Shown here piece after piece: positions 1 to 64,000 of a stretch of DNA of 64,000 bases. The notes under the pieces were generated by a model. The model worked only from the letters and a program-made list of their open reading frames with translations. It ran no database searches and had not been told where the DNA came from. The position numbers were made by a program, and so were the translations under genes. The DNA comes from Corynebacterium canis (GTDB lineage: Bacteria > Actinomycetota > Actinomycetes > Mycobacteriales > Mycobacteriaceae): positions 1,199,247 to 1,263,246 of the forward strand of contig NZ_CP047080.1 in NCBI RefSeq assembly GCF_030408595.1. The letters are read 5' to 3'. Within the stretch, counting starts at the first letter, position 1. The number at the start of each line of letters is the position of its first letter.

Positions 1-2388
1 CTTAATCTCCGCGATCGCATCGGCGATGATTTGGTGCCGGGTTTCATTGTCCACCGGGAGATCGTTTAGGCGGTGCAGCGGGGCGGCGAGAGCTCTAATT
101 TGCGCGTTCGTGGTGGTGTGATCCTCCAGCTTCGAACGGCGTACCTTGTGTACCTGCAGGCCGGGGCCGACTTCTCGAGTACCCTGCGCCTCGTTAGCCA
201 ACCCGAAGAAGGAAATGTTCCACCTGCGGAGTGTTTTGGCCTCGGATTCTTCTTGGATGTATTGCTGGACAAGAGTCTTCCGCCGATTTTCAAGGCGAGA
301 ACCCTCATCGAACAAGTAGTTGGTAAGGAAATCCATGACAAGATCGGTGGAGGCGTTGCGGAACACCGTGGTGCCGTTATCCAACTTTTCGGAGGCGACC
401 CCCTCCTCTTGGAGTGCGGAGACAAAATCCCATGTGGCATCCAGGTTGTTCTGCAACCATTCTTTGTCGCCTGCCTTAAACCGCACCGTTTGCACCTGCT
501 GGCCGGAGTAGCTGGCGGTCATCTTAATGGAATCCTGCATCTTTGCCCGTGCGGTAATCATCATCGCAGGGTGTTTGCGGATCTTCGCTTGCACTTCGAT
601 CGGCGTGTAGCGTTCGCGGGCGTAGCAGGCAAGCTCCTGGCGTAGGTCAGCCTCGATCAGTGCGAGGTCGCGGAACCAAAGCGCGAGTTCCGCAGGCATC
701 CAAATGCGGGGGAGATCCTGGTAGCCGTTGCGGAAACCGAACCACCGGCCCATCTGCAACAAAGTATCGAAGGCGCTTGCCTGACGGACGAAGTACGAAG
801 CGACCAAACCTTCCAATGTGAGACCACGGGAAAGGGTGTTACCGCCGATAGTGATCACCGTTTCCGGATTTTCGTCGGTGTAGATCAGGCGGTCATCCGA
901 CTCCGCATTGTCTATGATCACGCGGGTCTTCTCCAGCACCTCGGGGATCAGCGGCCGGATTTGTTCGAAACTGACCTCGGGCAAATCAAACTCGCTGGCG
1001 GGAACGGTGGCGGTTTCGCTGTTCCATTGTTCTACCCAGGAATAAGGAATCGTGTCGGCCTTGATTGTGCGACGCAGCTCGTTGAGCTCTGTTCGGACCA
1101 GCATCTCGAGGCTTAGGTGATGGTCGGTGAGCATCGAGGTGTGAATCAGCATGGAGGAGTGCTCGCGTTCATCGCCGCGGACCCACCGGGCGGCCGTGGC
1201 CATGATGAACCAGCGGATCGCATCCTGTAAGCCGAAATCGATTTCGGGCGTCCAGTCCGCGGAATCTTTGCGGGAAGATGGCGGCTTGATCTTCTCCACT
1301 TCCGATTCCCCGATAATGCGGATCATGTCGTAGCCATCGCCATGCATATCCGATTTCTCTTCACCATCGAGCGGATCGCGGCCGAACAGGGCCTCCGCGC
1401 CGAAGTAACCTTCCGGCTTTGGCAATACGTGAATGAAATTGGAGGGGTAGAGGTCGTCCGTCTTGTTCGGGTTGATCAGCACATTGGCAAATGGGGTGGC
1501 GGTGTAACCGATATAGACGGTTTTCTTGCGATCCAAAAGGTCACTAATCTGCTGGTTAATGGCGGAACGGCGGCCCTTGGCGCGGGGGGACACATCGATG
1601 CTGGCCTGGTCCGCCTCATCATCGATCACCAGAATCGGACAGGAATCGCCCAGCATGCCCGCGCTATTGATCCAATTATTGAGCGCCTGCAACCGCGTGG
1701 AGTTCTTCTTTACCACCGCGATAAAGCGAGTTTCCGGGTCCTTTAAGCGCTGTGGATTATCATCGCCCCAAAAATCGTGATCCACGGTAGTAAGCCGGTG
1801 CCACTTGCCGTGATCGTGCAGAATCAGCTGCTGCTCTAGGCGGGCCTGAGTTTGCACGCGCAAGTTCTCGGTCATGCCCGTGAGCACAATGATCAGGCGG
1901 TATCCAACATCGGCGGCCTTAGCGATCACGGACATAAAGTTCGTGGTTTTACCGCTTTGCACATAGCCCACCACCAAGCCCTTGAGGTTAAAGAAATCCG
2001 TGCCGTTGGCCTGCCGCAGCGATTGGATAATGGCGGTGGAGGTGACATCGACGGAATCCACGGCCTTGCCAATGGCGGTTTCGATATTGGAGCGCACCGG
2101 GGGCCAATAGGTATCTAGTGCCAGGTTCGGGCCGCCGTACCAAGACTTCGTTTCCTCGGGATCATAGATCGCCGTGATGTATTCGCTGAGCGTCCCGGAA
2201 AGGCCGGAATCGCTCAGCTTGCGGCGAATGATTTTCTCAGCGGCCGAAATCTCGGGCGTTTCACCAAGCGCCCGGGATAGCCGTGCGACCGCAGCATCAA
2301 TGGACAATCCGCCCCTAATAAAGATTTCTATGTCCTCGCAGGCTAAGAGAACTTCCGACTCGTCGAGCACGTCAATACCATCCGTCAT
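1..2388 (-). CDS. Z1 domain-containing P-loop protein, C-terminus cut by window edge
   Basis: An open frame of 796 codons runs from an ATG at 2388 to the window edge without a stop. A P-loop, GYVQSGKTT, lies near residue 140. An Asp-rich Walker B-like motif, VIDDEAD, lies near residue 256. The segment GGNTLSRGLTLEG near residue 512 is followed by LLQMGRWFGFR. This combination is typical of the Z1 superfamily-II-like ATPase/endonuclease domain (PF10593). AAAGGA stands about 9 nt before the ATG. Family knowledge: Z1 proteins are usually over 900 aa and are encoded beside GHKL (MutL/MORC-type) ATPases, DUF4420 PD-(D/E)XK nucleases and DNA methyltransferases in restriction-like defence operons. 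Any partners would lie left of the window. The family call is firm; the defence role is inferred from family context only. Confidence 0.85.
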   Translation of the reverse strand, partial: MTDGIDVLDESEVLLACEDIEIFIRGGLSIDAAVARLSRALGETPEISAAEKIIRRKLSDSGLSGTLSEYITAIYDPEETKSWYGGPNLALDTYWPPVRSNIETAIGKAVDSVDVTSTAIIQSLRQANGTDFFNLKGLVVGYVQSGKTTNFMSVIAKAADVGYRLIIVLTGMTENLRVQTQARLEQQLILHDHGKWHRLTTVDHDFWGDDNPQRLKDPETRFIAVVKKNSTRLQALNNWINSAGMLGDSCPILVIDDEADQASIDVSPRAKGRRSAINQQISDLLDRKKTVYIGYTATPFANVLINPNKTDDLYPSNFIHVLPKPEGYFGAEALFGRDPLDGEEKSDMHGDGYDMIRIIGESEVEKIKPPSSRKDSADWTPEIDFGLQDAIRWFIMATAARWVRGDEREHSSMLIHTSMLTDHHLSLEMLVRTELNELRRTIKADTIPYSWVEQWNSETATVPASEFDLPEVSFEQIRPLIPEVLEKTRVIIDNAESDDRLIYTDENPETVITIGGNTLSRGLTLEGLVASYFVRQASAFDTLLQMGRWFGFRNGYQDLPRIWMPAELALWFRDLALIEADLRQELACYARERYTPIEVQAKIRKHPAMMITARAKMQDSIKMTASYSGQQVQTVRFKAGDKEWLQNNLDATWDFVSALQEEGVASEKLDNGTTVFRNASTDLVMDFLTNYLFDEGSRLENRRKTLVQQYIQEESEAKTLRRWNISFFGLANEAQGTREVGPGLQVHKVRRSKLEDHTTTNAQIRALAAPLHRLNDLPVDNETRHQIIADAIAEIK

Positions 2389-2681
2389 CCGCGATTTTCC
2401 TTTGCATCCCCAGGACTGCTTTTGGGCTGGTGGGCCCTTGTTAAGATCAACTTAGATTATCTTTAGGAGTTGCCTGTTGGGGGCGCATCAGGGGCAGAGG
2501 ATGCAAAGGCCCTGCTAGGGCTACCCACGTTCGTACCCCCACGCGCCGACATTGTGCGCAATCGGTGTGCGGGGGGCGTCGAAAAGCGGGGGAGTGGCGG
2601 TTTTGGCAATGCGTGCCGCGTTAGGATGCTGGTCACACCGGTTTTACGATTAGTTGTGCAATAGCGTAACGTGGACGGGCA

Positions 2682-4763
2682 ATGAGCATTACCGATAACG
2701 TCACCGGCGGCGTAGAAGAGCCGGACAACGTCATTTCGTCGGAATCTCAGGAAACTTCGCAGGATGGGGCAGCCGCTGCTGCCGAAGACATCAGGGATGC
2801 GAATACTTCTGAGGACACCGGCTCCACGCAAGGTTTCGAAAACCTCGGTCTTCCCTCGGAAGTTCTTTCCGCAATCCAGAAGGTGGGCTTCGAAACTCCG
2901 TCCCCTATCCAATCGCAAACAATTCCGGTTCTCATGGAGGGCCGCGACGTGGTGGGCCTGGCGCAAACCGGCACCGGTAAAACGGCCGCCTTTGCGTTGC
3001 CTATCCTCGCGCGCATCGACCCCTCCGTGCGGGCCCCCCAAGCGCTCGTGCTTGCGCCCACGCGCGAGCTGGCGCTGCAGGTCGCTGACTCGTTCCAATC
3101 CTTTGCCGATCACCTCGGCCGCCTGAACGTGCTGCCCATCTACGGCGGACAGGCGTACGGCATTCAGCTTTCCGGGCTGCGCCGCGGCGCCCATATCGTT
3201 GTGGGAACACCTGGTCGAGTGATTGACCACCTTGAAAAAGGCTCCCTAGACATTTCTGGCCTGCGCTTCCTGGTCTTGGACGAGGCCGATGAAATGTTGA
3301 ACATGGGTTTCCAGGAGGATGTGGAACGCATCCTTGCGGACACCCCCGACGTGAAGCAGGTGGCGCTGTTTTCCGCCACCATGCCGAACGCGATTCGCAG
3401 GCTTTCCAAGCAATACCTGTCCGAGCCCGCGGAAATCACCGTAAAGAGCGAGACGCGGACCAATACCAATATTTCGCAGCGCTACCTGTCCGTGGCGCAC
3501 CGCAATAAGCTCGACGCGTTGACCCGCATCCTTGAGGTCACAGAGTTTGAGGCCATGATTATGTTCGTGCGCACCAAGCACGAGACCGAAGAATTGGCCG
3601 AAAAGCTGCGCGCGCGGGGGTTCTCCGCGGCGGCTATTAACGGCGATATCGCCCAGGCTCAGCGCGAACGTACTGTCGATCAGCTGAAGGATGGCCGGCT
3701 GGATATCCTGGTAGCCACCGACGTTGCCGCGCGCGGGCTGGACGTGGAGCGCATCAGCCACGTACTCAACTACGATATTCCGCACGACACCGAGTCCTAC
3801 GTGCACCGCATCGGGCGCACCGGCCGCGCTGGGCGTTCCGGCGAGGCAATTCTCTTTGTGACGCCGCGCGAACGCCGTATGCTGCGTTCCATCGAGCGCG
3901 CCACCAACGCACGGCTCGTGGAAATGGACTTGCCGACGGTCGATGAGGTCAACGAGTCCCGCAAAGCTAAATTCGCCGACGCCATCACCGCTTCCCTGGA
4001 AGACAGCCAAATCGCGGTGTTCCGCAAATTGGTAAAGGCGTACTCCGAGGAGCACGACGTTCCGCTCGAAGACATTGCGGCGGCGCTGGCCAGCCAGGCG
4101 CAGGCCGGCGACGAATTCCTGATGAAGGAGCCGCCGCCGGAGCGCCGCCGGGATCGCGATCGTGGGGATCGCGGTGGGGATCGGCGCCGGGACCGGTTCG
4201 AGCGCGATCGCGGGGATCGCGGGGACCGTGGTGGGGATCGCTTTGAGCGCGATCGCGGTGATCGCTTTGATCGCGATGCGCCGACCCGGTTCGATCGTTC
4301 CGGCAAGGAGATGGCCGTGTACCGCCTTGCCGTGGGCAAGCGCCAGCACGTTCGACCCGGTGCCATCGTCGGTGCCTTGGCCAACGAGGGCGGGCTGAGC
4401 TCCCGCGACTTCGGCCGGATCAGCATTGCCGTGGATCACACCTTGGTGGAACTGCCGAAGGACCTGCCGCAGGAAGTGTTCGACGCCTTGGAGGATACCC
4501 GCATCTCTGGGCAGCTGATCAATATCGAACCCGACCCGGGTGCGCCGAAGGGCCGCCCAGCGTCCTTCCGTAAGGGCCAGGGGCGTTTCGAACGTGATGG
4601 CGGCGGCTACCGTGGTGGGCGTCGGGAAGATCGCGGCTACCGTGGTCGCGACGGTGATCGGGGCTTCCGCAAGCGCGAACGCGAAGATCGGAGCTTCCGC
4701 AACCGTGACCGTGGTGGCGATCGGAGCTACCGCCGCAACGACCGGGGTGGCGACCAAGACTAA
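2682..4763 (+). CDS. deaD: DEAD-box ATP-dependent RNA helicase (DeaD/CsdA type)
   Basis: Protein of 693 aa. All helicase motifs are visible: Q motif at about residues 47-75, motif I AQTGTGKT (near 93), Ia PTRELALQ, Ib TPGR, II DEAD (near 200), III SAT (near 231), V ARGLD and VI HRIGRTGRAGR (near 375). Residues about 480-540 are a run of Arg-Asp-Gly repeats. A DbpA/DeaD-type RNA-binding domain follows at about 543-620, then a second Arg/Gly/Asp-rich tail. The length and the C-terminal RNA-binding domain match DeaD, which unwinds structured RNA in ribosome assembly, mRNA decay and cold adaptation. The ATG at 2682 has only a weak GACGGG upstream. The gene is monocistronic, because a 16-bp-stem terminator follows 28 nt after the stop. 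The 293 bp before it separate it from the divergent Z1 gene and must hold both promoters. Confidence 0.93.
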   Translation: MSITDNVTGGVEEPDNVISSESQETSQDGAAAAAEDIRDANTSEDTGSTQGFENLGLPSEVLSAIQKVGFETPSPIQSQTIPVLMEGRDVVGLAQTGTGKTAAFALPILARIDPSVRAPQALVLAPTRELALQVADSFQSFADHLGRLNVLPIYGGQAYGIQLSGLRRGAHIVVGTPGRVIDHLEKGSLDISGLRFLVLDEADEMLNMGFQEDVERILADTPDVKQVALFSATMPNAIRRLSKQYLSEPAEITVKSETRTNTNISQRYLSVAHRNKLDALTRILEVTEFEAMIMFVRTKHETEELAEKLRARGFSAAAINGDIAQAQRERTVDQLKDGRLDILVATDVAARGLDVERISHVLNYDIPHDTESYVHRIGRTGRAGRSGEAILFVTPRERRMLRSIERATNARLVEMDLPTVDEVNESRKAKFADAITASLEDSQIAVFRKLVKAYSEEHDVPLEDIAAALASQAQAGDEFLMKEPPPERRRDRDRGDRGGDRRRDRFERDRGDRGDRGGDRFERDRGDRFDRDAPTRFDRSGKEMAVYRLAVGKRQHVRPGAIVGALANEGGLSSRDFGRISIAVDHTLVELPKDLPQEVFDALEDTRISGQLINIEPDPGAPKGRPASFRKGQGRFERDGGGYRGGRREDRGYRGRDGDRGFRKREREDRSFRNRDRGGDRSYRRNDRGGDQD

Positions 4764-4790
4764 CCGGCAAGGTTTTCTCGACCTGTTCGA

Positions 4791-4839
4791 CCGCCGCCTG
4801 GAGGGATAACTCGTGTACTCCCTCCAGGCGGCGGTTTTT
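4791..4839 (+). terminator. Rho-independent terminator of deaD
   Basis: A perfect 16-bp stem (4791-4806 with 4819-4834) encloses a 12-nt loop and is followed by TTTTT. It lies 28 nt downstream of the deaD stop codon. Part of its sequence, including the loop GATAACTCGTGT, recurs about 1 kb downstream at 5864-5898. Confidence 0.93.
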
Positions 4840-4875
4840 GGTGTCTTCGGTGTCTTTGGTGTCTTTGGTGTCGCC
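4840..4875. repeat. Four tandem copies of a 9-bp repeat
   Basis: Four head-to-tail copies of GGTGTCTTT (the first GGTGTCTTC, the last GGTGTCGCC) begin in the T-run of the deaD terminator. A single copy of the same motif follows the second, decayed terminator-like hairpin near 5898, so terminator and repeat were probably duplicated together. Confidence 0.8.
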
Positions 4876-4941
4876 TCAGCACCAGCCGCCGCATCCCTTA
4901 CCTCCCGCGCACAGCTTGAGTCTTTTCGAACCATTCGCCCC

Positions 4942-5294
4942 TGTCGGATCTGCCTGAGCGCGGGGCTTGGCAGCTGCTTCAACCCTCCAAATCACGCCGG
5001 CGATGGGTTGCGCGCAACCGCTGACCTGGGCTCGTCTTTCTATTCTTCATTCGGGGGTCTCACGAAGAAATTCCGGACGAATCTGGCCTAAAAACCCCGC
5101 AGCTCGTCTTTCCATTCTTCGTTGACCACCCTAATGAAGAAATTCCGGACGATCGCAGGTCAACGGCTGCACACAACCTATCCGGAGCTGCACACAACCT
5201 ATCGGCGGAAGCTGCCGGGAGTATTTCCGGGCAATAAGGTTCGAACTTTCTCGAACCATGGGCCCCGCAAAATCTGCCTCAGGCAGATCTGACA
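4942..5294. repeat. Element with 17-bp terminal inverted repeats, copy 1
   Basis: The left end TGTCGGATCTGCCTGAG (4942-4958) is matched in inverse orientation at 5278-5294 with 16 of 17 positions identical. The 353-bp interior holds no convincing gene. It contains two hairpins with TTCTTC and GAAGAA arms, each followed by ATTCCGGACGA, and a repeated GCTGCACACAACCTATC. Most of the interior recurs in copy 2 at 5342-5675. The structure resembles a short non-autonomous (MITE-like) element, but no flanking target duplication is evident. Confidence 0.7.
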
Positions 5295-5341
5295 CGGCCG
5301 TCTCGCCCACCTGCGGAAGCAACTTTCCGAGTGTCTCGGCG

Positions 5342-5675
5342 TGTCGAATCTGCCTGAGCGCGGAGCTTGGCAGCCGCTTCAACCCTCCAAATCACGCCGG
5401 CGATGGGTTGCGCGCAACCGCCGACCTGGGCTCGTCTTTCTATTCTTCATTCGGGGGTCTTACGAAGAAATTCCGGACGAATCTTGGCCAAAAACGCTGC
5501 AAATGGTCTTTTTATTCTTCGTTGACCACCCTAATGAAGAAATTCCGGACGATCGCAGGTCAACGGCTGCACACAACCTATCGGCGGAAGCTGCCGGGAG
5601 AGCAATCCCGGGCAATAACGTTCGAACTTTCTCGAATCATGGGCCCCGCAACATTTGCCTCAGGCAGATCTGACA
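5342..5675. repeat. Element with 17-bp terminal inverted repeats, copy 2, plus a third end at 5723
   Basis: The ends are TGTCGAATCTGCCTGAG (5342-5358) and its near inverse at 5659-5675. The interior is a close copy of 4942-5294, with about 20 bp lost where the duplicated GCTGCACACAACCTATC has collapsed to one copy. A third left end stands at 5723-5739 without a body. The spacers between ends (5295-5341 and 5676-5722) are both exactly 47 bp and related to each other, so the array grew by tandem duplication of an element plus spacer. Confidence 0.7.
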
Positions 5676-5739
5676 CGGCCGTTTCGTGCTCCTGCGAAAA
5701 CATGACTCCGAGCACCCCCGCGTGTCGAATCTGCCTGAG

Positions 5740-6282
5740 CGGAGGTTCGTGGGCTGGTGTTCGCAGCAACATGATGACGAAGCCCAACGCATTCTTCACG
5801 GACTGTCGTGTGAGAACTGTGCAGCTTGGAGGCTGACCGGCGGGGTTTGTCCGGTCGTTGGCGGGAGGGATAACTCGTGTGCCCCTCCAGGCGGTTTTGG
5901 TGTCTTCGGCACCGCCCAGGGGTGCGCAGGATCTATTGGATGAGAGATGGCCTCCGTAATGCGCGCAGTGGGTGGGGTTTGGGGCGGGGCGGGGGTTCGC
6001 GGCGTCGATACGCACACGGGGTCTCTTGACTGGGGGTATTGAATGGGGCGGGTGAAAACCCCTGTGTACCAGCGATAATGGAGTGAAGTTAGGGGCAGGT
6101 GTTACTTGTGTTGTTATTGGTGCTTGATTAGGTTAATCTGTGGATACCGCGTATTTGGGAATTGGGCCTAGAAAAGCGGGATCCTCCGCAGTGGTCATTG
6201 CGATTGCTGCGGAGGGTGTTCACACCCTTATGTATAAGCGAGGGGTTGGGGGATAAGCAGCGCTTGGCTTCGGTCGCGCGGG
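5740..6282. other. Gene-free stretch with a decayed terminator copy and a hairpin
   Basis: No credible coding region. At 5864-5898 a shortened copy of the deaD terminator (GGAGGG/CCCTCC stem, same GATAACTCGTGT loop) is followed by GCGGTTTT and one GGTGTCTTC unit. At 6183-6215 a 9-bp perfect stem (CCTCCGCAG/CTGCGGAGG) with a 15-nt loop is directly followed by a second small hairpin (GGGTG/CACCC, to 6227). Neither has a T-run immediately 3' on the plus strand. On the minus strand the large hairpin is followed after 7 nt by TTTT, so it could be a weak terminator or part of an unknown small RNA. Confidence 0.5.
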
Positions 6283-6318
6283 CAATGAAAACCCCCACAC
6301 CGAGAATCGATGCGGGGG
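6283..6318 (-). terminator. Rho-independent terminator of the 6355-8343 gene
   Basis: Read on the minus strand, CCCCCGCA and TGTGGGGG form an 8-bp stem with one G-T pair, followed by TTTTCATT. It lies about 36 nt after the stop codon of the secreted coiled-coil protein gene. Confidence 0.75.
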
Positions 6319-6354
6319 AATGAGTTCGGGTTATGCGGTATTAATTACGCGCTC

Positions 6355-8343
6355 TTAGCGGAGGAAACCCAGGCTCTTCAGGATGGTGATCAGCAAACCG
6401 CCGATGCCGGAGAAGCCGAGGATCCGCTCCAAGAAACCGTAGAAGCCATTCTTCTTGGTTTCGGGCTTCTTCTCGTCTTTCTTGCCGGTATCCGTCTGGG
6501 AGCCGTTCGAAGCCTTCTTGGCGGCCTCTTCGGCGGCCTTCTGAGCCTTCTCGGCAGCCTTCTGAGCTTCCTGAGCGTCCGCGCGTGCCTTTTCGGCAGC
6601 CTTCAGATCGTCCTGGGCCTTTGCGGAAGCCTCGTCAGCCTTCTTCTTGGCATCTTCGGCCTCGGAACGAGCCTTCTTGGCGGCTTCCGTGTCGGCGGCG
6701 GCCTTAGCCACAGCCTCTTCAGCCTTAGCACGATCCGCTGCGGCCTTCTCGGCAGCTGCCTGTGCCTTTGCGGAATCATCTTCAGTCTTCTTGGCAGCGT
6801 CCTCTGCCCGCTTGGCGGCTTCCTCAGCCTTAGCTGCGGCAGCCTTTGCCTCTTCAGCCTTCTTGGCATCCGCCGCAGCCTGCGCTGCTGCTGCTTCTGC
6901 CTCGCTTGCAGCCTTCTTGGCATCCTCGGCGGCCTTCTTGGCCTCCGCCGAGTTATCGGTGCCCGGGTTGGACGGCTGCGGGGTCTCATTGCCGGCCGGA
7001 ACCTTCTTCAGGGCTTCTTCCACGGCCTTCTGCGCCGCTTCAGCAGCCTTTTGGGCGGCCTGTGCTGCATCGCGAGCCTGCTCGGCAGCTGCCTTGTCTG
7101 CCTTTGCGGATTCAGCAGCCTTCTCAGCGCGAGTAGCTGCAGCTTCCGCACGATCGGCCTCGGTCTTCGCGGTGGCAGCGGCCTGCTTGGCCTCCGCTAC
7201 CTTTGCGGCATCCGCTGCGGCAGCGGCTGCGGCGGCCTCGGCGGCTTCCTTGGCCTCCTTGGCCTTGTCCGCAGCATCCTTAGCTTCCTGTGCGGAAGCA
7301 GCAGCGGAGGCATTGTCGGTGTTCTGGCCTTCGCCCGGCTTCGGGGTCTCGCCCTCACCCGGCTTCGGGGTCTCGCCCTCACCCGGCTTGGGGGTCTCGC
7401 CCTCACCCGGCTTGGGGGTCTCGCCCTCGCCCGGCTTCGGGGTTTCGCCTTCGCCCGGCTTGGGGGTTTCGCCTTCGCCCGGCTTGGGGGTCTCACCCTC
7501 GCCCGGCTTCGGGGTGGAGGAGCCCGGTGCGGTGATGGGGCCGAATTCTTCAGCCAAGGCGGCTTCGTTTTGGCGGGCTACTTCCTTGGCTGCGGCCGGA
7601 TCGAACTTGCTGGGTAGCGGAGGGCTGTACAGCGAGATGCCGGTCAGGGAAGCGAGCGTGTAACCATTGTCTGTCTCGGCCTTCTTTACAAATGTTTGGG
7701 CAACACCCCAGTCGACCACGGAGAACGCATCGGCTTCTTTGGCGTCCGGCGTGCCTGCGATGATTGCAGCATTCAGGTCCTTGAGGCGGCCGAATCCTTC
7801 ATCGAAGAACTTGTGGCGTTTGGCCCAAGCCTGTTGGTCGGGATCGTCGGATAGCGCCTTTTGGCGGGCGATTTCAGTGGCCGCGCCGAGGACTTTCACG
7901 GCGGCGGCGGTGACGTCGGCGTCGAAACCTACCTTGGTGATGTCGAGCTTGCGGGCCTCTTCATTGCCTTCGGCCTTGAGGATGGCCAGAGCGACGCGGC
8001 TCTTTGCTGCGTAGCATGCATCTTGGGAGAAGTCGGCGGCGTCGCGAACGGACTGCGGGGCATTGAAGTAGTTTTCGTATTTTTGGTCGTAGGAGGCGGA
8101 GTGGTACAGGTGCCGCGCCTTGGAAATGCGCAGGAAGGTGTTGAGCTCGGCGCTGTAGTCTTCTGCATCCGGTGCCTTTTGGATGTGGTAGATATCCGGG
8201 ATGCTATCGCTGCTCTGCGCTTGCGCGGTGGCCAGCACATTGAGGTTTGCGGTTGGGGAGAAATCCGGGGTGACGGCGGCGAGGCCGCTCAGTGCTACAG
8301 AAGTTGCGAGTGCCGCTGCGGGCAGGCGGAGAGTCTTCTTCAC
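6355..8343 (-). CDS. Secreted repeat and coiled-coil surface protein, iron-regulated candidate
   Basis: I chose the GTG at 8343 because it directly precedes a Sec signal (KKTLRL, then a hydrophobic Ala/Leu stretch and a cleavage-like AQA) and has TTGGAG about 9 nt upstream; an in-frame ATG at 8379 is less likely. The product is 662 aa. After the signal comes a globular region of about 230 aa that I do not recognise. Eight copies of TPKPGEGE follow, then roughly 300 residues of Ala/Lys/Glu heptad-like coiled coil, and a hydrophobic end (FYGFLERILGFSGIGGLLIT...) that could anchor it in the membrane. No LPxTG motif is present. DtxR-like boxes lie upstream, so expression is probably induced by low iron. 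This suggests a wall-spanning surface protein that holds its N-terminal domain outward. The function is unknown. Confidence 0.8.
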   Translation of the reverse strand: MKKTLRLPAAALATSVALSGLAAVTPDFSPTANLNVLATAQAQSSDSIPDIYHIQKAPDAEDYSAELNTFLRISKARHLYHSASYDQKYENYFNAPQSVRDAADFSQDACYAAKSRVALAILKAEGNEEARKLDITKVGFDADVTAAAVKVLGAATEIARQKALSDDPDQQAWAKRHKFFDEGFGRLKDLNAAIIAGTPDAKEADAFSVVDWGVAQTFVKKAETDNGYTLASLTGISLYSPPLPSKFDPAAAKEVARQNEAALAEEFGPITAPGSSTPKPGEGETPKPGEGETPKPGEGETPKPGEGETPKPGEGETPKPGEGETPKPGEGETPKPGEGQNTDNASAAASAQEAKDAADKAKEAKEAAEAAAAAAAADAAKVAEAKQAAATAKTEADRAEAAATRAEKAAESAKADKAAAEQARDAAQAAQKAAEAAQKAVEEALKKVPAGNETPQPSNPGTDNSAEAKKAAEDAKKAASEAEAAAAQAAADAKKAEEAKAAAAKAEEAAKRAEDAAKKTEDDSAKAQAAAEKAAADRAKAEEAVAKAAADTEAAKKARSEAEDAKKKADEASAKAQDDLKAAEKARADAQEAQKAAEKAQKAAEEAAKKASNGSQTDTGKKDEKKPETKKNGFYGFLERILGFSGIGGLLITILKSLGFLR
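7327..7518 (-). repeat. Eight tandem 24-bp repeats encoding TPKPGEGE
   Basis: In-frame 24-bp units, differing mainly at third codon positions, encode a Pro/Gly/Glu-rich linker between the globular N-terminal region and the coiled coil. Copy number is likely to vary between strains. Confidence 0.9.
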
Positions 8344-8393
8344 TGGGTGTGCTCCAAGGTCGTGAGGGGAGTGGTACAACAGTGAGCGCTTAC

Positions 8394-8478
8394 TAAGTGA
8401 ACGCTAACCTAACGGGAAGGTACACGTTAACCTTCTATTAAGGTAAGCCGACCCTTTACTTAGGTTGCTGGCTAAATA
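8394..8478. promoter_or_regulatory. Three DtxR-like iron boxes upstream of the secreted protein gene
   Basis: Compared with the DtxR consensus TTAGGTTAGGCTAACCTAA, 8394-8412 has a perfect right half (GCTAACCTAA), 8439-8457 matches about 12 of 19 positions and 8460-8478 has a perfect left half (TTAGGTT). They lie 51 to 135 bp before the GTG at 8343. Clustered half-perfect boxes in front of an exported protein fit iron-dependent repression. This is inference from sequence. Confidence 0.6.
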
Positions 8479-8647
8479 TTGAGCTGGTCAAATAGATGGT
8501 TGTCGCAGCATCAATCCCCCTTTTGGATACCCCCGATACATCAGATCTGAATCGAACAGTTCTTCAAATTTAAGAGGTGTGCACCAGGGAAACGGCAGTT
8601 CATGGCATGTAACCAGAGTTGCTATTGTGACTGGTGCGACTTGTGGG

Positions 8648-9751
8648 TCATTCGTGATCGTCGTCGTGGTGATGTCGGCGCATCCGATGTCGGCCGTGGT
8701 CGCCATCCTTGCCGTCTTGAATGCTCAATCCGGGATCATCGTCGTGGTTGGCGTTGTGCGGCTGGTCCTCAAGCGGGGGCGCCGGGCGTGGGGGCTGCGG
8801 GGCGTCGTCACTCGCGTACGGGCGAGTATCGTGCGGCAAAGTGCCGTCGAGCGAGCGGTCTAATATTGCGGCCTGCGGCAGATTCAAATGATTAATGTGT
8901 TGCAACTCTGTGCGAGACGTCGCAGTAAAACCATGTGTTCGATAGAACTCTTCGCCAAGGGTTGCGGCTCGGCGCGCGTTAAAGGGGGTTTTTGGGTCGG
9001 AGCCATCATCCGCGGTGCCCACCACCCAATAATGGGGGACCTGTTTACGTACTGCATCGTCTAGGTCGCGCAGCTGCTGCTCGTTGGGGGCACCACCGCC
9101 GCCGACCATGATCGTGCCGCCCGTCACCAAGTCCGTGCGGTGGTTGAGCAGGCCATAGGATATGAATTCCGCGCCGCCGGAATAGCCCATCCACCAAATC
9201 TTGTTGCGGTCGACGTTTTTGATTTGTTCCAGTTGCTCCTGAACCAACGCTAAAACCCATTTCCGTTTTGTTGGTATATCCTTCCACCACGTCAATTCGT
9301 TGCTTTCCGAGGTCACCGGTGACTCAGGTGCTAACAGCACCATGTTGTATGATTGCGCAACTGATGCTAAACAATTCGGAAGGTTATTCGGATAGGAAAA
9401 TTCGAATCCACCATCGCCGTGTAAGCGAATGACAATTCCTACGGGTTTTGTGTGATCGATGTCTTTGGCGAATAAATGATATCGCCCTTTGATACCTTCG
9501 AACTCAAATTGCTGGTTGAGCCGTACACTATCTTCTTTTGCGCCAAATGCCGGGTGGTCTTGAGTAGATACGTCCCCCGGCTTTGCGCGGGGATCCTCGT
9601 GGTCAAGCCCCCATTGTGTGCAGGGGGCATCCGCATCAAAGTTGGATCCGCTGGGGTTTCCAGAGAATAGATAAGCCCCAGCGGTGAGCAAAATTATAAG
9701 CCCTACCACTAAACCCAGGGCGCGATATACGGCGAGACGACTATTTTCCAC
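8648..9751 (-). CDS. Membrane-anchored alpha/beta hydrolase with His/Asp-rich tail
   Basis: Protein of 367 aa. An N-terminal hydrophobic segment (about residues 9-29) anchors it with the enzyme outside. The alpha/beta-hydrolase fold shows an oxyanion-type RLHGDGG (near 105-111), the nucleophile elbow GYSGGAE (near 195) and a C-terminal HINHLN that could supply the catalytic His. It resembles extracellular PHB-depolymerase/feruloyl-esterase-like hydrolases; the substrate is unknown. The last 50 residues are Pro/His/Asp-rich and end in HGRHRMRRHHHDDDHE, a likely metal-binding tail. AGGA stands about 12 nt before the ATG. It lies between an iron-box gene and a divergent NRPS gene. The fold is well supported, the role is not. 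Confidence 0.8.
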   Translation of the reverse strand: MENSRLAVYRALGLVVGLIILLTAGAYLFSGNPSGSNFDADAPCTQWGLDHEDPRAKPGDVSTQDHPAFGAKEDSVRLNQQFEFEGIKGRYHLFAKDIDHTKPVGIVIRLHGDGGFEFSYPNNLPNCLASVAQSYNMVLLAPESPVTSESNELTWWKDIPTKRKWVLALVQEQLEQIKNVDRNKIWWMGYSGGAEFISYGLLNHRTDLVTGGTIMVGGGGAPNEQQLRDLDDAVRKQVPHYWVVGTADDGSDPKTPFNARRAATLGEEFYRTHGFTATSRTELQHINHLNLPQAAILDRSLDGTLPHDTRPYASDDAPQPPRPAPPLEDQPHNANHDDDPGLSIQDGKDGDHGRHRMRRHHHDDDHE

Positions 9752-9784
9752 TTGTCACTTCGTCCTGACTCTCCTTGCTGTATT

Positions 9785-9835
9785 TTAGCTATACTATAGC
9801 GGTACAATTAGCTTCGATCTAACCCTGATAGCTAA
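9785..9835. promoter_or_regulatory. Divergent promoter region with inverted repeat before the NRPS gene
   Basis: The AT-rich spacer between the hydrolase and NRPS genes contains a perfect 8-bp inverted repeat, TTAGCTAT (9785-9792) and ATAGCTAA (9828-9835). The small palindrome CTATACTATAG at 9790-9800 offers TATAGT/TATACT -10-like boxes on both strands. A further TATATT near 9857 could be the -10 for the plus-strand gene. A regulator operator is plausible but not identified. Confidence 0.4.
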
Positions 9836-9887
9836 GAGTGGCTTAAATTTTTATCTTATATTGTGGGCAAACATTAGGAGGATTCTT

Positions 9888-12800
9888 TTGATCCCTTCAG
9901 GTGTTCCTTCCTTTTCTTCGACTTCCGACCATGAACGTTATGCCGTGTTTGGTGTCGAACAGGAGCCGGAACAGCGCACCCTCGTTGATATTGCGTTAAC
10001 GACTTTCCGCGCGTATCCCGATGCGGTGGGTATGGAGTCCGACACAGAATCCCTAACTTTTAGGGAGTTTGAGGGGCGAATCTGGGAGCAAGTTGAACGA
10101 TTGCACGCCATGGGGGTAGGCAGGGGTGATCGGGTTGGGATTCGCGTCCCATCCGGCACCTGCGATCTGTATATCGCCATCCTTGCCACCATCTTCGCCG
10201 GCGCTGCATACGTGCCGGTGGATTGGGATGATCCGGATTCCCGCGCCAATACGGTGTGGGAAGAGGCGAGCGTGGCCGTGGTCTACGGTGCGGAGCTGTC
10301 GCTAGCGGTGGTGAACGCCCCCGATCCGGCGACGGTAGATACCGGCCTGCCCACTCTGGATGATGATGCCTGGATTATCTTTACCTCGGGTTCCACGGGA
10401 AAGCCTAAAGGCGTGGCTATTACGCATCGCTCGGCGGCCGCGCTCGTGGATGCGGAGCAGCGGATGTACCTGCTGGACGCCCCGCTGGGCCCGCAGGACC
10501 GCGTGATGGCGGGCCTTTCCGTGGCTTTCGATGCCTCCTGTGAGGAAATGTGGTTGGCCTGGCGCACCGGCGCCACCCTTGTGGCCGCGCACCGTGATAC
10601 GGTGCGTTCCGGCGATGTGCTGGGCCGTTGGCTGGTGGAAAAGCGCATTACGGCGATTTCCACGGTGCCCACCTTGGCGGCGTTTTGGTCCAACGAGGAC
10701 CTAGCCCGGATCCGTTTGCTTATTTTCGGCGGCGAGGCCCTCCCATACGACCTAATCGAACGTTTGCACACCCCCGGCCGGGAAATTTGGAATACCTATG
10801 GCCCAACTGAGGCTACGGTGATCGCTTCCGGCCACCTAGTGTCCCCGACGCCGCCGGTGCGCATCGGCCGCCCCGTCCCCGGCTGGCAGCTGGTGGTGGT
10901 CAATGATAAGGAGGAGCTCGTCGAGTGGGGCGAGACCGGCCAGCTGATTATCGGCGGCGTGGGCCTTGGCCGCTACCTAGATAAGGAGAAGGACCGGCAG
11001 GTGTATGCGCCGCTGCCCGCGATGAATTGGGAGCGCGCCTACCGCACCGGCGACCTTGTGAAAGCCGAGCGCGAGGGCTTAGTGTTTGCCGGCCGCGCGG
11101 ATGATCAGATTAAGTTCGCCGGCCGCCGCCTTGAGCTCGGCGAGATTGATGATAAGCTCACGGCCTGCACCAATGTGCGCATAGGAGCCGCACAGAAGCA
11201 TAAGACGCAGGCGGGTTCGGATGTCCTCGTGGGCTACCTCGTGGCGGAGGAAAACACCACCATAGATTTAAAGCAGTGCCGCACCGAATTAGCTGCTACG
11301 ATGCCTGGTGGCATTGTGCCGGTGTTGTGCGTGTTAGAGGAGATGCCTACAAAGACTTCCGGCAAGGTGGACCGGAAGGCGTTGCCGTGGCCGTTGCCCG
11401 CCGGCACGGGTGAGGATGATTCCCAGGTCCCCGCCCACCTCCAATTCCTGGCCAAGGCGTGGACCGACCAGCTCGGCCCGATCGGCCTCGATCCCGATTC
11501 CAATTTCTTTGACCTGGGCGGTTCCTCGGTGGCGGTGGCTAAGCTTGCCGCCGAACTGCGCAAAACGTACCCTACCGCCGATATTGCGGAGCTGTATAAG
11601 AATCCCACCTTGGCGTCCATGGGCACGTACCTCGCGTCTTTGGCCAGTTCGGTGACGGCGCGTGAGATGCCCGGCCCGCTGCCGTTTGCGGGCAAGGTGT
11701 TTCAGGGTGCCTGGATTCTGGGCATGAACGCATACACGGGCGTACGGTACACGGTGAGCGCCCTCATTGTGGTCTGGGCGCTGGCGGCGTTTGGCGACGC
11801 CGCGTGGGTCCCTCACCTGCCCTTCTTACCGTTGCTGGTGGCTTGGTTTTTCACCTATGCCCCCTTCGGCAAAATGCTGGTTACCGCAGCGGTCACCAGG
11901 GCGCTGAATTTTAACCTTAAGCCGGGCGTGTACCAGCGCGGCGGCCCGGAACATTTGCGCATTTGGGCGGCGGAGCGGTTTTTTAATTACCAGAACCACA
12001 ACAGCATCAATGGCACCCCGTTCGCCCCGGTGTTGTATCGCATGCTGGGCAATAAGGTGGGCAAGAATACGGCCCTGAATTCTTCGCTTTCGGTCACGGG
12101 CCTGACCACGGTTGGCGACGATGTGGCGATCGAAGACGAAGTGGAGATGTCCGGATATTGGATTGACGGCGGTCACATCTACGTCGGGGCTATCGACATC
12201 GCCGCTGGCGCGCGCGTCGGCATGCGTTCTACGGTGTCCCCGGGCGCGATGATCGGGGAGCGTGCGGAAATCCTGCCCGGCTCCCATGTGCGCGGCGTCG
12301 CGGAGGCGGACACCATGTATGAGGGTGCCCCCATGCGCGTCATTGGCCCCGCGAACCAAAACTGGCCCGCCGAAAATCCCAACCAGCAACAGCAGCTGGG
12401 GCTTATGTACCGTTTCGAATCGATGGTGCTGTACGCCATTGGCATGTTGCTGATCACCTTGATGCCGGCCATTGCTTTCGTGCCGGGCGCGGTGTGGGTG
12501 GCGGGCCTGTCTGGGATCCTGGGCACCCCGTCCTACCACGATGTGTTTACGCAGCTTGCCCTGTGGACGGTCCTTTTGATCGTCCTGCAGCAGGCGATTT
12601 GGCTGTGCCTGATCGCGGCGACGGTCCGTCTGCTGGCCACGGTGATTAAGCCTGGCTTCTACCCGCAGGGTTCGTTTACGGCGTGGGCGTTGTGGTTGAC
12701 CACTGCGCTGATGGCGCAGGCTTTGGAGTCCTTCTACTTTATTTACGCCTCCTGGTTGACCCCGGCGTGGATGCGCATGTGCGGGGCGAAGGTGGGTAAG

Positions 12801-13871
12801 GGCGTGGAGATTTCCACGGTTGTGGTGATCCCGCACCTGACCACCATCGAGGACGGCTCGTTTTTGGCTGACGACGCCCTGGCCTGCCCGCCCCGCTACG
12901 GTAACGGCTGGGTGCACATCGGCTCTTCCACGGTGGGGGAAAAGAGCTTTGTGGGCAATTCCGCTATCGTCGGCATCGACCGCGACATGCCCAGCGAATC
13001 CCTCCTTGCCGTATTGTCCACCGCGCCCTATCACCCGCTCAGCGGATCCTCCTGGTTGGGGCGCACCGCGAGCTCAATCCCGCGGCAAAAAGTGGGGGCC
13101 GATTCGGACCTTACCTTCCGGCCCCCGCTGCGATTGCGGGTAGCACGCGCGGTGGTGGAATCGTGCCGGCTGGTGCCGCTCTTTATCTCCTTCTGGATCG
13201 ACCTGGCCATCGTGTACGCCATGACCAGCATCTATGTGGAGTTGGGCATGAACCTCACCAGCTTCGCCCTGGCCGTGCTGGTGTCCGGGCCCATCGTGGC
13301 GCTCGGCTACACCGTGTCCTGCCTGGTCCCCGTGGCGGTGAAATGGCTGATTGTAGGCAAATTCCGGCCCGGCAATAAGGAGCTGCACTCCTCCTTTGTG
13401 TGGCGGAACGAACTTTCGGATAACTTCAACGAGTACCTCGCTGTGCCAACCCTGATCTTCCTCAGCCTGGGCACGCCCTTTTTCAATATGTGGGCGCGCC
13501 TTATGGGGGCCAAGATCGGCAAGGATGTATGGTGCGACACGTGGTGGCTGCCGGAATTCGACCTTATCGAATTGCGAGACAGGTCCACCGTCAATAGTGG
13601 CTGCGTGCTGCAAACGCACCTTTTTCACGATAGGGTGATGTCGCTAGAAACCGTGATACTCGGCGAAGGCGCCACCCTCGGCCCCGCCAGCTTCGTGCTC
13701 CCCGGATCCACCATCGGAGACCGCACCACAATCGGACCGGCGTCACTCATTTTGCGCCAAGACCAAATACCAGCAGACAGCGTGTGGGAAGGAAACCCAG
13801 TGCACCCCGTGGATTCCGTCACCGACCCCACCGAAGCACCAGGCCCGACCACCACTGTCGCACACACCTGA
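9888..13871 (+). CDS. Pls/PosA-type non-ribosomal peptide synthetase (homo-poly-amino-acid synthetase architecture)
   Basis: I chose the TTG at 9888 because AGGAGG sits 6 nt before it; an upstream in-frame TTG at 9861 has no such site. The product is 1327 aa. The adenylation domain shows FTSGSTGKPKG (near 164), NTYGPTEAT, YRTGDLV and GRADDQIKFAGRRLELGEID. A carrier domain follows with DLGGSS (near 542), whose Ser takes phosphopantetheine. From about 617 onward, paired membrane segments alternate with soluble domains rich in hexapeptide-like repeats; three such blocks are visible. There is no thioesterase or classical condensation domain. This is the layout of epsilon-polylysine and delta-polyornithine synthetases, where the membrane domains polymerise one amino acid. 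Which amino acid is used cannot be read by eye. It is followed 21 nt later by the acyltransferase-like gene. Confidence 0.85.
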   Translation: MIPSGVPSFSSTSDHERYAVFGVEQEPEQRTLVDIALTTFRAYPDAVGMESDTESLTFREFEGRIWEQVERLHAMGVGRGDRVGIRVPSGTCDLYIAILATIFAGAAYVPVDWDDPDSRANTVWEEASVAVVYGAELSLAVVNAPDPATVDTGLPTLDDDAWIIFTSGSTGKPKGVAITHRSAAALVDAEQRMYLLDAPLGPQDRVMAGLSVAFDASCEEMWLAWRTGATLVAAHRDTVRSGDVLGRWLVEKRITAISTVPTLAAFWSNEDLARIRLLIFGGEALPYDLIERLHTPGREIWNTYGPTEATVIASGHLVSPTPPVRIGRPVPGWQLVVVNDKEELVEWGETGQLIIGGVGLGRYLDKEKDRQVYAPLPAMNWERAYRTGDLVKAEREGLVFAGRADDQIKFAGRRLELGEIDDKLTACTNVRIGAAQKHKTQAGSDVLVGYLVAEENTTIDLKQCRTELAATMPGGIVPVLCVLEEMPTKTSGKVDRKALPWPLPAGTGEDDSQVPAHLQFLAKAWTDQLGPIGLDPDSNFFDLGGSSVAVAKLAAELRKTYPTADIAELYKNPTLASMGTYLASLASSVTAREMPGPLPFAGKVFQGAWILGMNAYTGVRYTVSALIVVWALAAFGDAAWVPHLPFLPLLVAWFFTYAPFGKMLVTAAVTRALNFNLKPGVYQRGGPEHLRIWAAERFFNYQNHNSINGTPFAPVLYRMLGNKVGKNTALNSSLSVTGLTTVGDDVAIEDEVEMSGYWIDGGHIYVGAIDIAAGARVGMRSTVSPGAMIGERAEILPGSHVRGVAEADTMYEGAPMRVIGPANQNWPAENPNQQQQLGLMYRFESMVLYAIGMLLITLMPAIAFVPGAVWVAGLSGILGTPSYHDVFTQLALWTVLLIVLQQAIWLCLIAATVRLLATVIKPGFYPQGSFTAWALWLTTALMAQALESFYFIYASWLTPAWMRMCGAKVGKGVEISTVVVIPHLTTIEDGSFLADDALACPPRYGNGWVHIGSSTVGEKSFVGNSAIVGIDRDMPSESLLAVLSTAPYHPLSGSSWLGRTASSIPRQKVGADSDLTFRPPLRLRVARAVVESCRLVPLFISFWIDLAIVYAMTSIYVELGMNLTSFALAVLVSGPIVALGYTVSCLVPVAVKWLIVGKFRPGNKELHSSFVWRNELSDNFNEYLAVPTLIFLSLGTPFFNMWARLMGAKIGKDVWCDTWWLPEFDLIELRDRSTVNSGCVLQTHLFHDRVMSLETVILGEGATLGPASFVLPGSTIGDRTTIGPASLILRQDQIPADSVWEGNPVHPVDSVTDPTEAPGPTTTVAHT

Positions 13872-13892
13872 TTCACCCCGTGAGATCAAACA

Positions 13893-15944
13893 ATGCCATT
13901 TAATCCTGATAACGGTCCCCTCGTACCAGAAGGGGACATCCCAATTGGGGCACGGCCCCAACCCGGACCACGGCAACCCCGTGCGGTGTGGAACGGTGGG
14001 CAGCCTGCGGAAGCTCCGCGGCGTCGAAAAGCACGGGCGCGGATACGCGGCATAGACGCCGCACGCGGCTTCGCACTCTTCGGCATGATCAGCGTGCACA
14101 CGCTCCCAGCCTGGGACAACAGCACGCAATCCGTCACCGTCCCATACCAACTCTTCGCAGGACACGCCGCCGCACTCTTTGCCACCCTCGCGGGCGTGTC
14201 ACTGGCGATCATCACCGGATTCCACAATGTCCACACTGGGCGGCAACTCTGGCGCGACCGCGTGAATATCTTCTTCCGCGCGGTTATCGTGCTGCTGCTC
14301 GGCGTCACCCTCAATTTCCTGCCGCTCGCCGTTTACAATATCCTCCCGTACTACGCCTTCTTCTTCCTATTCGCCATCCCGTTCGTAGGGCTGCGGGCGC
14401 GCTCGCTGTTTATCTGGTCGCTCGGCATGGCCATCGTCGGCTCCCTGCTGCGCTACATCGTGCTCGGCTCCGGCAGCTATCCCGAACGGACCGAAAGCAT
14501 GCTGGAAGTGGAAAGCACCGCCGACCTGCGGGCCGTCTTCCTCGACCCCGGCACCTTCCTGATGAACATGGTGTTTACCGGCGTCTACCCGGCCATCACC
14601 TGGATCGCCTTTATCCTGCTCGGGATGGCCATCGGGCGGCTGGACCTGACCAATATCGAGGTGCAAATCAAACTCGGCGTGTATAGCGGGATCGTCATCG
14701 GCGTGGTGGCTATCGGCTCCGATATGCTGCTGACCACCTTCCACGGGTTCGATCGGATCGTGGCGGCGAGCTCCGGATACACCGCAGACCAGGTCATGGA
14801 CTCCCTGCGTTTGGGCGGCGAGGTGCCCTCGACCACGCTATGGTGGCAGGTTGCCGACGGGCCGCACCTGAACACCATCGCTTCGGTCATATTTTCGGGA
14901 GCGCTGGCGGCGTTCGCACTGGCGTGCTACTTGTTGGCCGAGCGGGTGGTGCCCATGCTGCTCATCCCCTTCGAACGCGCCGGATCCATGACGCTGACGC
15001 TCTACACCTTGCACCTCGTGTTCCTCGCCTTTAAGAGCGTGTCCGAATACCCGATTTCCTGGTGCCTCGCCCAAGTGTTTACTGCCATGGCAATCGGCTT
15101 CTTCTGGAGCGTCGCCGTCGGCCAAGGCCCCCTCGAGCGCGCCCAATCCGAATGCGCAAAGTTCCTCGCCAGGGTGGTCGTGCGCGACAAGGCGGGGAAA
15201 GGCGGGGGAGCTGGTGGTGGGGTTGGTCCGGTTGGGGCGGTTGGTGGGGCTCCGGAGGGTGCTGGCCAGGCTGGTGCTGGTGCTGGTTCGGCGGGTGGGG
15301 CTTCGGCTGGCGCTGGTCCGGCGGGTGTTCCGGTTGGCGCTGGCCAGGCGGGTGGCGGCTTTTCCGCTGGTCAGGGCGTTTCGGCTGGTGCTGGCCAGGC
15401 GGGTTTTGACGCCGCCGGGCCGGTTGGCGCTGCTCCAGCCGGGGTGATCCCTGAGGTTGACTACGGCCATCGAGCCCCAGAACCAGCGGGTGCGATCCCG
15501 GACCATTTCGCGCAAGTGGATACGCCCCAGCAACCGACGGCCCAGGAAGCACCCCTGCCGGAACCCGCTGGTTGGATGGATGATCCACAGCCCGCAGCTT
15601 GGATGGATGAGCCGGAACCAGCGTCGCAGATGTATGCGCCGATCGCTCCGCAACCGATGCCGATGCCGCAGGACCCGCGGCAGCATCATGTTCCTACACC
15701 CCAACCAGCATCGATTGCGGACGGTATCCCGCCGGATTCGCTGCCTTGGCAGATGCCAATGCCGCAGGACAGTCCGATCATGAATCCGGAATACCCATCA
15801 CGATTCGAACACGTGCGCGCGCGTCGGCAACGATCCGATTTGCCGCCTCGGGAACAGGATTTGTCTAACTTGGGCTCGATGAATGCGGTACCACGGTATC
15901 AGCAGCCGAAGGGTCGGCATGGCCGGGCCGGTCACTCGCATTAG
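13893..15944 (+). CDS. Polytopic membrane acyltransferase-like protein with long disordered tail
   Basis: Protein of 683 aa. The start of the fold, RGIDAARGFALFGM followed by a His-containing first membrane helix, is typical of the DUF418/DUF1624 (heparan-alpha-glucosaminide N-acetyltransferase-like) families, which move acyl groups across or at the membrane. About ten hydrophobic helices fill residues 48-425. Residues about 430-683 are a Gly/Ala, then Pro/Gln/Met-rich low-complexity tail with no recognisable domain, probably cytoplasmic. Only 21 nt separate it from the NRPS gene, so the two are likely cotranscribed and may act together, for example in exporting or modifying the polymer. No strong ribosome-binding site is seen before the ATG. 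Confidence 0.75.
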   Translation: MPFNPDNGPLVPEGDIPIGARPQPGPRQPRAVWNGGQPAEAPRRRKARARIRGIDAARGFALFGMISVHTLPAWDNSTQSVTVPYQLFAGHAAALFATLAGVSLAIITGFHNVHTGRQLWRDRVNIFFRAVIVLLLGVTLNFLPLAVYNILPYYAFFFLFAIPFVGLRARSLFIWSLGMAIVGSLLRYIVLGSGSYPERTESMLEVESTADLRAVFLDPGTFLMNMVFTGVYPAITWIAFILLGMAIGRLDLTNIEVQIKLGVYSGIVIGVVAIGSDMLLTTFHGFDRIVAASSGYTADQVMDSLRLGGEVPSTTLWWQVADGPHLNTIASVIFSGALAAFALACYLLAERVVPMLLIPFERAGSMTLTLYTLHLVFLAFKSVSEYPISWCLAQVFTAMAIGFFWSVAVGQGPLERAQSECAKFLARVVVRDKAGKGGGAGGGVGPVGAVGGAPEGAGQAGAGAGSAGGASAGAGPAGVPVGAGQAGGGFSAGQGVSAGAGQAGFDAAGPVGAAPAGVIPEVDYGHRAPEPAGAIPDHFAQVDTPQQPTAQEAPLPEPAGWMDDPQPAAWMDEPEPASQMYAPIAPQPMPMPQDPRQHHVPTPQPASIADGIPPDSLPWQMPMPQDSPIMNPEYPSRFEHVRARRQRSDLPPREQDLSNLGSMNAVPRYQQPKGRHGRAGHSH

Positions 15945-16009
15945 CACCGGTTTTGATTGAGCACAGGTTTTGATTGAGCACAGGTTTTGATTGAGCACTG
16001 GTTTTGATT
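15945..16009. repeat. 17-bp tandem repeat
   Basis: About 3.5 head-to-tail copies of CACAGGTTTTGATTGAG begin at the stop codon of the membrane acyltransferase-like gene and run into its terminator. The last copies carry single-base changes. Confidence 0.85.
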
Positions 16010-16010
16010 A

Positions 16011-16079
16011 CGCCAGCAATGGCTCCCTCGCCTTTATGAAAATGAGGTCGAGTGGGAGCTGACTGCTGGCGTCTTTTTA
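16011..16079 (+). terminator. Terminator of the NRPS/acyltransferase unit
   Basis: CGCCAGCA (16011-16018) pairs with TGCTGGCG (16064-16071), and inside it GGCTCCC pairs with GGGAGCT almost fully. TCTTTTT follows directly. Confidence 0.85.
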
Positions 16080-16291
16080 TTGATTGGCTTTGGCGGGGGC
16101 CAGGCCTTGGCGGGGGAGCGCTCCGACATGGCTCTCAGAGAGTGGTGAGGAAGTTGGCGCGAAGTGACCTGCGCCATATTTCCAGTAGCGCACGACAAAT
16201 AATTCCGTTTTAAGACACTTTAATGGGCGTGCCCATGTCTCTATACCCCCTAAACGCCCCAAGGCCCCCATTCGGTTGTGTGGCACCTATT

Positions 16292-16447
16292 GGGTTGAAC
16301 GTTGTCTACCGATATTTTTTACATCAAAATCCCGAAATCTGTGTAAAAAATATCGCGGCGATGGCCTGAGGGCGCCCAGGATGATGAAAATTACACAGAA
16401 TTCGCGTTTCGTGTGTAAAAAACTTCATGTGAAGTGCGCAACCCATT
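16292..16447 (+). repeat. 156-bp paired-hairpin element, copy 1
   Basis: The left end is GGGTTGAACGTTGTCTACC. Hairpin 1 has a perfect 13-bp stem, GATATTTTTTACA (16311-16323) with TGTAAAAAATATC (16342-16354). A GC-rich middle of about 25 bp and a second related hairpin (TTACAC ... GTGTAA) follow, ending in CAACCCATT. The outer ends form a short imperfect inverted repeat (GGGTTG). A GGGC/GCCC mini-palindrome at 16224-16235 may be the remains of the companion element. Short open frames across it (for example one giving ERCLPIFFTSKS) are shared only because the DNA is repeated. Confidence 0.85.
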
Positions 16448-16619
16448 CCGCGAGCCCCTCCACGGCCAATTTTCGCCTTCGGAGTCGGCGATTTGGGGAG
16501 GCGCGCCCGGAGTCGGTGGCATAACCTAGCTTTCTGGCCGGTACCTTGGGGTTTCTGAAGATAGGCTACCCCAATCTGCAAGGCGGCAATGTGTGCTGGG
16601 CTCGAGCTGCATCGCTCAA

Positions 16620-16854
16620 ACCCATATCGGATAGGGATTATATATCCATCACACTTTATGGGGCATTGCTTTGACCCATTGTGGCCGCATTGCGTTCTCG
16701 GATGCGTTCTCGAAAATCGCTCACCCAATACCAAATTGGACTCGAATGCCGCCCCATGAGGAAGATCCGGCGCGGTACGTTCCCTCAACTTATTCCGCCG
16801 CCGCCATGTCCAGAGCTGAACGTTGTCTACCGATATTTTTTGCTCTAAAATCCC
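16620..16854 (+). repeat. Degenerate composite: companion element and truncated paired-hairpin element
   Basis: At about 16690-16757 a diverged companion element keeps the small stem CCAAT/ATTGG where the other copies have CCATGGT/ACCATGG. At 16813-16854 the paired-hairpin element starts normally (GCTGAACGTTGTCTACCGATATTTTTT) but departs from the family within the first loop and lacks the right half. The stretch 16855-16981 is C-rich low complexity with no gene. Confidence 0.6.
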
Positions 16855-16981
16855 CGCCCCACAACCTGCCTGAACCGCCCAGCCCCGAGCCCCAAACCCC
16901 ACATCCGCCCCACAACCCGACCCAAGCCCCCAAACCCCAAATCCCCCAAAACCCCCGAAACCCCACCAGTCGGTCAGCGTC

Positions 16982-17452
16982 CTAGATCACCATCAGCACG
17001 GCGATGACCAGCCATAATGCTGCGAAGATTCCACTGAAAATGGCGAGTTGGCTTTTTGCTTTGTCCCAGTTGGCTATTTCTACGGGCTCGCTCGGCATGT
17101 CGTCTTCGTCAAGCAGCCCAAGCGCGGCCATCATTTTCTTTTGCCGCGGCAGGATCAGGAAGAATAGCAACGCCCAGGCGATAAAGGTGATCAGGATGGA
17201 GGCGTGCATCCGGCCTTCTTTCAGGAAGGTGATGTCGGAGAACAGTACGCCGAATCCGAGTAGTGGCACGAGCAGGGACAATAGCCCGTAGGTGTTGCTG
17301 ATTTTGTGCAGTACGGTGGCGGATCCGCGGGAGGCTTCGTTTCCGCGGTGTGCTTCCAGTGCGCGGACTTGGAAGGTGGAGGTTGCTACGGTCACGGGCC
17401 CTAGGAAGAGGATTGCCGCGATGACGTGCAGGATGAGCATGATTTGGTCCAC
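16982..17452 (-). CDS. Small four-helix integral membrane protein (DUF2269-like)
   Basis: Protein of 156 aa starting at GTG 17452. Four hydrophobic helices are visible (about residues 4-24, 52-74, 83-102, 134-155). The first, LHVIAAILFLGP, resembles DUF2269-type membrane proteins; I cannot assign a function. GAAAGG lies about 13 nt upstream. The gene follows the HNH nuclease gene by 18 nt on the same strand, so they are probably cotranscribed. Confidence 0.65.
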   Translation of the reverse strand: MDQIMLILHVIAAILFLGPVTVATSTFQVRALEAHRGNEASRGSATVLHKISNTYGLLSLLVPLLGFGVLFSDITFLKEGRMHASILITFIAWALLFFLILPRQKKMMAALGLLDEDDMPSEPVEIANWDKAKSQLAIFSGIFAALWLVIAVLMVI

Positions 17453-17470
17453 TTGGGGCTGGTACCTTTC

Positions 17471-18127
17471 TTAGGGTGGTGGTGATTCACCGGGCAACCT
17501 TAGTTGGCTTGGCACAAGTTCGCGAAATAGGCAGGCGTTGTGCATGGTGGCAAGGTCGTTTTCGGCGAGTGGGAGTTGCCATGCGGCTGCGACTTCGGCG
17601 ACGCGTCGGGCGTACCAGCAGCGGGCGGTTGTTGCTGGTGGCATCCATTCGGAGGGCAGCGCGTCTGATTTCGCCTGGTTTTGGGTTTTACTGGCGACGA
17701 TCAAATTACGGGGGTCATTGGCAAACTTTACGCGTTGTTGTGCCGTCCATGCGTATGCCCCCATGTCCCATGCTGCGCGGAGGGGATAGATATGGTCGAG
17801 TTCAATGTCTTCGCCTTCGGTGACGCCGATGGTTTTTCCGGAGTAGGGGTCCGTCCCGGTGCCGCTTGTGACCGGACATGTGTTCGCACCCATAAGCGCG
17901 TTGCGGAGGGCGAGGTCGCGGGTGGTGCAGCCGCCCGCGTGGTGCGCCCATCCGGGCCCGAATTGTTCACGTTCGTATCCGAGTACGGTTGCTCGTTGCA
18001 CTACGCTGCGGATTTGCGGCAGCGTGGCGGCAAGGGGTGTGCTTGGCCCCGGCGTATTGCTTATCGACGCCGCGACCATAAGCAGCGTAAGTACCACCAG
18101 CGCGTGCCCAACGGGAAAGTGCCTCAT
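17471..18127 (-). CDS. Secreted HNH endonuclease family protein
   Basis: Protein of 218 aa. An N-terminal hydrophobic signal (about residues 8-22) suggests export. The nuclease core is ELDHIYPL (the DH pair, near residue 110) followed by NDPRNLIVASKTQNQAKSD, which has the Asn and His-Asn-His-like arrangement of the DUF1524/GmrSD C-terminal HNH family. Two Cys pairs may be disulfides. Such exported HNH proteins are common in actinobacteria and probably degrade extracellular DNA. It lies downstream of putP on the same strand with a 50-nt gap. Confidence 0.8.
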   Translation of the reverse strand: MRHFPVGHALVVLTLLMVAASISNTPGPSTPLAATLPQIRSVVQRATVLGYEREQFGPGWAHHAGGCTTRDLALRNALMGANTCPVTSGTGTDPYSGKTIGVTEGEDIELDHIYPLRAAWDMGAYAWTAQQRVKFANDPRNLIVASKTQNQAKSDALPSEWMPPATTARCWYARRVAEVAAAWQLPLAENDLATMHNACLFRELVPSQLRLPGESPPP

Positions 18128-18177
18128 ACCCTCTTAGACGTGGGTGAGGCACTGGTTGGTTCCCTCGGGGGGTGGAA

Positions 18178-19683
18178 TTATTTTGCCATGGCTGCGGCTT
18201 TGTCGAATTCCTGGGTGATTTCCTCTGCGGGCGGCTTGGTGGCCAGGGAGACTAGCACCATGACGATGGCTGCGCTGAGGAAGCCCGGCACGATTTCGTA
18301 CATGACGTCGCCGAGTGCGGATTGCCCCCAGAAGAAGGAGACGAGGGCGCCGACGACCATGCCGGCGATGGCGCCTTGGTAGTTAAGGCGACGCCAGTAG
18401 AGGGATGCGATGACCAGCGGGCCGAAGGCGGAGCCGAAGCCTGCCCAGGCGAAGGCCACGAGGCCGAGGATGGAATCGTTGGGGCTGATCGCCAGCAGGG
18501 CTGCCACGAGGGCGACTCCGACCACGGCGGTGCGGGAGAGGTTGATAAGCAGCTGGCTGGACGGCTTCTTTTTCACCACGATGGTGTACAGGTCTTCGAC
18601 CAGCGCGGAGGCGACCACGAGCAGCTGGGAGGAGATGGTGGACATGATGGCGGCGAGCACGGCGGTGAGCACGAGGCCTGCGATCAGCGGGTGGAACAGG
18701 ATGCGGCCCATGTCAAGGAAGATGGTTTCAAAGGACTTTTGGTCCGTGACCACGTATTCGGCGTTTTGGCCGAAGAAGGCGGTACCAATAAGGGCGACGG
18801 CCGCGGCGCCAGCGATGCAGAAGAACATCCAGGCGACGCCGATAAAGCGGCCGTTGCGGGCTTCCTGCGGGGTGCGCAGCGCCATAAAGCGGACGATGAT
18901 GTGCGGCTGGCCGAAGTAGCCGAGGCCCCACGCCATATTGGAGATGATCGCCACCACGGATACGCCGGAGATCAGGGAGAAGTAGTTCGGGTTGCCCTCG
19001 GGGTGCGGGCCGTAGGGGTTGGAGGCGGCCCAGGTCCAGATCGAGGATGGGTCGTCAAGCGCGAAGAGCGCCATGAGCGGCACGATGATCAGGGACAGGA
19101 ACATGATCATGCCTTGCACTGCGTCCGTGTAGGACACCGCCAGGAAGCCGCCGATAAAGGTATAGGCCACGGTCACGGCGGCCACGATCAGCATGCCATC
19201 GAGGTAGTTGCCGTCGAACGAAGACTCGAAGTACTTGCCGCCGGCAACCATGCCGGAGGACACGTAGAAGGTAAAGAACACCAGGATGACCAAGGAGGAC
19301 ACGATGCGCAGCGCGCGGGTCTTGTCGTGTAGGCGGTTTTCCATAAAGGAGGGGACCGTCAGGGAGTTATTGGCGATCTCCGTGTAGGATCGCAGCCTCG
19401 GCGCCACCCACTTCCAGTTCGCCCAGCAGCCGATCAGCAGGCCGATTGCGATCCAGAGTTCGGAGAACCCAGTAACGAACAACGCGCCGGGCAGGCCCAT
19501 AAGGAGCCAACCGGACATATCCGAAGCGCCTGCGGATAGCGCGGCCACAAACGGATTGAGCCCGCGACCCGCGAGCATGTAGTCATCATATTCATCGGTT
19601 TGGCGGTAGCTCCAGTATCCGATTGCTAGCATCGCGAGCATATAGATAACAATGGCTACGATGAACCATGTATGCTGCGTCAA
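18178..19683 (-). CDS. putP: Sodium/proline symporter PutP
   Basis: I chose the TTG at 19683 because AAGGAGG lies 6 nt upstream and it gives 501 aa, the usual PutP length; the upstream in-frame ATG at 19818 would add 45 non-hydrophobic residues. About 13 membrane segments are visible. The sodium:solute symporter signature region (GYWSYRQTDEYDDYMLAGR, then AGASDMSGWLLMGLPG) and the later GMVAGGKYFESSF are characteristic of PutP. It imports proline with sodium for nutrition and osmoprotection. The 143 bp to the divergent SNF2 gene hold both promoters. Confidence 0.92.
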   Translation of the reverse strand: MTQHTWFIVAIVIYMLAMLAIGYWSYRQTDEYDDYMLAGRGLNPFVAALSAGASDMSGWLLMGLPGALFVTGFSELWIAIGLLIGCWANWKWVAPRLRSYTEIANNSLTVPSFMENRLHDKTRALRIVSSLVILVFFTFYVSSGMVAGGKYFESSFDGNYLDGMLIVAAVTVAYTFIGGFLAVSYTDAVQGMIMFLSLIIVPLMALFALDDPSSIWTWAASNPYGPHPEGNPNYFSLISGVSVVAIISNMAWGLGYFGQPHIIVRFMALRTPQEARNGRFIGVAWMFFCIAGAAAVALIGTAFFGQNAEYVVTDQKSFETIFLDMGRILFHPLIAGLVLTAVLAAIMSTISSQLLVVASALVEDLYTIVVKKKPSSQLLINLSRTAVVGVALVAALLAISPNDSILGLVAFAWAGFGSAFGPLVIASLYWRRLNYQGAIAGMVVGALVSFFWGQSALGDVMYEIVPGFLSAAIVMVLVSLATKPPAEEITQEFDKAAAMAK

Positions 19684-19826
19684 CGCGGCCTCCTTGTGAG
19701 GTGATGTTTGTGAATTCAAAGTACTTGGCCGGTTCAATGTATCGCCTCTCACAGTTCTTTGGCTAGCCATTGCCCGTAACTTTGCAAAATGGGGGGTGAC
19801 GTGGGTGTGCTGGTACAAAAGAAGTC

Positions 19827-22800
19827 ATGGTTACCCACTTGCTCCATGGATTGTGGCTGCGGGAAAGCGGCCTGCATTTTTGGATTGAGCAGGTGGAAGG
19901 ACACCGCGTAGTTACCCCCGATGAGGTACCTCAAGGTACATTTCCGCCCTGGGTTGATGCGCAGCTCCGGGAGAAGCAGTTTCGCCATTGGGTCCGGGTC
20001 CAGTTACAAACGCCCAGCGGTAAGTTTGTGGAGTTGCGCATTCCCACGGCGTCGTTAAGCCCCGAACAGGCGGTACAGGTGTTCGGACAGCTGGCGGTGT
20101 TGGACGGGGTGAGCCCCGCGGCGTCGAAAAGCCAGCGCGACACGATTGCGCCGGACCTTCGTTGGTTAGTTCGAATGTATCGCGGGCTGGAAAGGTATGT
20201 CCGAGCGGGGCGTGTGGCGTTGCGGGTGCGCTGGCTTGATGGCGAATGGTGGCCGCAATGGCAGCTTGCGGAAGGGCGCGGCGAACGCACATGGTTAGCC
20301 GCCATGACCAGCGCGTTACCGGGTGTGCTGGCCAGCAATTGCGGGGCGGCCGTCGCGGAGGATATCGCCGAGGAGCTGCCGCACTGGATCGCTTCAGCGA
20401 TATTGCAGGAGCTTGTCGACGCCCCGCGCCCCGCCCCTTGGCACGAATTTTCGCACGCCCTGCTCAACAACGCGCCCCTGCGTAATGGGAGTGCGCGTCT
20501 TGTGCATGCGTTGAATGTGTGGAAGGACTCTGCGGCGAACATACCTGCGGAACTTGTCGTGGTGGTGGAGCAGGCCGCGCGAGACGACACGTTGGACACC
20601 GAATTTTGGCCCGTGCGGATCCGCGTGCGCTTTGGCGTGGGCAGTCCGGTGCCTGTGCGCACCGATAGTATTGATACTGATGTGCTACTGCCGCTGCGTC
20701 AAAAATACGAAGATTTATGCGAGATCGCGGCGACGCTTGGGGGTAGCGTGGCGCAGCCACCGGAACGCGGCGAGCGCGCCGAACACGCGCTGACATTGCT
20801 TGGCGAGGAACGCTCGGGGACCGTCGGTGATTGGGATGTGTACCTGACCACGGATGAGTTGCAGGGTTTTCTCGCGGAAGACGTGGCCCGATTGCGGGCG
20901 GCCGGGTTTTCGGTCATGCTGCCGAAGAGCTGGTCGCGTTATGAGCTGAACGCCACCTTGGACATCGCGCCTGTAACCGATCCGGCGGTGGCGTCTACGC
21001 AGGTAAAAATGGGTTTTGAGCAGGTCGTCGGGTTTCAATGGCGGCTGAGCCTGGGCGGGGAGGAGCTCACGGAGGCGGAGATGAAACAGCTCATAGCTTC
21101 GAAAGCCGGGCTGGTTCGATTGCGGGGCGAATGGGTGATCGCCGACGCGGAATCGCTACGCAAGGTCACGCACTATGTGGACCAGCTCGCGGCGACCTCC
21201 AAACGCCGGCGCGACGCGGAGTTAAAGGAGCTGTATGCGCAATTGCGGCGGGCGCGGGCGGCGGAGACGGCGGAGGTTGCCGAGCTGGAACGCCGCGTGG
21301 CGGAACTCGAAGCGGCAATCGAACATGGGCACGATGGCATCGGTGAGGTGACCATCGCAGAGTTGCGCGAATTGGCCTTGGCCCACGCCGAAGCCCAGCC
21401 CGTGGACTATGCCGGCAGCACCTGGCATCTCGCACTGGCTGGCGAACTTGAGGATAACAGCGCCGTGCCCGCGCCGACCCGAGTCACGATACCGTCCGGG
21501 GTGCGCGCCGAGCTGCGCGAATATCAGCGCCGCGGCGTGGATTGGTTGCTGTGGATGAGCGGCCAAAACCTTGGTGCCGTGCTTGCAGACGATATGGGCC
21601 TGGGCAAAACACTCCAATTGCTCACCCTGCTGGCGGTAGAACGTGAGTGCGGTTCCACGGCCCCGACCCTGATCGTCGCGCCGACCTCCGTGGTAAATAA
21701 CTGGGCCGCGGAGGCCGCGCGCTTCACCCCGGACGCGCGGGTGATGGTCCACTACGGCACGCAACGCGCCAGCGGCGATGAATTCTGCGCGCAGGCGCGG
21801 AAGGCGGACCTGGTGATCACCTCCTACGGGATTTTGAGCCGCGAGTTTCCGCTGCTCCAGCGGGTGGAATGGGAACATGTGGTGCTGGATGAGGCGCAGC
21901 AGATTAAGAATTCCTCGACCAAGGTGGCGCGCGCCGCGCGGAGCTTGCCGGCGCGGCAACGCATGGCGCTCACGGGGACGCCGATTGAAAATAGGCTATC
22001 CGAGCTGCGTTCCATCCTGGACTTTTGCAATCCGGGGATCCTGGGGAGCGCGTCGTTCTTCCGCAATCACTTCGCCAAAGCTATCGAACGCGAGGAGGAT
22101 GAGGTGATCGCGGAACGTTTGCAGCGCCTCACCGCGCCGTTTATCCTGCGGCGGCTCAAAACCGACCCCGCGATCATCGACGACCTTCCGGAGAAAAATG
22201 AGGAGATCGTCTACGTTAATCTCACTTCGGAACAGGCCGCGCTGTACAAGGCGCTCGTGGACAATGTGGAGGAGCAGATCGAGCGCACGGCAGGGGTAAG
22301 CCGCAAGGGGCTGATCCTGGCCACCATCACGCGCATCAAACAAATATGCAATCACCCGGCGCATTATCTGGGCGATGATTCCCCGTTGGTGCTGCGCGGG
22401 CGGCATCGCTCCGGGAAGGTGCAGGAGCTCACCCGCATCTTGGACGAGGCGGCGGAGCGCCAGGAGCGCGTCTTGGTGTTTACCCAATACCGCGCCTTCG
22501 GCAAGTTGCTGCAGGGGTATTTGGCCGAGCGCTTAGACACGCAGGTCCCGTTTTTGCATGGTGGGGTGTCCAAGGCTCGGCGCGATGCGATGATCGCGGA
22601 GTTTCAGGGTGCGTCCGGTCCGCCGGTGATGCTGCTTTCGCTGAAAGCTGGCGGCACTGGCCTGAACTTGACCGGCGCGAACGTGGTTGTGCATATGGAT
22701 CGGTGGTGGAATCCTGCGGTGGAAAACCAAGCCACGGACCGTGCGTATCGCATTGGGCAAGATAAAAACGTGCGCGTTTATAAGATGATTGCCACGGGTA

Positions 22801-22949
22801 CGCTGGAGGAGTCGATCCAGGACGTGCTGGACGGCAAGCTTCGGCTGGCGGAGGCGGTGATCCGCCAAGGCGAGGGCTGGATCACGGAGCTGAGCCCTGA
22901 TCAGCTCATGCAGCTTATGAGCTATCGCGGGAAGGAGGATGCCAAGTGA
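19827..22949 (+). CDS. SNF2/Rad54-family helicase-like ATPase
   Basis: Protein of 1040 aa. The N-terminal half carries the bacterial SNF2-associated region (DUF3670-like, about 330-500) and a short coiled coil (about 455-500). The SNF2 motor begins near 559 with LREYQRRGVDWL, then DDMGLGKT (588), the variant DEAQ box (near 688), GTPIEN, and the C-terminal lobe with VFTQYRAF, LKAGGTGLNL and QATDRAYRIGQ (near 968). Such proteins translocate on duplex DNA and remodel bound proteins. The mycobacterial relative is HelZ. Its stop overlaps the GTG of the SWIM gene by 4 nt, so translation is coupled. It heads a tight four-gene set with SbcD- and SbcC-like proteins. Confidence 0.9.
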   Translation: MVTHLLHGLWLRESGLHFWIEQVEGHRVVTPDEVPQGTFPPWVDAQLREKQFRHWVRVQLQTPSGKFVELRIPTASLSPEQAVQVFGQLAVLDGVSPAASKSQRDTIAPDLRWLVRMYRGLERYVRAGRVALRVRWLDGEWWPQWQLAEGRGERTWLAAMTSALPGVLASNCGAAVAEDIAEELPHWIASAILQELVDAPRPAPWHEFSHALLNNAPLRNGSARLVHALNVWKDSAANIPAELVVVVEQAARDDTLDTEFWPVRIRVRFGVGSPVPVRTDSIDTDVLLPLRQKYEDLCEIAATLGGSVAQPPERGERAEHALTLLGEERSGTVGDWDVYLTTDELQGFLAEDVARLRAAGFSVMLPKSWSRYELNATLDIAPVTDPAVASTQVKMGFEQVVGFQWRLSLGGEELTEAEMKQLIASKAGLVRLRGEWVIADAESLRKVTHYVDQLAATSKRRRDAELKELYAQLRRARAAETAEVAELERRVAELEAAIEHGHDGIGEVTIAELRELALAHAEAQPVDYAGSTWHLALAGELEDNSAVPAPTRVTIPSGVRAELREYQRRGVDWLLWMSGQNLGAVLADDMGLGKTLQLLTLLAVERECGSTAPTLIVAPTSVVNNWAAEAARFTPDARVMVHYGTQRASGDEFCAQARKADLVITSYGILSREFPLLQRVEWEHVVLDEAQQIKNSSTKVARAARSLPARQRMALTGTPIENRLSELRSILDFCNPGILGSASFFRNHFAKAIEREEDEVIAERLQRLTAPFILRRLKTDPAIIDDLPEKNEEIVYVNLTSEQAALYKALVDNVEEQIERTAGVSRKGLILATITRIKQICNHPAHYLGDDSPLVLRGRHRSGKVQELTRILDEAAERQERVLVFTQYRAFGKLLQGYLAERLDTQVPFLHGGVSKARRDAMIAEFQGASGPPVMLLSLKAGGTGLNLTGANVVVHMDRWWNPAVENQATDRAYRIGQDKNVRVYKMIATGTLEESIQDVLDGKLRLAEAVIRQGEGWITELSPDQLMQLMSYRGKEDAK

Positions 22950-23749
22950 GCCGCAGACGCACCGTCGTGGACAACGTTATTTATGCGAATTTCGGGCGCG
23001 GGCCGCAGATTTCCGACGACCGCGCCCCGCAACGGAAGGCGCGAAAAGATACGCGCTCTTTTGCCGCGCGCATCCTTTTGGAGTCGTTGGCGGCCCACAC
23101 GGATGCTGGCCGCCTATCGCGGGGGCGAACATATGCTCGTAAGGGGCATGTGGTGGAGTTGCACTTTCTCAAGGGGCGGGTGGAGGCCCGCGTCGCGGGC
23201 TCCCAAAATGTACCGTTTACGGTCGTGCTCTCGTTGCCGCATCGCAGCGCGGACGATATCACGGCCGTGTTAAAGACCATTTCGGAATTGCCGCATGGGA
23301 TGAAGTTCGCGGGTTCGGGCAAGCTGCCCGATGAGATCGTGCGCGCCTTGATTGCGGAGCGTTCGGAAGAGGTGATGGTCAGTTGCGATTGCCCCGATTA
23401 TTCGCCGGTGTGTAAGCACGCGATCGCCGTGGCCGCGGTGGTCGCCGAGCAAATCGAGGCCGTGCCCGAACGCATTTTCGCACTTCGTGGCGTGAATTTG
23501 GAGCGTCTGCATGAGATGCTGACTAGGGTCGCGGCGGGGGTGGCGCAAGGCAATAGCAATGATCCCGAACTATTTTGGCGGGGGAGGGAGCTTCCTGATC
23601 TGCCGGAACCGGAGGTTATTCCGGTGATCTTGGATTCCGATTTGGATGCCCTCCATAAGGCGATCCGGTGTGTGTCGTACACCTCGGTGGATGAGCTGCG
23701 GGGTGTGGCCGATATTGAGGATTTGTACGACTTTCTCATTCGTGACTAA
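22946..23749 (+). CDS. SWIM zinc-finger protein
   Basis: Protein of 267 aa starting with a GTG that overlaps the SNF2 stop (GTGA). The zinc motif CDCPDYSPVCKH near residues 146-157 fits the SWIM pattern C-x-C-x(n)-C-x-H. SWIM domains bind DNA or protein partners and are commonly encoded next to SNF2 ATPases in bacteria. The rest has no recognisable catalytic site. It is most likely a substrate- or DNA-binding subunit of the SNF2 protein. Confidence 0.87.
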   Translation: MSRRRTVVDNVIYANFGRGPQISDDRAPQRKARKDTRSFAARILLESLAAHTDAGRLSRGRTYARKGHVVELHFLKGRVEARVAGSQNVPFTVVLSLPHRSADDITAVLKTISELPHGMKFAGSGKLPDEIVRALIAERSEEVMVSCDCPDYSPVCKHAIAVAAVVAEQIEAVPERIFALRGVNLERLHEMLTRVAAGVAQGNSNDPELFWRGRELPDLPEPEVIPVILDSDLDALHKAIRCVSYTSVDELRGVADIEDLYDFLIRD

Positions 23750-23809
23750 TTGCACGAGTGTTCGGTGGCGCCGGTGGTTTGTTTGGCGGCAATAGTACAG
23801 ATGGGTGTT

Positions 23810-24937
23810 ATGAAGACGATCAAATTTTTGCATACCTCGGATTGGCAATTGGGCATGACCCGCTGGTTCCTTAGCCCAGAAGCGCAGGCCCGGTTCGAGG
23901 AGGACCGGCTGTTAGCCATCGCCCGCCTCGGGGAGATCGCCCGCGAGCGTGGGTGCGAGTTTATCGTGGCGGCCGGGGATGTGTTCGAGCACAATAGCTT
24001 AAGCCAGCGCACCTTTGGCCGGGCCAAGGAGGCGTTGTCCAAATTACCGGTGGATGTGTATCTGTTGCCGGGCAACCATGACCCGCTGACTGCCGATAGC
24101 ATGCTGCGCAGCGTGGCCGAATTACCAAACGTGCATTTGATTGAAAGCGCGGCGGTGATCCAGGTTGGCGACGGGGTGGAGCTGGTTGGCGCGCCGCTGC
24201 TGACCAAGCATGCTGCCACCGACCTCGTGGCGGCGGCATTAAGCCCATTGGAGCCGCAGCCGTCGGGGCAGGTGCGGATAGCCGTCGGCCACGGCCAACC
24301 CGAATCCCGCGGGGCGGAGGCCAATATCGATCTGGCCTTTGTGGAGCACGCGCTGGCGCGCCGGGTTATTGATTACCTTGCGTTGGGGGATACGCATTCC
24401 ACCGAGTCGGTGGGTACCAGCGGCAAGGTGTGGTTCTCCGGCGCCCCGGAAACCACGGACTTTTACGATCGTGATACGGTCGGCGGCGGCGAGAATAATT
24501 CGGGCAATGTGCTCGTAGTAACTGTGAGCGAAGAAGGGGTCGAGGTCGAGGAGATTCCGGTGGGGCGCTGGACCTTCGAGGCGATCGGCTTCGATGTAAA
24601 TACTGCCGAGGATGTGGATGCGTTTTTCGCGGCCCTGGATGCGTATCCGGAAAAGTCCCGGACGGTGGTGAAGTACGCCCTGCGCGGCACCCTGGGTGTG
24701 AGCGATATGCGGCGCTTGGAACAAGGTCTGGAGGAACGCGAACCTGTGTTTGCCGCCCTGTACGAGCGAGCGCGGCTGACCTCGTTGAGTGTCGCGCCGT
24801 CGCAAGACGAGCTTATGGAATTGGAGCTTTCGGGTTATGCCAACGATGCGCTGCATGAGCTGCTGGAACGCTCGGAGGATGAGACAGCTGCGGATGCCTT
24901 ACGGCTGCTGTTCCGGCTAGCGAAGGAGCGGGTGTAA
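23810..24937 (+). CDS. sbcD: SbcD/Mre11-like metallophosphoesterase exonuclease
   Basis: Protein of 375 aa from ATG 23810; in-frame ATGs at 23801 and 23750 are possible, and none has a strong Shine-Dalgarno. The metal-binding motifs of the calcineurin-like nuclease fold are HTSDWQLG (near 8), GDVFEH (near 57), GNHD (near 88) and GHGQ (near 161). The usual DxH of the first motif is DWQ here. With the SbcC-like partner, whose ATG overlaps this stop by one base (TAATG), it should form an SbcCD/Mre11-Rad50-type complex that trims DNA ends and hairpins. The 60-bp gap after the SWIM gene suggests a single transcript. Confidence 0.87.
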   Translation: MKTIKFLHTSDWQLGMTRWFLSPEAQARFEEDRLLAIARLGEIARERGCEFIVAAGDVFEHNSLSQRTFGRAKEALSKLPVDVYLLPGNHDPLTADSMLRSVAELPNVHLIESAAVIQVGDGVELVGAPLLTKHAATDLVAAALSPLEPQPSGQVRIAVGHGQPESRGAEANIDLAFVEHALARRVIDYLALGDTHSTESVGTSGKVWFSGAPETTDFYDRDTVGGGENNSGNVLVVTVSEEGVEVEEIPVGRWTFEAIGFDVNTAEDVDAFFAALDAYPEKSRTVVKYALRGTLGVSDMRRLEQGLEEREPVFAALYERARLTSLSVAPSQDELMELELSGYANDALHELLERSEDETAADALRLLFRLAKERV

Positions 24938-27528
24938 TGATTCTGCACAGCATTGTGATCGAACATGTGCGCGGTATCGAGCATCTGGAGCTGACGGACA
25001 TTCCCGATGCCGGCGTGCTGGTGATCTTCGGCGAAAACGAGGCCGGGAAATCCACCATTTTGGATGCGCTGCACACTGTGTTGAACGTGCGGCACACGAG
25101 CATGGCGAAGGGGATTAAGGCGCTGCAGCCCGTGGGGCAGGACGCGGGTCCGCGGATCCGGGTGGAGGCGAGCGTGGGGCCGTACCGTTTCAGTATTGAT
25201 AAAACGTATTTGCGGAAGAAGTCTGCGGCGCTTCACATTATGTCGCCAAACGTTGAACGCCTTACCGGCGCGGAGGCGGACCAGCGTTTGGAAGCCATCC
25301 TTGCGGAGCATTTGGACCGCGACCTGTTCGAAGCGTTATTGATGCGGCAGGGTGCCGTGGATGCGCATGTGCGTGCGGTTGGGATTCCCTCGTTGGTCGC
25401 CGCATTGGATCAGGGGGAGCGTGAGGAAGCCGTGGACGATTCCGCGTTGATGAAGCGCGTTGATACCGAATATGCGCGCTATTTCACCGTCAAAACGGGC
25501 GCGGTGACCGGGGAGTTAAAGGCGGCGGAGCAGCAGCACGCGGAGGCGGAGCGTGCAGTCACGGCGGCACGCGCGGAGCTGAGGGAATTGGAGCACTATG
25601 TGAGCCGCCACGCGGCGGCGACCTCCCAATTGGAGGAAACTCGAAAGCGGCGCCCCAGCGCGGAGGCGGAATTGCAGCGGGAGGAATTGCGCCATGCCGA
25701 CGCCGTTGCCGCGCAGGAACGCATCGAACGCGCCCGCGCCGCGTTGGATACCGCGCAGGCGGAATTGGATTTGGCGGAATCGGCCGTTACCGCGCGCGAA
25801 CGTATTAACGAATTATTGCGCCAGGCCCGGGCGCGTCTTGCCGAGCTGCAGGCAGGCACCGAGGAATTTGAACTGGAAGCCGAACGGGAACGGGTGGAAA
25901 AAGCGAAGCTTACGGAAGCCTTGCAGCGCGCCCGCGAACATGCGACCGCTACCGCGGAAGCCCTGCGAAAGGTGCAGGCCACGGTGCAAGCGTGCCGGGA
26001 TGCGGCATCGCTACGTTCCGCCGAGGAGCTTGCAAAAGCCCTGGAAGAAGCGGAGGAAGCCGTGGTGCAATGCCGCGCCGGGCTGCCCCAACGTCGGGTT
26101 GAGCAACGGGATGTGGAGCGGGCCGAGGAGGCGCAATTGCGCTTGCGTACCGCAGAGATCGAACGCGATGCCGTCGCCGCGACCTTGACCCTGTCTGCTG
26201 TCGAACAAACGGACGTGACGGTCAATGGCGAGCAAGTGACCGTCACCGACGATGGCACGCAATTCGCACTTAGTGGCGAGACGGTGTTTGAGGTCGGCGG
26301 CGTCACTGCGGTGATCAGCGCCGGGCGCGAAGGCGAGGCCGCGAACCGGGCGGTGGCGCGGGCGCGGCAGGAACTTGAGGAATTGCTTGCCCAGCTGGGT
26401 TATTCGAATGTAGATGCGGTGCGCAAGGCGAAACGGGAGCACGATGCCAGCTTTGCCGCGCTCCAGGACGCCAAACGCAATCTGCGGGCGTTGCAACCGC
26501 GGGATGAAACGCTCACCCAGCTTCGCGCGCGAATCGCACGCTTGCGCGAACAAGAGTTTGGGGATTTGCCCACTTTGGAGGAGGCGGAGGCCGCGGTGCC
26601 GCAAGCCGAGGCAGATAGTGAATCCGCCGCCGCCGAGGTTGCGAAACTACGTGCGGAATTGGATGGATGGGCCGAGTCCAAGGCGTGGGCCGAGTTGCAG
26701 GTGCATCGCGCGCGCGTCGCCGATGCGGCGGCGGCCGTGGAGCGCGCCGAGATGGAGCTAAAGTCCGCCGAGGAGTCGAATCCCAGTTCGTTGCTGCGGG
26801 CAAATATTGATCGGGCAAAGGAGCGTCGAACCGCCGCCGCGACCGCCCTTGAACAGGCGCGATCGGTGGATCTTGATATCAAGCTTGCCGCGCAGATGCT
26901 CGCCGGCGCGCGCGAGCTATTAAAAAATCTGGGCGAGGATGAGCTGACGGCCGAAAAGACGTTGGCGGAGCTTTCCGGGCGCATCACCCAGGCGACCGGG
27001 GCGGCGGAGCGTTGCGAGCGCGCGGAGGCTGCGGAGCAGCTTGCGTCCGCACGTTTGATCGCTATTCGACGCCGCGCGGACGCGGTGTCCCTGCTGCGTG
27101 ACACGTTGCTGCGGCACCGGGAGGTTGCCCGTGAGAAATATGCGCAGCCATTTGTCGATGCTCTGACGCATTTAGCAAAACCGATTTTTGGTAATGATGT
27201 CGGTTTTACATTGACCGAAGGGCTGGAGATTGAGCGCCGGGAAGTTAAAAACATTCCGCTAAATATTGAAGCATTATCAGGTGGCGCTAAGGAACAGCTT
27301 GCTATTTTGACACGTTTAGCTATTGCGCAGCTCGTGTCAAATGACGGTGTACCTATCATTATCGACGATGCATTGGGCAATAGCGATTCTGTTCGGGTGA
27401 GTTTAATGTCAACGCTTTTCAGCGAACTGGGGCGCAGCCGACAGGTGCTAATTCTTACCTGTGATCAGAATCGCTATCTGCGAGTAGAAGGTGCGAAGCG
27501 CTATCGGATGGACGAGCTGCAACGCTAG
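24937..27528 (+). CDS. sbcC: SbcC/Rad50-like SMC-type ATPase
   Basis: Protein of 863 aa. Walker A GENEAGKST is near residue 33, followed by a long Ala/Glu/Arg-rich coiled-coil region (about 190-720) interrupted by a short globular hinge-like insertion (about 415-475). The ABC signature LSGGAKEQ (near 782) and Walker B PIIIDDAL complete the head. I see no clear CxxC zinc hook at the apex, unlike classical Rad50. Its length is below that of E. coli SbcC (about 1050 aa) and it fits the short actinobacterial DNA-repair ATPases. The last 400 bp are visibly AT-richer than the rest. Its stop shares CTAG with the convergent yceI-like gene. Confidence 0.87.
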   Translation: MILHSIVIEHVRGIEHLELTDIPDAGVLVIFGENEAGKSTILDALHTVLNVRHTSMAKGIKALQPVGQDAGPRIRVEASVGPYRFSIDKTYLRKKSAALHIMSPNVERLTGAEADQRLEAILAEHLDRDLFEALLMRQGAVDAHVRAVGIPSLVAALDQGEREEAVDDSALMKRVDTEYARYFTVKTGAVTGELKAAEQQHAEAERAVTAARAELRELEHYVSRHAAATSQLEETRKRRPSAEAELQREELRHADAVAAQERIERARAALDTAQAELDLAESAVTARERINELLRQARARLAELQAGTEEFELEAERERVEKAKLTEALQRAREHATATAEALRKVQATVQACRDAASLRSAEELAKALEEAEEAVVQCRAGLPQRRVEQRDVERAEEAQLRLRTAEIERDAVAATLTLSAVEQTDVTVNGEQVTVTDDGTQFALSGETVFEVGGVTAVISAGREGEAANRAVARARQELEELLAQLGYSNVDAVRKAKREHDASFAALQDAKRNLRALQPRDETLTQLRARIARLREQEFGDLPTLEEAEAAVPQAEADSESAAAEVAKLRAELDGWAESKAWAELQVHRARVADAAAAVERAEMELKSAEESNPSSLLRANIDRAKERRTAAATALEQARSVDLDIKLAAQMLAGARELLKNLGEDELTAEKTLAELSGRITQATGAAERCERAEAAEQLASARLIAIRRRADAVSLLRDTLLRHREVAREKYAQPFVDALTHLAKPIFGNDVGFTLTEGLEIERREVKNIPLNIEALSGGAKEQLAILTRLAIAQLVSNDGVPIIIDDALGNSDSVRVSLMSTLFSELGRSRQVLILTCDQNRYLRVEGAKRYRMDELQR

Positions 27529-28442
27529 CCAGATTTCTTATTCTCGGTATCGGAGACGTTTTCCTCCTCGGCTGTTTTCGCCTCCGCATCGGAATTTTCC
27601 GGTGCAGAAGTTTCCTGCTCAGCGGTGGTTTCTTGGTCGGCGTCTGAGTGTTCGGACGCCGGTTGTGCTGCGGACCCCTCTGGGCCTTGCTCCGCGGGCT
27701 CTGGGGCGGGCGCTTCCGCTGCTTCTTCGGCCGTTTCCGCAGCTGGTTCCGTGGCTGGTTCGGCTGCCGGCTCCGCGCTGGGCTCTGGGGCAGGCTCTGG
27801 GACGGCCTCTAACGCGGCCCGTGCGGGTGCCTCGGGCTTGTCTTCGATCGCTGCGCTTTCGTCGGGTTCAGGGGCTGCTGCGACGCGTTTTCTCAAATCT
27901 GGGATCGGTGTCCCCGGCGCCTGGAGGATCGCGGAGCCTTCGATCTCGATGGTGACTTCCTCGCCGAGGATCAGGCCCCCGGACTCCATGGGCGTGTTAA
28001 AGCTCATGTTGAAGTCTGTTCGATTGATCTTGAGGTATCCCTCGAATCCCATGCGCGTGTGGCCCATCGGGTCATCGGCCACACCGATCACGTGTACGTC
28101 GAGGGTCACGGGGTGGGTTTCGCCCTTGATGGTCAGGTCGCCGGTGACGGAGGCCCGGTAGTTGTGCACCCACTCCACCTTGGTGGAAAAAAAGGTGATG
28201 GTGGGGTATTGCTCCGTCTCAAAGAAATCCTCGTTGAGGAGGTGATAATCCCGGTCGGTGTTGCTGGTGGAAATGCTCGGGGTTTGAATAATGGCATCAA
28301 TTTTGCAGGTATCCCCTAAGACTATGTAGCTTTCATAATCCGTAAATTCGCCGCGCATTTTCGTTACCATTGCGTGACGCACCCAGAAGCCCACGCGCGA
28401 GTGTGTTGGATCGAGGAAATATGTGCCGTCAAATAGAGTCAT
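27525..28442 (-). CDS. YceI-family lipocalin-like protein with acidic Pro/Ala tail
   Basis: Protein of 305 aa. Residues about 4-178 form a YceI domain: FLDPTHSRVGFWVRHAMVT at the start, then TITFFSTKVEW, GDLTIKGETHPVTLDV and FEGYLKINRTDF. YceI proteins are beta-barrel binders of polyisoprenoid or other amphiphilic molecules. No signal peptide is seen, so it is probably cytoplasmic. The last 120 residues are a disordered Glu/Pro/Ala-rich tail not usual for the family. AAGGAG lies 8 nt before the ATG. It is divergent from a marR gene with which it shares repeated palindromes, and is probably its target. Confidence 0.88.
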   Translation of the reverse strand: MTLFDGTYFLDPTHSRVGFWVRHAMVTKMRGEFTDYESYIVLGDTCKIDAIIQTPSISTSNTDRDYHLLNEDFFETEQYPTITFFSTKVEWVHNYRASVTGDLTIKGETHPVTLDVHVIGVADDPMGHTRMGFEGYLKINRTDFNMSFNTPMESGGLILGEEVTIEIEGSAILQAPGTPIPDLRKRVAAAPEPDESAAIEDKPEAPARAALEAVPEPAPEPSAEPAAEPATEPAAETAEEAAEAPAPEPAEQGPEGSAAQPASEHSDADQETTAEQETSAPENSDAEAKTAEEENVSDTENKKSG

Positions 28443-28490
28443 CGTCTCTTCTCCTTATTGGCGAGAATGGTGACGGGGGTGGTCATTCAC

Positions 28491-28612
28491 TGCATTGCAA
28501 GCTTAGTAATCGGTTGGGTGGATATCAATGATCACGAGATATAGCTAGTTGGAATATAAGAAAAGCTAACACCGATTCTTAGAATTGCTGGTCGATGGGA
28601 TTATGCAATGCA
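28491..28612. promoter_or_regulatory. Two TGCAWTGCA palindromes, candidate MarR operators
   Basis: TGCATTGCA (28491-28499) and TGCAATGCA (28604-28612), each followed by AGC, flank the 113-bp core between the divergent yceI-like and marR genes. The 9-bp palindrome occurring twice in a divergent regulator/target spacer is typical of local MarR control. No other operator is visible here. Confidence 0.5.
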
Positions 28613-28685
28613 AGCAAGTTTGTCCACAATTGAAAGTACGGGTTCAGTTTCGTGAGCAGCCAAAATAGGTTTATTCTAGGTAAGT

Positions 28686-29141
28686 ATGACGACCCCAAGA
28701 TGGCTGAACGACGAAGAGCAGGAACTGTGGAGGCAACTCCTCGCCGCCGTCCGCTACGTTGATCGCGGCATGGACATCACCCTTCAGGAGGGGCATGGGA
28801 TCTCGGTACCAGAGTTCGCAGTTCTTGTGCATCTATCCGAAAGTAATGCGATGGAAATTAGGCTGCGTGATCTTTGCGCCTCCCTGGATTGGGATCGCAG
28901 CCGAACCTCGCACCAAATTACGCGTATGGAGCGGCGCGGATTGGTGGTGAAACAGAAGTGCTCCGATGATGGCCGTGGCGTGATCGTGGAATTGACGGCG
29001 GAGGGGCGCAGGCGTTTGGAATCCGCCGCCCCGGAGCATGTCAAGAGCGTCCGCCACCTGTTTTTTGACAATATTACGGAGGAGGAAATGCGCACCCTTC
29101 GGCCGGTACTGGATCGAATCTTAAGGGAAAAACAAGGGTAA
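28686..29141 (+). CDS. MarR-family transcriptional regulator
   Basis: Protein of 151 aa, the usual MarR length. The winged helix-turn-helix is visible at about residues 55-105: EIRLRDLCASLDWDRSRTSHQITRM-like recognition helix, then a wing ending in ELTAEGRRRLE. Such proteins bind as dimers to palindromes and are released by small aromatic or oxidative signals; the ligand here is unknown. It is divergent from the yceI-like gene and probably controls it and itself through the TGCAWTGCA palindromes. Confidence 0.9.
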   Translation: MTTPRWLNDEEQELWRQLLAAVRYVDRGMDITLQEGHGISVPEFAVLVHLSESNAMEIRLRDLCASLDWDRSRTSHQITRMERRGLVVKQKCSDDGRGVIVELTAEGRRRLESAAPEHVKSVRHLFFDNITEEEMRTLRPVLDRILREKQG

Positions 29142-29220
29142 ACCCTGATGCGGGCAGCGCCGTCGCTGAACCATACTGGGAAGTGAAGACAAACCCATTT
29201 GGTTCAAAGGAGTATTCACT

Positions 29221-29442
29221 ATGAACGTTCCATTCACCGAGCGTCGTCTCTACCGCAGCAGCACCGACAGCTACCTCGGCGGTGTCCTCGGCGGTATCGC
29301 ACAAACGTATGGTTGGGATTCCAGCCTAGTGCGATTGCTGTTCCTCGCCTGCTTTCTGGTGCCTGGGCCGCAACCTTTCCTCCCCGTGCTGTACATCATC
29401 GCGTGGATGGTCGTGCCTACGGACGAATCACAAACGTTCTGA
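29221..29442 (+). CDS. PspC domain membrane protein
   Basis: Protein of 73 aa. The PspC pattern is clear: RLYRSSTDSYLGGVLGGIA, then GWDSSLVRLLF and a single long hydrophobic helix ending IIAWMVVP. AAAGGAG stands 8 nt before the ATG. PspC domains sense or buffer envelope stress; as a stand-alone small protein its partner is unknown. A terminator follows 14 nt after the stop. Confidence 0.88.
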   Translation: MNVPFTERRLYRSSTDSYLGGVLGGIAQTYGWDSSLVRLLFLACFLVPGPQPFLPVLYIIAWMVVPTDESQTF

Positions 29443-29456
29443 CCCTGCACATGCCG

Positions 29457-29490
29457 AACACCTCACCGCGCAATGTGGTGAGGTGTTTTT
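29457..29490 (+). terminator. Terminator of the pspC-like gene
   Basis: AACACCTCACC (29457-29467) and GGTGAGGTGTT (29477-29487) form an 11-bp perfect stem with a 9-nt loop, followed by a T-run that touches the 3' CCA end of the opposing tRNA gene. Confidence 0.9.
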
Positions 29491-29565
29491 GGTGCCCCCG
29501 ACACGATTCGAACGTGCGACCGCTGGTACCGGAAACCAGTGCTCTATCCCCTGAGCTACGGAGGC
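29490..29565 (-). tRNA. tRNA-Arg, anticodon CCG
   Basis: The cloverleaf folds fully on the minus strand. Acceptor GCCTCCG pairs with CGGGGGC (one G-T pair), the D stem is GCTC/GAGC, the anticodon stem is CTGGT/ACCAG with loop TTCCGGT, and the T arm contains TTCGAAT. The anticodon CCG reads CGG (Arg). The discriminator is A and CCA is encoded (29490-29492). Its 76 nt are full length. Confidence 0.96.
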
Positions 29566-29610
29566 GGGCAGAAGAAAACATTAGCACCCACAGGCCCGAA
29601 AACGCTAATC

Positions 29611-29637
29611 GACGCCCCGCTCCCACGACGGGGCGCC
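29611..29637 (-). terminator. Possible terminator after lutC
   Basis: CGCCCCG (29613-29619) and CGGGGCG (29629-29635) form a 7-bp GC-rich stem just past the lutC stop. On the minus strand it is followed by GATTAGCGTTTT, so the T-run is offset; an imperfect terminator. Confidence 0.5.
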
Positions 29638-29644
29638 GAAACGC

Positions 29645-30310
29645 TTAAGACACGATGACCACAATGAGGGTCCGCGGGCCGTGAACACCTTCCACACGAT
29701 TGAGTTCGATATCGGAGGTGGCGGAGGGGCCGGAGATCATGGTGATGGGCACCGTGCGGTCCAGGCGCTTCACCATGTCCGGCACGCCGTACACGATGGA
29801 ATCCCTGCGCACGATGCAAATGTGGCAATCGGGGACCAGGGTCAGGGCGCGCCGGCCGTTCGTGGGGTTCGATTCCAAACAGATGGTTCCCGTTTGGGCG
29901 CTGGTCACGTGTGAGTCCGTAACGACGACATCGACGTCGTTAAGCAAACGGGGGTCGGTGGAACGGTCGTCGGGGGTGGCGGAGCCCGTAAAACCCGCAA
30001 ACAGCGCCGAGTCCAGGCCCTCGGCGTAACGCACCTCCTGCGCGCCGTGTTCCTCCAGCAGCTCCACGATGGTATCGGCGAGGGTGGCGTCGGTGGCTTC
30101 CTTGACGATCGCCTTGTAATCGAGCAAACGATCGATCAGCGTTTCCTTGAGCTCGTCGTAGCTGAAGTCATAATTGACGTGGTAGTCGCGGGTGACGTCG
30201 TAGCCGCCCTTGGGGGTATGCGCCAACCGGTGCGCATTGTGGATTCGCTGCAGAATTTCTTTTTTGGCAGCGGCGTTACGGGCGTCCCGGTCAGCATGCT
30301 TGGTGGTCAT
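29645..30310 (-). CDS. lutC: LutC, L-lactate oxidation complex LUD-domain subunit
   Basis: Protein of 221 aa with a LUD (DUF162) domain from about residue 60 to the end, including the typical [23 protein letters not shown] segment and a C-terminal [19 protein letters not shown] block. LutC acts with LutA and LutB to oxidise L-lactate to pyruvate in the cytoplasm. It is the last gene of the lutABC operon; its start follows the lutB stop directly. Confidence 0.92.
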
Positions 30311-31846
30311 TTATTTTGCCTCCGTAGGGGTCTTGCCGGGGATGCCCTCCGCGCGGGCCTGTGCCAGCAGCGCTTGCGCTTCGTCCGAATCGAACCATAC
30401 GCGGAACGATTTCTTCGGCGGCACAGACGTGTCTCGAACATCCGTCCAGCCGGCGAGGAAGCTAGGCAGGTGGGTGATCTTCTTCTTTCGGCCGCCGAGG
30501 ATCCGGCCCAGCGGCACGAGCTTGGTGGCCAGGTTCCACAGCTTGCGGTAACCGAAGGCCAGGCTCATCAGCCCCATCAGCACGCCTTCGATCTTCGGCT
30601 TGTGGGATTCAATCTTTTGGTGGCGCAGCTCCAACAGTGCCGATGGAATATCGATCTTTACCGGGCACACCTCAAAGCACGCGCCGCACAGCGAGGAGGC
30701 GTACGGCAGGGACGCATTCGGATCGTGCGCGGAATCGATGCCCGTCAGCTGCGGGGTCAGGATGGCGCCGATCGGGCCCGGATACGTGGAACCATAGGCG
30801 TGACCGCCAGCACGTTCGTACACGGGGCAGACGTTGAGGCAGGCGGAACAACGGATGCACTTCAGCGCCTCACGCCCGATCTCATCCGCCAGGGCGGCGG
30901 TGCGGCCGTTATCCACGAGCACGAGGTGGAAGTTCTTCGGGCCGTCGCCCTCCGTAACCCCCGACCACAGCGAGGTGTATGGGTTCATGCGCTCGCCCGT
31001 GGAAGAACGCGGGAGGAGCTGCAAAAACACCTCAAAATCCTGGAAGGTGGGCAACATCTTTTCAATGCCCATCACGGAGATCAGGGTCTCCGGCAGGGTG
31101 AGGCACATGCGGCCATTGCCCTCGGATTCGACGATGGCGATGGTGCCGGTCTCGGCGACGCCAAAGTTCGCGCCCGAGATGGCAACCTTCGCCTGCATAA
31201 ATTGCTCGCGGAGGAAAATACGTGCGGATTCGGCGAGTTCCGCGGGCTCGGTGGACAGGCTGTCATCGGTGTGCGGCATCTCCTTGATAAAGATGTCGCG
31301 GATCTCGGCGCGGTTGCGGTGAATCGCCGGCACCAGGATATGCGAGGGGCGATCGTGGCCCAGCTGCACGATCAATTCGGCGAGGTCCGTTTCGCGGGCG
31401 GAAATACCGGCCGCGCGGAGCTGCTCGTTCAGCCCGATTTCCATGGTGGCCATGGATTTGATCTTCACCACATTGGTTTCGCCGGTGTCCTGGACGAGTT
31501 GGGTGACAATCTCGCCGGCTTCCTTGGCGTCCCGGGCCCAGTGCACGTGGCCGCCGCGGGCGGTGACGGAGGCCTCCAATTGCTCCAATAGCTCAGGCAT
31601 GCGGGCCATAACGTCGCGCTTGATGCCGGAACCGGCCTCGCGCAGCGCCTGCCAATCATCGATTTCATTGATCACGGCGGCGCGCTTGCCGCGAATGGTA
31701 TGGGTGGCTTTGTGCAGGTTACGGCGCTGCGTGGCCTTGTATAGGTCCTCGTGCGCGGCGGCCTGGAAGGATCGGGTACCGCGGAGGTTGCCCACTTCCT
31801 TTGACGCGCGCGGTGGCATTGCGGGGGTGCCCAATAGCGTGGTCAC
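30311..31846 (-). CDS. lutB: LutB, iron-sulfur subunit for L-lactate oxidation
   Basis: Protein of 511 aa. The N-terminal two thirds are a LUD domain. Two [4Fe-4S] sites follow: CIRCSACLNVCPVYE near residue 333 and LCGACFEVCPVKID near 383. The C-terminal region contains a basic stretch rather than a third cluster. It transfers electrons from lactate oxidation. Its start overlaps the lutA stop by 4 nt, so the two are translationally coupled. Confidence 0.94.
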   Translation of the reverse strand: MTTLLGTPAMPPRASKEVGNLRGTRSFQAAAHEDLYKATQRRNLHKATHTIRGKRAAVINEIDDWQALREAGSGIKRDVMARMPELLEQLEASVTARGGHVHWARDAKEAGEIVTQLVQDTGETNVVKIKSMATMEIGLNEQLRAAGISARETDLAELIVQLGHDRPSHILVPAIHRNRAEIRDIFIKEMPHTDDSLSTEPAELAESARIFLREQFMQAKVAISGANFGVAETGTIAIVESEGNGRMCLTLPETLISVMGIEKMLPTFQDFEVFLQLLPRSSTGERMNPYTSLWSGVTEGDGPKNFHLVLVDNGRTAALADEIGREALKCIRCSACLNVCPVYERAGGHAYGSTYPGPIGAILTPQLTGIDSAHDPNASLPYASSLCGACFEVCPVKIDIPSALLELRHQKIESHKPKIEGVLMGLMSLAFGYRKLWNLATKLVPLGRILGGRKKKITHLPSFLAGWTDVRDTSVPPKKSFRVWFDSDEAQALLAQARAEGIPGKTPTEAK

Positions 31847-32628
31847 AGCATGACCTCCTTGGAGTAGATGGCGGATTCGGGGGACCAGGGGTAGCTCTTG
31901 GTGGATGCCAAGATTTCGGCGAGGTGCACGGCGCGCACGCCCGCGTGCTGCCGGGATAGCGAACCGCCGATATTCATCAGGCAGGAGGCGTCACCGGCCG
32001 TGACGTATTCGGCATCGGTATCGCGGATATTGCGCACTTTGTCGTGCACCATGGCGGCGGAGGTTTCCGCGTTTTTCACCGAGAAGGTGCCGCCGAAGCC
32101 GCAACACTCATCGGCGTGGGGGAGTTCCACGAGGTCGATGCCTTCCACATTGCGCAGCAGGCGCAGCGGCCGGTCGCCCACCTTAAGGAAGCGCAAGGAG
32201 TGACACGTGGAGTGGTAGGTGACACGGTGCGGGAAGAACGCGCCGACATCATCCACGCCGGCGACATCGATTAAGAATTCGGAAAGATCGTAGGTTTTTG
32301 CGGCGGCGCGGCGGGTCCCATTCACCAGGGCTTTATTGCCGTAGCGGGTGGCCACGTGTTCGTGTTGTTCCCGGACCGCCCCGGCGCAGGAGCCGGAAGG
32401 AGCGACCACGCAATCGATGTAGTCGTCTGCGAATGCATCTACGTAATTGCGGATCTGTGGGATGGCTTGCCGCTGGTAGCCGGTATTAACATGCATTTGG
32501 CCACAGCAAGTTTGTTCGGGCGGAAACACAACTTCGTGGCCGAGGCGGGAGATGATGACAGCAGTGGCCTTGACCACGTCCGGAAACATTGCGTCACCGA
32601 TGCAAGTGGAGAAAAGCGCTACACGCAC
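31843..32628 (-). CDS. lutA: LutA, CCG-domain iron-sulfur subunit for L-lactate oxidation
   Basis: Protein of 261 aa starting at GTG 32628 with GAGGAG 6 nt before it. It has the two Cys-Cys-Gly domains of the LutA/GlpC family: TCCGQMHVNTGY (near 41) and DECCGFGGTFS (near 176), with additional Cys for a 4Fe-4S cluster. First gene of lutABC. The upstream spacer contains a partial DtxR-like box and a GlxR-like site, so iron and carbon status may both control lactate use. Confidence 0.93.
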   Translation of the reverse strand: MRVALFSTCIGDAMFPDVVKATAVIISRLGHEVVFPPEQTCCGQMHVNTGYQRQAIPQIRNYVDAFADDYIDCVVAPSGSCAGAVREQHEHVATRYGNKALVNGTRRAAAKTYDLSEFLIDVAGVDDVGAFFPHRVTYHSTCHSLRFLKVGDRPLRLLRNVEGIDLVELPHADECCGFGGTFSVKNAETSAAMVHDKVRNIRDTDAEYVTAGDASCLMNIGGSLSRQHAGVRAVHLAEILASTKSYPWSPESAIYSKEVML

Positions 32629-33158
32629 GGTTGCTCCTCACGGTTGTTGGGGCATTATGGGTGAAAGCGTGAATGCTGGTGATACCAATACCACGCTTGA
32701 TAGCCCCGATATTACCGATGCAAAAGCCTAAACCAATCTATGTAAGGGGTGCCTAACCTGCGGTTATTCCGCAACAAAAGCCTTTCCTAATTTGTTATCA
32801 CCAGCGCCGCGAATGAGTTATTGCAGGTAAGTGACGCGGCCGAAATTGCCTTGAATTCGGTGCAGTGGAATACGCGGGGTAAAACCGCAGGTCGACGGTT
32901 ATCTAAATGTGATGAAAGTCACTATTTTGCGCGTTATCGGGCCTCTTTTCGAGCCTCCTACGGGTCTCAAAGGTAGCCCGCGACGCGTTTTCAATGTGCA
33001 TTTCGGCGCCCGCGGAAACCACCCTCGTGTGGGGGGCCGGGGCCGCTTTTCGACGCCGCGCAGCGGACAGCGGGCGGCGCGCGAAAGGTTACAACCACCA
33101 CCGTCGATGCTTGACCCATTTCCTGTGCGCAATGGTGTGTCGGCTAGAATTTGCTCCC
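32629..33158. promoter_or_regulatory. Divergent lutA/argS spacer with GlxR-like and DtxR-like sites
   Basis: No gene in these 530 bp. TGTGATGAAAGTCACT at 32908-32923 matches the GlxR/CRP pattern TGTGA-N6-TCACA at 9 of 10 defined positions. At 32743-32761 a DtxR-like sequence has TGCCTAACCT and matches about 12 of 19 consensus positions; this one is weak. The GlxR-like site lies about 280 bp before lutA and 236 bp before argS, so which promoter it serves is not clear. Confidence 0.5.
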
Positions 33159-34811
33159 GTGACTCCCGCAGATTTAGCTACCCTTATTCGTTCCGTTGCT
33201 GGGCGCGTGCTTACCGAACGCGGCCTGGATGTCTCCCAGTTGCCCGAACAGGTGGTGGTGGAGCGACCGCGCAACCCTGAACACGGCGATTACGCAACCA
33301 ATATCGCCTTGCGGGTAGCCAAGAATGTTGGCACCAATCCCCGAGAGCTCGCCGGCTGGCTCGCCGCAGAGCTGGCCGCCGATCCGGCCATCGAGACCGC
33401 GGAGGTCGCCGGCCCCGGGTTCCTAAACATTCGGCTCGCGGCCGCCGCGCAGGGCGAGGTCGTGGCCAAGATCCTGGCCGAGGGCGAGCGCTACGGGCAT
33501 TCCGAGGTTTATGCGGGGCTCAATGTAAACCTGGAATTCGTGTCCGCGAACCCCACGGGCCCGATCCACCTCGGCGGCACCCGCTGGGCCGCGGTCGGCG
33601 ATGCGCTCGGTCGGGTGCTGGCGGCCACCGGCGCGCAGGTGACCCGCGAATACTATTTCAACGATCACGGCGCGCAGATCGACCGCTTTTCCAGCTCCCT
33701 GATGGCCGCGGCCCAAGGGCTGCCCACCCCGGAGGACGGTTACGGCGGGGCGTATATCCAGGACATTGCGGCCGCCATCGTTGCGCAGCGTCCGGACGTG
33801 CTTTCGCAATCCCCGCAGGAAATGCAGGAGACTTTCCGCGAACTCGGCGTCGCCATGATGTTCGATCAGATCAAGCGCTCATTGCATGAGTTCAAAACTG
33901 ATTTCGACGTCTTCTTCCACGAAAACAGCTTGTTTACCTCGGGCGCGGTGGAGCGCGCCGTCGCAACGCTCAAGGAGAACGGCAACCTCTATTTCGCCGA
34001 CGGCGCGTGGTGGCTGCGCTCGACGGACTTCGGCGACGATAAGGATCGCGTGGTGATCAAGTCCGACGGCGCCGCAGCATATATTGCGGGCGATATTGCC
34101 TATGTGGAGGATAAGATCGCGCGCGGGCACAACCTGTGCATTTTCATGCTCGGCGCCGACCACCACGGATATATCGCGCGGCTGAAGGCGGCGGCCGCTG
34201 CGCTGGGGCACGACCCGAGCCAGGTCGAGGTGATGATCGGCCAGATGGTGAACCTCGTTTCCGGCGGGGAGATCAAAAAGATGTCCAAACGCGCCGGCAC
34301 CGTAATTACGCTCGAAGATTTAGTCGAAGCGTTGGGTGTGGATGCGGCCCGCTACGCGCTGATCCGCTCCTCCGTAGACTCCTCGCTGGACATCGATTTG
34401 GAGCTGTGGGCGAAGCAATCCAACGACAATCCCATCTATTACGTGCAATACGGCCATGCGCGCCTATGTTCGCTTGCGCGGAAGGCCGAGGAGGCCGGCG
34501 TTGGCGTCGAGGGCGCGGATTTGGCGCTGCTAACCCACCCCCGTGAGGGGGATTTGATCCGCACCCTAGGCGAGTTCCCCGCGGTGGTGCAGGCCGCCGC
34601 TGAGCTGCGGGAACCGCATCGTATTGCGCGCTACGCGGAGGAATTGGCGGGCACGTTCCACCGGTTTTATGACACCTGCAATATCTTGCCGAAGCGCGAC
34701 GAAGTGGCGACGCCGCTGCATGCCGCACGTTTTTCGCTCGCGTTGGCGACTCGCCAGACGCTTGCCAATGCGCTGGGGTTGGTCGGTGTGACCGCGCCGA
34801 CTCGGATGTAA
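33159..34811 (+). CDS. argS: Arginyl-tRNA synthetase
   Basis: Start GTG 33159 gives 550 aa, the normal corynebacterial length; a longer in-frame start at 32994 adds 55 residues without homology-like character. The class I signature is [12 protein letters not shown] (HIGH equivalent HLGG, near 130), and the KMSK-type loop is KKMSKRAGT (near 370). The N-terminal Arg-tRNA-specific domain and C-terminal anticodon-binding DALR-type domain are both present. It charges tRNA-Arg. It is followed by lysA after 16 nt, the known corynebacterial argS-lysA operon. Confidence 0.96.
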
Positions 34812-34827
34812 TACAGTATTCGACACT

Positions 34828-36186
34828 ATGAGCGACTTCAATCAACTTCCCGCACACGTGTGGCCGCGCAATGCACGCCGCGAAGAGGACGGCGTGGTGA
34901 CCGTGGCGGGCGTGCCGCTGCCCGACATTGTCGAGGAGTACGGCACCCCGGTGTTCGTGATCGACGAAGACGATTTTCGTTCCCGTTGCCGCGATATGGC
35001 CGCCGCGTTCGGAGGCGCCCAACATGTGCATTACGCTGGGAAAGCGTTCCTGACGCAGACCGTGGCACGCTGGATCGACGAAGAAGGATTGAGTCTCGAC
35101 GTCGCGTCCCACGGCGAATTCCAGGTAGCGCTCGCCGCCGGCTTCCCCCCGGCGCGCGTCACCGCTCATGGAAACAATAAGGGCATCGATTTCCTGCGCG
35201 CGTGCGTGCGCAACGCCATCGGCCACGTAGTTATCGATTCCGCACAGGAGCTCGAATTGCTGGATATGGTGGCGGCGCAGGAGGGCTATGTTCAGGATGT
35301 GCTGGTGCGGGTGAAGCCCGGCATTGAGGCACATACGCACGAATTCATCGCCACCGCGCATGAAGATCAGAAGTTCGGGTTCTCGCTCGCCTCGAGTTCC
35401 GCCTACCGCGCGGCGATCGCCGCCGTGCGCGCCGAGAACCTGCGCCTGGTGGGCCTGCATTGCCATGTTGGCTCACAGGTGTTCGACGCCGAAGGCTTCT
35501 CTTTGGCTGCCGAACGTGTGCTCGGTTTGTGGTCTCAATTGCAGCGCGACCTGCCGCCGGAGGCCGCCGCGGATTTGACCATGCTTGATCTCGGCGGTGG
35601 CTACGGCGTTGCCTATACCGAGGACCAGGCCCCGCTGGACGTCGTCGCGGTGGCCACCGAGCTGCGCGCCAAGGTTGCGGAATCCGCCGCGGAATTCGGC
35701 TTGGTCGCACCGGAGTTATTGGTGGAGCCGGGGCGCGCCATCGTGGCTTCCTCCATGGTCACCGTGTATGAGGTGGGTACCGTCAAGGATGTTCACGTTA
35801 CGGATAATGTGACCCGCCGCTATATCGCCGTCGATGGCGGCATGAGCGACAATATCCGCCCGGCCTTGTACCAGGCGGAGTATGACGCACGCCTGATCAA
35901 TCGATTCTCCGGCGACGAGGATCAACCGTCTCCTTGTGTGGAAACCCGGGTGGTGGGCAGCCATTGCGAGTCGGGCGATATTTTGATCGATAGCGCCCAA
36001 TTGCCTGCCGATATCGCACCCGGCGACCTGCTCGCATTGGCGGCCACGGGCGCGTATTGCTATCCCATGAGCAGCCGGTACAACATGTTCTGCCGCCCGC
36101 CGGTGGTGAGCGTGCGCAATGGTCGCGCGACGTTGATGGTGCGCCGCGAAACCATCGAGGATATTTTGGCTTTGGAGAACTACTGA
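34828..36186 (+). CDS. lysA: Diaminopimelate decarboxylase
   Basis: Protein of 452 aa. The PLP lysine lies in HYAGKAFLT (near residue 71), the HVGSQ motif near 215, GGGYGV near 257, and the second-subunit catalytic CESGD near 383. It removes CO2 from meso-diaminopimelate to give lysine, the last step of the pathway. Cotranscribed with argS. Confidence 0.96.
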
Positions 36187-36241
36187 AACCGCGGGTTCTT
36201 TGACGCTAGGCTTGGGACATCGACCTTGGGAGATGAGTCCA

Positions 36242-37195
36242 ATGACATTGCAAGCCGACGGTTACACTTTTGAACTCGCTGCCGATATCATGCGGACTCC
36301 GGTGAAATACCGGAACCGGTATGGTATCGAACTCGCTGCCGATGTGTATCGCCACCAGGACCTCGACACTGCAACGCGGCATTCGGCGGTGGTGATCGGC
36401 CCGCCGCACGGGGGCGTGAAGGAGCAGGGCCCGGGCATCTATGCGCAGGAATTGGCGCGCCGCGGGTTTGTCGCACTCGCGTTTGATCCTTCCTATAACG
36501 GGGACAGCGGTGGCGCGCCCCGGCACCTGACCTCCCCGGAGATTTTCGCGGAGGATTTTAGCGCCGCGGTGGATTACCTGGGCACGCTCGATTACGTGGA
36601 CCGCGAACGCATCGGCGCCGTGGGCCTGTGCGGCAGCGGCGGTTTTCTTATCAACGCCGCGCGGGGCGACGTTCGCATCCGCGCCTGCGTGACTGCGGCG
36701 CTCTACGATATCTCGCGGGTGAGCCGTCGCGGCTGGGGAGACACCATGACGGAGGCCGATCGCGCCCAATTGCTTGCCGATATCGCGGAGCAGCGCTGGC
36801 ACGATGTGGATGTGAATCGCCCGACCCTGACCGCGGCCTTTCCCGATGAGGTGCCCGACGCCGAGATCGACCCGATCACCGAAGAGTTTTTCGAATACTA
36901 CGTGGGGGATCGGGGCCGGCACCCGCATGCCACGGGCGCGTTTACGGTGACCAGCGCGCCGTCGCATATCTCCTACGGCAGCCTACGCTACCTCGATGAT
37001 TTGATGCCGCGGCCGATCTTGCTGATCACCGGGGAGCGCGCGTATTCGCGCTACTTCAGCGACGAGGTGTTTAAAGATTACGGCGGACCCAAGGACCTGA
37101 TCGTGGTGCCTGGGGCCCGCCATATCGACCTCTACGATCGGGTGGATCTGATCCCCTTCGACGCGATCGAAGATTTCTTCCGCAGCGCGCTGTAA
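36242..37195 (+). CDS. Alpha/beta hydrolase with Cys at the nucleophile elbow
   Basis: Start chosen at ATG 36242 (GGGAG 9 nt upstream); ATGs at 36233 and 36200 are in frame. Product 317 aa. Alpha/beta-hydrolase features are GPPHGGVKEQG (oxyanion loop), the elbow GLCGSGGF (near 129), TGE before the Asp and GARHIDLYD with the catalytic His. The elbow places Cys where most hydrolases have Ser, as in dienelactone-hydrolase-like and YcjY-like proteins. The substrate is unknown. The gene separates lysA from hom, which stand closer together in an uninterrupted aspartate-family cluster, and may be an insertion. Confidence 0.78.
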   Translation: MTLQADGYTFELAADIMRTPVKYRNRYGIELAADVYRHQDLDTATRHSAVVIGPPHGGVKEQGPGIYAQELARRGFVALAFDPSYNGDSGGAPRHLTSPEIFAEDFSAAVDYLGTLDYVDRERIGAVGLCGSGGFLINAARGDVRIRACVTAALYDISRVSRRGWGDTMTEADRAQLLADIAEQRWHDVDVNRPTLTAAFPDEVPDAEIDPITEEFFEYYVGDRGRHPHATGAFTVTSAPSHISYGSLRYLDDLMPRPILLITGERAYSRYFSDEVFKDYGGPKDLIVVPGARHIDLYDRVDLIPFDAIEDFFRSAL

Positions 37196-37280
37196 TTGCT
37201 TCGCAGCGTGCTCTAGCTGCTAAAGCCGTCGCGGATGATGCGAAAACAGGCCGCAAGGATCTTTTCTCGCAAGCCAGTCA

Positions 37281-37634
37281 TTATGCGTGCAGTGCCTCTC
37301 CTTCTACGTCTATACGTGGAATTATACGGTCCAACCACTTCGGTAGCGCCCACGCACGGTCCCCGAGAAGGAACATAGTTGCGGGGATAATTGTCATGCG
37401 CACGATCACAGCATCGAAAAACATCGCCACCGCGAGGGCGTACCCGATGACCACGATAAAACGCTCGTCTACCAGCATGAATGCCGCGAACACGCTGACC
37501 ATAATCAGGGCCGCCGCGGTGACCACGCGGGCGCCGTGCTTAAACCCATTGGACACCGCATTGCCCGCCGTTTTGCCCGGATATAGCCTTCCCGCATGCG
37601 GCTGACCAGGAACACCTGATAGTCCATGGCCAAG
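37281..37634 (-). pseudogene. Remnant of an MMPL-family transporter gene, C-terminal end only
   Basis: On the minus strand, LAMDYQVFLVSRMREGYI is followed, after a loss of one base near 37579-37582, by GKTAGNAVSNGFKHGARVVT in another frame and then by VIGYALAVAMFFDAVIVRMT to the stop at 37281. Joined, this is the last 115 or so residues of an MMPL (RND-type lipid exporter) protein, including the final membrane helices. Everything upstream of LAMDYQ is missing. It is a truncated and frameshifted relic; the 91-aa open frame left after the shift is not expected to be functional. Confidence 0.75.
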
Positions 37635-37780
37635 CTTCGTGAGCGAAATTTTAGCTTAGCCACGCAAAGCTACCCCCAAATACGATCCCGGTGAGACACT
37701 GCCAGACTGCTTGGTCTAGAATGCGTAACAACCCTGAATACATTGTCCAAAAACGATCTCAGATCACGGGGAGACACAGC

Positions 37781-39109
37781 ATGACAAAAACCACCGAACA
37801 CCTTGGCAAGGGCTCCGATACGCCGGTAGGGGTGGCCATTCTGGGCCAAGGAACCGTCGGCCGTGAGGTGCTCCGAATCCTCCTGGCCAATAAAGATTCC
37901 CTCGAACACCGTGTCGGAGGGAAGCTTGAAGTCAAAGGTGTCGCCGTGGGGGATATCTCCAAACCACGCCCCGGCGTAGACCCCGACCTGCTCACCGATG
38001 ACGCCATGGAGCTCATCAAGCGTGACGATGTAGATATCGTCGTCGAGGTGATCGGTGGGGTCGACTACGCTCGCGAAGTAGTACTGGCCGCCCTGCGCGC
38101 CGGGAAATCCGTGGTCACGGCCAATAAGGCGCTGGTGGCCGCGCACTCCGCCGAACTTGCCGAGGCGGCCGATGAGGCGGGCGTCGATCTCTATTTTGAG
38201 GCCGCCGTCGCCGCCGCAATCCCGGTAGTAGGCCCCCTGCGGCGCTCCCTCGCGGGCGACCAAATCGTTTCCGTCGCCGGCATTGTCAACGGCACCACCA
38301 ACTTTATCCTCGACGCCATGGACACCTCCGGCGCCTCCTACGAAGACATGGTGCAGCAGGCAATCGAACTGGGATACGCAGAAGCGGACCCCAGCGCGGA
38401 CGTGGACGGGCATGACGCGGCGTCGAAAGCCGCCATCCTCGCATCGCTGGCGTTCCACACGCGGGTGACCAAAGACGACGTCTACTGCGAGGGCATTTCC
38501 AAGATCACCAGCGAAGACATCAAAACCGCGCGCGAAGCCGGGTACGCCATTAAATTGCTGGCAATTTGTGAGCGGTTTACGGACGCAAATGGGCAGGAAG
38601 TGATCGCCGCGCGCGTGCACCCGACGCTGATCCCCAAGGACCACCCGCTGGCCAGCGTCAATAAGTCCTTTAACGCAATTTTTGTTGAGGCGGAAGCCGC
38701 AGGAAGGCTCATGTTTTATGGAAACGGGGCGGGCGGGGCCCCCACCACCTCCGCCGTGCTTGGCGACCTCGTCGGCGCCGCCCGCAATAAAGTGCACGGC
38801 GGCCGCGCGCCAGGCGAATCTACGTACGCAAACCTGCCTATCGCAAGCTTTGGCGATGTGCTGACGCGCTACCATGTGGATATGCGGGTGGAGGACCGGA
38901 TCGGCGTGCTCGCGGAAGTGTCCGCGCTGTTTGCCAAAAACCAGATTTCGCTCCGCACCGTCCGGCAGGAGGACAAGGGCGATACCGCGCGGCTCGTCGT
39001 GGTTACGCACGCGGCGCGCGAAGCGGACCTCGCCCATACCGTGAGCCAGCTCAAGGAGCTTGCCGCAGTGAAGGAAATTACCAGCGTCATCCGCCTCGAA
39101 GGCGAATAA
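37781..39109 (+). CDS. hom: Homoserine dehydrogenase
   Basis: Start ATG 37781 with GGGGAG 8 nt upstream, giving 442 aa, close to the known corynebacterial enzyme. GQGTVGREVL near residue 25 is the NAD(P)-binding loop, GIVNGTTNFIL and the Lys/Asp catalytic region follow, and the last 80 residues are an ACT domain that gives threonine feedback inhibition in this genus. It reduces aspartate semialdehyde to homoserine. A TAGAAT -10-like box lies about 65 bp upstream, so hom-thrB has its own promoter. Confidence 0.96.
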   Translation: MTKTTEHLGKGSDTPVGVAILGQGTVGREVLRILLANKDSLEHRVGGKLEVKGVAVGDISKPRPGVDPDLLTDDAMELIKRDDVDIVVEVIGGVDYAREVVLAALRAGKSVVTANKALVAAHSAELAEAADEAGVDLYFEAAVAAAIPVVGPLRRSLAGDQIVSVAGIVNGTTNFILDAMDTSGASYEDMVQQAIELGYAEADPSADVDGHDAASKAAILASLAFHTRVTKDDVYCEGISKITSEDIKTAREAGYAIKLLAICERFTDANGQEVIAARVHPTLIPKDHPLASVNKSFNAIFVEAEAAGRLMFYGNGAGGAPTTSAVLGDLVGAARNKVHGGRAPGESTYANLPIASFGDVLTRYHVDMRVEDRIGVLAEVSALFAKNQISLRTVRQEDKGDTARLVVVTHAAREADLAHTVSQLKELAAVKEITSVIRLEGE

Positions 39110-39124
39110 ACAAGGAGTGTTGCG

Positions 39125-40051
39125 TTGCCCACACCATTGCGCGTAGGCCAAAGAGTGAGCGTTACCGTGCCGGCATCTTCGGCGAACCTGGGGCCGGGTT
39201 TTGACACGCTGGGCCTCGCATTGGGCTTGTACGATACCGTCGAGGTCGAGGTCATCGACACCGGGTTAATCGTAGAAGTGTTCGGCGAGGGGGAAGGCGA
39301 ACTCCCGCTCGATGGTTCCCATTTGGTGGTGAAGGCGCTGCGCTCCGCCCTCAAGGCCGCCGACGTGGAGGCGCCCGGATTGCGCGTGGTGTGCCACAAC
39401 ACGATCCCCCAGTCCCGCGGCTTAGGTTCCTCCGCCGCAGCCGCCGTCGCCGGGGTCGCCGCTGGCAATGGGCTCGCCGGTTTTCCGCTTGACGACGCCC
39501 AGCTCGTCCAGCTTTCCTCCGCCTTTGAGGGGCACCCCGACAACGCCGCCGCCTCCGTGTTGGGAAGCGCCGTGGTCTCCTGGACCGATATCCCGGTTGA
39601 TGGCCGGACGCAGCCCCAATACCGGGCCGTTCGAATCCCTGTTCATGAGAGCATTCGGGCATTGGCCCTCGTGCCGGACTTCCACGCCTCCACGGAAGCC
39701 GTCCGCCGCGTGCTGCCTTCGGACATTACCCACCAGGACGCCCGGTTCAACGTATCCCGCTGCGCCGTGATGACCGTCGCCCTGCAGCATCACCCCGAGC
39801 TCTTGTGGGAAGGAACCCGCGATCGACTGCACCAACCCTATCGTGCCGACGTTCTCCCCGTCACCGCCGAATGGGTAAATCGCCTGCGTAACCGGGGTTT
39901 TGCCGCATATCTTTCCGGCGCCGGCCCCACCGCCATGGTACTTTCGGTGGACCCGGTGCCCGACAATATCCGCGGCGAAGCCGAAGAAGCCGGTTTACGA
40001 GTCATGGAACTTCCCGTAGCCGGCCCCGTCGAGGTAACCGTACTGGCCTGA
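39125..40051 (+). CDS. thrB: Homoserine kinase
   Basis: Protein of 308 aa starting at TTG 39125 with AAGGAG 7 nt upstream. GHMP-kinase motifs are [16 protein letters not shown] at the start and the ATP-binding loop [12 protein letters not shown] near residue 97; the C-terminal [10 protein letters not shown] is also typical. It phosphorylates homoserine on the way to threonine. It sits 15 nt after hom (hom-thrB operon). Confidence 0.96.
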
Positions 40052-40087
40052 CCTTTTGGTGTGGGTTTAGGGGCTGGCGGCGCTGGC

Positions 40088-40180
40088 GGCGTTGGGTTTG
40101 GGTCGCTGGTGTTGGGCTGGAGGCGCTTAGGCGTTGGGTTTGGGTCGCTGGTGTTGGGCTGGAGGCGCTAGGCGTTGGGG
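40088..40180. repeat. 42-bp tandem repeat downstream of thrB
   Basis: Two near-identical 41-42 bp units beginning GGCGTTGGGTTTGGGTCGCT, plus the first 10 bp of a third. GT-rich, no coding character. Confidence 0.85.
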
Positions 40181-40210
40181 CGTAGGTGGCTTTTGGCCTA
40201 AGCGTGCCTT

Positions 40211-40520
40211 GCCCAATTTATTTCTTTGACAAAAGCTGATTGAAAACGCCGCAGGAGCCCCGCTGCGGCCTCGAAATCGGCTACCCATGGTGAACCATGG
40301 CTGAATTTCATCGCCTAACGTCATAGTAATGAATTAGGCCGCCCCCGGTCGGTATCCGCGCCCGGAGTTGAACGTTGTCTATCGATATTTTTTACATCAA
40401 AATCCCGAAATCTGTGTAAAAAATATCGCGGCGGCGGCCCTGGGCGGCCCCGGATGATGAAAATTACACAGAATCCGGGTTTCGTGTGTAAAAAACTTCA
40501 TGCGCAGCACACAACCCATT
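40211..40520 (+). repeat. Composite element: companion (40211-40331) and paired-hairpin copy 2 (40365-40520)
   Basis: The companion contains a 6-bp stem CCGCAG/CTGCGG and, further on, CCATGGT/ACCATGG with a 2-nt loop. After a 34-bp spacer the 156-bp paired-hairpin element follows, with the same 13-bp first stem and TTACAC/GTGTAA second hairpin as copy 1. The same order and the same 34-bp spacing occur at 61942-62253. The rest of the thrB-arnR spacer holds no gene. Confidence 0.85.
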
Positions 40521-40754
40521 CGCGCCCCTTGCTGGTCTGCCTGGTTTTGCCGTTAAGGCTGCATCATGGCCGATGATCCATCGAGGTCCACGCCCAGAAT
40601 CGGAGGTCTGCACGCAGAATTGAGATCCATGCCCAGGATCGAGGGCGGCGAAGCTTTTGCCGTGAAGCCCTTACCTGTTTTGCGTCACTCCGCGCGCTTT
40701 CTGATCACCGGTGATGCGTTACGTGTTGGTTCCAAATCGAAACCAATATCACTC

Positions 40755-41061
40755 AATATATTTTGCAGACAGAACCTTATTTCGAAATGTCACAATGCCT
40801 CTCTGAGGCCCTGAAATGAACCGCCCATGTTGGGCATACGTCGAATTACGTCACAGTGACGAAAATCCATCCCGATGAGTTACACTCGATCCATTCCTAT
40901 GTCCGGAGTTGAACGTTGTCTACCGATATTTTTTACATCAAAATCCCGAAATCTGTGTAAAAAATATCGCGCCAAGCCGCCTAGGCCGCCCAGGATGATG
41001 AAAATTACACCGGATCCGGGATTCTGGTGTAAAAAACTTCATGCACAGCACACAACCCATT
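40755..41061 (+). repeat. Composite element: diverged companion (40755-40860) and paired-hairpin copy 3 (40906-41061)
   Basis: The companion is strongly diverged but still has a central stem, here GCCCA/TGGGC with a 3-nt loop. The paired-hairpin part is 156 bp; its middle reads GCCGCCTAGGCCGCC, a self-complementary variant of the GC-rich centre seen in other copies. It lies 69 bp from the end of the convergent arnR-like gene. With copy 2 it forms a tandem pair in one spacer. Confidence 0.8.
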
Positions 41062-41129
41062 TCCTCAGGCTAAGAATCCGCCACTCCATCGCCCGCCACC
41101 AAGCCACCCGCTTGCCAAGCCGGTATTCG

Positions 41130-41852
41130 TCAATCAGTGGCGTCTTTTCGGATAATCACTTCGCAGGTGTGGGGTCGCGCGCTGGGATAAAGTTCCACGA
41201 CTGCGGTGCCGTGCTCGCATGGCCCGAGAGATTCGGCTAGAAATCCGCGATGAATCGCACATACAAGCTGTGACGGGTTTTCGTTGTCCGAGCTAAACGG
41301 GCAGGCGTGAATAGAGATGCTTGCCGAGTGCTCGTGGGCGTATTGTGGCCCAGGGTCGAACCCGAGCTGCCGTAATGCGCGGGTCAAGGTGGTGGTCGCT
41401 TCGCTGATTTCGGACCATGTTGTGCCGGACCGGTTCAGCCGCCGCGCCCAGAGTACGCCTACTTGTTCGGCTGTTTTCTGCACTTCCGGATCGTCAGGAT
41501 CGCCCAAGTGTTCTACCAGCGCATTGATGAGTGCCGCGTGTTCGCTGAGCACTGCGCTGCCGGAGGGCACGCGAGCGTGGAATATCACTGATGGCCGACC
41601 TCGTCCGCGACTTTGTTCGCGCTCCGTGGCCACTGCGTTCATATCGCAGAGTTCGTCCAAGTGTCCGCGAACGGTATTGACGTGCATGCCGAGGGTTTCG
41701 GCGATTTCGGATGCCTTGGCGCCGTCCTCGAAACTGCGAAGCGTTTCCAGCACGAGTCGCTGCATGCGCGATAGCGGCATGGTGTCTGTGGCGAGCCTCG
41801 CGGTCGGTGGTGGGCGGTTTTCGGTGTCTGGCACGTCTTTGAGTGTACTCAC
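41130..41852 (-). CDS. arnR: ArnR-like helix-turn-helix regulator of nitrate respiration
   Basis: I place the start at GTG 41852, which overlaps the modBC stop as GTGA, giving 240 aa; an in-frame ATG at 42032 would lie deep inside modBC. A winged HTH is visible at about residues 30-75 (SRMQRLVLETLRSF, ASEIAETLGMHVNTVRGHLD). The C-terminal half carries four Cys (CPF, CAIHRG, CEHGT, CEVII), suitable for an iron-sulfur cluster. In C. glutamicum the repressor ArnR is encoded right after narKGHJI and controls it; position and architecture agree here. The symbol is assigned by context plus architecture. Confidence 0.7.
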   Translation of the reverse strand: MSTLKDVPDTENRPPPTARLATDTMPLSRMQRLVLETLRSFEDGAKASEIAETLGMHVNTVRGHLDELCDMNAVATEREQSRGRGRPSVIFHARVPSGSAVLSEHAALINALVEHLGDPDDPEVQKTAEQVGVLWARRLNRSGTTWSEISEATTTLTRALRQLGFDPGPQYAHEHSASISIHACPFSSDNENPSQLVCAIHRGFLAESLGPCEHGTAVVELYPSARPHTCEVIIRKDATD

Positions 41853-43831
41853 CTCCGATCTGCGTTTTTCGTTGGCGTTCCGCCGATTCGTGTATGCGTT
41901 TGAACTCTCGGCTGGAGCGGGGTGATGCGGATGGCTGTTGCTTTGGTGGCCAGCCAGACGTTGTCGCCGACGTTTAACTTCAAGGCGCTTGCCGACGCCG
42001 TGGTAATCGGCACTCGAATAATTGTTCCGCATGCTGCAACGCGGAGCTCTGCGATGCTATTGCTGGATTCGATCGAGTGTATGATTCCGCGCCAGTGGTT
42101 GCGTGTGGATTCCGTGATTGGCGGTGCGTCGTCGAGCCGCACGCTGGTGGCTTCGGGGTTACATATCGCAAGCCCGGGTGCGCCGATTTCCAAGTCGGAA
42201 GTTTGTGCGATTCCGTGGATGTTGCCGGCTTCGGTTTCTAGCACGGCGGTGGAGTCCGTGGTGCTGATGATGGTCCCTGGAATGCGATTGATGCCCGCTA
42301 GTTGGGCGACGAAATTGTTTGGTGGCAGGGTAAGGATTTCGGTGGTTGTGCCGTGTGCGACGGTTTCGCCGCGTTCCAGCACCACGATGGACTCCGCCAG
42401 GCTGGCGATTTCTAGGGGGTTGTGCGAAATCAGAATGGTAGTTCGATCTCCGGCGCTGGTGAGTAGGTATTCGCGCCAGCGTTGCGCCGCCGCCACATCG
42501 AGGGCCGCGAGAGGTTCGTCAAGAATAAGCGTTCGAGGCCGAGTCGCCAGCGCGCGCACCAATGCGACTTGCGCGGCTTGGCCACCGGATAACGATGCGA
42601 TCTTGATGTGCTCTAAGGCTTGCAGTCCGGCGGCGCGGATAAGCGTGGAGGCCGCCGCACTGGATTCCGCCACCATGGCGATCGCTTTATGAACAGTTGT
42701 ATGAACCGGCAGGCCGTGCCTTTGAGTCAGGAGGACGACGCCGCGTCTGTGCGCCGGAAGGTAGGCTTCACCGTCGACTGGCTGGGCGTCGATAATCACG
42801 TTGGCACCGCGGAGTCTGCCGGAAATGAGGTGCGCCAAGGTTGATTTTCCGGCGCCGTTTGGTCCGATGACGGCGGTGATGGAGTTGGGACGGAAATCGG
42901 CTTGGAGGGCTCTGCGTTTGATGCTGATATCGGCGCCGCCCCGCGTTGGGGTGCTGGCGTCTCGGAGTGCATGCGGGTCGAATCCAGAGCCGATATCCGT
43001 GGCTTGGAAAAGTTGTTTGCTTGGCCGGATAAAGAGCGTGATCGCGCCGGTGGCGGCAAGCACGATCGTGGCCAGCATGATAAGGAAGAATGCCAGCACT
43101 AGCGCGCGTCCGGTATCGATCTCTCGTTCTACATAGATGCCGAGCGGCATGGTACGGGTCACGCCGGGAAGGGAACCGGCAAACGTCAAGGTGGCGCCGA
43201 ATTCTCCCAGCGATCGACTGAGCGCGAGGCCGGCGCCGGTCACAATCGCGGGCGCCACGGACGGCAAAATGATCTTGAATACCATTGCGGTTGGGCGGAG
43301 GCCGAGGCCGGCAGCGCTGGCGATGATCTCGGGGTCTAGGTGCCGGAGCGCTTGATCCACAGCGACCACCACGAATGGCAGCGAGATGAATACGTGTGCG
43401 GTAACAACGCCAGCGAATGCAAAGCCGAATTGCAGCCCTAGGAACTCCAAGATCGGGGCGGTGATGCCGCGTCGTCCGAGCGCCGCCGTTAGTGCTAGGC
43501 CGCTTACCACTGGGGGCAGCGCGAGGGGGAGGATCGTGAGCAGGCGCGCTACATTGGCACCGCGGCGCATGGACCGGAGCCACAGCGCCAGCGGGACGCC
43601 GAGGAGCGTGGTGATCACCATGGATAGCAGCGCCGAGGCGAGCGTCACCCGTGCGAGCGCAAATGTTTCGGGGGCGGCCGCGACCTCGGCCACGCGATGC
43701 CAAGGGACGCGAACGAACAGAGCTGCGATTGGTCCGATAATGACGGTGGCGGCCAAGAGCCCACCCAATAGCACCACCGGTGGCAGGTGAAGCCGGCTCG
43801 GACGAAGTGGAGGGAGAGTGGGCTCGCTCAT
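41849..43831 (-). CDS. modBC: Fused molybdate ABC transporter permease and ATPase (ModB-ModC)
   Basis: Start ATG 43831 gives 660 aa. Residues about 10-275 are a ModB-type permease with six helices and the EAA-like loop IIASAAGLGLRPTAMVFKII. Residues about 300-505 are an ABC ATPase: GPNGAGKST, LSGGQAAQ, LILDEPLAALD, and the switch His in ILISHN. The last 130 residues are TOBE/Mop-like molybdate-binding repeats. Fusion of permease and ATPase in one chain differs from the separate E. coli proteins. It follows modA by 20 nt and overlaps the regulator gene by 4 nt. Confidence 0.92.
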   Translation of the reverse strand: MSEPTLPPLRPSRLHLPPVVLLGGLLAATVIIGPIAALFVRVPWHRVAEVAAAPETFALARVTLASALLSMVITTLLGVPLALWLRSMRRGANVARLLTILPLALPPVVSGLALTAALGRRGITAPILEFLGLQFGFAFAGVVTAHVFISLPFVVVAVDQALRHLDPEIIASAAGLGLRPTAMVFKIILPSVAPAIVTGAGLALSRSLGEFGATLTFAGSLPGVTRTMPLGIYVEREIDTGRALVLAFFLIMLATIVLAATGAITLFIRPSKQLFQATDIGSGFDPHALRDASTPTRGGADISIKRRALQADFRPNSITAVIGPNGAGKSTLAHLISGRLRGANVIIDAQPVDGEAYLPAHRRGVVLLTQRHGLPVHTTVHKAIAMVAESSAAASTLIRAAGLQALEHIKIASLSGGQAAQVALVRALATRPRTLILDEPLAALDVAAAQRWREYLLTSAGDRTTILISHNPLEIASLAESIVVLERGETVAHGTTTEILTLPPNNFVAQLAGINRIPGTIISTTDSTAVLETEAGNIHGIAQTSDLEIGAPGLAICNPEATSVRLDDAPPITESTRNHWRGIIHSIESSNSIAELRVAACGTIIRVPITTASASALKLNVGDNVWLATKATAIRITPLQPRVQTHTRIGGTPTKNADRR

Positions 43832-43851
43832 CTGGATCTTGTGCCGAAAGG

Positions 43852-44610
43852 CTACTTGCTGGGTGTAAAGCCGTGCTCGGTCCACATGGTGTCGGCGTCC
43901 TTAGCATCGATAAGTTCGATGATCTGTTCGGCGTCTTGTTGGCGTTGCGATGCGCTCACTACGGCGGCGAGATATTCGTTGGGATCCTCCTCGGCCCCAG
44001 GCACTTCGAACACTTTTACGCTATCGCCGGCGGCGAGGGCGTCGCTGGAATACACCCAACCCGCGTCCGCTTCGCCCGAGGTGACTTTGCCCAGCACGTC
44101 CGTTACGGAGTGTTCGCGAGACACGAACTCCAACCCGGGCAGCAGCTTTTCGACAAACTTTTCGGTTGACCGGCCGCATGGTACCTGCGAGTCGCACGCC
44201 ACGACTTGCGCCCCGCGTAGCGATTCGTCCACTCCCGTGATACGAGCTGGGTTATCCTGCGGCGTGACCAGCACAAGGTGATTGGTCGCAATGACGCGAG
44301 GGTCCGCCACCACACCCGCCTCGACCGCGCGATCCATGGTAGCTTTGTCCGCGGTGATGAGTATGTCGCCGGGGCTTCCGTCGATGAGTTGTTGCACGAG
44401 GGTGGATGACCCTGCATTGACAAAACTCAGCTCGAGTTCGCTCATAGAGTCGATATCTTCGTTGAGTACGCGTGTCGACGCCGCGGCCAGCACCATCACT
44501 GGTTCCGCTACGGCCGAACTGTCGGTGGCGGTGGTTTCGCCGCCGCCGCTACAGGCCGTGGCGGTGCCCAAAATAAGCGCTGCGGCGGCTGCCCGTTGTA
44601 CCTTTTTCAT
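43852..44610 (-). CDS. modA: Molybdate-binding lipoprotein ModA
   Basis: Start ATG 44610 gives 252 aa with a lipoprotein signal: basic MKKVQR, hydrophobic stretch and lipobox ATAC at Cys20. The mature part has the ModA pattern VLAAASTRVLNE, AGSSTLVQQLIDGSPGD, and the oxyanion-contact region GRSTEKFVE. It captures molybdate for ModBC, feeding the cofactor of NarG. It lies 76 nt after narI on the same strand. Starts further upstream would run into narI and lack a signal peptide. Confidence 0.93.
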   Translation of the reverse strand: MKKVQRAAAAALILGTATACSGGGETTATDSSAVAEPVMVLAAASTRVLNEDIDSMSELELSFVNAGSSTLVQQLIDGSPGDILITADKATMDRAVEAGVVADPRVIATNHLVLVTPQDNPARITGVDESLRGAQVVACDSQVPCGRSTEKFVEKLLPGLEFVSREHSVTDVLGKVTSGEADAGWVYSSDALAAGDSVKVFEVPGAEEDPNEYLAAVVSASQRQQDAEQIIELIDAKDADTMWTEHGFTPSK

Positions 44611-44686
44611 TGTCTGACACACACTTTCTCTACGCTCCGTAGGAACGGGCCTGTTGGATTTCCGATGGGCGGGTGTGAATTGTTTC

Positions 44687-45403
44687 CTATCCTGCGCGTT
44701 GGTGATCTTCCATAGTTGCCTCTCGAGAGCGATACACCACATAAGGCCGAGTGGCGTATCCGACCGGGGCGGAAAAGACATGCACCAATCGCGTAAATGG
44801 CCATGCGATAAACAAAATCAAACCCGCAATAATGTGCAGTTTAAACGCCAATGGTACATCGGCCATTAATTCCGGCTGAGGTTGGAATGCGAATACGCTT
44901 CTAAACCACGGAGAAATGGTTTCGCGGTAATCGTAGCCGTGGCTATCGCCGAAGATTTGGGTGCTTACCGTGGCGAAGAAACCGAGCAGGATGGCCACTC
45001 CGAGCAGCAAATACATGATCTTATCGCCGATAGAGGTGGCAAGGTGGACGGTCTTGACAACGAACCTGCGGTAGAGCAATCCAAGAAGTCCGAGTACCGC
45101 CGCAATGCCGAACAGGGTGCCGATATAGGCGGCCACGAAATGATACGCTGCCTCGCTAATGCCAAGGGCGAGCGTCCAAGATTTCGGTATGGCGAGTCCG
45201 ACGACATGGCCGACAATAACGCCGAGCATTCCGTAGTGGAAAACCGGGGAGGATAATCGCAGCAGTTTGGATTCGTAAATCTGGGAGGATTTGGTGGTCC
45301 AGCCGAATTGATCATAACGCCAACGCCAAATCGAACCGATGATAAAAACGGCCAGCGCTAACCATGGAAAAGCGACCCATAAAAACGTGTCTAAACTTGT
45401 CAT
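44687..45403 (-). CDS. narI: Respiratory nitrate reductase gamma subunit
   Basis: Protein of 238 aa with five hydrophobic helices. The heme-b ligand histidines are visible in FHYGMLGVIVGHVVGL (first pair) and in LAFKLHIIAGLILFIAWPFTRLVHVFSAP (second pair). It oxidises menaquinol and passes electrons to NarH. Ends 76 nt before modA. Confidence 0.95.
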   Translation of the reverse strand: MTSLDTFLWVAFPWLALAVFIIGSIWRWRYDQFGWTTKSSQIYESKLLRLSSPVFHYGMLGVIVGHVVGLAIPKSWTLALGISEAAYHFVAAYIGTLFGIAAVLGLLGLLYRRFVVKTVHLATSIGDKIMYLLLGVAILLGFFATVSTQIFGDSHGYDYRETISPWFRSVFAFQPQPELMADVPLAFKLHIIAGLILFIAWPFTRLVHVFSAPVGYATRPYVVYRSREATMEDHQRAG

Positions 45404-45413
45404 TGTCTTGTCC

Positions 45414-46067
45414 TTAACTCACGGTGGTGGGAAATGGCAGCGGGGTACCAATGCCAACGAGCTCGGCGGGCGGCCCCTGGTGGATAAGGTCGTGGTAGTA
45501 GGCGATGGTTTCCGCGTCGATTTGCGGCAATGACATGCATAATGCGGTAATCACGTGGGCGTACGGGGATTCTAATCCCGTAAGCGCCGTGCGGAGCACC
45601 TCTAGGCCGTCGCGGTGAGCGGCCAGCATTTCTACGGCAACCTTGTGGGCCGCGGCGTCGGCAAGCGCGGAAGCCTCGAGGACGACGCACACGTGGTCGG
45701 GAAGCTCTTTGCGGGCGAGCTCGAAGCCCAAATCGTGGATCGCGTCCTGGAATGCGAGGATCGCGGCGCCGCGCTGCCGAGTGTCGCCCACGGAGTAGTA
45801 GGAAAGGTAGAGGGAACAACGACGTCGCTGATCGAACGTAGTTACGTAATGCTCGGCGAGCCAGCGAATGCCGTTATCCCGAACGTGTGTGCAAAACTTG
45901 GTGAGTTCGGTGGCGATCGGCAAGGGGAGCTCCGGCAGCTGAGACTCCGTGACCGCGATGGTCTCCACAAACTCCGTATTGGGGTAATCCAGCAGCAGCG
46001 AGCAGGCCATATGGGTGAGCTGGCGCTGCTGCATGGTCATTCGCACAGGTGAGCAAAACGTGGTCAT
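45414..46067 (-). CDS. narJ: Nitrate reductase assembly chaperone NarJ
   Basis: Protein of 217 aa of the TorD/NarJ family. MACSLLLDYPN near the start and HYVTTFDQRRRCSLYLSYYSVGDTRQRG, the family's most conserved stretch, are both present. It holds apo-NarGH until the molybdenum cofactor is inserted and is not part of the final enzyme. Starts within the end of narH (4-nt overlap, ATGA). Confidence 0.95.
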   Translation of the reverse strand: MTTFCSPVRMTMQQRQLTHMACSLLLDYPNTEFVETIAVTESQLPELPLPIATELTKFCTHVRDNGIRWLAEHYVTTFDQRRRCSLYLSYYSVGDTRQRGAAILAFQDAIHDLGFELARKELPDHVCVVLEASALADAAAHKVAVEMLAAHRDGLEVLRTALTGLESPYAHVITALCMSLPQIDAETIAYYHDLIHQGPPAELVGIGTPLPFPTTVS

Positions 46068-47674
46068 TGTTTCGCCTTTGTGTCGGGGAACATCGCCGCC
46101 GGGCGGGTGCCAGTCGGCCAGGAAGCAAGATTGATCTTGGGACCGCGTTCGCTGCCCTCGCGGCAGGCGGCCGGGGCGCCTTCGCCAAGCCCGTGGAAGG
46201 CTGCGACGGTGAGATTTCGCTGGCCCGGGAAATCGGCGATGGCGGCATCAAGACCGGCGATTCCGCGCGGAGTCTCGGTGTGCGTCGTGGGAACAACGTA
46301 GCGATCGTCGTATTTCGCGATGGCCAGCAGGCGGTGCATTTTTTGCAGCTCGGCGCCGGTCATGCCGACGGCCGCGGCGATCTCCTCCTGCGTCGGGCGG
46401 CCCAGATTGATGTCTCGCATGTATGAGCGCATCGCGGCAAGGCGACGAAGCACACGTTCGACCGGGCGGGTGTCCCCGGCGGTAAACAAACCGGCCAAAT
46501 ATTCCAATGGGATACGCATATTGGAAATGGCGGAGTAGAGGATCTTATGGTTTTCCCCGTCGTTGCCGCTGGCGGTCACCTGGTCCACCACTGGGGACAG
46601 CGGCGGGATATACCAAACCATGGGGAGTGTTCGATACTCGGGGTGCAGCGGCAGGGCCACCTCGTAGGTGGAGATCAGGTCCCAGATCGGGGATTGCTGG
46701 GCGGCCTGGACCCAGCCGCGCGGTACGCCCTCACGTTCGGCTCCGGCGATAACTTCGGGATCGAAGGGGTCCAAGAGGATGGCTCGTTGGGCCTCGTAAA
46801 GGTCGCGGGGATCCGCAACGCTGGCTGCTTCGGCGACGCGGTCGGCGTCGTAAAGCAGGACGCCGAGGTAGCGCAGACGCCCCACGCAGGTCTCCGAACA
46901 AACCGTCGGTTGGCCGGCCTCGAGGCGGGGATAACACAGCGTGCATTTTTCCGCTTTGCCGGACTTGTGGTTGAAAAACACTTTCTTATACGGGCAGCCG
47001 GAGACGCACATGCGCCAACCGCGACAACGGTTCTGGTCCACGAGCACAATGCCGTCTTCCGTGCGCTTATACATGGCGCCGGAGGGGCAACTGGCCACGC
47101 AGGTGGGGTTGAGGCAGTGCTCGCAAATGCGCGGGAGATAGAACATAAAGGCGTCTTCGATTTCGGTCCGCACTTGGATGCTCATATCGCGCAGCACCGG
47201 GTCTTCCGAAAGTGTTTCCGTAGAGCCGCCGAGGTCGTCGTCCCACGCGGAGGACCATGTGACCTTGTCAATCGGCTCACCGGTGAGTTGGTTTAGCGGC
47301 CGCGCGGTGGGTTGCGTGCGCTCGCCGCGTGGGGCGCTGAGCAGCTTGTCGTACTCGTACGTCCACGGTTCGTAGTAGTCCGCAATGTCCGGCAGAGTCG
47401 GATTATGGAAAATAGTTGCGAGTTTGCGCAGACGCCCGCCGGAGCGTGGTTTCAGCTTGCCGGCGCGGGTGCGCTGCCAGCCGCCCTCCCACCTGTTTTG
47501 GTCCTCCCACGTGCGCGGATATCCAACGCCGGGTCGAGTTTCCACGTTGTTGAACCAGACATATTCCACGCCTTCTCGGTTGGTCCAAGCCTGCTTGCAG
47601 GTCACCGAGCATGTGTGGCAACCGATGCATTTGTCTAGGTTCATTACCATTGCGATTTGCGCCATGACCTTCAT
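46064..47674 (-). CDS. narH: Respiratory nitrate reductase beta subunit
   Basis: Protein of 536 aa. Four Cys groups for iron-sulfur clusters are visible: CIGCHTCSVTC near residue 16, CEHCLNPTCVASCP near 185, CRGWRMCVSGCP near 218 (Trp in place of one Cys, giving the 3Fe-4S site, as in NarH) and CTLCYPRLEAGQPTVC near 245. It carries electrons from NarI heme to NarG. Its ATG overlaps the narG stop by one base. Confidence 0.96.
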   Translation of the reverse strand: MKVMAQIAMVMNLDKCIGCHTCSVTCKQAWTNREGVEYVWFNNVETRPGVGYPRTWEDQNRWEGGWQRTRAGKLKPRSGGRLRKLATIFHNPTLPDIADYYEPWTYEYDKLLSAPRGERTQPTARPLNQLTGEPIDKVTWSSAWDDDLGGSTETLSEDPVLRDMSIQVRTEIEDAFMFYLPRICEHCLNPTCVASCPSGAMYKRTEDGIVLVDQNRCRGWRMCVSGCPYKKVFFNHKSGKAEKCTLCYPRLEAGQPTVCSETCVGRLRYLGVLLYDADRVAEAASVADPRDLYEAQRAILLDPFDPEVIAGAEREGVPRGWVQAAQQSPIWDLISTYEVALPLHPEYRTLPMVWYIPPLSPVVDQVTASGNDGENHKILYSAISNMRIPLEYLAGLFTAGDTRPVERVLRRLAAMRSYMRDINLGRPTQEEIAAAVGMTGAELQKMHRLLAIAKYDDRYVVPTTHTETPRGIAGLDAAIADFPGQRNLTVAAFHGLGEGAPAACREGSERGPKINLASWPTGTRPAAMFPDTKAKQ

Positions 47675-50600
47675 CAGTACTGCACCTCCTGGGAGCGACG
47701 GCGAATCTTGGTGACCTCATCCCGGTTATTCCCGGTGGGGCCGATGTAATTGAACGCATATGTGAATTGCCCGTAGCCTCCGACGAGGTGGGTGGGCTTG
47801 ATCATGATGCGGGTGAGTGAGTTGTGCGTCCCGCCGCGCCTACCGGTGCGCTCGTTGATCGGCGTCCCGACAATGCGTTCGGACGCATGGTGCATAAACG
47901 CAGTGCCCTCCGGCATGCGGTGCGAAACCACGGCGCGCGCCGAAACCACGCCGTTGCGGTTGAATGCCTCCACCCATTCGTTGTCTTTGACGCCGATCTT
48001 TTCCGCATCTTTGTGCGACATCCAGATGACTTGCCCGCCGCGAGAAAGCGAAAGCATGTGCAAATTGTCGAAGTATTGCGAATGGATCGCCCATTTGTTG
48101 TGCACGGTCAGGTACCGCACCGCCACTTCCGCAGTACCGCTTTCGTTCGTAAGTTCGCCCGGGGGCGCCTCGCCGTACAGATGGTGCAGGTCCACCGGCG
48201 GCCGGAACACGGGCAGCGATTCGCCGTAGTCCCGCATCCAATCGTGGTCGAGGTAGTAGTGCATGCGGCCCGAAAGTGTGTGCCAAGGCTTGTCGTGCTC
48301 GACGTTGATAGAAAACGCCGTGTATCGACGCCCGCCGTGCTCGGAGCCCGACCATTCCGGCGACGTGATCACGCTGACCGGCCGTTCGGAGACGTCCCGC
48401 CAGGTTATCCGGCGCTCCTCGTCGCCTTCGGCCAAATGTGCGGTTGGCTTCGGGGTGCCGGTGCGGGCGTCCAAGCTCCGGAACCCTTGCAGCGATAACC
48501 GCCCGTTGGAGGTTCCGGAAAGGCGCAGCACCATGTCGCATGCCTTGAGATCGGTATCGATCAGTGTCCGCAGTCCCGAGGAAGTTTCCGTCTGCCCGTT
48601 CGATTGCGCGAGTTCTTCGAGCTCGCGATCCGGGTGATAGGTGATGCCCTTGGTGGCCATTCCGAGCTTCGCCGTGAGCGGCCCGATGGTATTAAACTTC
48701 TCCGAGGTTTTATGGTATTCCCGCACTACAGGGACGAGTTTCGGCATGGTCACGCCGGGCTGTAGCCCCGTCTCCGCCAGGTTCGGCACAATCCCGTGCG
48801 GGCTGTTGAGCTCGTCCGGGGTGTCGTGGGTGAGCGGTACCGCAACCACATCTGTTTGCGTACCCAGCCAGGTTGCGGCCATGGTGCTGAACCGCTCGGC
48901 GAGATCTTGGAACAGCTCGAAGTCCGTGCGCGCTTCCCACGGCGGGTCGATCGCCGCGTTAAACGAATGTATGAACGGATGCATATCGGTGGAAGACAGG
49001 TCGTGCTTCTCGTACCAGGTCGCCGCCGGGAAGATAATGTCGCTGACCAGCGTGGTCGAGGTGGACCGGAAATCCGAGGCCAGCATCAGGTCGAGCTTGC
49101 CGTGCGCCGCATCCCGCCACACGATCGATTGCGGCCGCATCTCGGGGCCGACCTCCGCGGCGGTTGCGTCGGAGTCCACGCCGAGCATGTGACGCAGGAA
49201 GAACTCGGTGCCTTTGGCGGAGGACCCCATAAGGTTCGTCCGCCAGTTCAAAAGGATTTTCGGGTGGTTGACCGGATTGTCCGGGTCCTCGCAGGCGAAC
49301 TGGAGTTCGCCGCTTTCCAGCTGTTGGACGATGTGCTCCTGCACGGGAATGCCCAGCTCTTCGGCTTCCGCGCTCAGTGCGAGGTTATTGCGGTTGAACT
49401 GCGGGTATGACGGCATCCAGCCGCGTTTCGAGGCCTCCACCAGCGTGTCCGCCACCATTTTATCGCCGAAACTGCCTTTGCTGAGCGGGGAGGCGAGGCG
49501 GCTGGCGCGGGTGTGATCGTAGCGCCATTGGTCGGTGGTGATATACCAAAAGCCCGTCGAAATCATGTGCCGTGGCGGCCGATTCCAGTCCAGCGCAAAG
49601 GTGTATTGCGCCCACCCCGTTTGGGGGCGGAGCTTTTCCTGCCCCACGTAATGCGCCCAACCGCCGCCATTGGTACCCTGCGTTCCGCACATAGATGTGA
49701 GAGCCAGGAAGGTGCGGTAGATGGTGTCCGCATTAAAGAAGTGGTTGACGCCGGCCCCCATAACGATCATCGAGCGCCCGCGCGAATCGATCGCATTCTG
49801 TGCGAACTCACGTCCGATTCGAATGGCAGCATTTAGGGGAACGCCGGTCAGCTCCTCCTGCCACGCGGGGGTTCCGGGGCAGCTGGCATCCTCGTATGAC
49901 CTCGGCCATTGCCCGGGCAGATTCAGTTCCTCTCGCTCCACGCCGTAGCTGGCAAGCAGCAGGTCAAACACCGTTGTCACCGTATGTCCGCCGACGAAGG
50001 TGACCGGCACGCCACGCGTGACGACGCCCGCCCCTACCGGGCCGTCGGCTGTGGCTTCACCGGGGAGATCAAAGCGCGGCAATGAGATTTCTTGGGTAAG
50101 TTTCGAATCTGTGTCCGCAATGGAGATGACGGGATCCACGGCGGTTAAAGAGAGATTCCATTTGCCCATGCCGTCCTCGCCCCATCGATCGGCAAGCGTG
50201 CCGCCTGGGTCGATCACTTGTCCGGTTTTCTCCATGGCGAGCAGCCGGTGGGAGGCGTTTGCCGAGGCCGCTAGATCGTTGTCAATGCCGGCCATATCGG
50301 CGGCGGTGAGGAATTTCCCGGGGGTGACCGTTCCATCGGGTTGCTGTTCCAGGGTGACCAGGAACGGAGAATCGGTGTATTTGCGCATATATTCGATAAA
50401 GAAGGGGGTGCGCTGGCCGATGTGGAATTCCTTTAAGATCACGTGGCCCATGGCCATGGCGAGGGCGCCGTCGGTGCCGGGATTAATGCGGAGCCATTCA
50501 TCGGCGAACTTGGTGTTATCCGCAAAGTCTGGCGAGACCACCACAACCTTTTGGCCGTGGTAGCGCGCCTCCGCCATAAAATGGGCGTCTGGGGTGCGGG

Positions 50601-51411
50601 TGAGCGGCAGGTTGGAACCCCACATGATGAGGTAGGCGGAATTGAACCAGTCCCCGGCCTCCGGTACGTCTGTTTGATCGCCGAAAACCTGCGGGGACGC
50701 CGGCGGCAGGTCCGCGTACCAGTCGTAGAAGGAGAGGTTTACGCCGCCGATAAGCTGGAGGAATCGGGAACCCGAGCCGTAGCTGATCATGGACATGGCC
50801 GGGATAACGGTGAACCCTGCGATGCGATCGGGGCCGTATTGGCGGACCGTATATACGTGCGCGGCCGCCGCGATCTCGAGCGCTTCCTCGTAGGATATTC
50901 GGATCAGCCCGCCTTTGCCGCGGGCGCTTTTATACGCCTTGGCCTTGATCTCGTCTTCGACGATGTCTCGCCAGGCGAGGACGGGATCCCCGAGGCGCTG
51001 CTTTGCCTCGCGGTACATATCAATAAGCACGCCCCGGGCATATGGGTAGCGGATCCGCGTGGGCGAATACGTGTACCAAGAGAAGGCGGCGCCGCGTGGG
51101 CAGCCGCGCGGTTCGTATTCCGGCATATTGGGGCCGGTGGTGGGGTAGTCGGTCTGTTGGGATTCCCAGGTGATCACCCCGTCCTTGACATAGACTTTCC
51201 AGGAACAGGATCCGGTGCAGTTCACGCCGTGCGTGGAGCGCACGACCTTGTCAAAGGACCAGCGATCGCGGTAAAACACGTCCGCGTCGCGGCCGCCGCG
51301 CAAATGGATTTGCTGCAAATCCTTGCCGGAGGTGCCCCGCCGCAAATAGGTGCCGAGCTGGAGCAACGGGTTTGCGGATGGGGAGCTTTGGCTGGTTGTA
51401 TCGTGGGTCAT
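47674..51411 (-). CDS. narG: Respiratory nitrate reductase alpha subunit
   Basis: Protein of 1245 aa, as in other NarG. THGVNCTGSCSWKVYVKDG near residue 59 holds the His-Cys-Cys-Cys ligands of the FS0 cluster. YADLPPASPQVFGDQTDVPE near 235 contains the molybdenum-ligand Asp. The bis-MGD cofactor-binding regions follow. No Tat motif is present, so the site faces the cytoplasm. It reduces nitrate to nitrite. Lies 31 nt after narK. Confidence 0.96.
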   Translation of the reverse strand: MTHDTTSQSSPSANPLLQLGTYLRRGTSGKDLQQIHLRGGRDADVFYRDRWSFDKVVRSTHGVNCTGSCSWKVYVKDGVITWESQQTDYPTTGPNMPEYEPRGCPRGAAFSWYTYSPTRIRYPYARGVLIDMYREAKQRLGDPVLAWRDIVEDEIKAKAYKSARGKGGLIRISYEEALEIAAAAHVYTVRQYGPDRIAGFTVIPAMSMISYGSGSRFLQLIGGVNLSFYDWYADLPPASPQVFGDQTDVPEAGDWFNSAYLIMWGSNLPLTRTPDAHFMAEARYHGQKVVVVSPDFADNTKFADEWLRINPGTDGALAMAMGHVILKEFHIGQRTPFFIEYMRKYTDSPFLVTLEQQPDGTVTPGKFLTAADMAGIDNDLAASANASHRLLAMEKTGQVIDPGGTLADRWGEDGMGKWNLSLTAVDPVISIADTDSKLTQEISLPRFDLPGEATADGPVGAGVVTRGVPVTFVGGHTVTTVFDLLLASYGVEREELNLPGQWPRSYEDASCPGTPAWQEELTGVPLNAAIRIGREFAQNAIDSRGRSMIVMGAGVNHFFNADTIYRTFLALTSMCGTQGTNGGGWAHYVGQEKLRPQTGWAQYTFALDWNRPPRHMISTGFWYITTDQWRYDHTRASRLASPLSKGSFGDKMVADTLVEASKRGWMPSYPQFNRNNLALSAEAEELGIPVQEHIVQQLESGELQFACEDPDNPVNHPKILLNWRTNLMGSSAKGTEFFLRHMLGVDSDATAAEVGPEMRPQSIVWRDAAHGKLDLMLASDFRSTSTTLVSDIIFPAATWYEKHDLSSTDMHPFIHSFNAAIDPPWEARTDFELFQDLAERFSTMAATWLGTQTDVVAVPLTHDTPDELNSPHGIVPNLAETGLQPGVTMPKLVPVVREYHKTSEKFNTIGPLTAKLGMATKGITYHPDRELEELAQSNGQTETSSGLRTLIDTDLKACDMVLRLSGTSNGRLSLQGFRSLDARTGTPKPTAHLAEGDEERRITWRDVSERPVSVITSPEWSGSEHGGRRYTAFSINVEHDKPWHTLSGRMHYYLDHDWMRDYGESLPVFRPPVDLHHLYGEAPPGELTNESGTAEVAVRYLTVHNKWAIHSQYFDNLHMLSLSRGGQVIWMSHKDAEKIGVKDNEWVEAFNRNGVVSARAVVSHRMPEGTAFMHHASERIVGTPINERTGRRGGTHNSLTRIMIKPTHLVGGYGQFTYAFNYIGPTGNNRDEVTKIRRRSQEVQY

Positions 51412-51442
51412 GGGGGTGGGTCTTTCGCTACTAGCGGGCGGG

Positions 51443-52774
51443 TTACCCGGGGAATGGGGCCCCAGGTCGGGCGTAATATATCCAGGTCAGGGCGGTGGCG
51501 GCGATAAAGTACACGACGCAACCCCAGTAGAACGTGGCGGGCTCCATGAGCGACAGCAGGATGCCCACAATAAATGGGCCGAAGGAAGCGATCGCGGAGG
51601 TCCACCCGATCACACCGCCGGCCTGCCGCTTGGGCAGGATCATCGGCATTTGCTTAAAGGTGCCGGCGTTGCCCAAGCCAGTAAAGAAGAACAGCGCCAA
51701 CATGGCGGCCAAGAACGGCCAAAATTCATCGGGGGATTCCGGGGTAAGGAACAAGGCCGCGATGGCGGTGGAGATGATCATGCCTACGCCGCCGATAAAG
51801 GTGAAGATCGCACCGCCAAAGCGATCGCACAAACCGCCGAATGCTGCGCGAACTGCGGATCCGATCAGCGGCCCCAGGAACGCGAAACTTGCCCCGGCGG
51901 GGAGGAGCGCGGCGTCGTAACGCTCGGTGAGTGCGGAATCGGCGCCGAACACGTTGTTCACCAGCAGCCCAAATTGCGCGGCGAAACCGGCGAAAGCGCC
52001 GAAGGTCATGATGTAAATGATGGTGAGAATCCAGGTGTTTTTATTGCCGAAGATGTCTAGCTGCTGTCGAACGTTTGCCTTAATGGGGACGTCTTTAAGC
52101 CAGATAAAGGAGACCACGGCCATGACCAGCGTCCACGGCACAAGTACCGCGGCAACATTGTGCACCCAGACATCACCCTGCGCGGTGCGTTGCGGGGCAA
52201 ACATGCCTAAACCGAACAAACTGAAGCCCATGATCCAGGGGCCCAAAAGCTGGATAAGCGACACCCCGAAATTGCCGATGCCCGCCTGCAAGCCCAGCGC
52301 CGAACCCGCCTTTGACTTGGGGAAAAAGTACCCCGTCGAGGGCATATATCCGGCGAAGGAGCCGCCGCCGATGCCCGTCATCAACGCCAGGCAAATCAAC
52401 CACCAGAACGGAGTTTCGGGGTTTTGCACGGCGAAAAACCAGCCGATCATGGGGATGACAAAAAGCAGTGAGGAGATGCCCACGAGCTTTCGCGTGCCCA
52501 AAATCGGCGGCAAAAACATGTACAGCAAGCGGAACAATCCGCCGGAAAGCCCGGGGACCGCGGCCAGCCAATACAATTGTTCTTTCGAAAGATCGAAGCC
52601 GATGGCATTGAGCTTCGGGGCGATGGCTGCGACGAGGTACCACACGCAGAAGCCGATGGTGAGGGAAATGGTCGAGATGATAAGGGTGCGCCACGCCACT
52701 CTGGAATCCCACCGGGCGGGGTCCTCCGGATCCCAGCCCTGCAATACTCGACCTTCCGTGTTGAGAGAGGTCAT
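51443..52774 (-). CDS. narK: Nitrate/nitrite transporter NarK
   Basis: Protein of 443 aa, major facilitator superfamily, 12 helices. The nitrate signature regions, GIGGGSFAGYMPSTGYFFPK and GLGNAGTFKQMPMIL, hold the family's glycine-rich nitrate-binding helices. It imports nitrate and exports nitrite. AAAGG lies 10 nt before the ATG. It is the first gene of narKGHJI-modA-modBC-arnR; the promoter must lie in 52775-52972, shared with the divergent mog gene. Confidence 0.95.
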   Translation of the reverse strand: MTSLNTEGRVLQGWDPEDPARWDSRVAWRTLIISTISLTIGFCVWYLVAAIAPKLNAIGFDLSKEQLYWLAAVPGLSGGLFRLLYMFLPPILGTRKLVGISSLLFVIPMIGWFFAVQNPETPFWWLICLALMTGIGGGSFAGYMPSTGYFFPKSKAGSALGLQAGIGNFGVSLIQLLGPWIMGFSLFGLGMFAPQRTAQGDVWVHNVAAVLVPWTLVMAVVSFIWLKDVPIKANVRQQLDIFGNKNTWILTIIYIMTFGAFAGFAAQFGLLVNNVFGADSALTERYDAALLPAGASFAFLGPLIGSAVRAAFGGLCDRFGGAIFTFIGGVGMIISTAIAALFLTPESPDEFWPFLAAMLALFFFTGLGNAGTFKQMPMILPKRQAGGVIGWTSAIASFGPFIVGILLSLMEPATFYWGCVVYFIAATALTWIYYARPGAPFPG

Positions 52775-52972
52775 GAAAGTGTCACCTTTCGTAGATATCC
52801 ACGACGGTGCCGCGGATGAATGTGAGTCTGCGCGCGGAAGCTCTTCGTCTTAGTTCTATTTAAACGAAAAAAACTGGGTAAAATGTCGCTTGAGGCCTCT
52901 AGGGGGCGTTTGCCCGCGTGAGGATAGCGAAATACACCCTATAACGGGGGTGAAATCGGGAAGGAATGTGCA

Positions 52973-53521
52973 GTGTCAGATCCACTGATCCAAGAAAAGC
53001 AGCTCGCGCAAATGTCAGAACATGTGCCAGGCGCGGTCATAACCGTTTCCGACCGTTGTGCAAGTGGCGAGCGAGAAGATAACTCCGGTCCGCTGGCCAA
53101 GAAAATACTGGCCATGCACGGCGTTGACGTGGGGGAGGTGGTGCTGGTCCCGGACGGCGTCGATAATGTGGAGCGTGCGTTGCGGGAAGCGTTGGCGGCG
53201 GGCGCGCGCGTGGTTATTACCGTTGGTGGGACCGGTATTACGCCGCGCGACCTGACGCCTGAAGCCACCCGGCCGTTTTTGGAGGCTGAATTGCCTGGAA
53301 TCGCCACGCAAATCGTGATGCGGGGGCTGAAAAAAACGCCCCTGGCTGGGCTATCGCGCGGGCTTGTCGGGGTTACTGGGCGCGGGGAAAATGCGGCGTT
53401 GATTGTGAACGCGCCGGGCTCAAAAGGAGGTGTCCGCGATGTGATTGATGTGATCGGCCCGCTCGTGCCGCATGTGCTCGAGCAGCTCGGCGGGCAGGAC
53501 GGGGCGCCGCACCAAAATTAG
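52973..53521 (+). CDS. mog: Molybdopterin adenylyltransferase (Mog/MoaB family)
   Basis: Protein of 182 aa starting at GTG 52973 with AAGGA about 8 nt upstream. The MPT-binding motifs TVSDRCASGEREDNSG (near 24), VGGTGITPRDLTPEAT (near 85) and NAPGSKGG are clear. It adenylates molybdopterin before molybdenum insertion by MoeA. Divergent from narK, so cofactor synthesis and nitrate reductase genes share a control region. Its stop overlaps a convergent DUF2249 gene (TTAG). Confidence 0.92.
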   Translation: MSDPLIQEKQLAQMSEHVPGAVITVSDRCASGEREDNSGPLAKKILAMHGVDVGEVVLVPDGVDNVERALREALAAGARVVITVGGTGITPRDLTPEATRPFLEAELPGIATQIVMRGLKKTPLAGLSRGLVGVTGRGENAALIVNAPGSKGGVRDVIDVIGPLVPHVLEQLGGQDGAPHQN

Positions 53522-53793
53522 CTCACACGTGTGAACTTAATGTGCCAGTCCTCCGGCCCTTGCTTAACGTATGTGCGTTCGAATTCTTCGGCGCGGGCGT
53601 CGATTTCTTCGAGCAAGGGCAGCGGATTGTGCGGAGCGATCAAGATCATGGAATCGCCCGGTTGCAGCGTGTTTAGCGCCCCGTGAACCGCACCGTGGCG
53701 GAGGGCGTGCGGAATGGCGCCGGCGTCGATGGCCGGGATGGCGGGCTCATGGGAGTGGCAATCGCACGCGGCGATGGGCAGTGACTTTTCCAC
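53518..53793 (-). CDS. DUF2249 domain small protein
   Basis: Protein of 91 aa. ALRHGAVHGALNTLQPGDSMILIAPHNPLPLLEEIDAR is the DUF2249 pattern; HDCH-like residues sit at its N-terminus (CDCHSHEP). DUF2249 proteins are often found with nitrite/NO-handling genes and hemerythrin-like proteins; the biochemical role is not established. A Cys/His-rich start could bind a metal. It lies beside the possible nitrite reductase pair. Confidence 0.8.
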   Translation of the reverse strand: MEKSLPIAACDCHSHEPAIPAIDAGAIPHALRHGAVHGALNTLQPGDSMILIAPHNPLPLLEEIDARAEEFERTYVKQGPEDWHIKFTRVS

Positions 53794-53892
53794 GGGAACT
53801 CCTAGTAGTGTGAACGGAAGAGGTATTTCTTACGATTTTAGCCGTGGAAAATAGGTGGATGGCAATTCTGTACAGCAACGCGGGGGCGCCGA

Positions 53893-55152
53893 GTGCGGCG
53901 CGCGCAGGCGGTGATAGCCGTGGCTAGCCTCGTCGCGCCATTCGCAAAAGTGTTCCGTAAGCGGGGATATTGGCACACGCTGATGGCCGCCGTTGTGGGT
54001 TGCTGGATCGTCGCCGCCGCGGTCACGCTCGCGGTGAGCGACCGTTGGTGGAGCCAAGTGCATGTGGTTACACTCGGCGTGTTAAGCAATGCGATCATCG
54101 CCTACTCCACACATTTCGCGCAGGCGCTCACACGTTCGAAGGTTAGGCCGTATCGCAGCGCCGCCGTGAAGATGCTGCTGATCAGCGCCGCGCTCGGGAT
54201 TATTATGGGACAAGGGGTGCAATTGCCCTGGTCACCATGGGTAACGGGGGCCGCGCTCGCCGTTGTTTTCGTGGCGCTGTGGCACGCCGTCACCGTCGTT
54301 CGGCTGTGGGCTCCGCGCTCCGGACCGCCCCTTTCGATCACAGTTGTGTTCTATATTGTCGCCGCCGTTGCGTTGGCGCTCGCGGTATTGCTGGTAATCG
54401 CGGGATATACATTGGGTTTGAATGTCAGTTTGATAGTGGCCGCGCATTCTCGGTTGGCGCTGTGGGGGTTTGCGTGGACTACCATTCTGGGCACGATCAT
54501 TACCATGCTTCCGATGCTCACTCGAACAAAGTATTCAGAGCGGGCGCGGGCGTGGTGTCTGCGGGCGCTGCTGCTGCATGGTGCGGCGTTGGCGCTTGGC
54601 ACCGTGGCGTGCGTGGCCGGTGGCAGCCGCATCGCGGGTGCCGGATTTTTGCTTGTGGCGGCCGCCGGGGTGGGCGTGATTTGGCCGGTGATCGCGAGCG
54701 CGTTGCAGGCCCCGAATCGCGCCGATTGGGACACCGCAAGCGTTGGCACCTGCACGGCGCTTCTGTGGATCATTGCCCTTATCACCTGCGATGCAATAGC
54801 ACTTATGTGCGGGGTATCGCCGCGTACGAGTTTCCGCAATATCCTGCCCGCATTGCTTGGGGTAGGCGTGGTGCAACTCATTTTATCGGTGTTGTTGTTC
54901 CTGCTTCCGGCCATGATCGGGCGCGGCCCAAACGCCGTGCGCGTCGGCCGTTCCGTTGCCGAATTCGCCGGCCCCGCCCGCTTCACGATCCTCAACTACG
55001 GGGGTGGCCTGATCGTGCTGTCCCTTTGGAATCCGATCGCTTTTTTCCCCGGCATTTTGCTGATGATCCTCGGCGCGCTCGGGCACGTTATTGCCCTGAT
55101 TGTCGCCGCCGCGAGGCAATACTCGGCCCCTAGAAAGCACGCAATGAAATGA
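53893..55152 (+). CDS. Polytopic membrane protein, NnrS/heme-copper-oxidase-like
   Basis: Protein of up to 419 aa with about 12 hydrophobic helices. HVVTLGVLSNAIIAYSTHFAQAL near residue 57 carries two His spaced as in NnrS and heme-copper-oxidase-like membrane proteins; AHSRLALWGFAW near 184 has another. No full set of heme-copper ligands is evident. GTG starts at 53893, 53911 and 53920 are all possible. It overlaps the nirK-like gene by 4 nt (ATGA), so the two act together, perhaps in maturation of, or electron supply to, the copper protein. Confidence 0.65.
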   Translation: MRRAQAVIAVASLVAPFAKVFRKRGYWHTLMAAVVGCWIVAAAVTLAVSDRWWSQVHVVTLGVLSNAIIAYSTHFAQALTRSKVRPYRSAAVKMLLISAALGIIMGQGVQLPWSPWVTGAALAVVFVALWHAVTVVRLWAPRSGPPLSITVVFYIVAAVALALAVLLVIAGYTLGLNVSLIVAAHSRLALWGFAWTTILGTIITMLPMLTRTKYSERARAWCLRALLLHGAALALGTVACVAGGSRIAGAGFLLVAAAGVGVIWPVIASALQAPNRADWDTASVGTCTALLWIIALITCDAIALMCGVSPRTSFRNILPALLGVGVVQLILSVLLFLLPAMIGRGPNAVRVGRSVAEFAGPARFTILNYGGGLIVLSLWNPIAFFPGILLMILGALGHVIALIVAAARQYSAPRKHAMK

Positions 55153-56525
55153 CCGCCCGGACAGAGAAAGACGCAGGTCAGCAGTGGATTATTTGGTCGC
55201 TGGTGGGCCTTGCCATTGCGACGATTATCACCGTGACCGTCGCCCTGACCAACCCCCTGCGTATCGACGCCCCGTCCGCCAGCCCCGGCACGAACGCTGC
55301 GGCGCGCCAGGAGCTCACCATCACGATTCAGGGATACGAATTTACCCCCGCGAGCGTGGAGGTTCCGGCGGGCACGCGCCTGCAGATCACCCTGATAAAC
55401 AATTCCACTATGGACCACGATCTGCAGATCGGTTCCGCAAACTCCGGCTTGGTCGCGCCGGGGGAGAGCGTGGAATTCGATGCGGGTGCCGTGGCGGCCA
55501 GCACCCAGGGTTATTGCACCGTCGCGGGTCATAGGGAACTCGGCATGGTGTTCGATATACGCGTGACGGGCGCGGGTGCCCAATCGGGCCATCCCGGTCA
55601 TGGCGATATCGTCGCGGGGCAGCAATCCGCCAACCCGCAGCGGGTGCCTTCGATGGCTCAGCGCATGGCCGATCCGGGCAAAGATTTCACGGCTTTCGAC
55701 GCAACGTTGCCGCCCGCGCCAAGGGAAACCGTGCATCGGGTGCGGCTGGAGATCACCGAGGAGATTCGCGAGGTCGCCCCGGGGCACAAGCAAAAACAGT
55801 GGCTTTTCAATGGCCAAGTTCCCGCCCCAACGCTTCGCGGCAAGGTCGGCGATACGTTCGAAATCACGCTGGTTAATAACGGCACCATGCCGCATTCCGT
55901 GGATTTCCACGCCGGCGAAGTCAGCCCCGATGCCGTGATGCGCGACATCGCCCCGGGTGACGAACTGGTGTACAAATTCGAGGCGCGCCGGGCCGGTATT
56001 TGGATGTACCACTGTGGCACCATGCCGATGAGCGTTCACATCGCCAATGGCATGGCCGGTTCCGTCATCATCGACCCGCCCGACCTCGACCCGGTGGACC
56101 ACGAATTCGTGCTCAATGGCACCGAAGTGTTCCTCGGGGCGGAGTCTGTCGGCGCCGATACCGCACGTGTGTTCGCAGGGCAATATGACCTCGCGGCATT
56201 CAATGGATACCCCGACCAATACCTCCATCGCCCGTTACGCGTCCGCGCCGGCGAGCGGGTGCGCCTCTGGGTGTGCAATATTGGCCCAGACCAAGCACTG
56301 AGCTTCCACGTTGTCGGCGGGCTTTTCGACACCGTGTTTATCGAAGGCCAGTACACCGTCCGGCGTGGCCTCGAACAAGGTTCCGGTGCGCAGGTATTGC
56401 CCCTATTGCCCGCCCAGGGCGGCTTTGTAGAAATGGTTTTCGACGAGCCTGGCAGCTATACCTTCCTCAACCATGTGATGACTCGCGCCGAACTCGGCCA
56501 AGCCGGAACCATTAAGGTCAGCTAG
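55149..56525 (+). CDS. Membrane-anchored three-cupredoxin protein, NirK-like copper nitrite reductase candidate
   Basis: Protein of 458 aa. One N-terminal helix (about 13-33) anchors it outside. Residues about 53-138 are an extra cupredoxin with a complete type-1 site: His in MDHDL, then YCTVAGHRELGM with Cys, His and Met. The NirK-like part follows: PHSVDFH (type-1 and type-2 His, with the conserved Asp), YHCGTMPMSVHIANGM (His, Cys, His, Met) and SFHVVGG (type-2 His). The second catalytic His of NirK cannot be placed with certainty by eye. It should reduce nitrite to NO at the cell surface, in keeping with the nar cluster; a different multicopper activity is possible. Confidence 0.75.
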   Translation: MTARTEKDAGQQWIIWSLVGLAIATIITVTVALTNPLRIDAPSASPGTNAAARQELTITIQGYEFTPASVEVPAGTRLQITLINNSTMDHDLQIGSANSGLVAPGESVEFDAGAVAASTQGYCTVAGHRELGMVFDIRVTGAGAQSGHPGHGDIVAGQQSANPQRVPSMAQRMADPGKDFTAFDATLPPAPRETVHRVRLEITEEIREVAPGHKQKQWLFNGQVPAPTLRGKVGDTFEITLVNNGTMPHSVDFHAGEVSPDAVMRDIAPGDELVYKFEARRAGIWMYHCGTMPMSVHIANGMAGSVIIDPPDLDPVDHEFVLNGTEVFLGAESVGADTARVFAGQYDLAAFNGYPDQYLHRPLRVRAGERVRLWVCNIGPDQALSFHVVGGLFDTVFIEGQYTVRRGLEQGSGAQVLPLLPAQGGFVEMVFDEPGSYTFLNHVMTRAELGQAGTIKVS

Positions 56526-57130
56526 CCTTCTGGCCGCCAGCGGGACAGCGATTCCGGGGTGTCGTAATCTTGCTCGGCCCCCGTGCCGGCCACCTGCACT
56601 ACCTGTGGAGCCGCCGCGATGAGTCTCTTCGCCGCGATATCTCGAGTATTAGGCAGCGTGTTCAATGCCTTTAGTAGCGAATCCTTGTTCCATAATGCGC
56701 ATAGCGGTTCTAGGAATCCGGCGGTGCTGCGAACCACCGCCACATCGGAATCGGCGAGCGCTGCGCTCAGGGCGGGTAGCAGCCGGGCCGCATCCGGTGC
56801 ATCCACGGCTAGGATCAGCACTCGGGTCCCGGGGGTGTTGCGCAGGGCCGCGGCCCCCGCGGCGATCCCTGCGACGGGGCCGCCAAAAGCCGGGTCTTCG
56901 CAAGTTCTTACGACACCCTCGGGGAGGGTGAATTCGCGCGGCGTGACCACCACGATTTCAGACACTTCATAGTGGGACCGCAGCTCCGCCACGATGCAAT
57001 CGATAAAGCGCAGGCCATCGCGCTCTAATTGCGCCTTGTCGCGCCCACCCATGCGCGAGTTGTGGCCGCCCGCCAAGATAATAACGTCGATTCCCGGCCC
57101 GCCGCCTATGGATGTTCGTTTCGTATCCAT
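56522..57130 (-). CDS. mobA: Molybdenum cofactor guanylyltransferase
   Basis: Start ATG 57130 gives 202 aa. ILAGGHNSRMGGRDKA near residue 18 is the GTP-binding signature and DAPDAARLLP a later nucleotide-site motif. It attaches GMP to molybdenum cofactor, forming the MGD that NarG needs. The start lies 25 nt inside moaC. Its stop shares CTAG with the convergent nirK-like gene. Confidence 0.9.
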   Translation of the reverse strand: MDTKRTSIGGGPGIDVIILAGGHNSRMGGRDKAQLERDGLRFIDCIVAELRSHYEVSEIVVVTPREFTLPEGVVRTCEDPAFGGPVAGIAAGAAALRNTPGTRVLILAVDAPDAARLLPALSAALADSDVAVVRSTAGFLEPLCALWNKDSLLKALNTLPNTRDIAAKRLIAAAPQVVQVAGTGAEQDYDTPESLSRWRPEG

Positions 57131-57582
57131 GTTCCAGACCTGCCGCCGCTTTTCGAGGTGACAAAGCAATTCCGAATATATGCACTGCGGTCTACGCCCT
57201 TCACCATATCGATGATTGCCAGCGCGGCCACGGTCACAGCGGTCAGCGCTTCCATTTCGACGCCCGTTCGGTCCGCAGTGCGCACGCTGCCGTCAATGAC
57301 CACGTGGTCGGCGTGCAATTCGATCTTGATTTCGCAGCCATGCACACCGATTGTGTGTGCGAGTGGCAGGAGTTCCGGCACCCGCTTTGCGGCGCTGATC
57401 CCGGCGATGCGAGCAACCGCAAGCACATCCCCCTTGGGCACTGTGCCATCGCGCAGGGACTGGATCACTTCCGGAGAGCATGCCACCTCGGCGTGCGCCG
57501 TGGCGTGCCGCACGCTTGGTTGCTTGCCGGAAATATCCACCATATGGGCGGCACCGTGATCGTTGAGGTGCGTGAATTTCAT
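57106..57582 (-). CDS. moaC: Cyclic pyranopterin monophosphate synthase
   Basis: Protein of 158 aa, full length. MVDISGKQPSVRHATA at the start, KGDVLAVARIAGISAAKRVPELLPLAH and LTAVTVAALAIIDMVKG are the conserved MoaC segments including the active-site Lys and His. Second step of pterin ring formation after MoaA. Follows moeA by 9 nt on the same strand. Confidence 0.96.
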   Translation of the reverse strand: MKFTHLNDHGAAHMVDISGKQPSVRHATAHAEVACSPEVIQSLRDGTVPKGDVLAVARIAGISAAKRVPELLPLAHTIGVHGCEIKIELHADHVVIDGSVRTADRTGVEMEALTAVTVAALAIIDMVKGVDRSAYIRNCFVTSKSGGRSGTWIRNEHP

Positions 57583-57591
57583 GGGGGAATC

Positions 57592-58809
57592 CTATACCAA
57601 GAGCACCCGAACGGGCTGGCCAATTGCGGTGGTACCCGTGCCGTGTGGCAGGTATGCCAAACCAGTTACCCCAGCCAGCGACGCCACGAAGTGGCTGCCC
57701 AAGCCGCTCCGATGGGAGCTGATCGCCTGAGGGGTGGTTCCGTACTTGATGCGCACCGGAATGAATCGATCGCGCTTGCTATCTGCATGGAATTCGCAAG
57801 CCGCGCTGGCCATCAGTTGCGGGCGCTCGTCCAATCCCTGCGGAACCTGACCGCTCAGGGCACGCATGAGCGGGGCCACAAATAGGTGGAAGGACACGAA
57901 TGCGCTTACCGGGTTGCCCGGCAAGCAGAGGATCGGGATCCCATCGAACGTACCTGCGCCTTGTGGCTTGCCTGGTTGCAACGCCACCTGACCGAACCAG
58001 ACATCCGGTGAAAGTAGCTCCCGCACGATGTCGAATGCACCTGCGGATATGCCGCCGGTGGTCAAAATGAGATTCGAGCCCTTAGCGGCCTCGAGGGCGG
58101 CGCGCAACGCCGCCGGAGTGTCCCCGGTGGCGGGCAGCACATGGGTCTGTGCGCCCTGCGATTGACACAATGCGGCGAGCATCGGGCTATTGGAATTGGG
58201 GATCTGCCGATCCAATTCATCGCCAGTGGCAAGGATGGAAACGCGAATAGGCTGGTGAACGGGGACGGTCGCATTGCCGGTGGATACGAGTGCGGCGATG
58301 GTCGCGGCGTCGATACGCGTGCCTTGAGCAACGGTGAGTTCCCCGATCGCGGTGTCTTCGCCCCGCATGCGAATGTGTGCGCTGGGCTTTGGGGCGGTGA
58401 ATATGGTGACCGAACTGGGGAGCGATTGTGGGCCGCGTGGGATATTGGTGTGTTCGACGGGCACAACGGCGAGGCCGGGCTCCTCTGGCACGGGCGCGCC
58501 GGTCATGATGCGGAGGGCGGCGCCCCGTCTTGGAGTTCGAACGTCTGTACCCGCGGGGATATCGCCGATGACTGGGAAGGTCCACGGGCCGGGGCCATTG
58601 AAATCCGCGTGATGGACGAGGAAACCATCCATGGCCGAATTGTGAAACGGGGGCACCGCGAGCTTCGCATATATGTTTGCCGCGAGGGTGAGGCCGAGGG
58701 CATCGCTGGGCGCCATGGTGGTTACTGGGGTCGGCGCGGTGGCGAGGCTGAGCACGGCATCGAGATGCTCGGAAAGGCTGCGTAACACGAGGAGCTCACT
58801 TTCTGTCAT
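57592..58809 (-). CDS. moeA: Molybdopterin molybdenumtransferase
   Basis: Start ATG 58809 gives 405 aa; a longer in-frame start at 58866 has no better support. MoeA motifs: PPFHNSAMDGFLV (near 51), IMTGAPVPE (near 100), TTGGISAGAFD and LPGNPVSAFVSFHLF (near 309). It inserts molybdate into adenylated molybdopterin. It is the first gene of moeA-moaC-mobA and is divergent from moaE with 37 nt between the starts. Confidence 0.94.
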   Translation of the reverse strand: MTESELLVLRSLSEHLDAVLSLATAPTPVTTMAPSDALGLTLAANIYAKLAVPPFHNSAMDGFLVHHADFNGPGPWTFPVIGDIPAGTDVRTPRRGAALRIMTGAPVPEEPGLAVVPVEHTNIPRGPQSLPSSVTIFTAPKPSAHIRMRGEDTAIGELTVAQGTRIDAATIAALVSTGNATVPVHQPIRVSILATGDELDRQIPNSNSPMLAALCQSQGAQTHVLPATGDTPAALRAALEAAKGSNLILTTGGISAGAFDIVRELLSPDVWFGQVALQPGKPQGAGTFDGIPILCLPGNPVSAFVSFHLFVAPLMRALSGQVPQGLDERPQLMASAACEFHADSKRDRFIPVRIKYGTTPQAISSHRSGLGSHFVASLAGVTGLAYLPHGTGTTAIGQPVRVLLV

Positions 58810-58846
58810 GATGTGGAAAAGCGGAACGGGAAAGGCCAGAGAGCAA

Positions 58847-59260
58847 ATGACATACGGAAGAATCACGAATTGCCCACTTACAATCGCCGAAATAGCAACA
58901 CGGGTCGCGGACGATACATCGGGTGCGATAGCCGTCTTTGATGGGCGCGTTCGTAACCATGATCACGGGCGAGAAGTCACCTCGTTGGAATACAGCGCGC
59001 ATCCCGCAGCCGAACGTATTGTGCAAGAAGTAGCGGAGGATATTCGCGAGAGATTCGGGCTGTGTGGCGTGGCAATTGTGCATCGAGTTGGCCATTTGAA
59101 CATCGGTGAAACTGCGCTCGCTGCGGCGGTGAGCAGCCCACACAGGGAAGCCGCGTTCGCGGCGCTTGCGGAGCTTGTGGATGAAGTAAAAAAGCAAGTA
59201 CCGGTGTGGAAAAAACAATACTATTCCGATGGCACATACGAATGGAGCAATTGCGCCTAG
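58847..59260 (+). CDS. moaE: Molybdopterin synthase catalytic subunit
   Basis: Start ATG 58847 (GAGAG just upstream) gives 137 aa. FDGRVRNHDHGREVTSLEY, HRVGHLNIGETAL and the active-site VPVWKKQYYSDGTYEW near the C-terminus are the MoaE hallmarks. With MoaD it adds the dithiolene sulfurs. Convergent with moaD, sharing CTAG at the stops. Confidence 0.95.
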   Translation: MTYGRITNCPLTIAEIATRVADDTSGAIAVFDGRVRNHDHGREVTSLEYSAHPAAERIVQEVAEDIRERFGLCGVAIVHRVGHLNIGETALAAAVSSPHREAAFAALAELVDEVKKQVPVWKKQYYSDGTYEWSNCA

Positions 59261-59502
59261 CCGCCAGCGAACGGGGGCAAAATATCCATCGTGCGCGCAT
59301 CGCTAAGATCCTGGTTTTCGGTGTGTGCATCATTGATAAACACTGTGCAATGCGGGTGAATACTTGCCAAGCTGGGAAATCGCTGTTCCAGCAAATCTAG
59401 GGCCTCGGCGAGCTGCGCGTTTTCGGGTATCTCTAGGGTGGTTTCGCTCGTGCCCGCAGCGTCTGCCGCAGCGGCAAAAAACCGGACCGTAATAGGGCGC
59501 AT
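59257..59502 (-). CDS. moaD: Molybdopterin synthase sulfur carrier subunit
   Basis: Protein of 81 aa with a ubiquitin-like fold and the required C-terminal Gly-Gly (ILPPFAGG) that becomes a thiocarboxylate. VRFFAAAADAAG at the start matches the family. It follows moaA by 5 nt on the same strand. Confidence 0.94.
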   Translation of the reverse strand: MRPITVRFFAAAADAAGTSETTLEIPENAQLAEALDLLEQRFPSLASIHPHCTVFINDAHTENQDLSDARTMDILPPFAGG

Positions 59503-59507
59503 ACCTG

Positions 59508-60581
59508 TTAACCTCCAATGGCGGACATCGTGCGTGTGGGTTGCAAAAAGGTGGGATCATTAATGCCGTGACCAGCAGGTTTATTCCACATGGCGGTAGT
59601 CCAAGCGGCGGCGATCTCGGCGTCGGAAGCGCCCGCACGCAGCATCGCCTTTAGATCCGTTTCGGTGTGGCTAAATAAGCAGGATCGAATGGCGCCATCG
59701 GAAGTCAGGCGGGTGCGATCGCAATCCCCGCAAAATGGTTTGGATACCGCCGCGATGACACCGATATCCCCCGTGATATCGGGATTTAGCTTGTCGGTCG
59801 CGTGCCATAGCTTCGCTGGTGCTGCGGGATCCTCGGTGTGAGCGCGCGTGAGATCGAATCGCTGTTCGAGGGTGTGTAGGATCTGTGCGGCCGTAATCAT
59901 CGAACTCTGGTTCCAAGTGTTTGGCGGCCCTAGGGGCATATGTTCGATAAAACGCAGATGGAGGTGATGGTGCAGGCAATATTCAGCGAGAGGGACAATG
60001 TCTTGCTCGTTCACCTTTGGCATCACAACCGTATTCACCTTTACCGGAGTGAGGCCCAGACGTTGCGCTGCGGCGATGCCCTGAAGGACGTCGATAAGCC
60101 TGGTGCGGCGAGTGATTTGCGAATACCTGTGCGGGTCGAGCGAATCCAAAGAAATGTTCACACGGTCCAAGCCAGCCGCGACCAGTGATGGAGCATGGCG
60201 AGCGAGACTCACACCGTTCGTAGTGATCGCAGTGGACACCGGTTTGCCCTGGTCAGTGCGCAAAGCCTTCGTGGCCGCAATGACATCGGCAAGGTGTTTG
60301 CGCAACAATGGCTCGCCGCCCGTGAAGCGGACCTTTCGAATGCCCAGGCGAGTGACGCCGATGGTGATCAGGCGGATCAATTCCGCATCCGAAAGATGCT
60401 CGGCGGTGGGGATCCACGGCAGACCCTCCGCAGGCATGCAATACGTGCAACGGAGATTACAGCGATCCGTAAGTGACACACGCAAATCGCGGGCAATGCG
60501 TCCGAAACGGTCAGTGAGGAGTCCCGCGCGTGGACTGCCGATTTCGGTCGCGCCGGGCTGGAGCGCAAACGAGGTGGTCAC
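59508..60581 (-). CDS. moaA: GTP 3',8-cyclase, radical SAM
   Basis: Protein of 357 aa starting at GTG 60581. The radical-SAM cluster motif is DRCNLRCTYCMP (near 40), followed by TGGEPLLR; the second 4Fe-4S cluster is CGDCDRTRLTSDGAIRSC near 286-303. The C-terminal Gly-Gly needed for activity is present. It makes the first pterin intermediate from GTP. Upstream gene of moaD. Confidence 0.96.
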   Translation of the reverse strand: MTTSFALQPGATEIGSPRAGLLTDRFGRIARDLRVSLTDRCNLRCTYCMPAEGLPWIPTAEHLSDAELIRLITIGVTRLGIRKVRFTGGEPLLRKHLADVIAATKALRTDQGKPVSTAITTNGVSLARHAPSLVAAGLDRVNISLDSLDPHRYSQITRRTRLIDVLQGIAAAQRLGLTPVKVNTVVMPKVNEQDIVPLAEYCLHHHLHLRFIEHMPLGPPNTWNQSSMITAAQILHTLEQRFDLTRAHTEDPAAPAKLWHATDKLNPDITGDIGVIAAVSKPFCGDCDRTRLTSDGAIRSCLFSHTETDLKAMLRAGASDAEIAAAWTTAMWNKPAGHGINDPTFLQPTRTMSAIGG

Positions 60582-60659
60582 AAGGCTAGGCTACGTGAAA
60601 ATAGGGAATAATTCCAGATAAAACCGTAGAAATTTGTGCGTTGGGTGGTGGGAGGCGGA

Positions 60660-61298
60660 CTACACGGCTTCCAGAGCTTCCGCGATGGGAACGGAACCGT
60701 CGGCCATCGTGATGACCTTGCCGAAAGTATTCCTGCGTTCGAGAACGGCGGCGAGAACTTGGGCGACGTTTGGGATCGAATTCGGTTGCGCAAAGGTGAC
60801 ATCGGTTTGGATCAGACCCGTTGCGGTGCTTGCCTCGACAAGGCGGCCCGGTTGGATAATCGTGTAATCCAGCGAGGTGTTGCGGATTAACCACTGGTCA
60901 GCGAAGAATTTGGCGATGTTGTAATTCATGATCTCCGCGAGGCCCGGGTCGGACCACCTTTCTGGTTGTGTGGCAAACACAGAAGACAGCAGGATAAACC
61001 GCTCAACACCTGCCAACTCGGCAGCTTGCATGAGCTTGACCGCGCCGAAGGCATCCACCTGCAATAAGTTTGCGCCGCGCGAGCCTGCGGTGAAATATAT
61101 CGCGTCTACGGGAGCGATGAGCTTGGATAATTCCTCAGGCGACGCCGTTAAATCGAAGGCTACGGGGGTGATATTGCTTGTAGTGGGAATGGCGGCGGGG
61201 TTTCGTGCGCCCGCAAAAACGTGATGACCTGCGGATACGAGTTCTTGGATGAGGGCTTGGGCGACGCGACCAGTGGCGCCGGCGACAAATATCTTCAT
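60660..61298 (-). CDS. NAD(P)-binding SDR-like (NmrA/YwnB type) protein
   Basis: Start ATG 61298 gives 212 aa. FVAGATGRVAQALIQELV at the N-terminus is the dinucleotide-binding Rossmann loop (GATGRV). LLSSVFATQPERW and MNYNIAKFFADQWL hold positions of the SDR catalytic Tyr-Lys region, where the Tyr-x3-Lys pattern is not exact. Family members serve as oxidoreductases or redox sensors. No link to the Moco genes is evident beyond position. Confidence 0.85.
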   Translation of the reverse strand: MKIFVAGATGRVAQALIQELVSAGHHVFAGARNPAAIPTTSNITPVAFDLTASPEELSKLIAPVDAIYFTAGSRGANLLQVDAFGAVKLMQAAELAGVERFILLSSVFATQPERWSDPGLAEIMNYNIAKFFADQWLIRNTSLDYTIIQPGRLVEASTATGLIQTDVTFAQPNSIPNVAQVLAAVLERRNTFGKVITMADGSVPIAEALEAV

Positions 61299-61617
61299 GG
61301 CGAGCAGCTTTCTGGAGATTCGGGTGAAGGGTACGCGTGTTCTTGCCACGATACTGGTGCCGGTGAGTTGGGAGGTGCGTGGTTTTACTTCGGCGAGGGA
61401 TATCGCGTGCTCACTCAGGTTATTTTTGCGTGTCGGTTGGGCGCTACATATGTTGGATGGTTGCGGGCGTAAGGTAAGGGGTTTGTTTGGTGTGGATGGT
61501 GGTGATAGATATGGCTAAAATCACATTTGGGGCGAAGCTGGGGCTTGGGTTGGAGGATGTCGGCGTGTCGACGCCGCTGTGGTTTTGGGGTTGGCTGCAT
61601 TCGGCGAACCGTGCGCG

Positions 61618-61774
61618 GGGTTGAACGGTGTCTATCGATATTTTTTACATCGAAATCCGGAATTCTGTGTAAAACATATCGCGGATGATGGCTCTAGGGG
61701 TTCCCGAATGATGAAAATTACACAGAATCCGGGTTTCGTGTGTAAAAAATTTCATGTGAAGTGCGCGACCTATT
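61618..61774 (+). repeat. 157-bp paired-hairpin element, copy 4
   Basis: Starts GGGTTGAACGGTGTCTATCG and ends CGACCTATT. Stem 1 is GATATTTTTTACA with TGTAAAACATATC, one position changed; loop and GC-rich middle also vary. The second hairpin with TTACAC/GTGTAA is intact. No clear companion element precedes it. The surrounding spacer (61299-61617, 61775-61941) shows no gene. Confidence 0.85.
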
Positions 61775-61941
61775 GCTTTGGGGTGTTGGCGGTTCGGTAA
61801 ATGTTGTCGCGATCTGTTGTTGTGGCCGATGGTTTTGTGAAACTTGCGTCTGTGCGGGGTGAATGAGGGGGTGCCGTGTTTGATCTGGGGCCCTCGATTA
61901 CTTGTGGAGCACAACGCATTGGCTGAAGAGGGGTATGATCG

Positions 61942-62253
61942 CGGCCAATATATTTCTCGGACCAAAGCTTATTATGGGAATGCCGTAGGAGCTCCGCTGA
62001 GCTTGCGAAATTGGCTACCCACGGTGAACTATGGGCGAATCGGGCTAAAGGCGTCATTTTGATGTGGTTGGTTGCTTCCAACCTATCCTCGCATCGAGGG
62101 TTGAACGGTGTCTACCGATATTTTTTACATCAAAATCCCGAAATCTGTGTAAAACATATCGCGGCGGCGGCCCAGGGCGGCCCCAGATGATGAAAATTAC
62201 ACAGAATCCGGGATTCGTGTGTAAAAAACTTCATGTGGAGGGTGCAACCTATT
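61942..62253 (+). repeat. Composite element: companion (61942-62064) and paired-hairpin copy 5 (62098-62253)
   Basis: The companion aligns over its whole length with 40211-40331 (shared CGAAATNGGCTACCCA core and later GGCGTCAT), with the central stem weakened to CCACGGT/ACTATGG. Spacing to the paired-hairpin element is 34 bp, as at 40331-40365. The 156-bp element has TGTAAAACATATC in stem 1, like copy 4, so copies 4 and 5 form a subgroup. From 62254 to 62604 I see no gene. Confidence 0.85.
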
Positions 62254-62604
62254 TCTGGAGGCGTGTTAGTGGCCATATTCCGGCGGCTACGGCGGTGGTG
62301 CACCGGGGCTCCGAGGTGAATGGGGTGCGATGCGTAGTTGGGAGCCCCGATAGGTATAAAACCAGATCTTTTTCGCGTGGAAATCGCCCGAGGGCGCCCC
62401 GAAACGGCTCGGAACCCGGCGTCCTCGGGAGAAAAACGGGTCCGGCGTTAAGTCCGGGGGTGTTTTGGGCGCGATTCAAAGGGGCCGTTTAAGGCGTTTG
62501 GGGGTACTTGGGTATGCGGAGGGGGCTTAGCGGGCCTTAAAACGCGAGATTGGAATGCGCCATATTTGATTGGGCACGATATAGCGCGATGACCAGGGAA
62601 TTTG

Positions 62605-62683
62605 CCTCCCGGACGCCAGGAGCCCAGGGAAAACCCGGCGGGCACAACCGACCTCCCGGACGCCAGGAGCCCAGGGAAAACCC
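62605..62683. repeat. Two identical 32-bp direct repeats next to fadD
   Basis: The sequence from CCTCCCGGACGCCAGGAGCC to AAAACCC occurs at 62605-62636 and again, without a change, at 62652-62683, 47 bp apart start to start. It ends 15 bp before the stop codon of the convergent-reading acyl-CoA synthetase gene. Confidence 0.85.
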
Positions 62684-62698
62684 AAACCACCCCACCAC

Positions 62699-64000
62699 CT
62701 ACTTCTCGCCGGGGCCTTTGAGTTTGATTACTCGGAAATCGCCGTCGGCGAGGTGTTTCCGCAGGTCTTTTTTGTCGAATTTGTCCACGGAGGTTTTGTC
62801 GATGGATGCGACGAAGGTCCAGTATTCGGGAAGCATCCAGGCGGGGAGTTTTTCGCGGAGGGTGTCGCGCAGGGCTTCGGCGGTTTCCCGGGTGGCGGGC
62901 ACTCCGGCGTGAAGGACGGTTACGGCTAGGGGGCGTTCGCCCCATTTGTCGTCGGGGAATCCGATTACTGCCGCTTCCACCACGTTTTCGGATTCCATGA
63001 CCAGGTTTTCCAGCTGCACGGAGTAGATCCATTCGCCGCCGGACCGGATGACGTCCCGCGCCCGGTCTTCGATGGTCAGGAACCCGTCTTTGGTGATGGA
63101 GCCCACATCTCCGGTCCGTAGCCAGCCGTCGGCGGTGAATTTGTCGCGGGCGTCGTCAACATCTTTGCCGCGGAATTCGTGGGCGCTGCCGCCGTCGCTT
63201 TCGGTGGGGGAATGGTAGTAGGAGGCGGTCACCCAGTTTCCGCGCACTTGGATTTCGCCTTGGTTGCGGTCGGTCCCGGTGACTACTTCGCCGTCGGTGA
63301 CCACGCGGTATTCGATGGAGGCGGGGAAGCGGCCTTGGCTGATGCGGTAATTCCAACGCGCTTCGCCGCTCACCCCGTATGGTGGCCGGGCGACGGTGCC
63401 GATGGGGGAGGTTTCGGTCATGCCCCAGATGTGGATAACGTCCACGCCGTAGCGTTCCTCCCATAGTTTGATCAGGATCGGCGGCGCCGGCGACCCGCCG
63501 ACGAAGATTTCCACCAGGCTCATGCGTTCCGGCGGGTTGCTCAGGTAGTGCACCATGAGGGAGATCCATAGTGTGGGCACGCCGTTGGCCACGCGCGGGT
63601 GGGTGCGCGCGATAATGGTGGCTAGTGTCGCGGGGGAGAGGTCGCGCCCTGGGAAGACGAGGGGCGTGCCGGACATGAATGCGGCGACGGGGATGCCCCA
63701 GCTGAGCACGTGGTAGATGGGCACGCAGCATAGGAATGGTTCGCCGTGGGTGATGGCGAAGGAGTCGGTGGTGCGCAGGCTCATGGAGTGTAGGTATATG
63801 GAGCGGTGTGAGTATGCCACGCCTTTGGGGGCTCCGGTGGTTCCGGTGGAATACACGATGGCGGCGGCGGTGTTTTCGGGCAGTTCGGGCCAGGGGTAGT
63901 CGGTGGAGCGGCCGTCGAGAAGCGCTTCGTAGGAGTGGGTGGCAATGTGCTCGGGGATTGCCGCGAAGGCTGCGTCGAGGTTGCCTTCACCGATCATAAC
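62699..64000 (-). CDS. Long-chain acyl-CoA synthetase (FadD-like), N-terminus cut by window edge
   Basis: The last 434 codons of an ANL-superfamily enzyme; the frame stays open to the right edge. YSTGTTGAPKG is the ATP-binding loop, IWGMTETSP the adenylate-binding motif, DGWLRTGD the hinge-side motif, and DRARDVIRSGGEWI plus the Lys near the end (SVDKFDKKDLR) complete the C-terminal domain. It activates fatty acids as AMP esters and then CoA thioesters. Fatty-acid chain length cannot be read from sequence. The family call is firm; the gene symbol is not assigned because several fadD paralogues are usual in this order. Confidence 0.88.
   Translation of the reverse strand, partial: VMIGEGNLDAAFAAIPEHIATHSYEALLDGRSTDYPWPELPENTAAAIVYSTGTTGAPKGVAYSHRSIYLHSMSLRTTDSFAITHGEPFLCCVPIYHVLSWGIPVAAFMSGTPLVFPGRDLSPATLATIIARTHPRVANGVPTLWISLMVHYLSNPPERMSLVEIFVGGSPAPPILIKLWEERYGVDVIHIWGMTETSPIGTVARPPYGVSGEARWNYRISQGRFPASIEYRVVTDGEVVTGTDRNQGEIQVRGNWVTASYYHSPTESDGGSAHEFRGKDVDDARDKFTADGWLRTGDVGSITKDGFLTIEDRARDVIRSGGEWIYSVQLENLVMESENVVEAAVIGFPDDKWGERPLAVTVLHAGVPATRETAEALRDTLREKLPAWMLPEYWTFVASIDKTSVDKFDKKDLRKHLADGDFRVIKLKGPGEK

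Follow-up and report, generated by a model that had tools for sequence, protein, structure and literature searches.

A 64,000-nucleotide stretch (hereafter, the window) of a 3.05-Mb Corynebacterium-like genome contains a 156-bp intergenic repeat, here called E. An initial annotation had described it as a 156–157 bp element and offered three possible identities: a mobile non-autonomous element, a BIME-like array, or a structured RNA. Which of these is E, and how did it come to occupy so many sites? The element is real, but it is only part of a larger structure. We consider it probable that E is the best-conserved segment of a repeat that is lineage-specific, non-autonomous, and free of genes and that spread through intergenic DNA as a paired composite moved in trans; the best reading is a MITE/ERIC/BIME-like repeat with an unusual paired architecture.

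Copies, extent, and composition of E

Searching 55 sequences (54 genome stretches and the window) with an E profile (nhmmer) yielded 100 non-overlapping matches in 54 of them, of which 82 are near-full (worst E-value 6e-22). A 20-base pattern from one E hairpin arm, with up to three mismatches, matches the genome 104 times versus zero times for the reversed control; both results place the family beyond chance. Some of the 104 arm-pattern matches are the opposite E arm. Across 56 sites, the genome carries no fewer than 93 E copies, of which 82 are near-full, 4 truncated, and 7 interrupted by an insertion sequence (IS). These counts are lower bounds: 100 of the 104 pattern matches were listed, and in one scan 40 of 117 candidates were scored.

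The profile re-found all six window copies annotated initially, five full and one truncated (Table 1). The reported constancy of length also holds (61 of the 82 near-full copies span 151 nt of the model, with a range of 148–154), as does the AT-richness (45 per cent G+C in E versus 60 per cent in the window) and the restriction to intergenic DNA: only 2 of the 100 matches share over 30 nt with a called gene, and both are fragments of IS-split E copies that lie over IS genes. Gene calls come from our own codon-usage script, which misses, for example, the open reading frame at 41130–42032 adjoining site 2. The initial annotation did not include four features described below: the pairing of E within a composite, its upstream flank U, the window's second palindromic family F, and the IS that targets E loops.

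Of 195 raw profile matches, 95 were removed as overlaps, mostly opposite-strand self-matches. The two E hairpins are therefore approximate reverse complements of each other, and E is one long imperfect palindrome, intergenic as ERIC-like elements are. The hairpins are related, as had been proposed, though mainly by reverse complementarity. The proposed outer GGGTTG inverted repeat is weak, with only GTTG/CAAC shared in the consensus fold of 82 copies. An integron attC site appears unlikely, as attC core motifs have the opposite order to these GTTG...CAAC ends.

Table 1. Positions in the window of the E, U, spacer, and F features
Feature	Position	Strand	Basis
F copy 1; inverted ends CGATGGGTTGCGCGCA / TGCACACAACCTATC (by eye)	5001..5183	+	
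F copy 2; co-oriented with F copy 1, 400 bp away	5401..5585	+	
Site 1, E copy 1 (full palindromic element)	16294..16443	+	nhmmer profile
Site 1, E copy 2, truncated to model positions 1–41	16814..16854	+	nhmmer profile
Site 2, U flank; GCCGCAGGAGCCCCGCTGCGGC hairpin at 40248–40269	40231..40365	+	ungapped column conservation
Site 2, E copy 1	40366..40516	+	nhmmer profile
Site 2, composite spacer; its final ~135 nt form the second U flank, palindrome CGTCACAGTGACG at 40849–40861	40517..40906	+	
Site 2, E copy 2	40907..41057	+	nhmmer profile
Site 3, E copy 1; without clear U flank	61620..61770	+	nhmmer profile
Site 3, composite spacer; its final ~135 nt form the second U flank	61771..62099	+	
Site 3, E copy 2	62100..62249	+	nhmmer profile

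E in a probable paired composite

All three window sites are same-direction E pairs, with the second copy of site 1 truncated. Across the genome, 37 of the 56 sites carry two E copies, in the same direction in all 37 cases, and none carries three; the median spacing in full pairs is 500 bp. Most, though not all, E copies are preceded by a conserved left flank of ~135 nt (U). Over 82 copies, ungapped columns of U average 0.40 bits per column versus 0.05 in control columns, and 69 copies have an ungapped U match of at least 50 per cent to another locus, compared to none of the 82 after a 7-nt shift. The downstream flank is hardly conserved (64 per cent within a pair and 59 per cent across loci, with 58 per cent in shuffled sequence).

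The spacers of paired copies are homologous between loci, and the spreading unit therefore looks like a noncoding composite of ~850 bp. We took the third-longest collinear match to other loci as the reach of homology, within limits of 700 nt to the left and 400 nt to the right. In full pairs, homology extends at least 341 nt to the right of the first copy (26 of 29 pairs) and at least 387 nt to the left of the second (27 of 29), and on the outside it ends 96–263 nt to the left of the first copy (28 of 29) and 20–89 nt to the right of the second (29 of 29). This architecture suggests that the series U-E, spacer, U-E, its two E copies pointing the same way, would move jointly. Among 24 near-full copies that have no near-full partner, homology ends at 57–261 nt on the left in 21 and at 10–83 nt on the right in 19; 8 of the 24 have a split or truncated partner. 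From these outer boundaries, single-E sites would be composites after recombination between their two E copies, although single-E sites may instead be ancestral.

Paired E copies differ from each other by 8.3 per cent and copies not of one pair by 14.6 per cent, a difference reached in 0 of 2000 permutations. The likeness persists in 15 pairs whose U flanks are unlike (9.3 per cent; 0 of 5000 permutations). Local gene conversion may keep the two E copies of a site alike. The partner is the nearest relative of just 26 of 58 paired copies, which counts against our preferred explanation.

A second family and the insertion sequences

A second palindromic family, F, occupies positions 5001–5585 of the window and has its right-end motif and its pairing in common with E. 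With 40 of 124 candidates scored, F is paired at 17 of 21 loci, with three copies at one of them; this rate is biased upward because F loci were partly chosen for having two copies already listed.

Each family is associated with an IS. Of 11 copies of an IS3-family IS, 7 sit in an E hairpin loop, and 3-bp direct repeats are seen at all 11 (by eye). The inverted arms of E could form hairpins, whose loops the IS would prefer. An IS481-like IS lies in the centre of F in 12 of 12 copies, in 4 versus 8 cases by orientation (by eye), with 14-bp direct repeats that are perfect in 10 copies and carry one and two mismatches in the remaining two. Because this IS lies both ways in F and is flanked by 14-bp direct repeats, F is not a deletion form of the IS481-like element. 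F appears to repeat the E scheme with a different IS, and the E family resembles parasitic DNA on which other mobile elements settle.

We surveyed 95 left-facing end motifs against 81/85 right-facing ones. The nearest right-facing motif lies within 260 nt in 41 cases, at 500–700 nt in 5, at 1800–1910 nt in 11, at other spacings in 6, and more than 6 kb away in 32. The 11 cases at 1800–1910 nt are F with its IS. No autonomous transposon with E/F ends was seen among these motifs, 6 of which have odd spacings.

A tentative generalization, to which we give little credence, is that E and F represent a single new class with two families. Its members would be noncoding composites delimited by palindromic modules that point the same way and have their own regulatory flank. 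An undiscovered enzyme would move them by recognising the shared end GCRCAACCTATC, recombination would reduce them to single copies, gene conversion would keep their modules alike, and each family would be parasitised by a dedicated IS.

Distribution among relatives

The nucleotide search of Corynebacterium that had been suggested as a check did not find E in 241 other genomes of the genus, where the longest match was 22–28 nt (at most three candidates scored per genome). One spacer with its U, used as a query in the genus, gave only two matches of 32–34 nt (at most two candidates scored per genome). E is also absent from 80 related thrB loci, some of which end early downstream. At the thrB junctions, read by eye in six loci, the gap between gene ends is below 100 bp in the two closest relatives versus ~1.1 kb here; the repeat thus enlarges gene-free junctions. 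As to the empty sites that were expected of a mobile element, no E copy is present in the relatives at this single junction, but the relatives compared are diverged species rather than strains with an empty site, and their intergenic sequence is too diverged to display a target-site duplication. Of the three identities first proposed, a mobile non-autonomous element has the strongest support: E copies are dispersed and number at least 93, relatives gave no match, and the single junction compared in them lacks a copy.

Zero exact matches of one E and one F pattern were found in IMG/VR, and zero matches of E in PLSDB, leaving a phage or plasmid origin of E unsupported. We found no Corynebacterium repeat of this kind in the open-access papers searched; one of them counts stem-loop clusters of C. 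diphtheriae (PMC2267715).

Genomic location and possible chromosomal function

Location was tested on 64 E sites instead of 56, because IS genes split some sites, with control gaps drawn from those same neighbourhoods. By our own gene calls, convergent gene ends flank 35 of 63 E sites and 13 of 19 F sites versus 9 of 69 control gaps, whereas divergent gaps hold 5 of 63 E sites and 0 of 19 F sites versus 31 of 69 controls. Gene 3' ends and gaps between convergent genes are the typical location of BIMEs, which gyrase, IHF, or Pol I bind, and E is found there. The idea of a BIME-like array accordingly gains from the location and from the use of E as an IS target, but it loses from the direct pairs, which take the place of alternating palindromes, and from the failure to find a REP transposase.

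The same location raises the possibility, which we regard as unlikely, that E pairs are BIME-like functional chromosome sites, whose paired palindromes might be recognised by gyrase, a nucleoid protein, or DnaA (the last via TTTTACACA cores), with an effect at the meeting points of convergent transcription. The strong preference for convergent gene ends is compatible with such a function, as are conservation in sequence rather than in structure and the motif TTWTNCACA, which we take to resemble a DnaA box: it occurs twice in 63 of 82 copies, once in 14, three times in 3, and not at all in 2, and the window has 13 matches, 9 of them within E copies. However, inverted arms alone give two matches per copy, purging of copies from promoters would yield the same location bias, and searches of other Corynebacterium species did not find E, so it does not answer a conserved need. 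Under the preferred reading of a mobile composite, E copies would persist mainly near gene ends as the least harmful place.

Evidence for and against an RNA

Somewhat more doubtful is a multicopy RNA gene, in which U would be a promoter with an operator-like palindrome and E would be transcribed and fold as two hairpins or one long one. The conservation of U in ungapped columns upstream of most E copies would suit a promoter, as would its palindromes in fixed register (by regular expressions, a GTAGCAGCC-type hairpin at about -114 in 31 of 82 copies or the palindrome CGTCACWGTGACG at -57/-58 in 19 of 82). Predicted folds also beat shuffles for one E copy (z -2.9) and one F copy (z -7.6), each with flanks. 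Yet covariation, the check named for a structured RNA, is negligible, with both-sided change in 1 of 28 consensus pairs across 82 copies. Rfam yielded, at the gathering score, nothing but a tRNA elsewhere in the window; one further match lay far below that threshold. Within 40150–41150, sigma-70-like promoters number zero (shuffle mean 1.0), and none of the four terminator-like sites (shuffle mean 1.2) is an E hairpin, which also speaks against E as an intrinsic terminator; nothing alike was found among relatives. One of the four terminator-like sites is the U hairpin on the opposite strand. U with its fixed-register palindromes goes beyond what a simple MITE would require, which weighs against the preferred reading; it could point to a function and leaves some probability to a structured RNA.

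A putative mobilising enzyme and the remaining alternatives

The spread of REP palindromes in proteobacteria is attributed to a tyrosine transposase. That E consists of REPINs moved by such a REP-associated tyrosine transposase (RAYT) would account for two inverted hairpins per element, many intergenic copies, and an IS in the loops, but it is very improbable: Y1_Tnp (PF01797) has no match in the genome, although 5 of 14 control genomes were positive, which led us to reject a RAYT/REPIN origin, and E differs from REPINs in its unit and order. An LTR-like retroelement with long direct repeats and solo repeats, to which the homologous noncoding spacer and the single copies resembling recombination products would correspond, is no less remote. 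RVT_1 (PF00078) likewise has no match in the genome, versus 3 of 14 control genomes, which disfavours a retroelement, and the likeness between the U flanks within a pair never exceeds 89 per cent and falls below 45 per cent in 15 of 29 pairs, unlike repeats copied from one template at insertion. Scarcely credible are passive local duplications without mobility, the fallback named at the outset for copies confined to this genome without empty sites: paired copies are indeed more alike than others, but the copies are genome-wide, lying at 56 sites on both strands along the whole chromosome with homologous spacers.

The searches for a RAYT and a reverse transcriptase thus found no mobilising enzyme for E in the genome, which counts against the composite moved in trans; the enzyme acting on it may since have been lost.

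Comparison with known systems

MITEs are short, noncoding, multicopy, dispersed elements that have the terminal inverted repeats of an autonomous transposon and make target-site duplications. E is likewise short, noncoding, multicopy, dispersed, and lineage-specific, and F has inverted ends (by eye). However, these ends have no autonomous partner among the surveyed motifs, no parent transposon with E/F ends was found, and the E composite has internal direct repeats and no clear outer ends. A noncoding spacer between direct repeats, with single repeats elsewhere, is also seen in plant TRIM elements and solo LTRs; the likeness to E is formal only, given that no reverse transcriptase was found and that pair flanks are non-identical. 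REPs measure 20–40 bp, whereas E measures ~150 bp.

ERIC and the similar intergenic palindromes YPAL and Bcr1 are 100–200 bp long and have tens to hundreds of copies (PMC2267715). By description, ERIC, YPAL, and Bcr1 are similar to E in size, intergenic place, and copy number, but E differs in that a U flank accompanies most copies and that it occurs mainly as pairs pointing the same way, with a homologous spacer between them. REPs and BIMEs with their targeting ISs (IS1397, ISKpn1, IS621, ISPsy8, and IS481 in Pseudomonas fluorescens SBW25) are, like E and F, intergenic palindromes that serve as specific IS targets. REP-targeting ISs include the IS3, IS110, IS4, IS256, and IS5 families (PMC1525189), and REPs can serve as IS481 targets (PMC11708052); both IS families found here therefore have precedent. 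BIME palindromes alternate in orientation (PMC2817692), whereas those of E are direct at all 37 multi-copy sites, and no RAYT was found here.

Here, then, is a high-GC Gram-positive genome with at least two large palindromic families, both paired, in which no REP-type tyrosine transposase was found and two ISs of different families each target one palindrome family. It provides a second, independent system for asking how such repeats spread, why they are paired, and whether ISs read the shape of a hairpin or its sequence.

Copy number and anatomy of E

All six copies of E, the 156-bp dispersed intergenic palindromic repeat, that the initial annotation reported in the window were recovered at their positions. 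A profile that was seeded with one copy and iterated over 54 genomic stretches and the window (55 sequences) produced 195 matches in 54 of the 55 sequences, of which 100 remained after overlap removal and 82 were near-full. With the halves of copies split by insertion sequences (ISs) joined, E amounts to at least 93 copies, of which 82 are full, 7 IS-split, and 4 truncated, distributed over 56 sites. These figures are minima, since a pattern search (100 of 104 matches) and a BLAST search (best 40 of 117 candidates) supplied the stretches.

The previously described constancy of length extends to the genome-wide set: E is 151 nt long in 61 of 82 copies (range 148–154). Its G + C content is 45 per cent, compared to 60 per cent for the window. 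The two hairpins are related to each other, as had been proposed, but as near reverse complements, and therefore almost all copies also match the profile on the opposite strand. With its flanks included, one window copy folds best as a single long hairpin (z = −2.9); the two local hairpins are retained in the RNAalifold consensus of all 82 copies. Covariation, suggested as a sign of a structured RNA, is negligible: only 1 of 28 predicted pairs has a sequence with changes on both sides, and hence the conservation of E is mostly at the sequence level. One additional pair, at the apex of hairpin 2, does vary, being A-T in 59 copies and C-G in 6 (13 copies are mismatched and 4 unread). In the divergent copies of L006 and L028, the stretch between the loops is apparently inverted, as judged by eye. 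The motif TTWTNCACA, which may resemble DnaA boxes, has two matches in 63 of the 82 copies, and 9 of its 13 matches in the window fall inside E (e.g. 16348, 16420, and 40421).

A conserved flank and a paired composite

The ~135 nt upstream of E (flank U) carry a mean information of 0.40 bits per column, compared to 0.05 in the control (ungapped columns, 82 copies). U matches that of a copy at another locus at 50 per cent or more without gaps in 69 of 82 cases, and in 0 of 82 after a 7-nt shift. Several U types exist: regular expressions located the palindrome CGTCACWGTGACG in at least 19 of the 82 flanks (57–58 nt before E wherever the position was given) and a GTAGCAGCC-type hairpin in at least 31 (mostly at −114).

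Of the 56 sites, 37 carry a pair of E copies, which invariably share one orientation, and no site carries three; the start-to-start distance has a median of 500 bp (range 375–896; 29 full pairs). In an all-against-all BLAST comparison, the spacers between paired copies are homologous across loci. Taking the third-longest collinear match as the homology reach of a copy, homology continues for at least 341 nt past the first copy (E1) in 26 of 29 pairs and at least 387 nt left of the second (E2) in 27 of 29, and stops 96–263 nt left of E1 in 28 and 20–89 nt right of E2 in all 29. Given the homologous spacer and these outer boundaries, a composite of about 850 bp (U-E, spacer, U-E) looks like the unit that spread. 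Among 24 near-full copies lacking a near-full partner, homology stops 57–261 nt to the left in 21 and 10–83 nt to the right in 19; eight of these do have a partner that is split or truncated, and the other 16 have none. Single-E sites fit a loss of one E from the composite, which would occur via recombination between the two copies; alternatively, they could be ancestral.

The spacers of the two widest pairs (721 and 896 bp) contain a third repeat, whose ends resemble TTTATTCACGG. This third repeat was noted as an insertion in the composite spacers of L013 and L050 (ends close to GGTTTATTCACGG), and similar sequence was seen by eye near L019, L027, and L036.

E divergence is 8.3 per cent within pairs (29 pairs) versus 14.6 per cent between copies that are not paired (0 of 2000 permutations as low), and the nearest relative of a paired copy is its partner in only 26 of 58 cases. 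Across loci, divergence is 12.3 per cent in first–first, 13.9 per cent in second–second, and 13.1 per cent in first–second comparisons; thus, there is no clear split into a first-copy and a second-copy lineage. LTR-type copying of the pairs is disfavoured, since U identity within a pair never exceeds 89 per cent. In 15 pairs with unlike U (<45 per cent ungapped identity), E divergence is only 9.3 per cent, below all 5000 reshufflings among those pairs. Because paired copies are alike even where their flanks are not, their likeness suggests local gene conversion.

A second palindromic family and resident insertion sequences

Family F has at least 41 copies in the genome (best 40 of 124 candidates). 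One window copy folds into a single long hairpin (z = −7.6), and the inverted ends are approximately CGATRGGTTGYGCGCA and TGCACACAACCTATCG (by eye). F occurs mostly as direct pairs ~380–520 bp apart, with at least two copies at 17 of 21 loci examined and three at one. The right-end motif common to E and F, RCRCACAACCTATYG, occurs 177 times in the genome (at most one mismatch), compared to 3 times for the reversed control and 0–13 times in each of the other 241 genus genomes. Genomes G109 and G190 have 12 and 13 such matches, perhaps from another repeat family; all 12 in G109 read GCACACAAACTATCG. At the end of the second F copy in L157, the F right end is repeated ~6 times in tandem with a 21-bp period.

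Of the 11 copies of a 1.71-kb IS, seven occupy the loop of an E hairpin (hairpin 1 in four cases, hairpin 2 in three). Another is inserted ~10 nt outside an E copy, and the remaining three are elsewhere; 3-bp direct repeats were seen by eye at all 11. Its proteins best match the IS3 family but do not reach the curated cut-off (the larger protein scores 136.9 bits against a cut-off of 160). All 12 copies of a second IS lie in the F centre, in both orientations, 10 of them with perfect 14-bp direct repeats (by eye); its protein scores 222.8 bits against IS481, slightly below the cut-off of 224. By rough binomial estimates, both associations are far beyond chance.

Locations of repeats and insertion sequences (L, stretches of the same genome)
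Feature	Location	Remark
F, two copies	window 5001–5585	palindromic element
Short direct tandem repeats	window 15943–16009, 40088–40171, 62605–62683	near E sites; 17-, 42-, 47-bp periods
1.71-kb IS, IS3 family	L004, L007, L020, L022, L023, L047, L055	in E hairpin loops
1.71-kb IS, four further copies	L140–L143	
IS481-like IS	L164–L171, L173–L175	in F centre

Distribution and genomic context

In the 241 other genus genomes, E has no match except 22–28-nt pieces in two (best three or fewer candidates per genome), and one composite spacer none beyond 32–34-nt pieces in two (best two or fewer). The E profile found nothing in 80 loci, some incomplete, around related thrB genes. At the thrB locus of the window, which holds E site 2, the converging gene ends are ~1.1 kb apart (window ORF ends), versus well under 100 bp in the two closest relatives (by eye).

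Using neighbourhood classes from a custom gene caller, we found 35 of 63 E sites in convergent gaps, 23 in tandem, and 5 in divergent ones (one further site is unassigned), and 13 of 19 F sites in convergent, 6 in tandem, and none in divergent gaps (two further sites unassigned). As a control, 69 gaps of 60 nt or more that lack both E and F were taken from the same neighbourhoods; 9 of them are convergent, 29 tandem, and 31 divergent. Convergent gaps are enriched among the repeat sites (Fisher P = 3e-7 for E and 5e-6 for F) and divergent ones depleted (P = 1.4e-6 for E).

Candidate movers and comparison with known repeats

Neither a REP-associated tyrosine transposase nor a reverse transcriptase was found in the genome by searches that were positive in control genomes. 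We also measured how far each of 95 left-facing end motifs is from its closest right-facing counterpart, using 81 of the 85 right-facing motifs. This distance is at most 260 nt in 41 cases, 500–700 nt in 5, 1800–1910 nt in 11 (F with IS), and some other value of no more than 5.9 kb in 6; 32 have no partner within 6 kb. No full-length transposon with these ends was seen in this survey, which took in the six other-distance cases only collectively. The mechanism of spread is one that we infer, and the mover may have been lost from this genome. In kind, E and F are ordinary: lineage-specific intergenic palindromes that are IS targets. Their architecture is unusual in its paired composite with a conserved flank and in its two parallel families.
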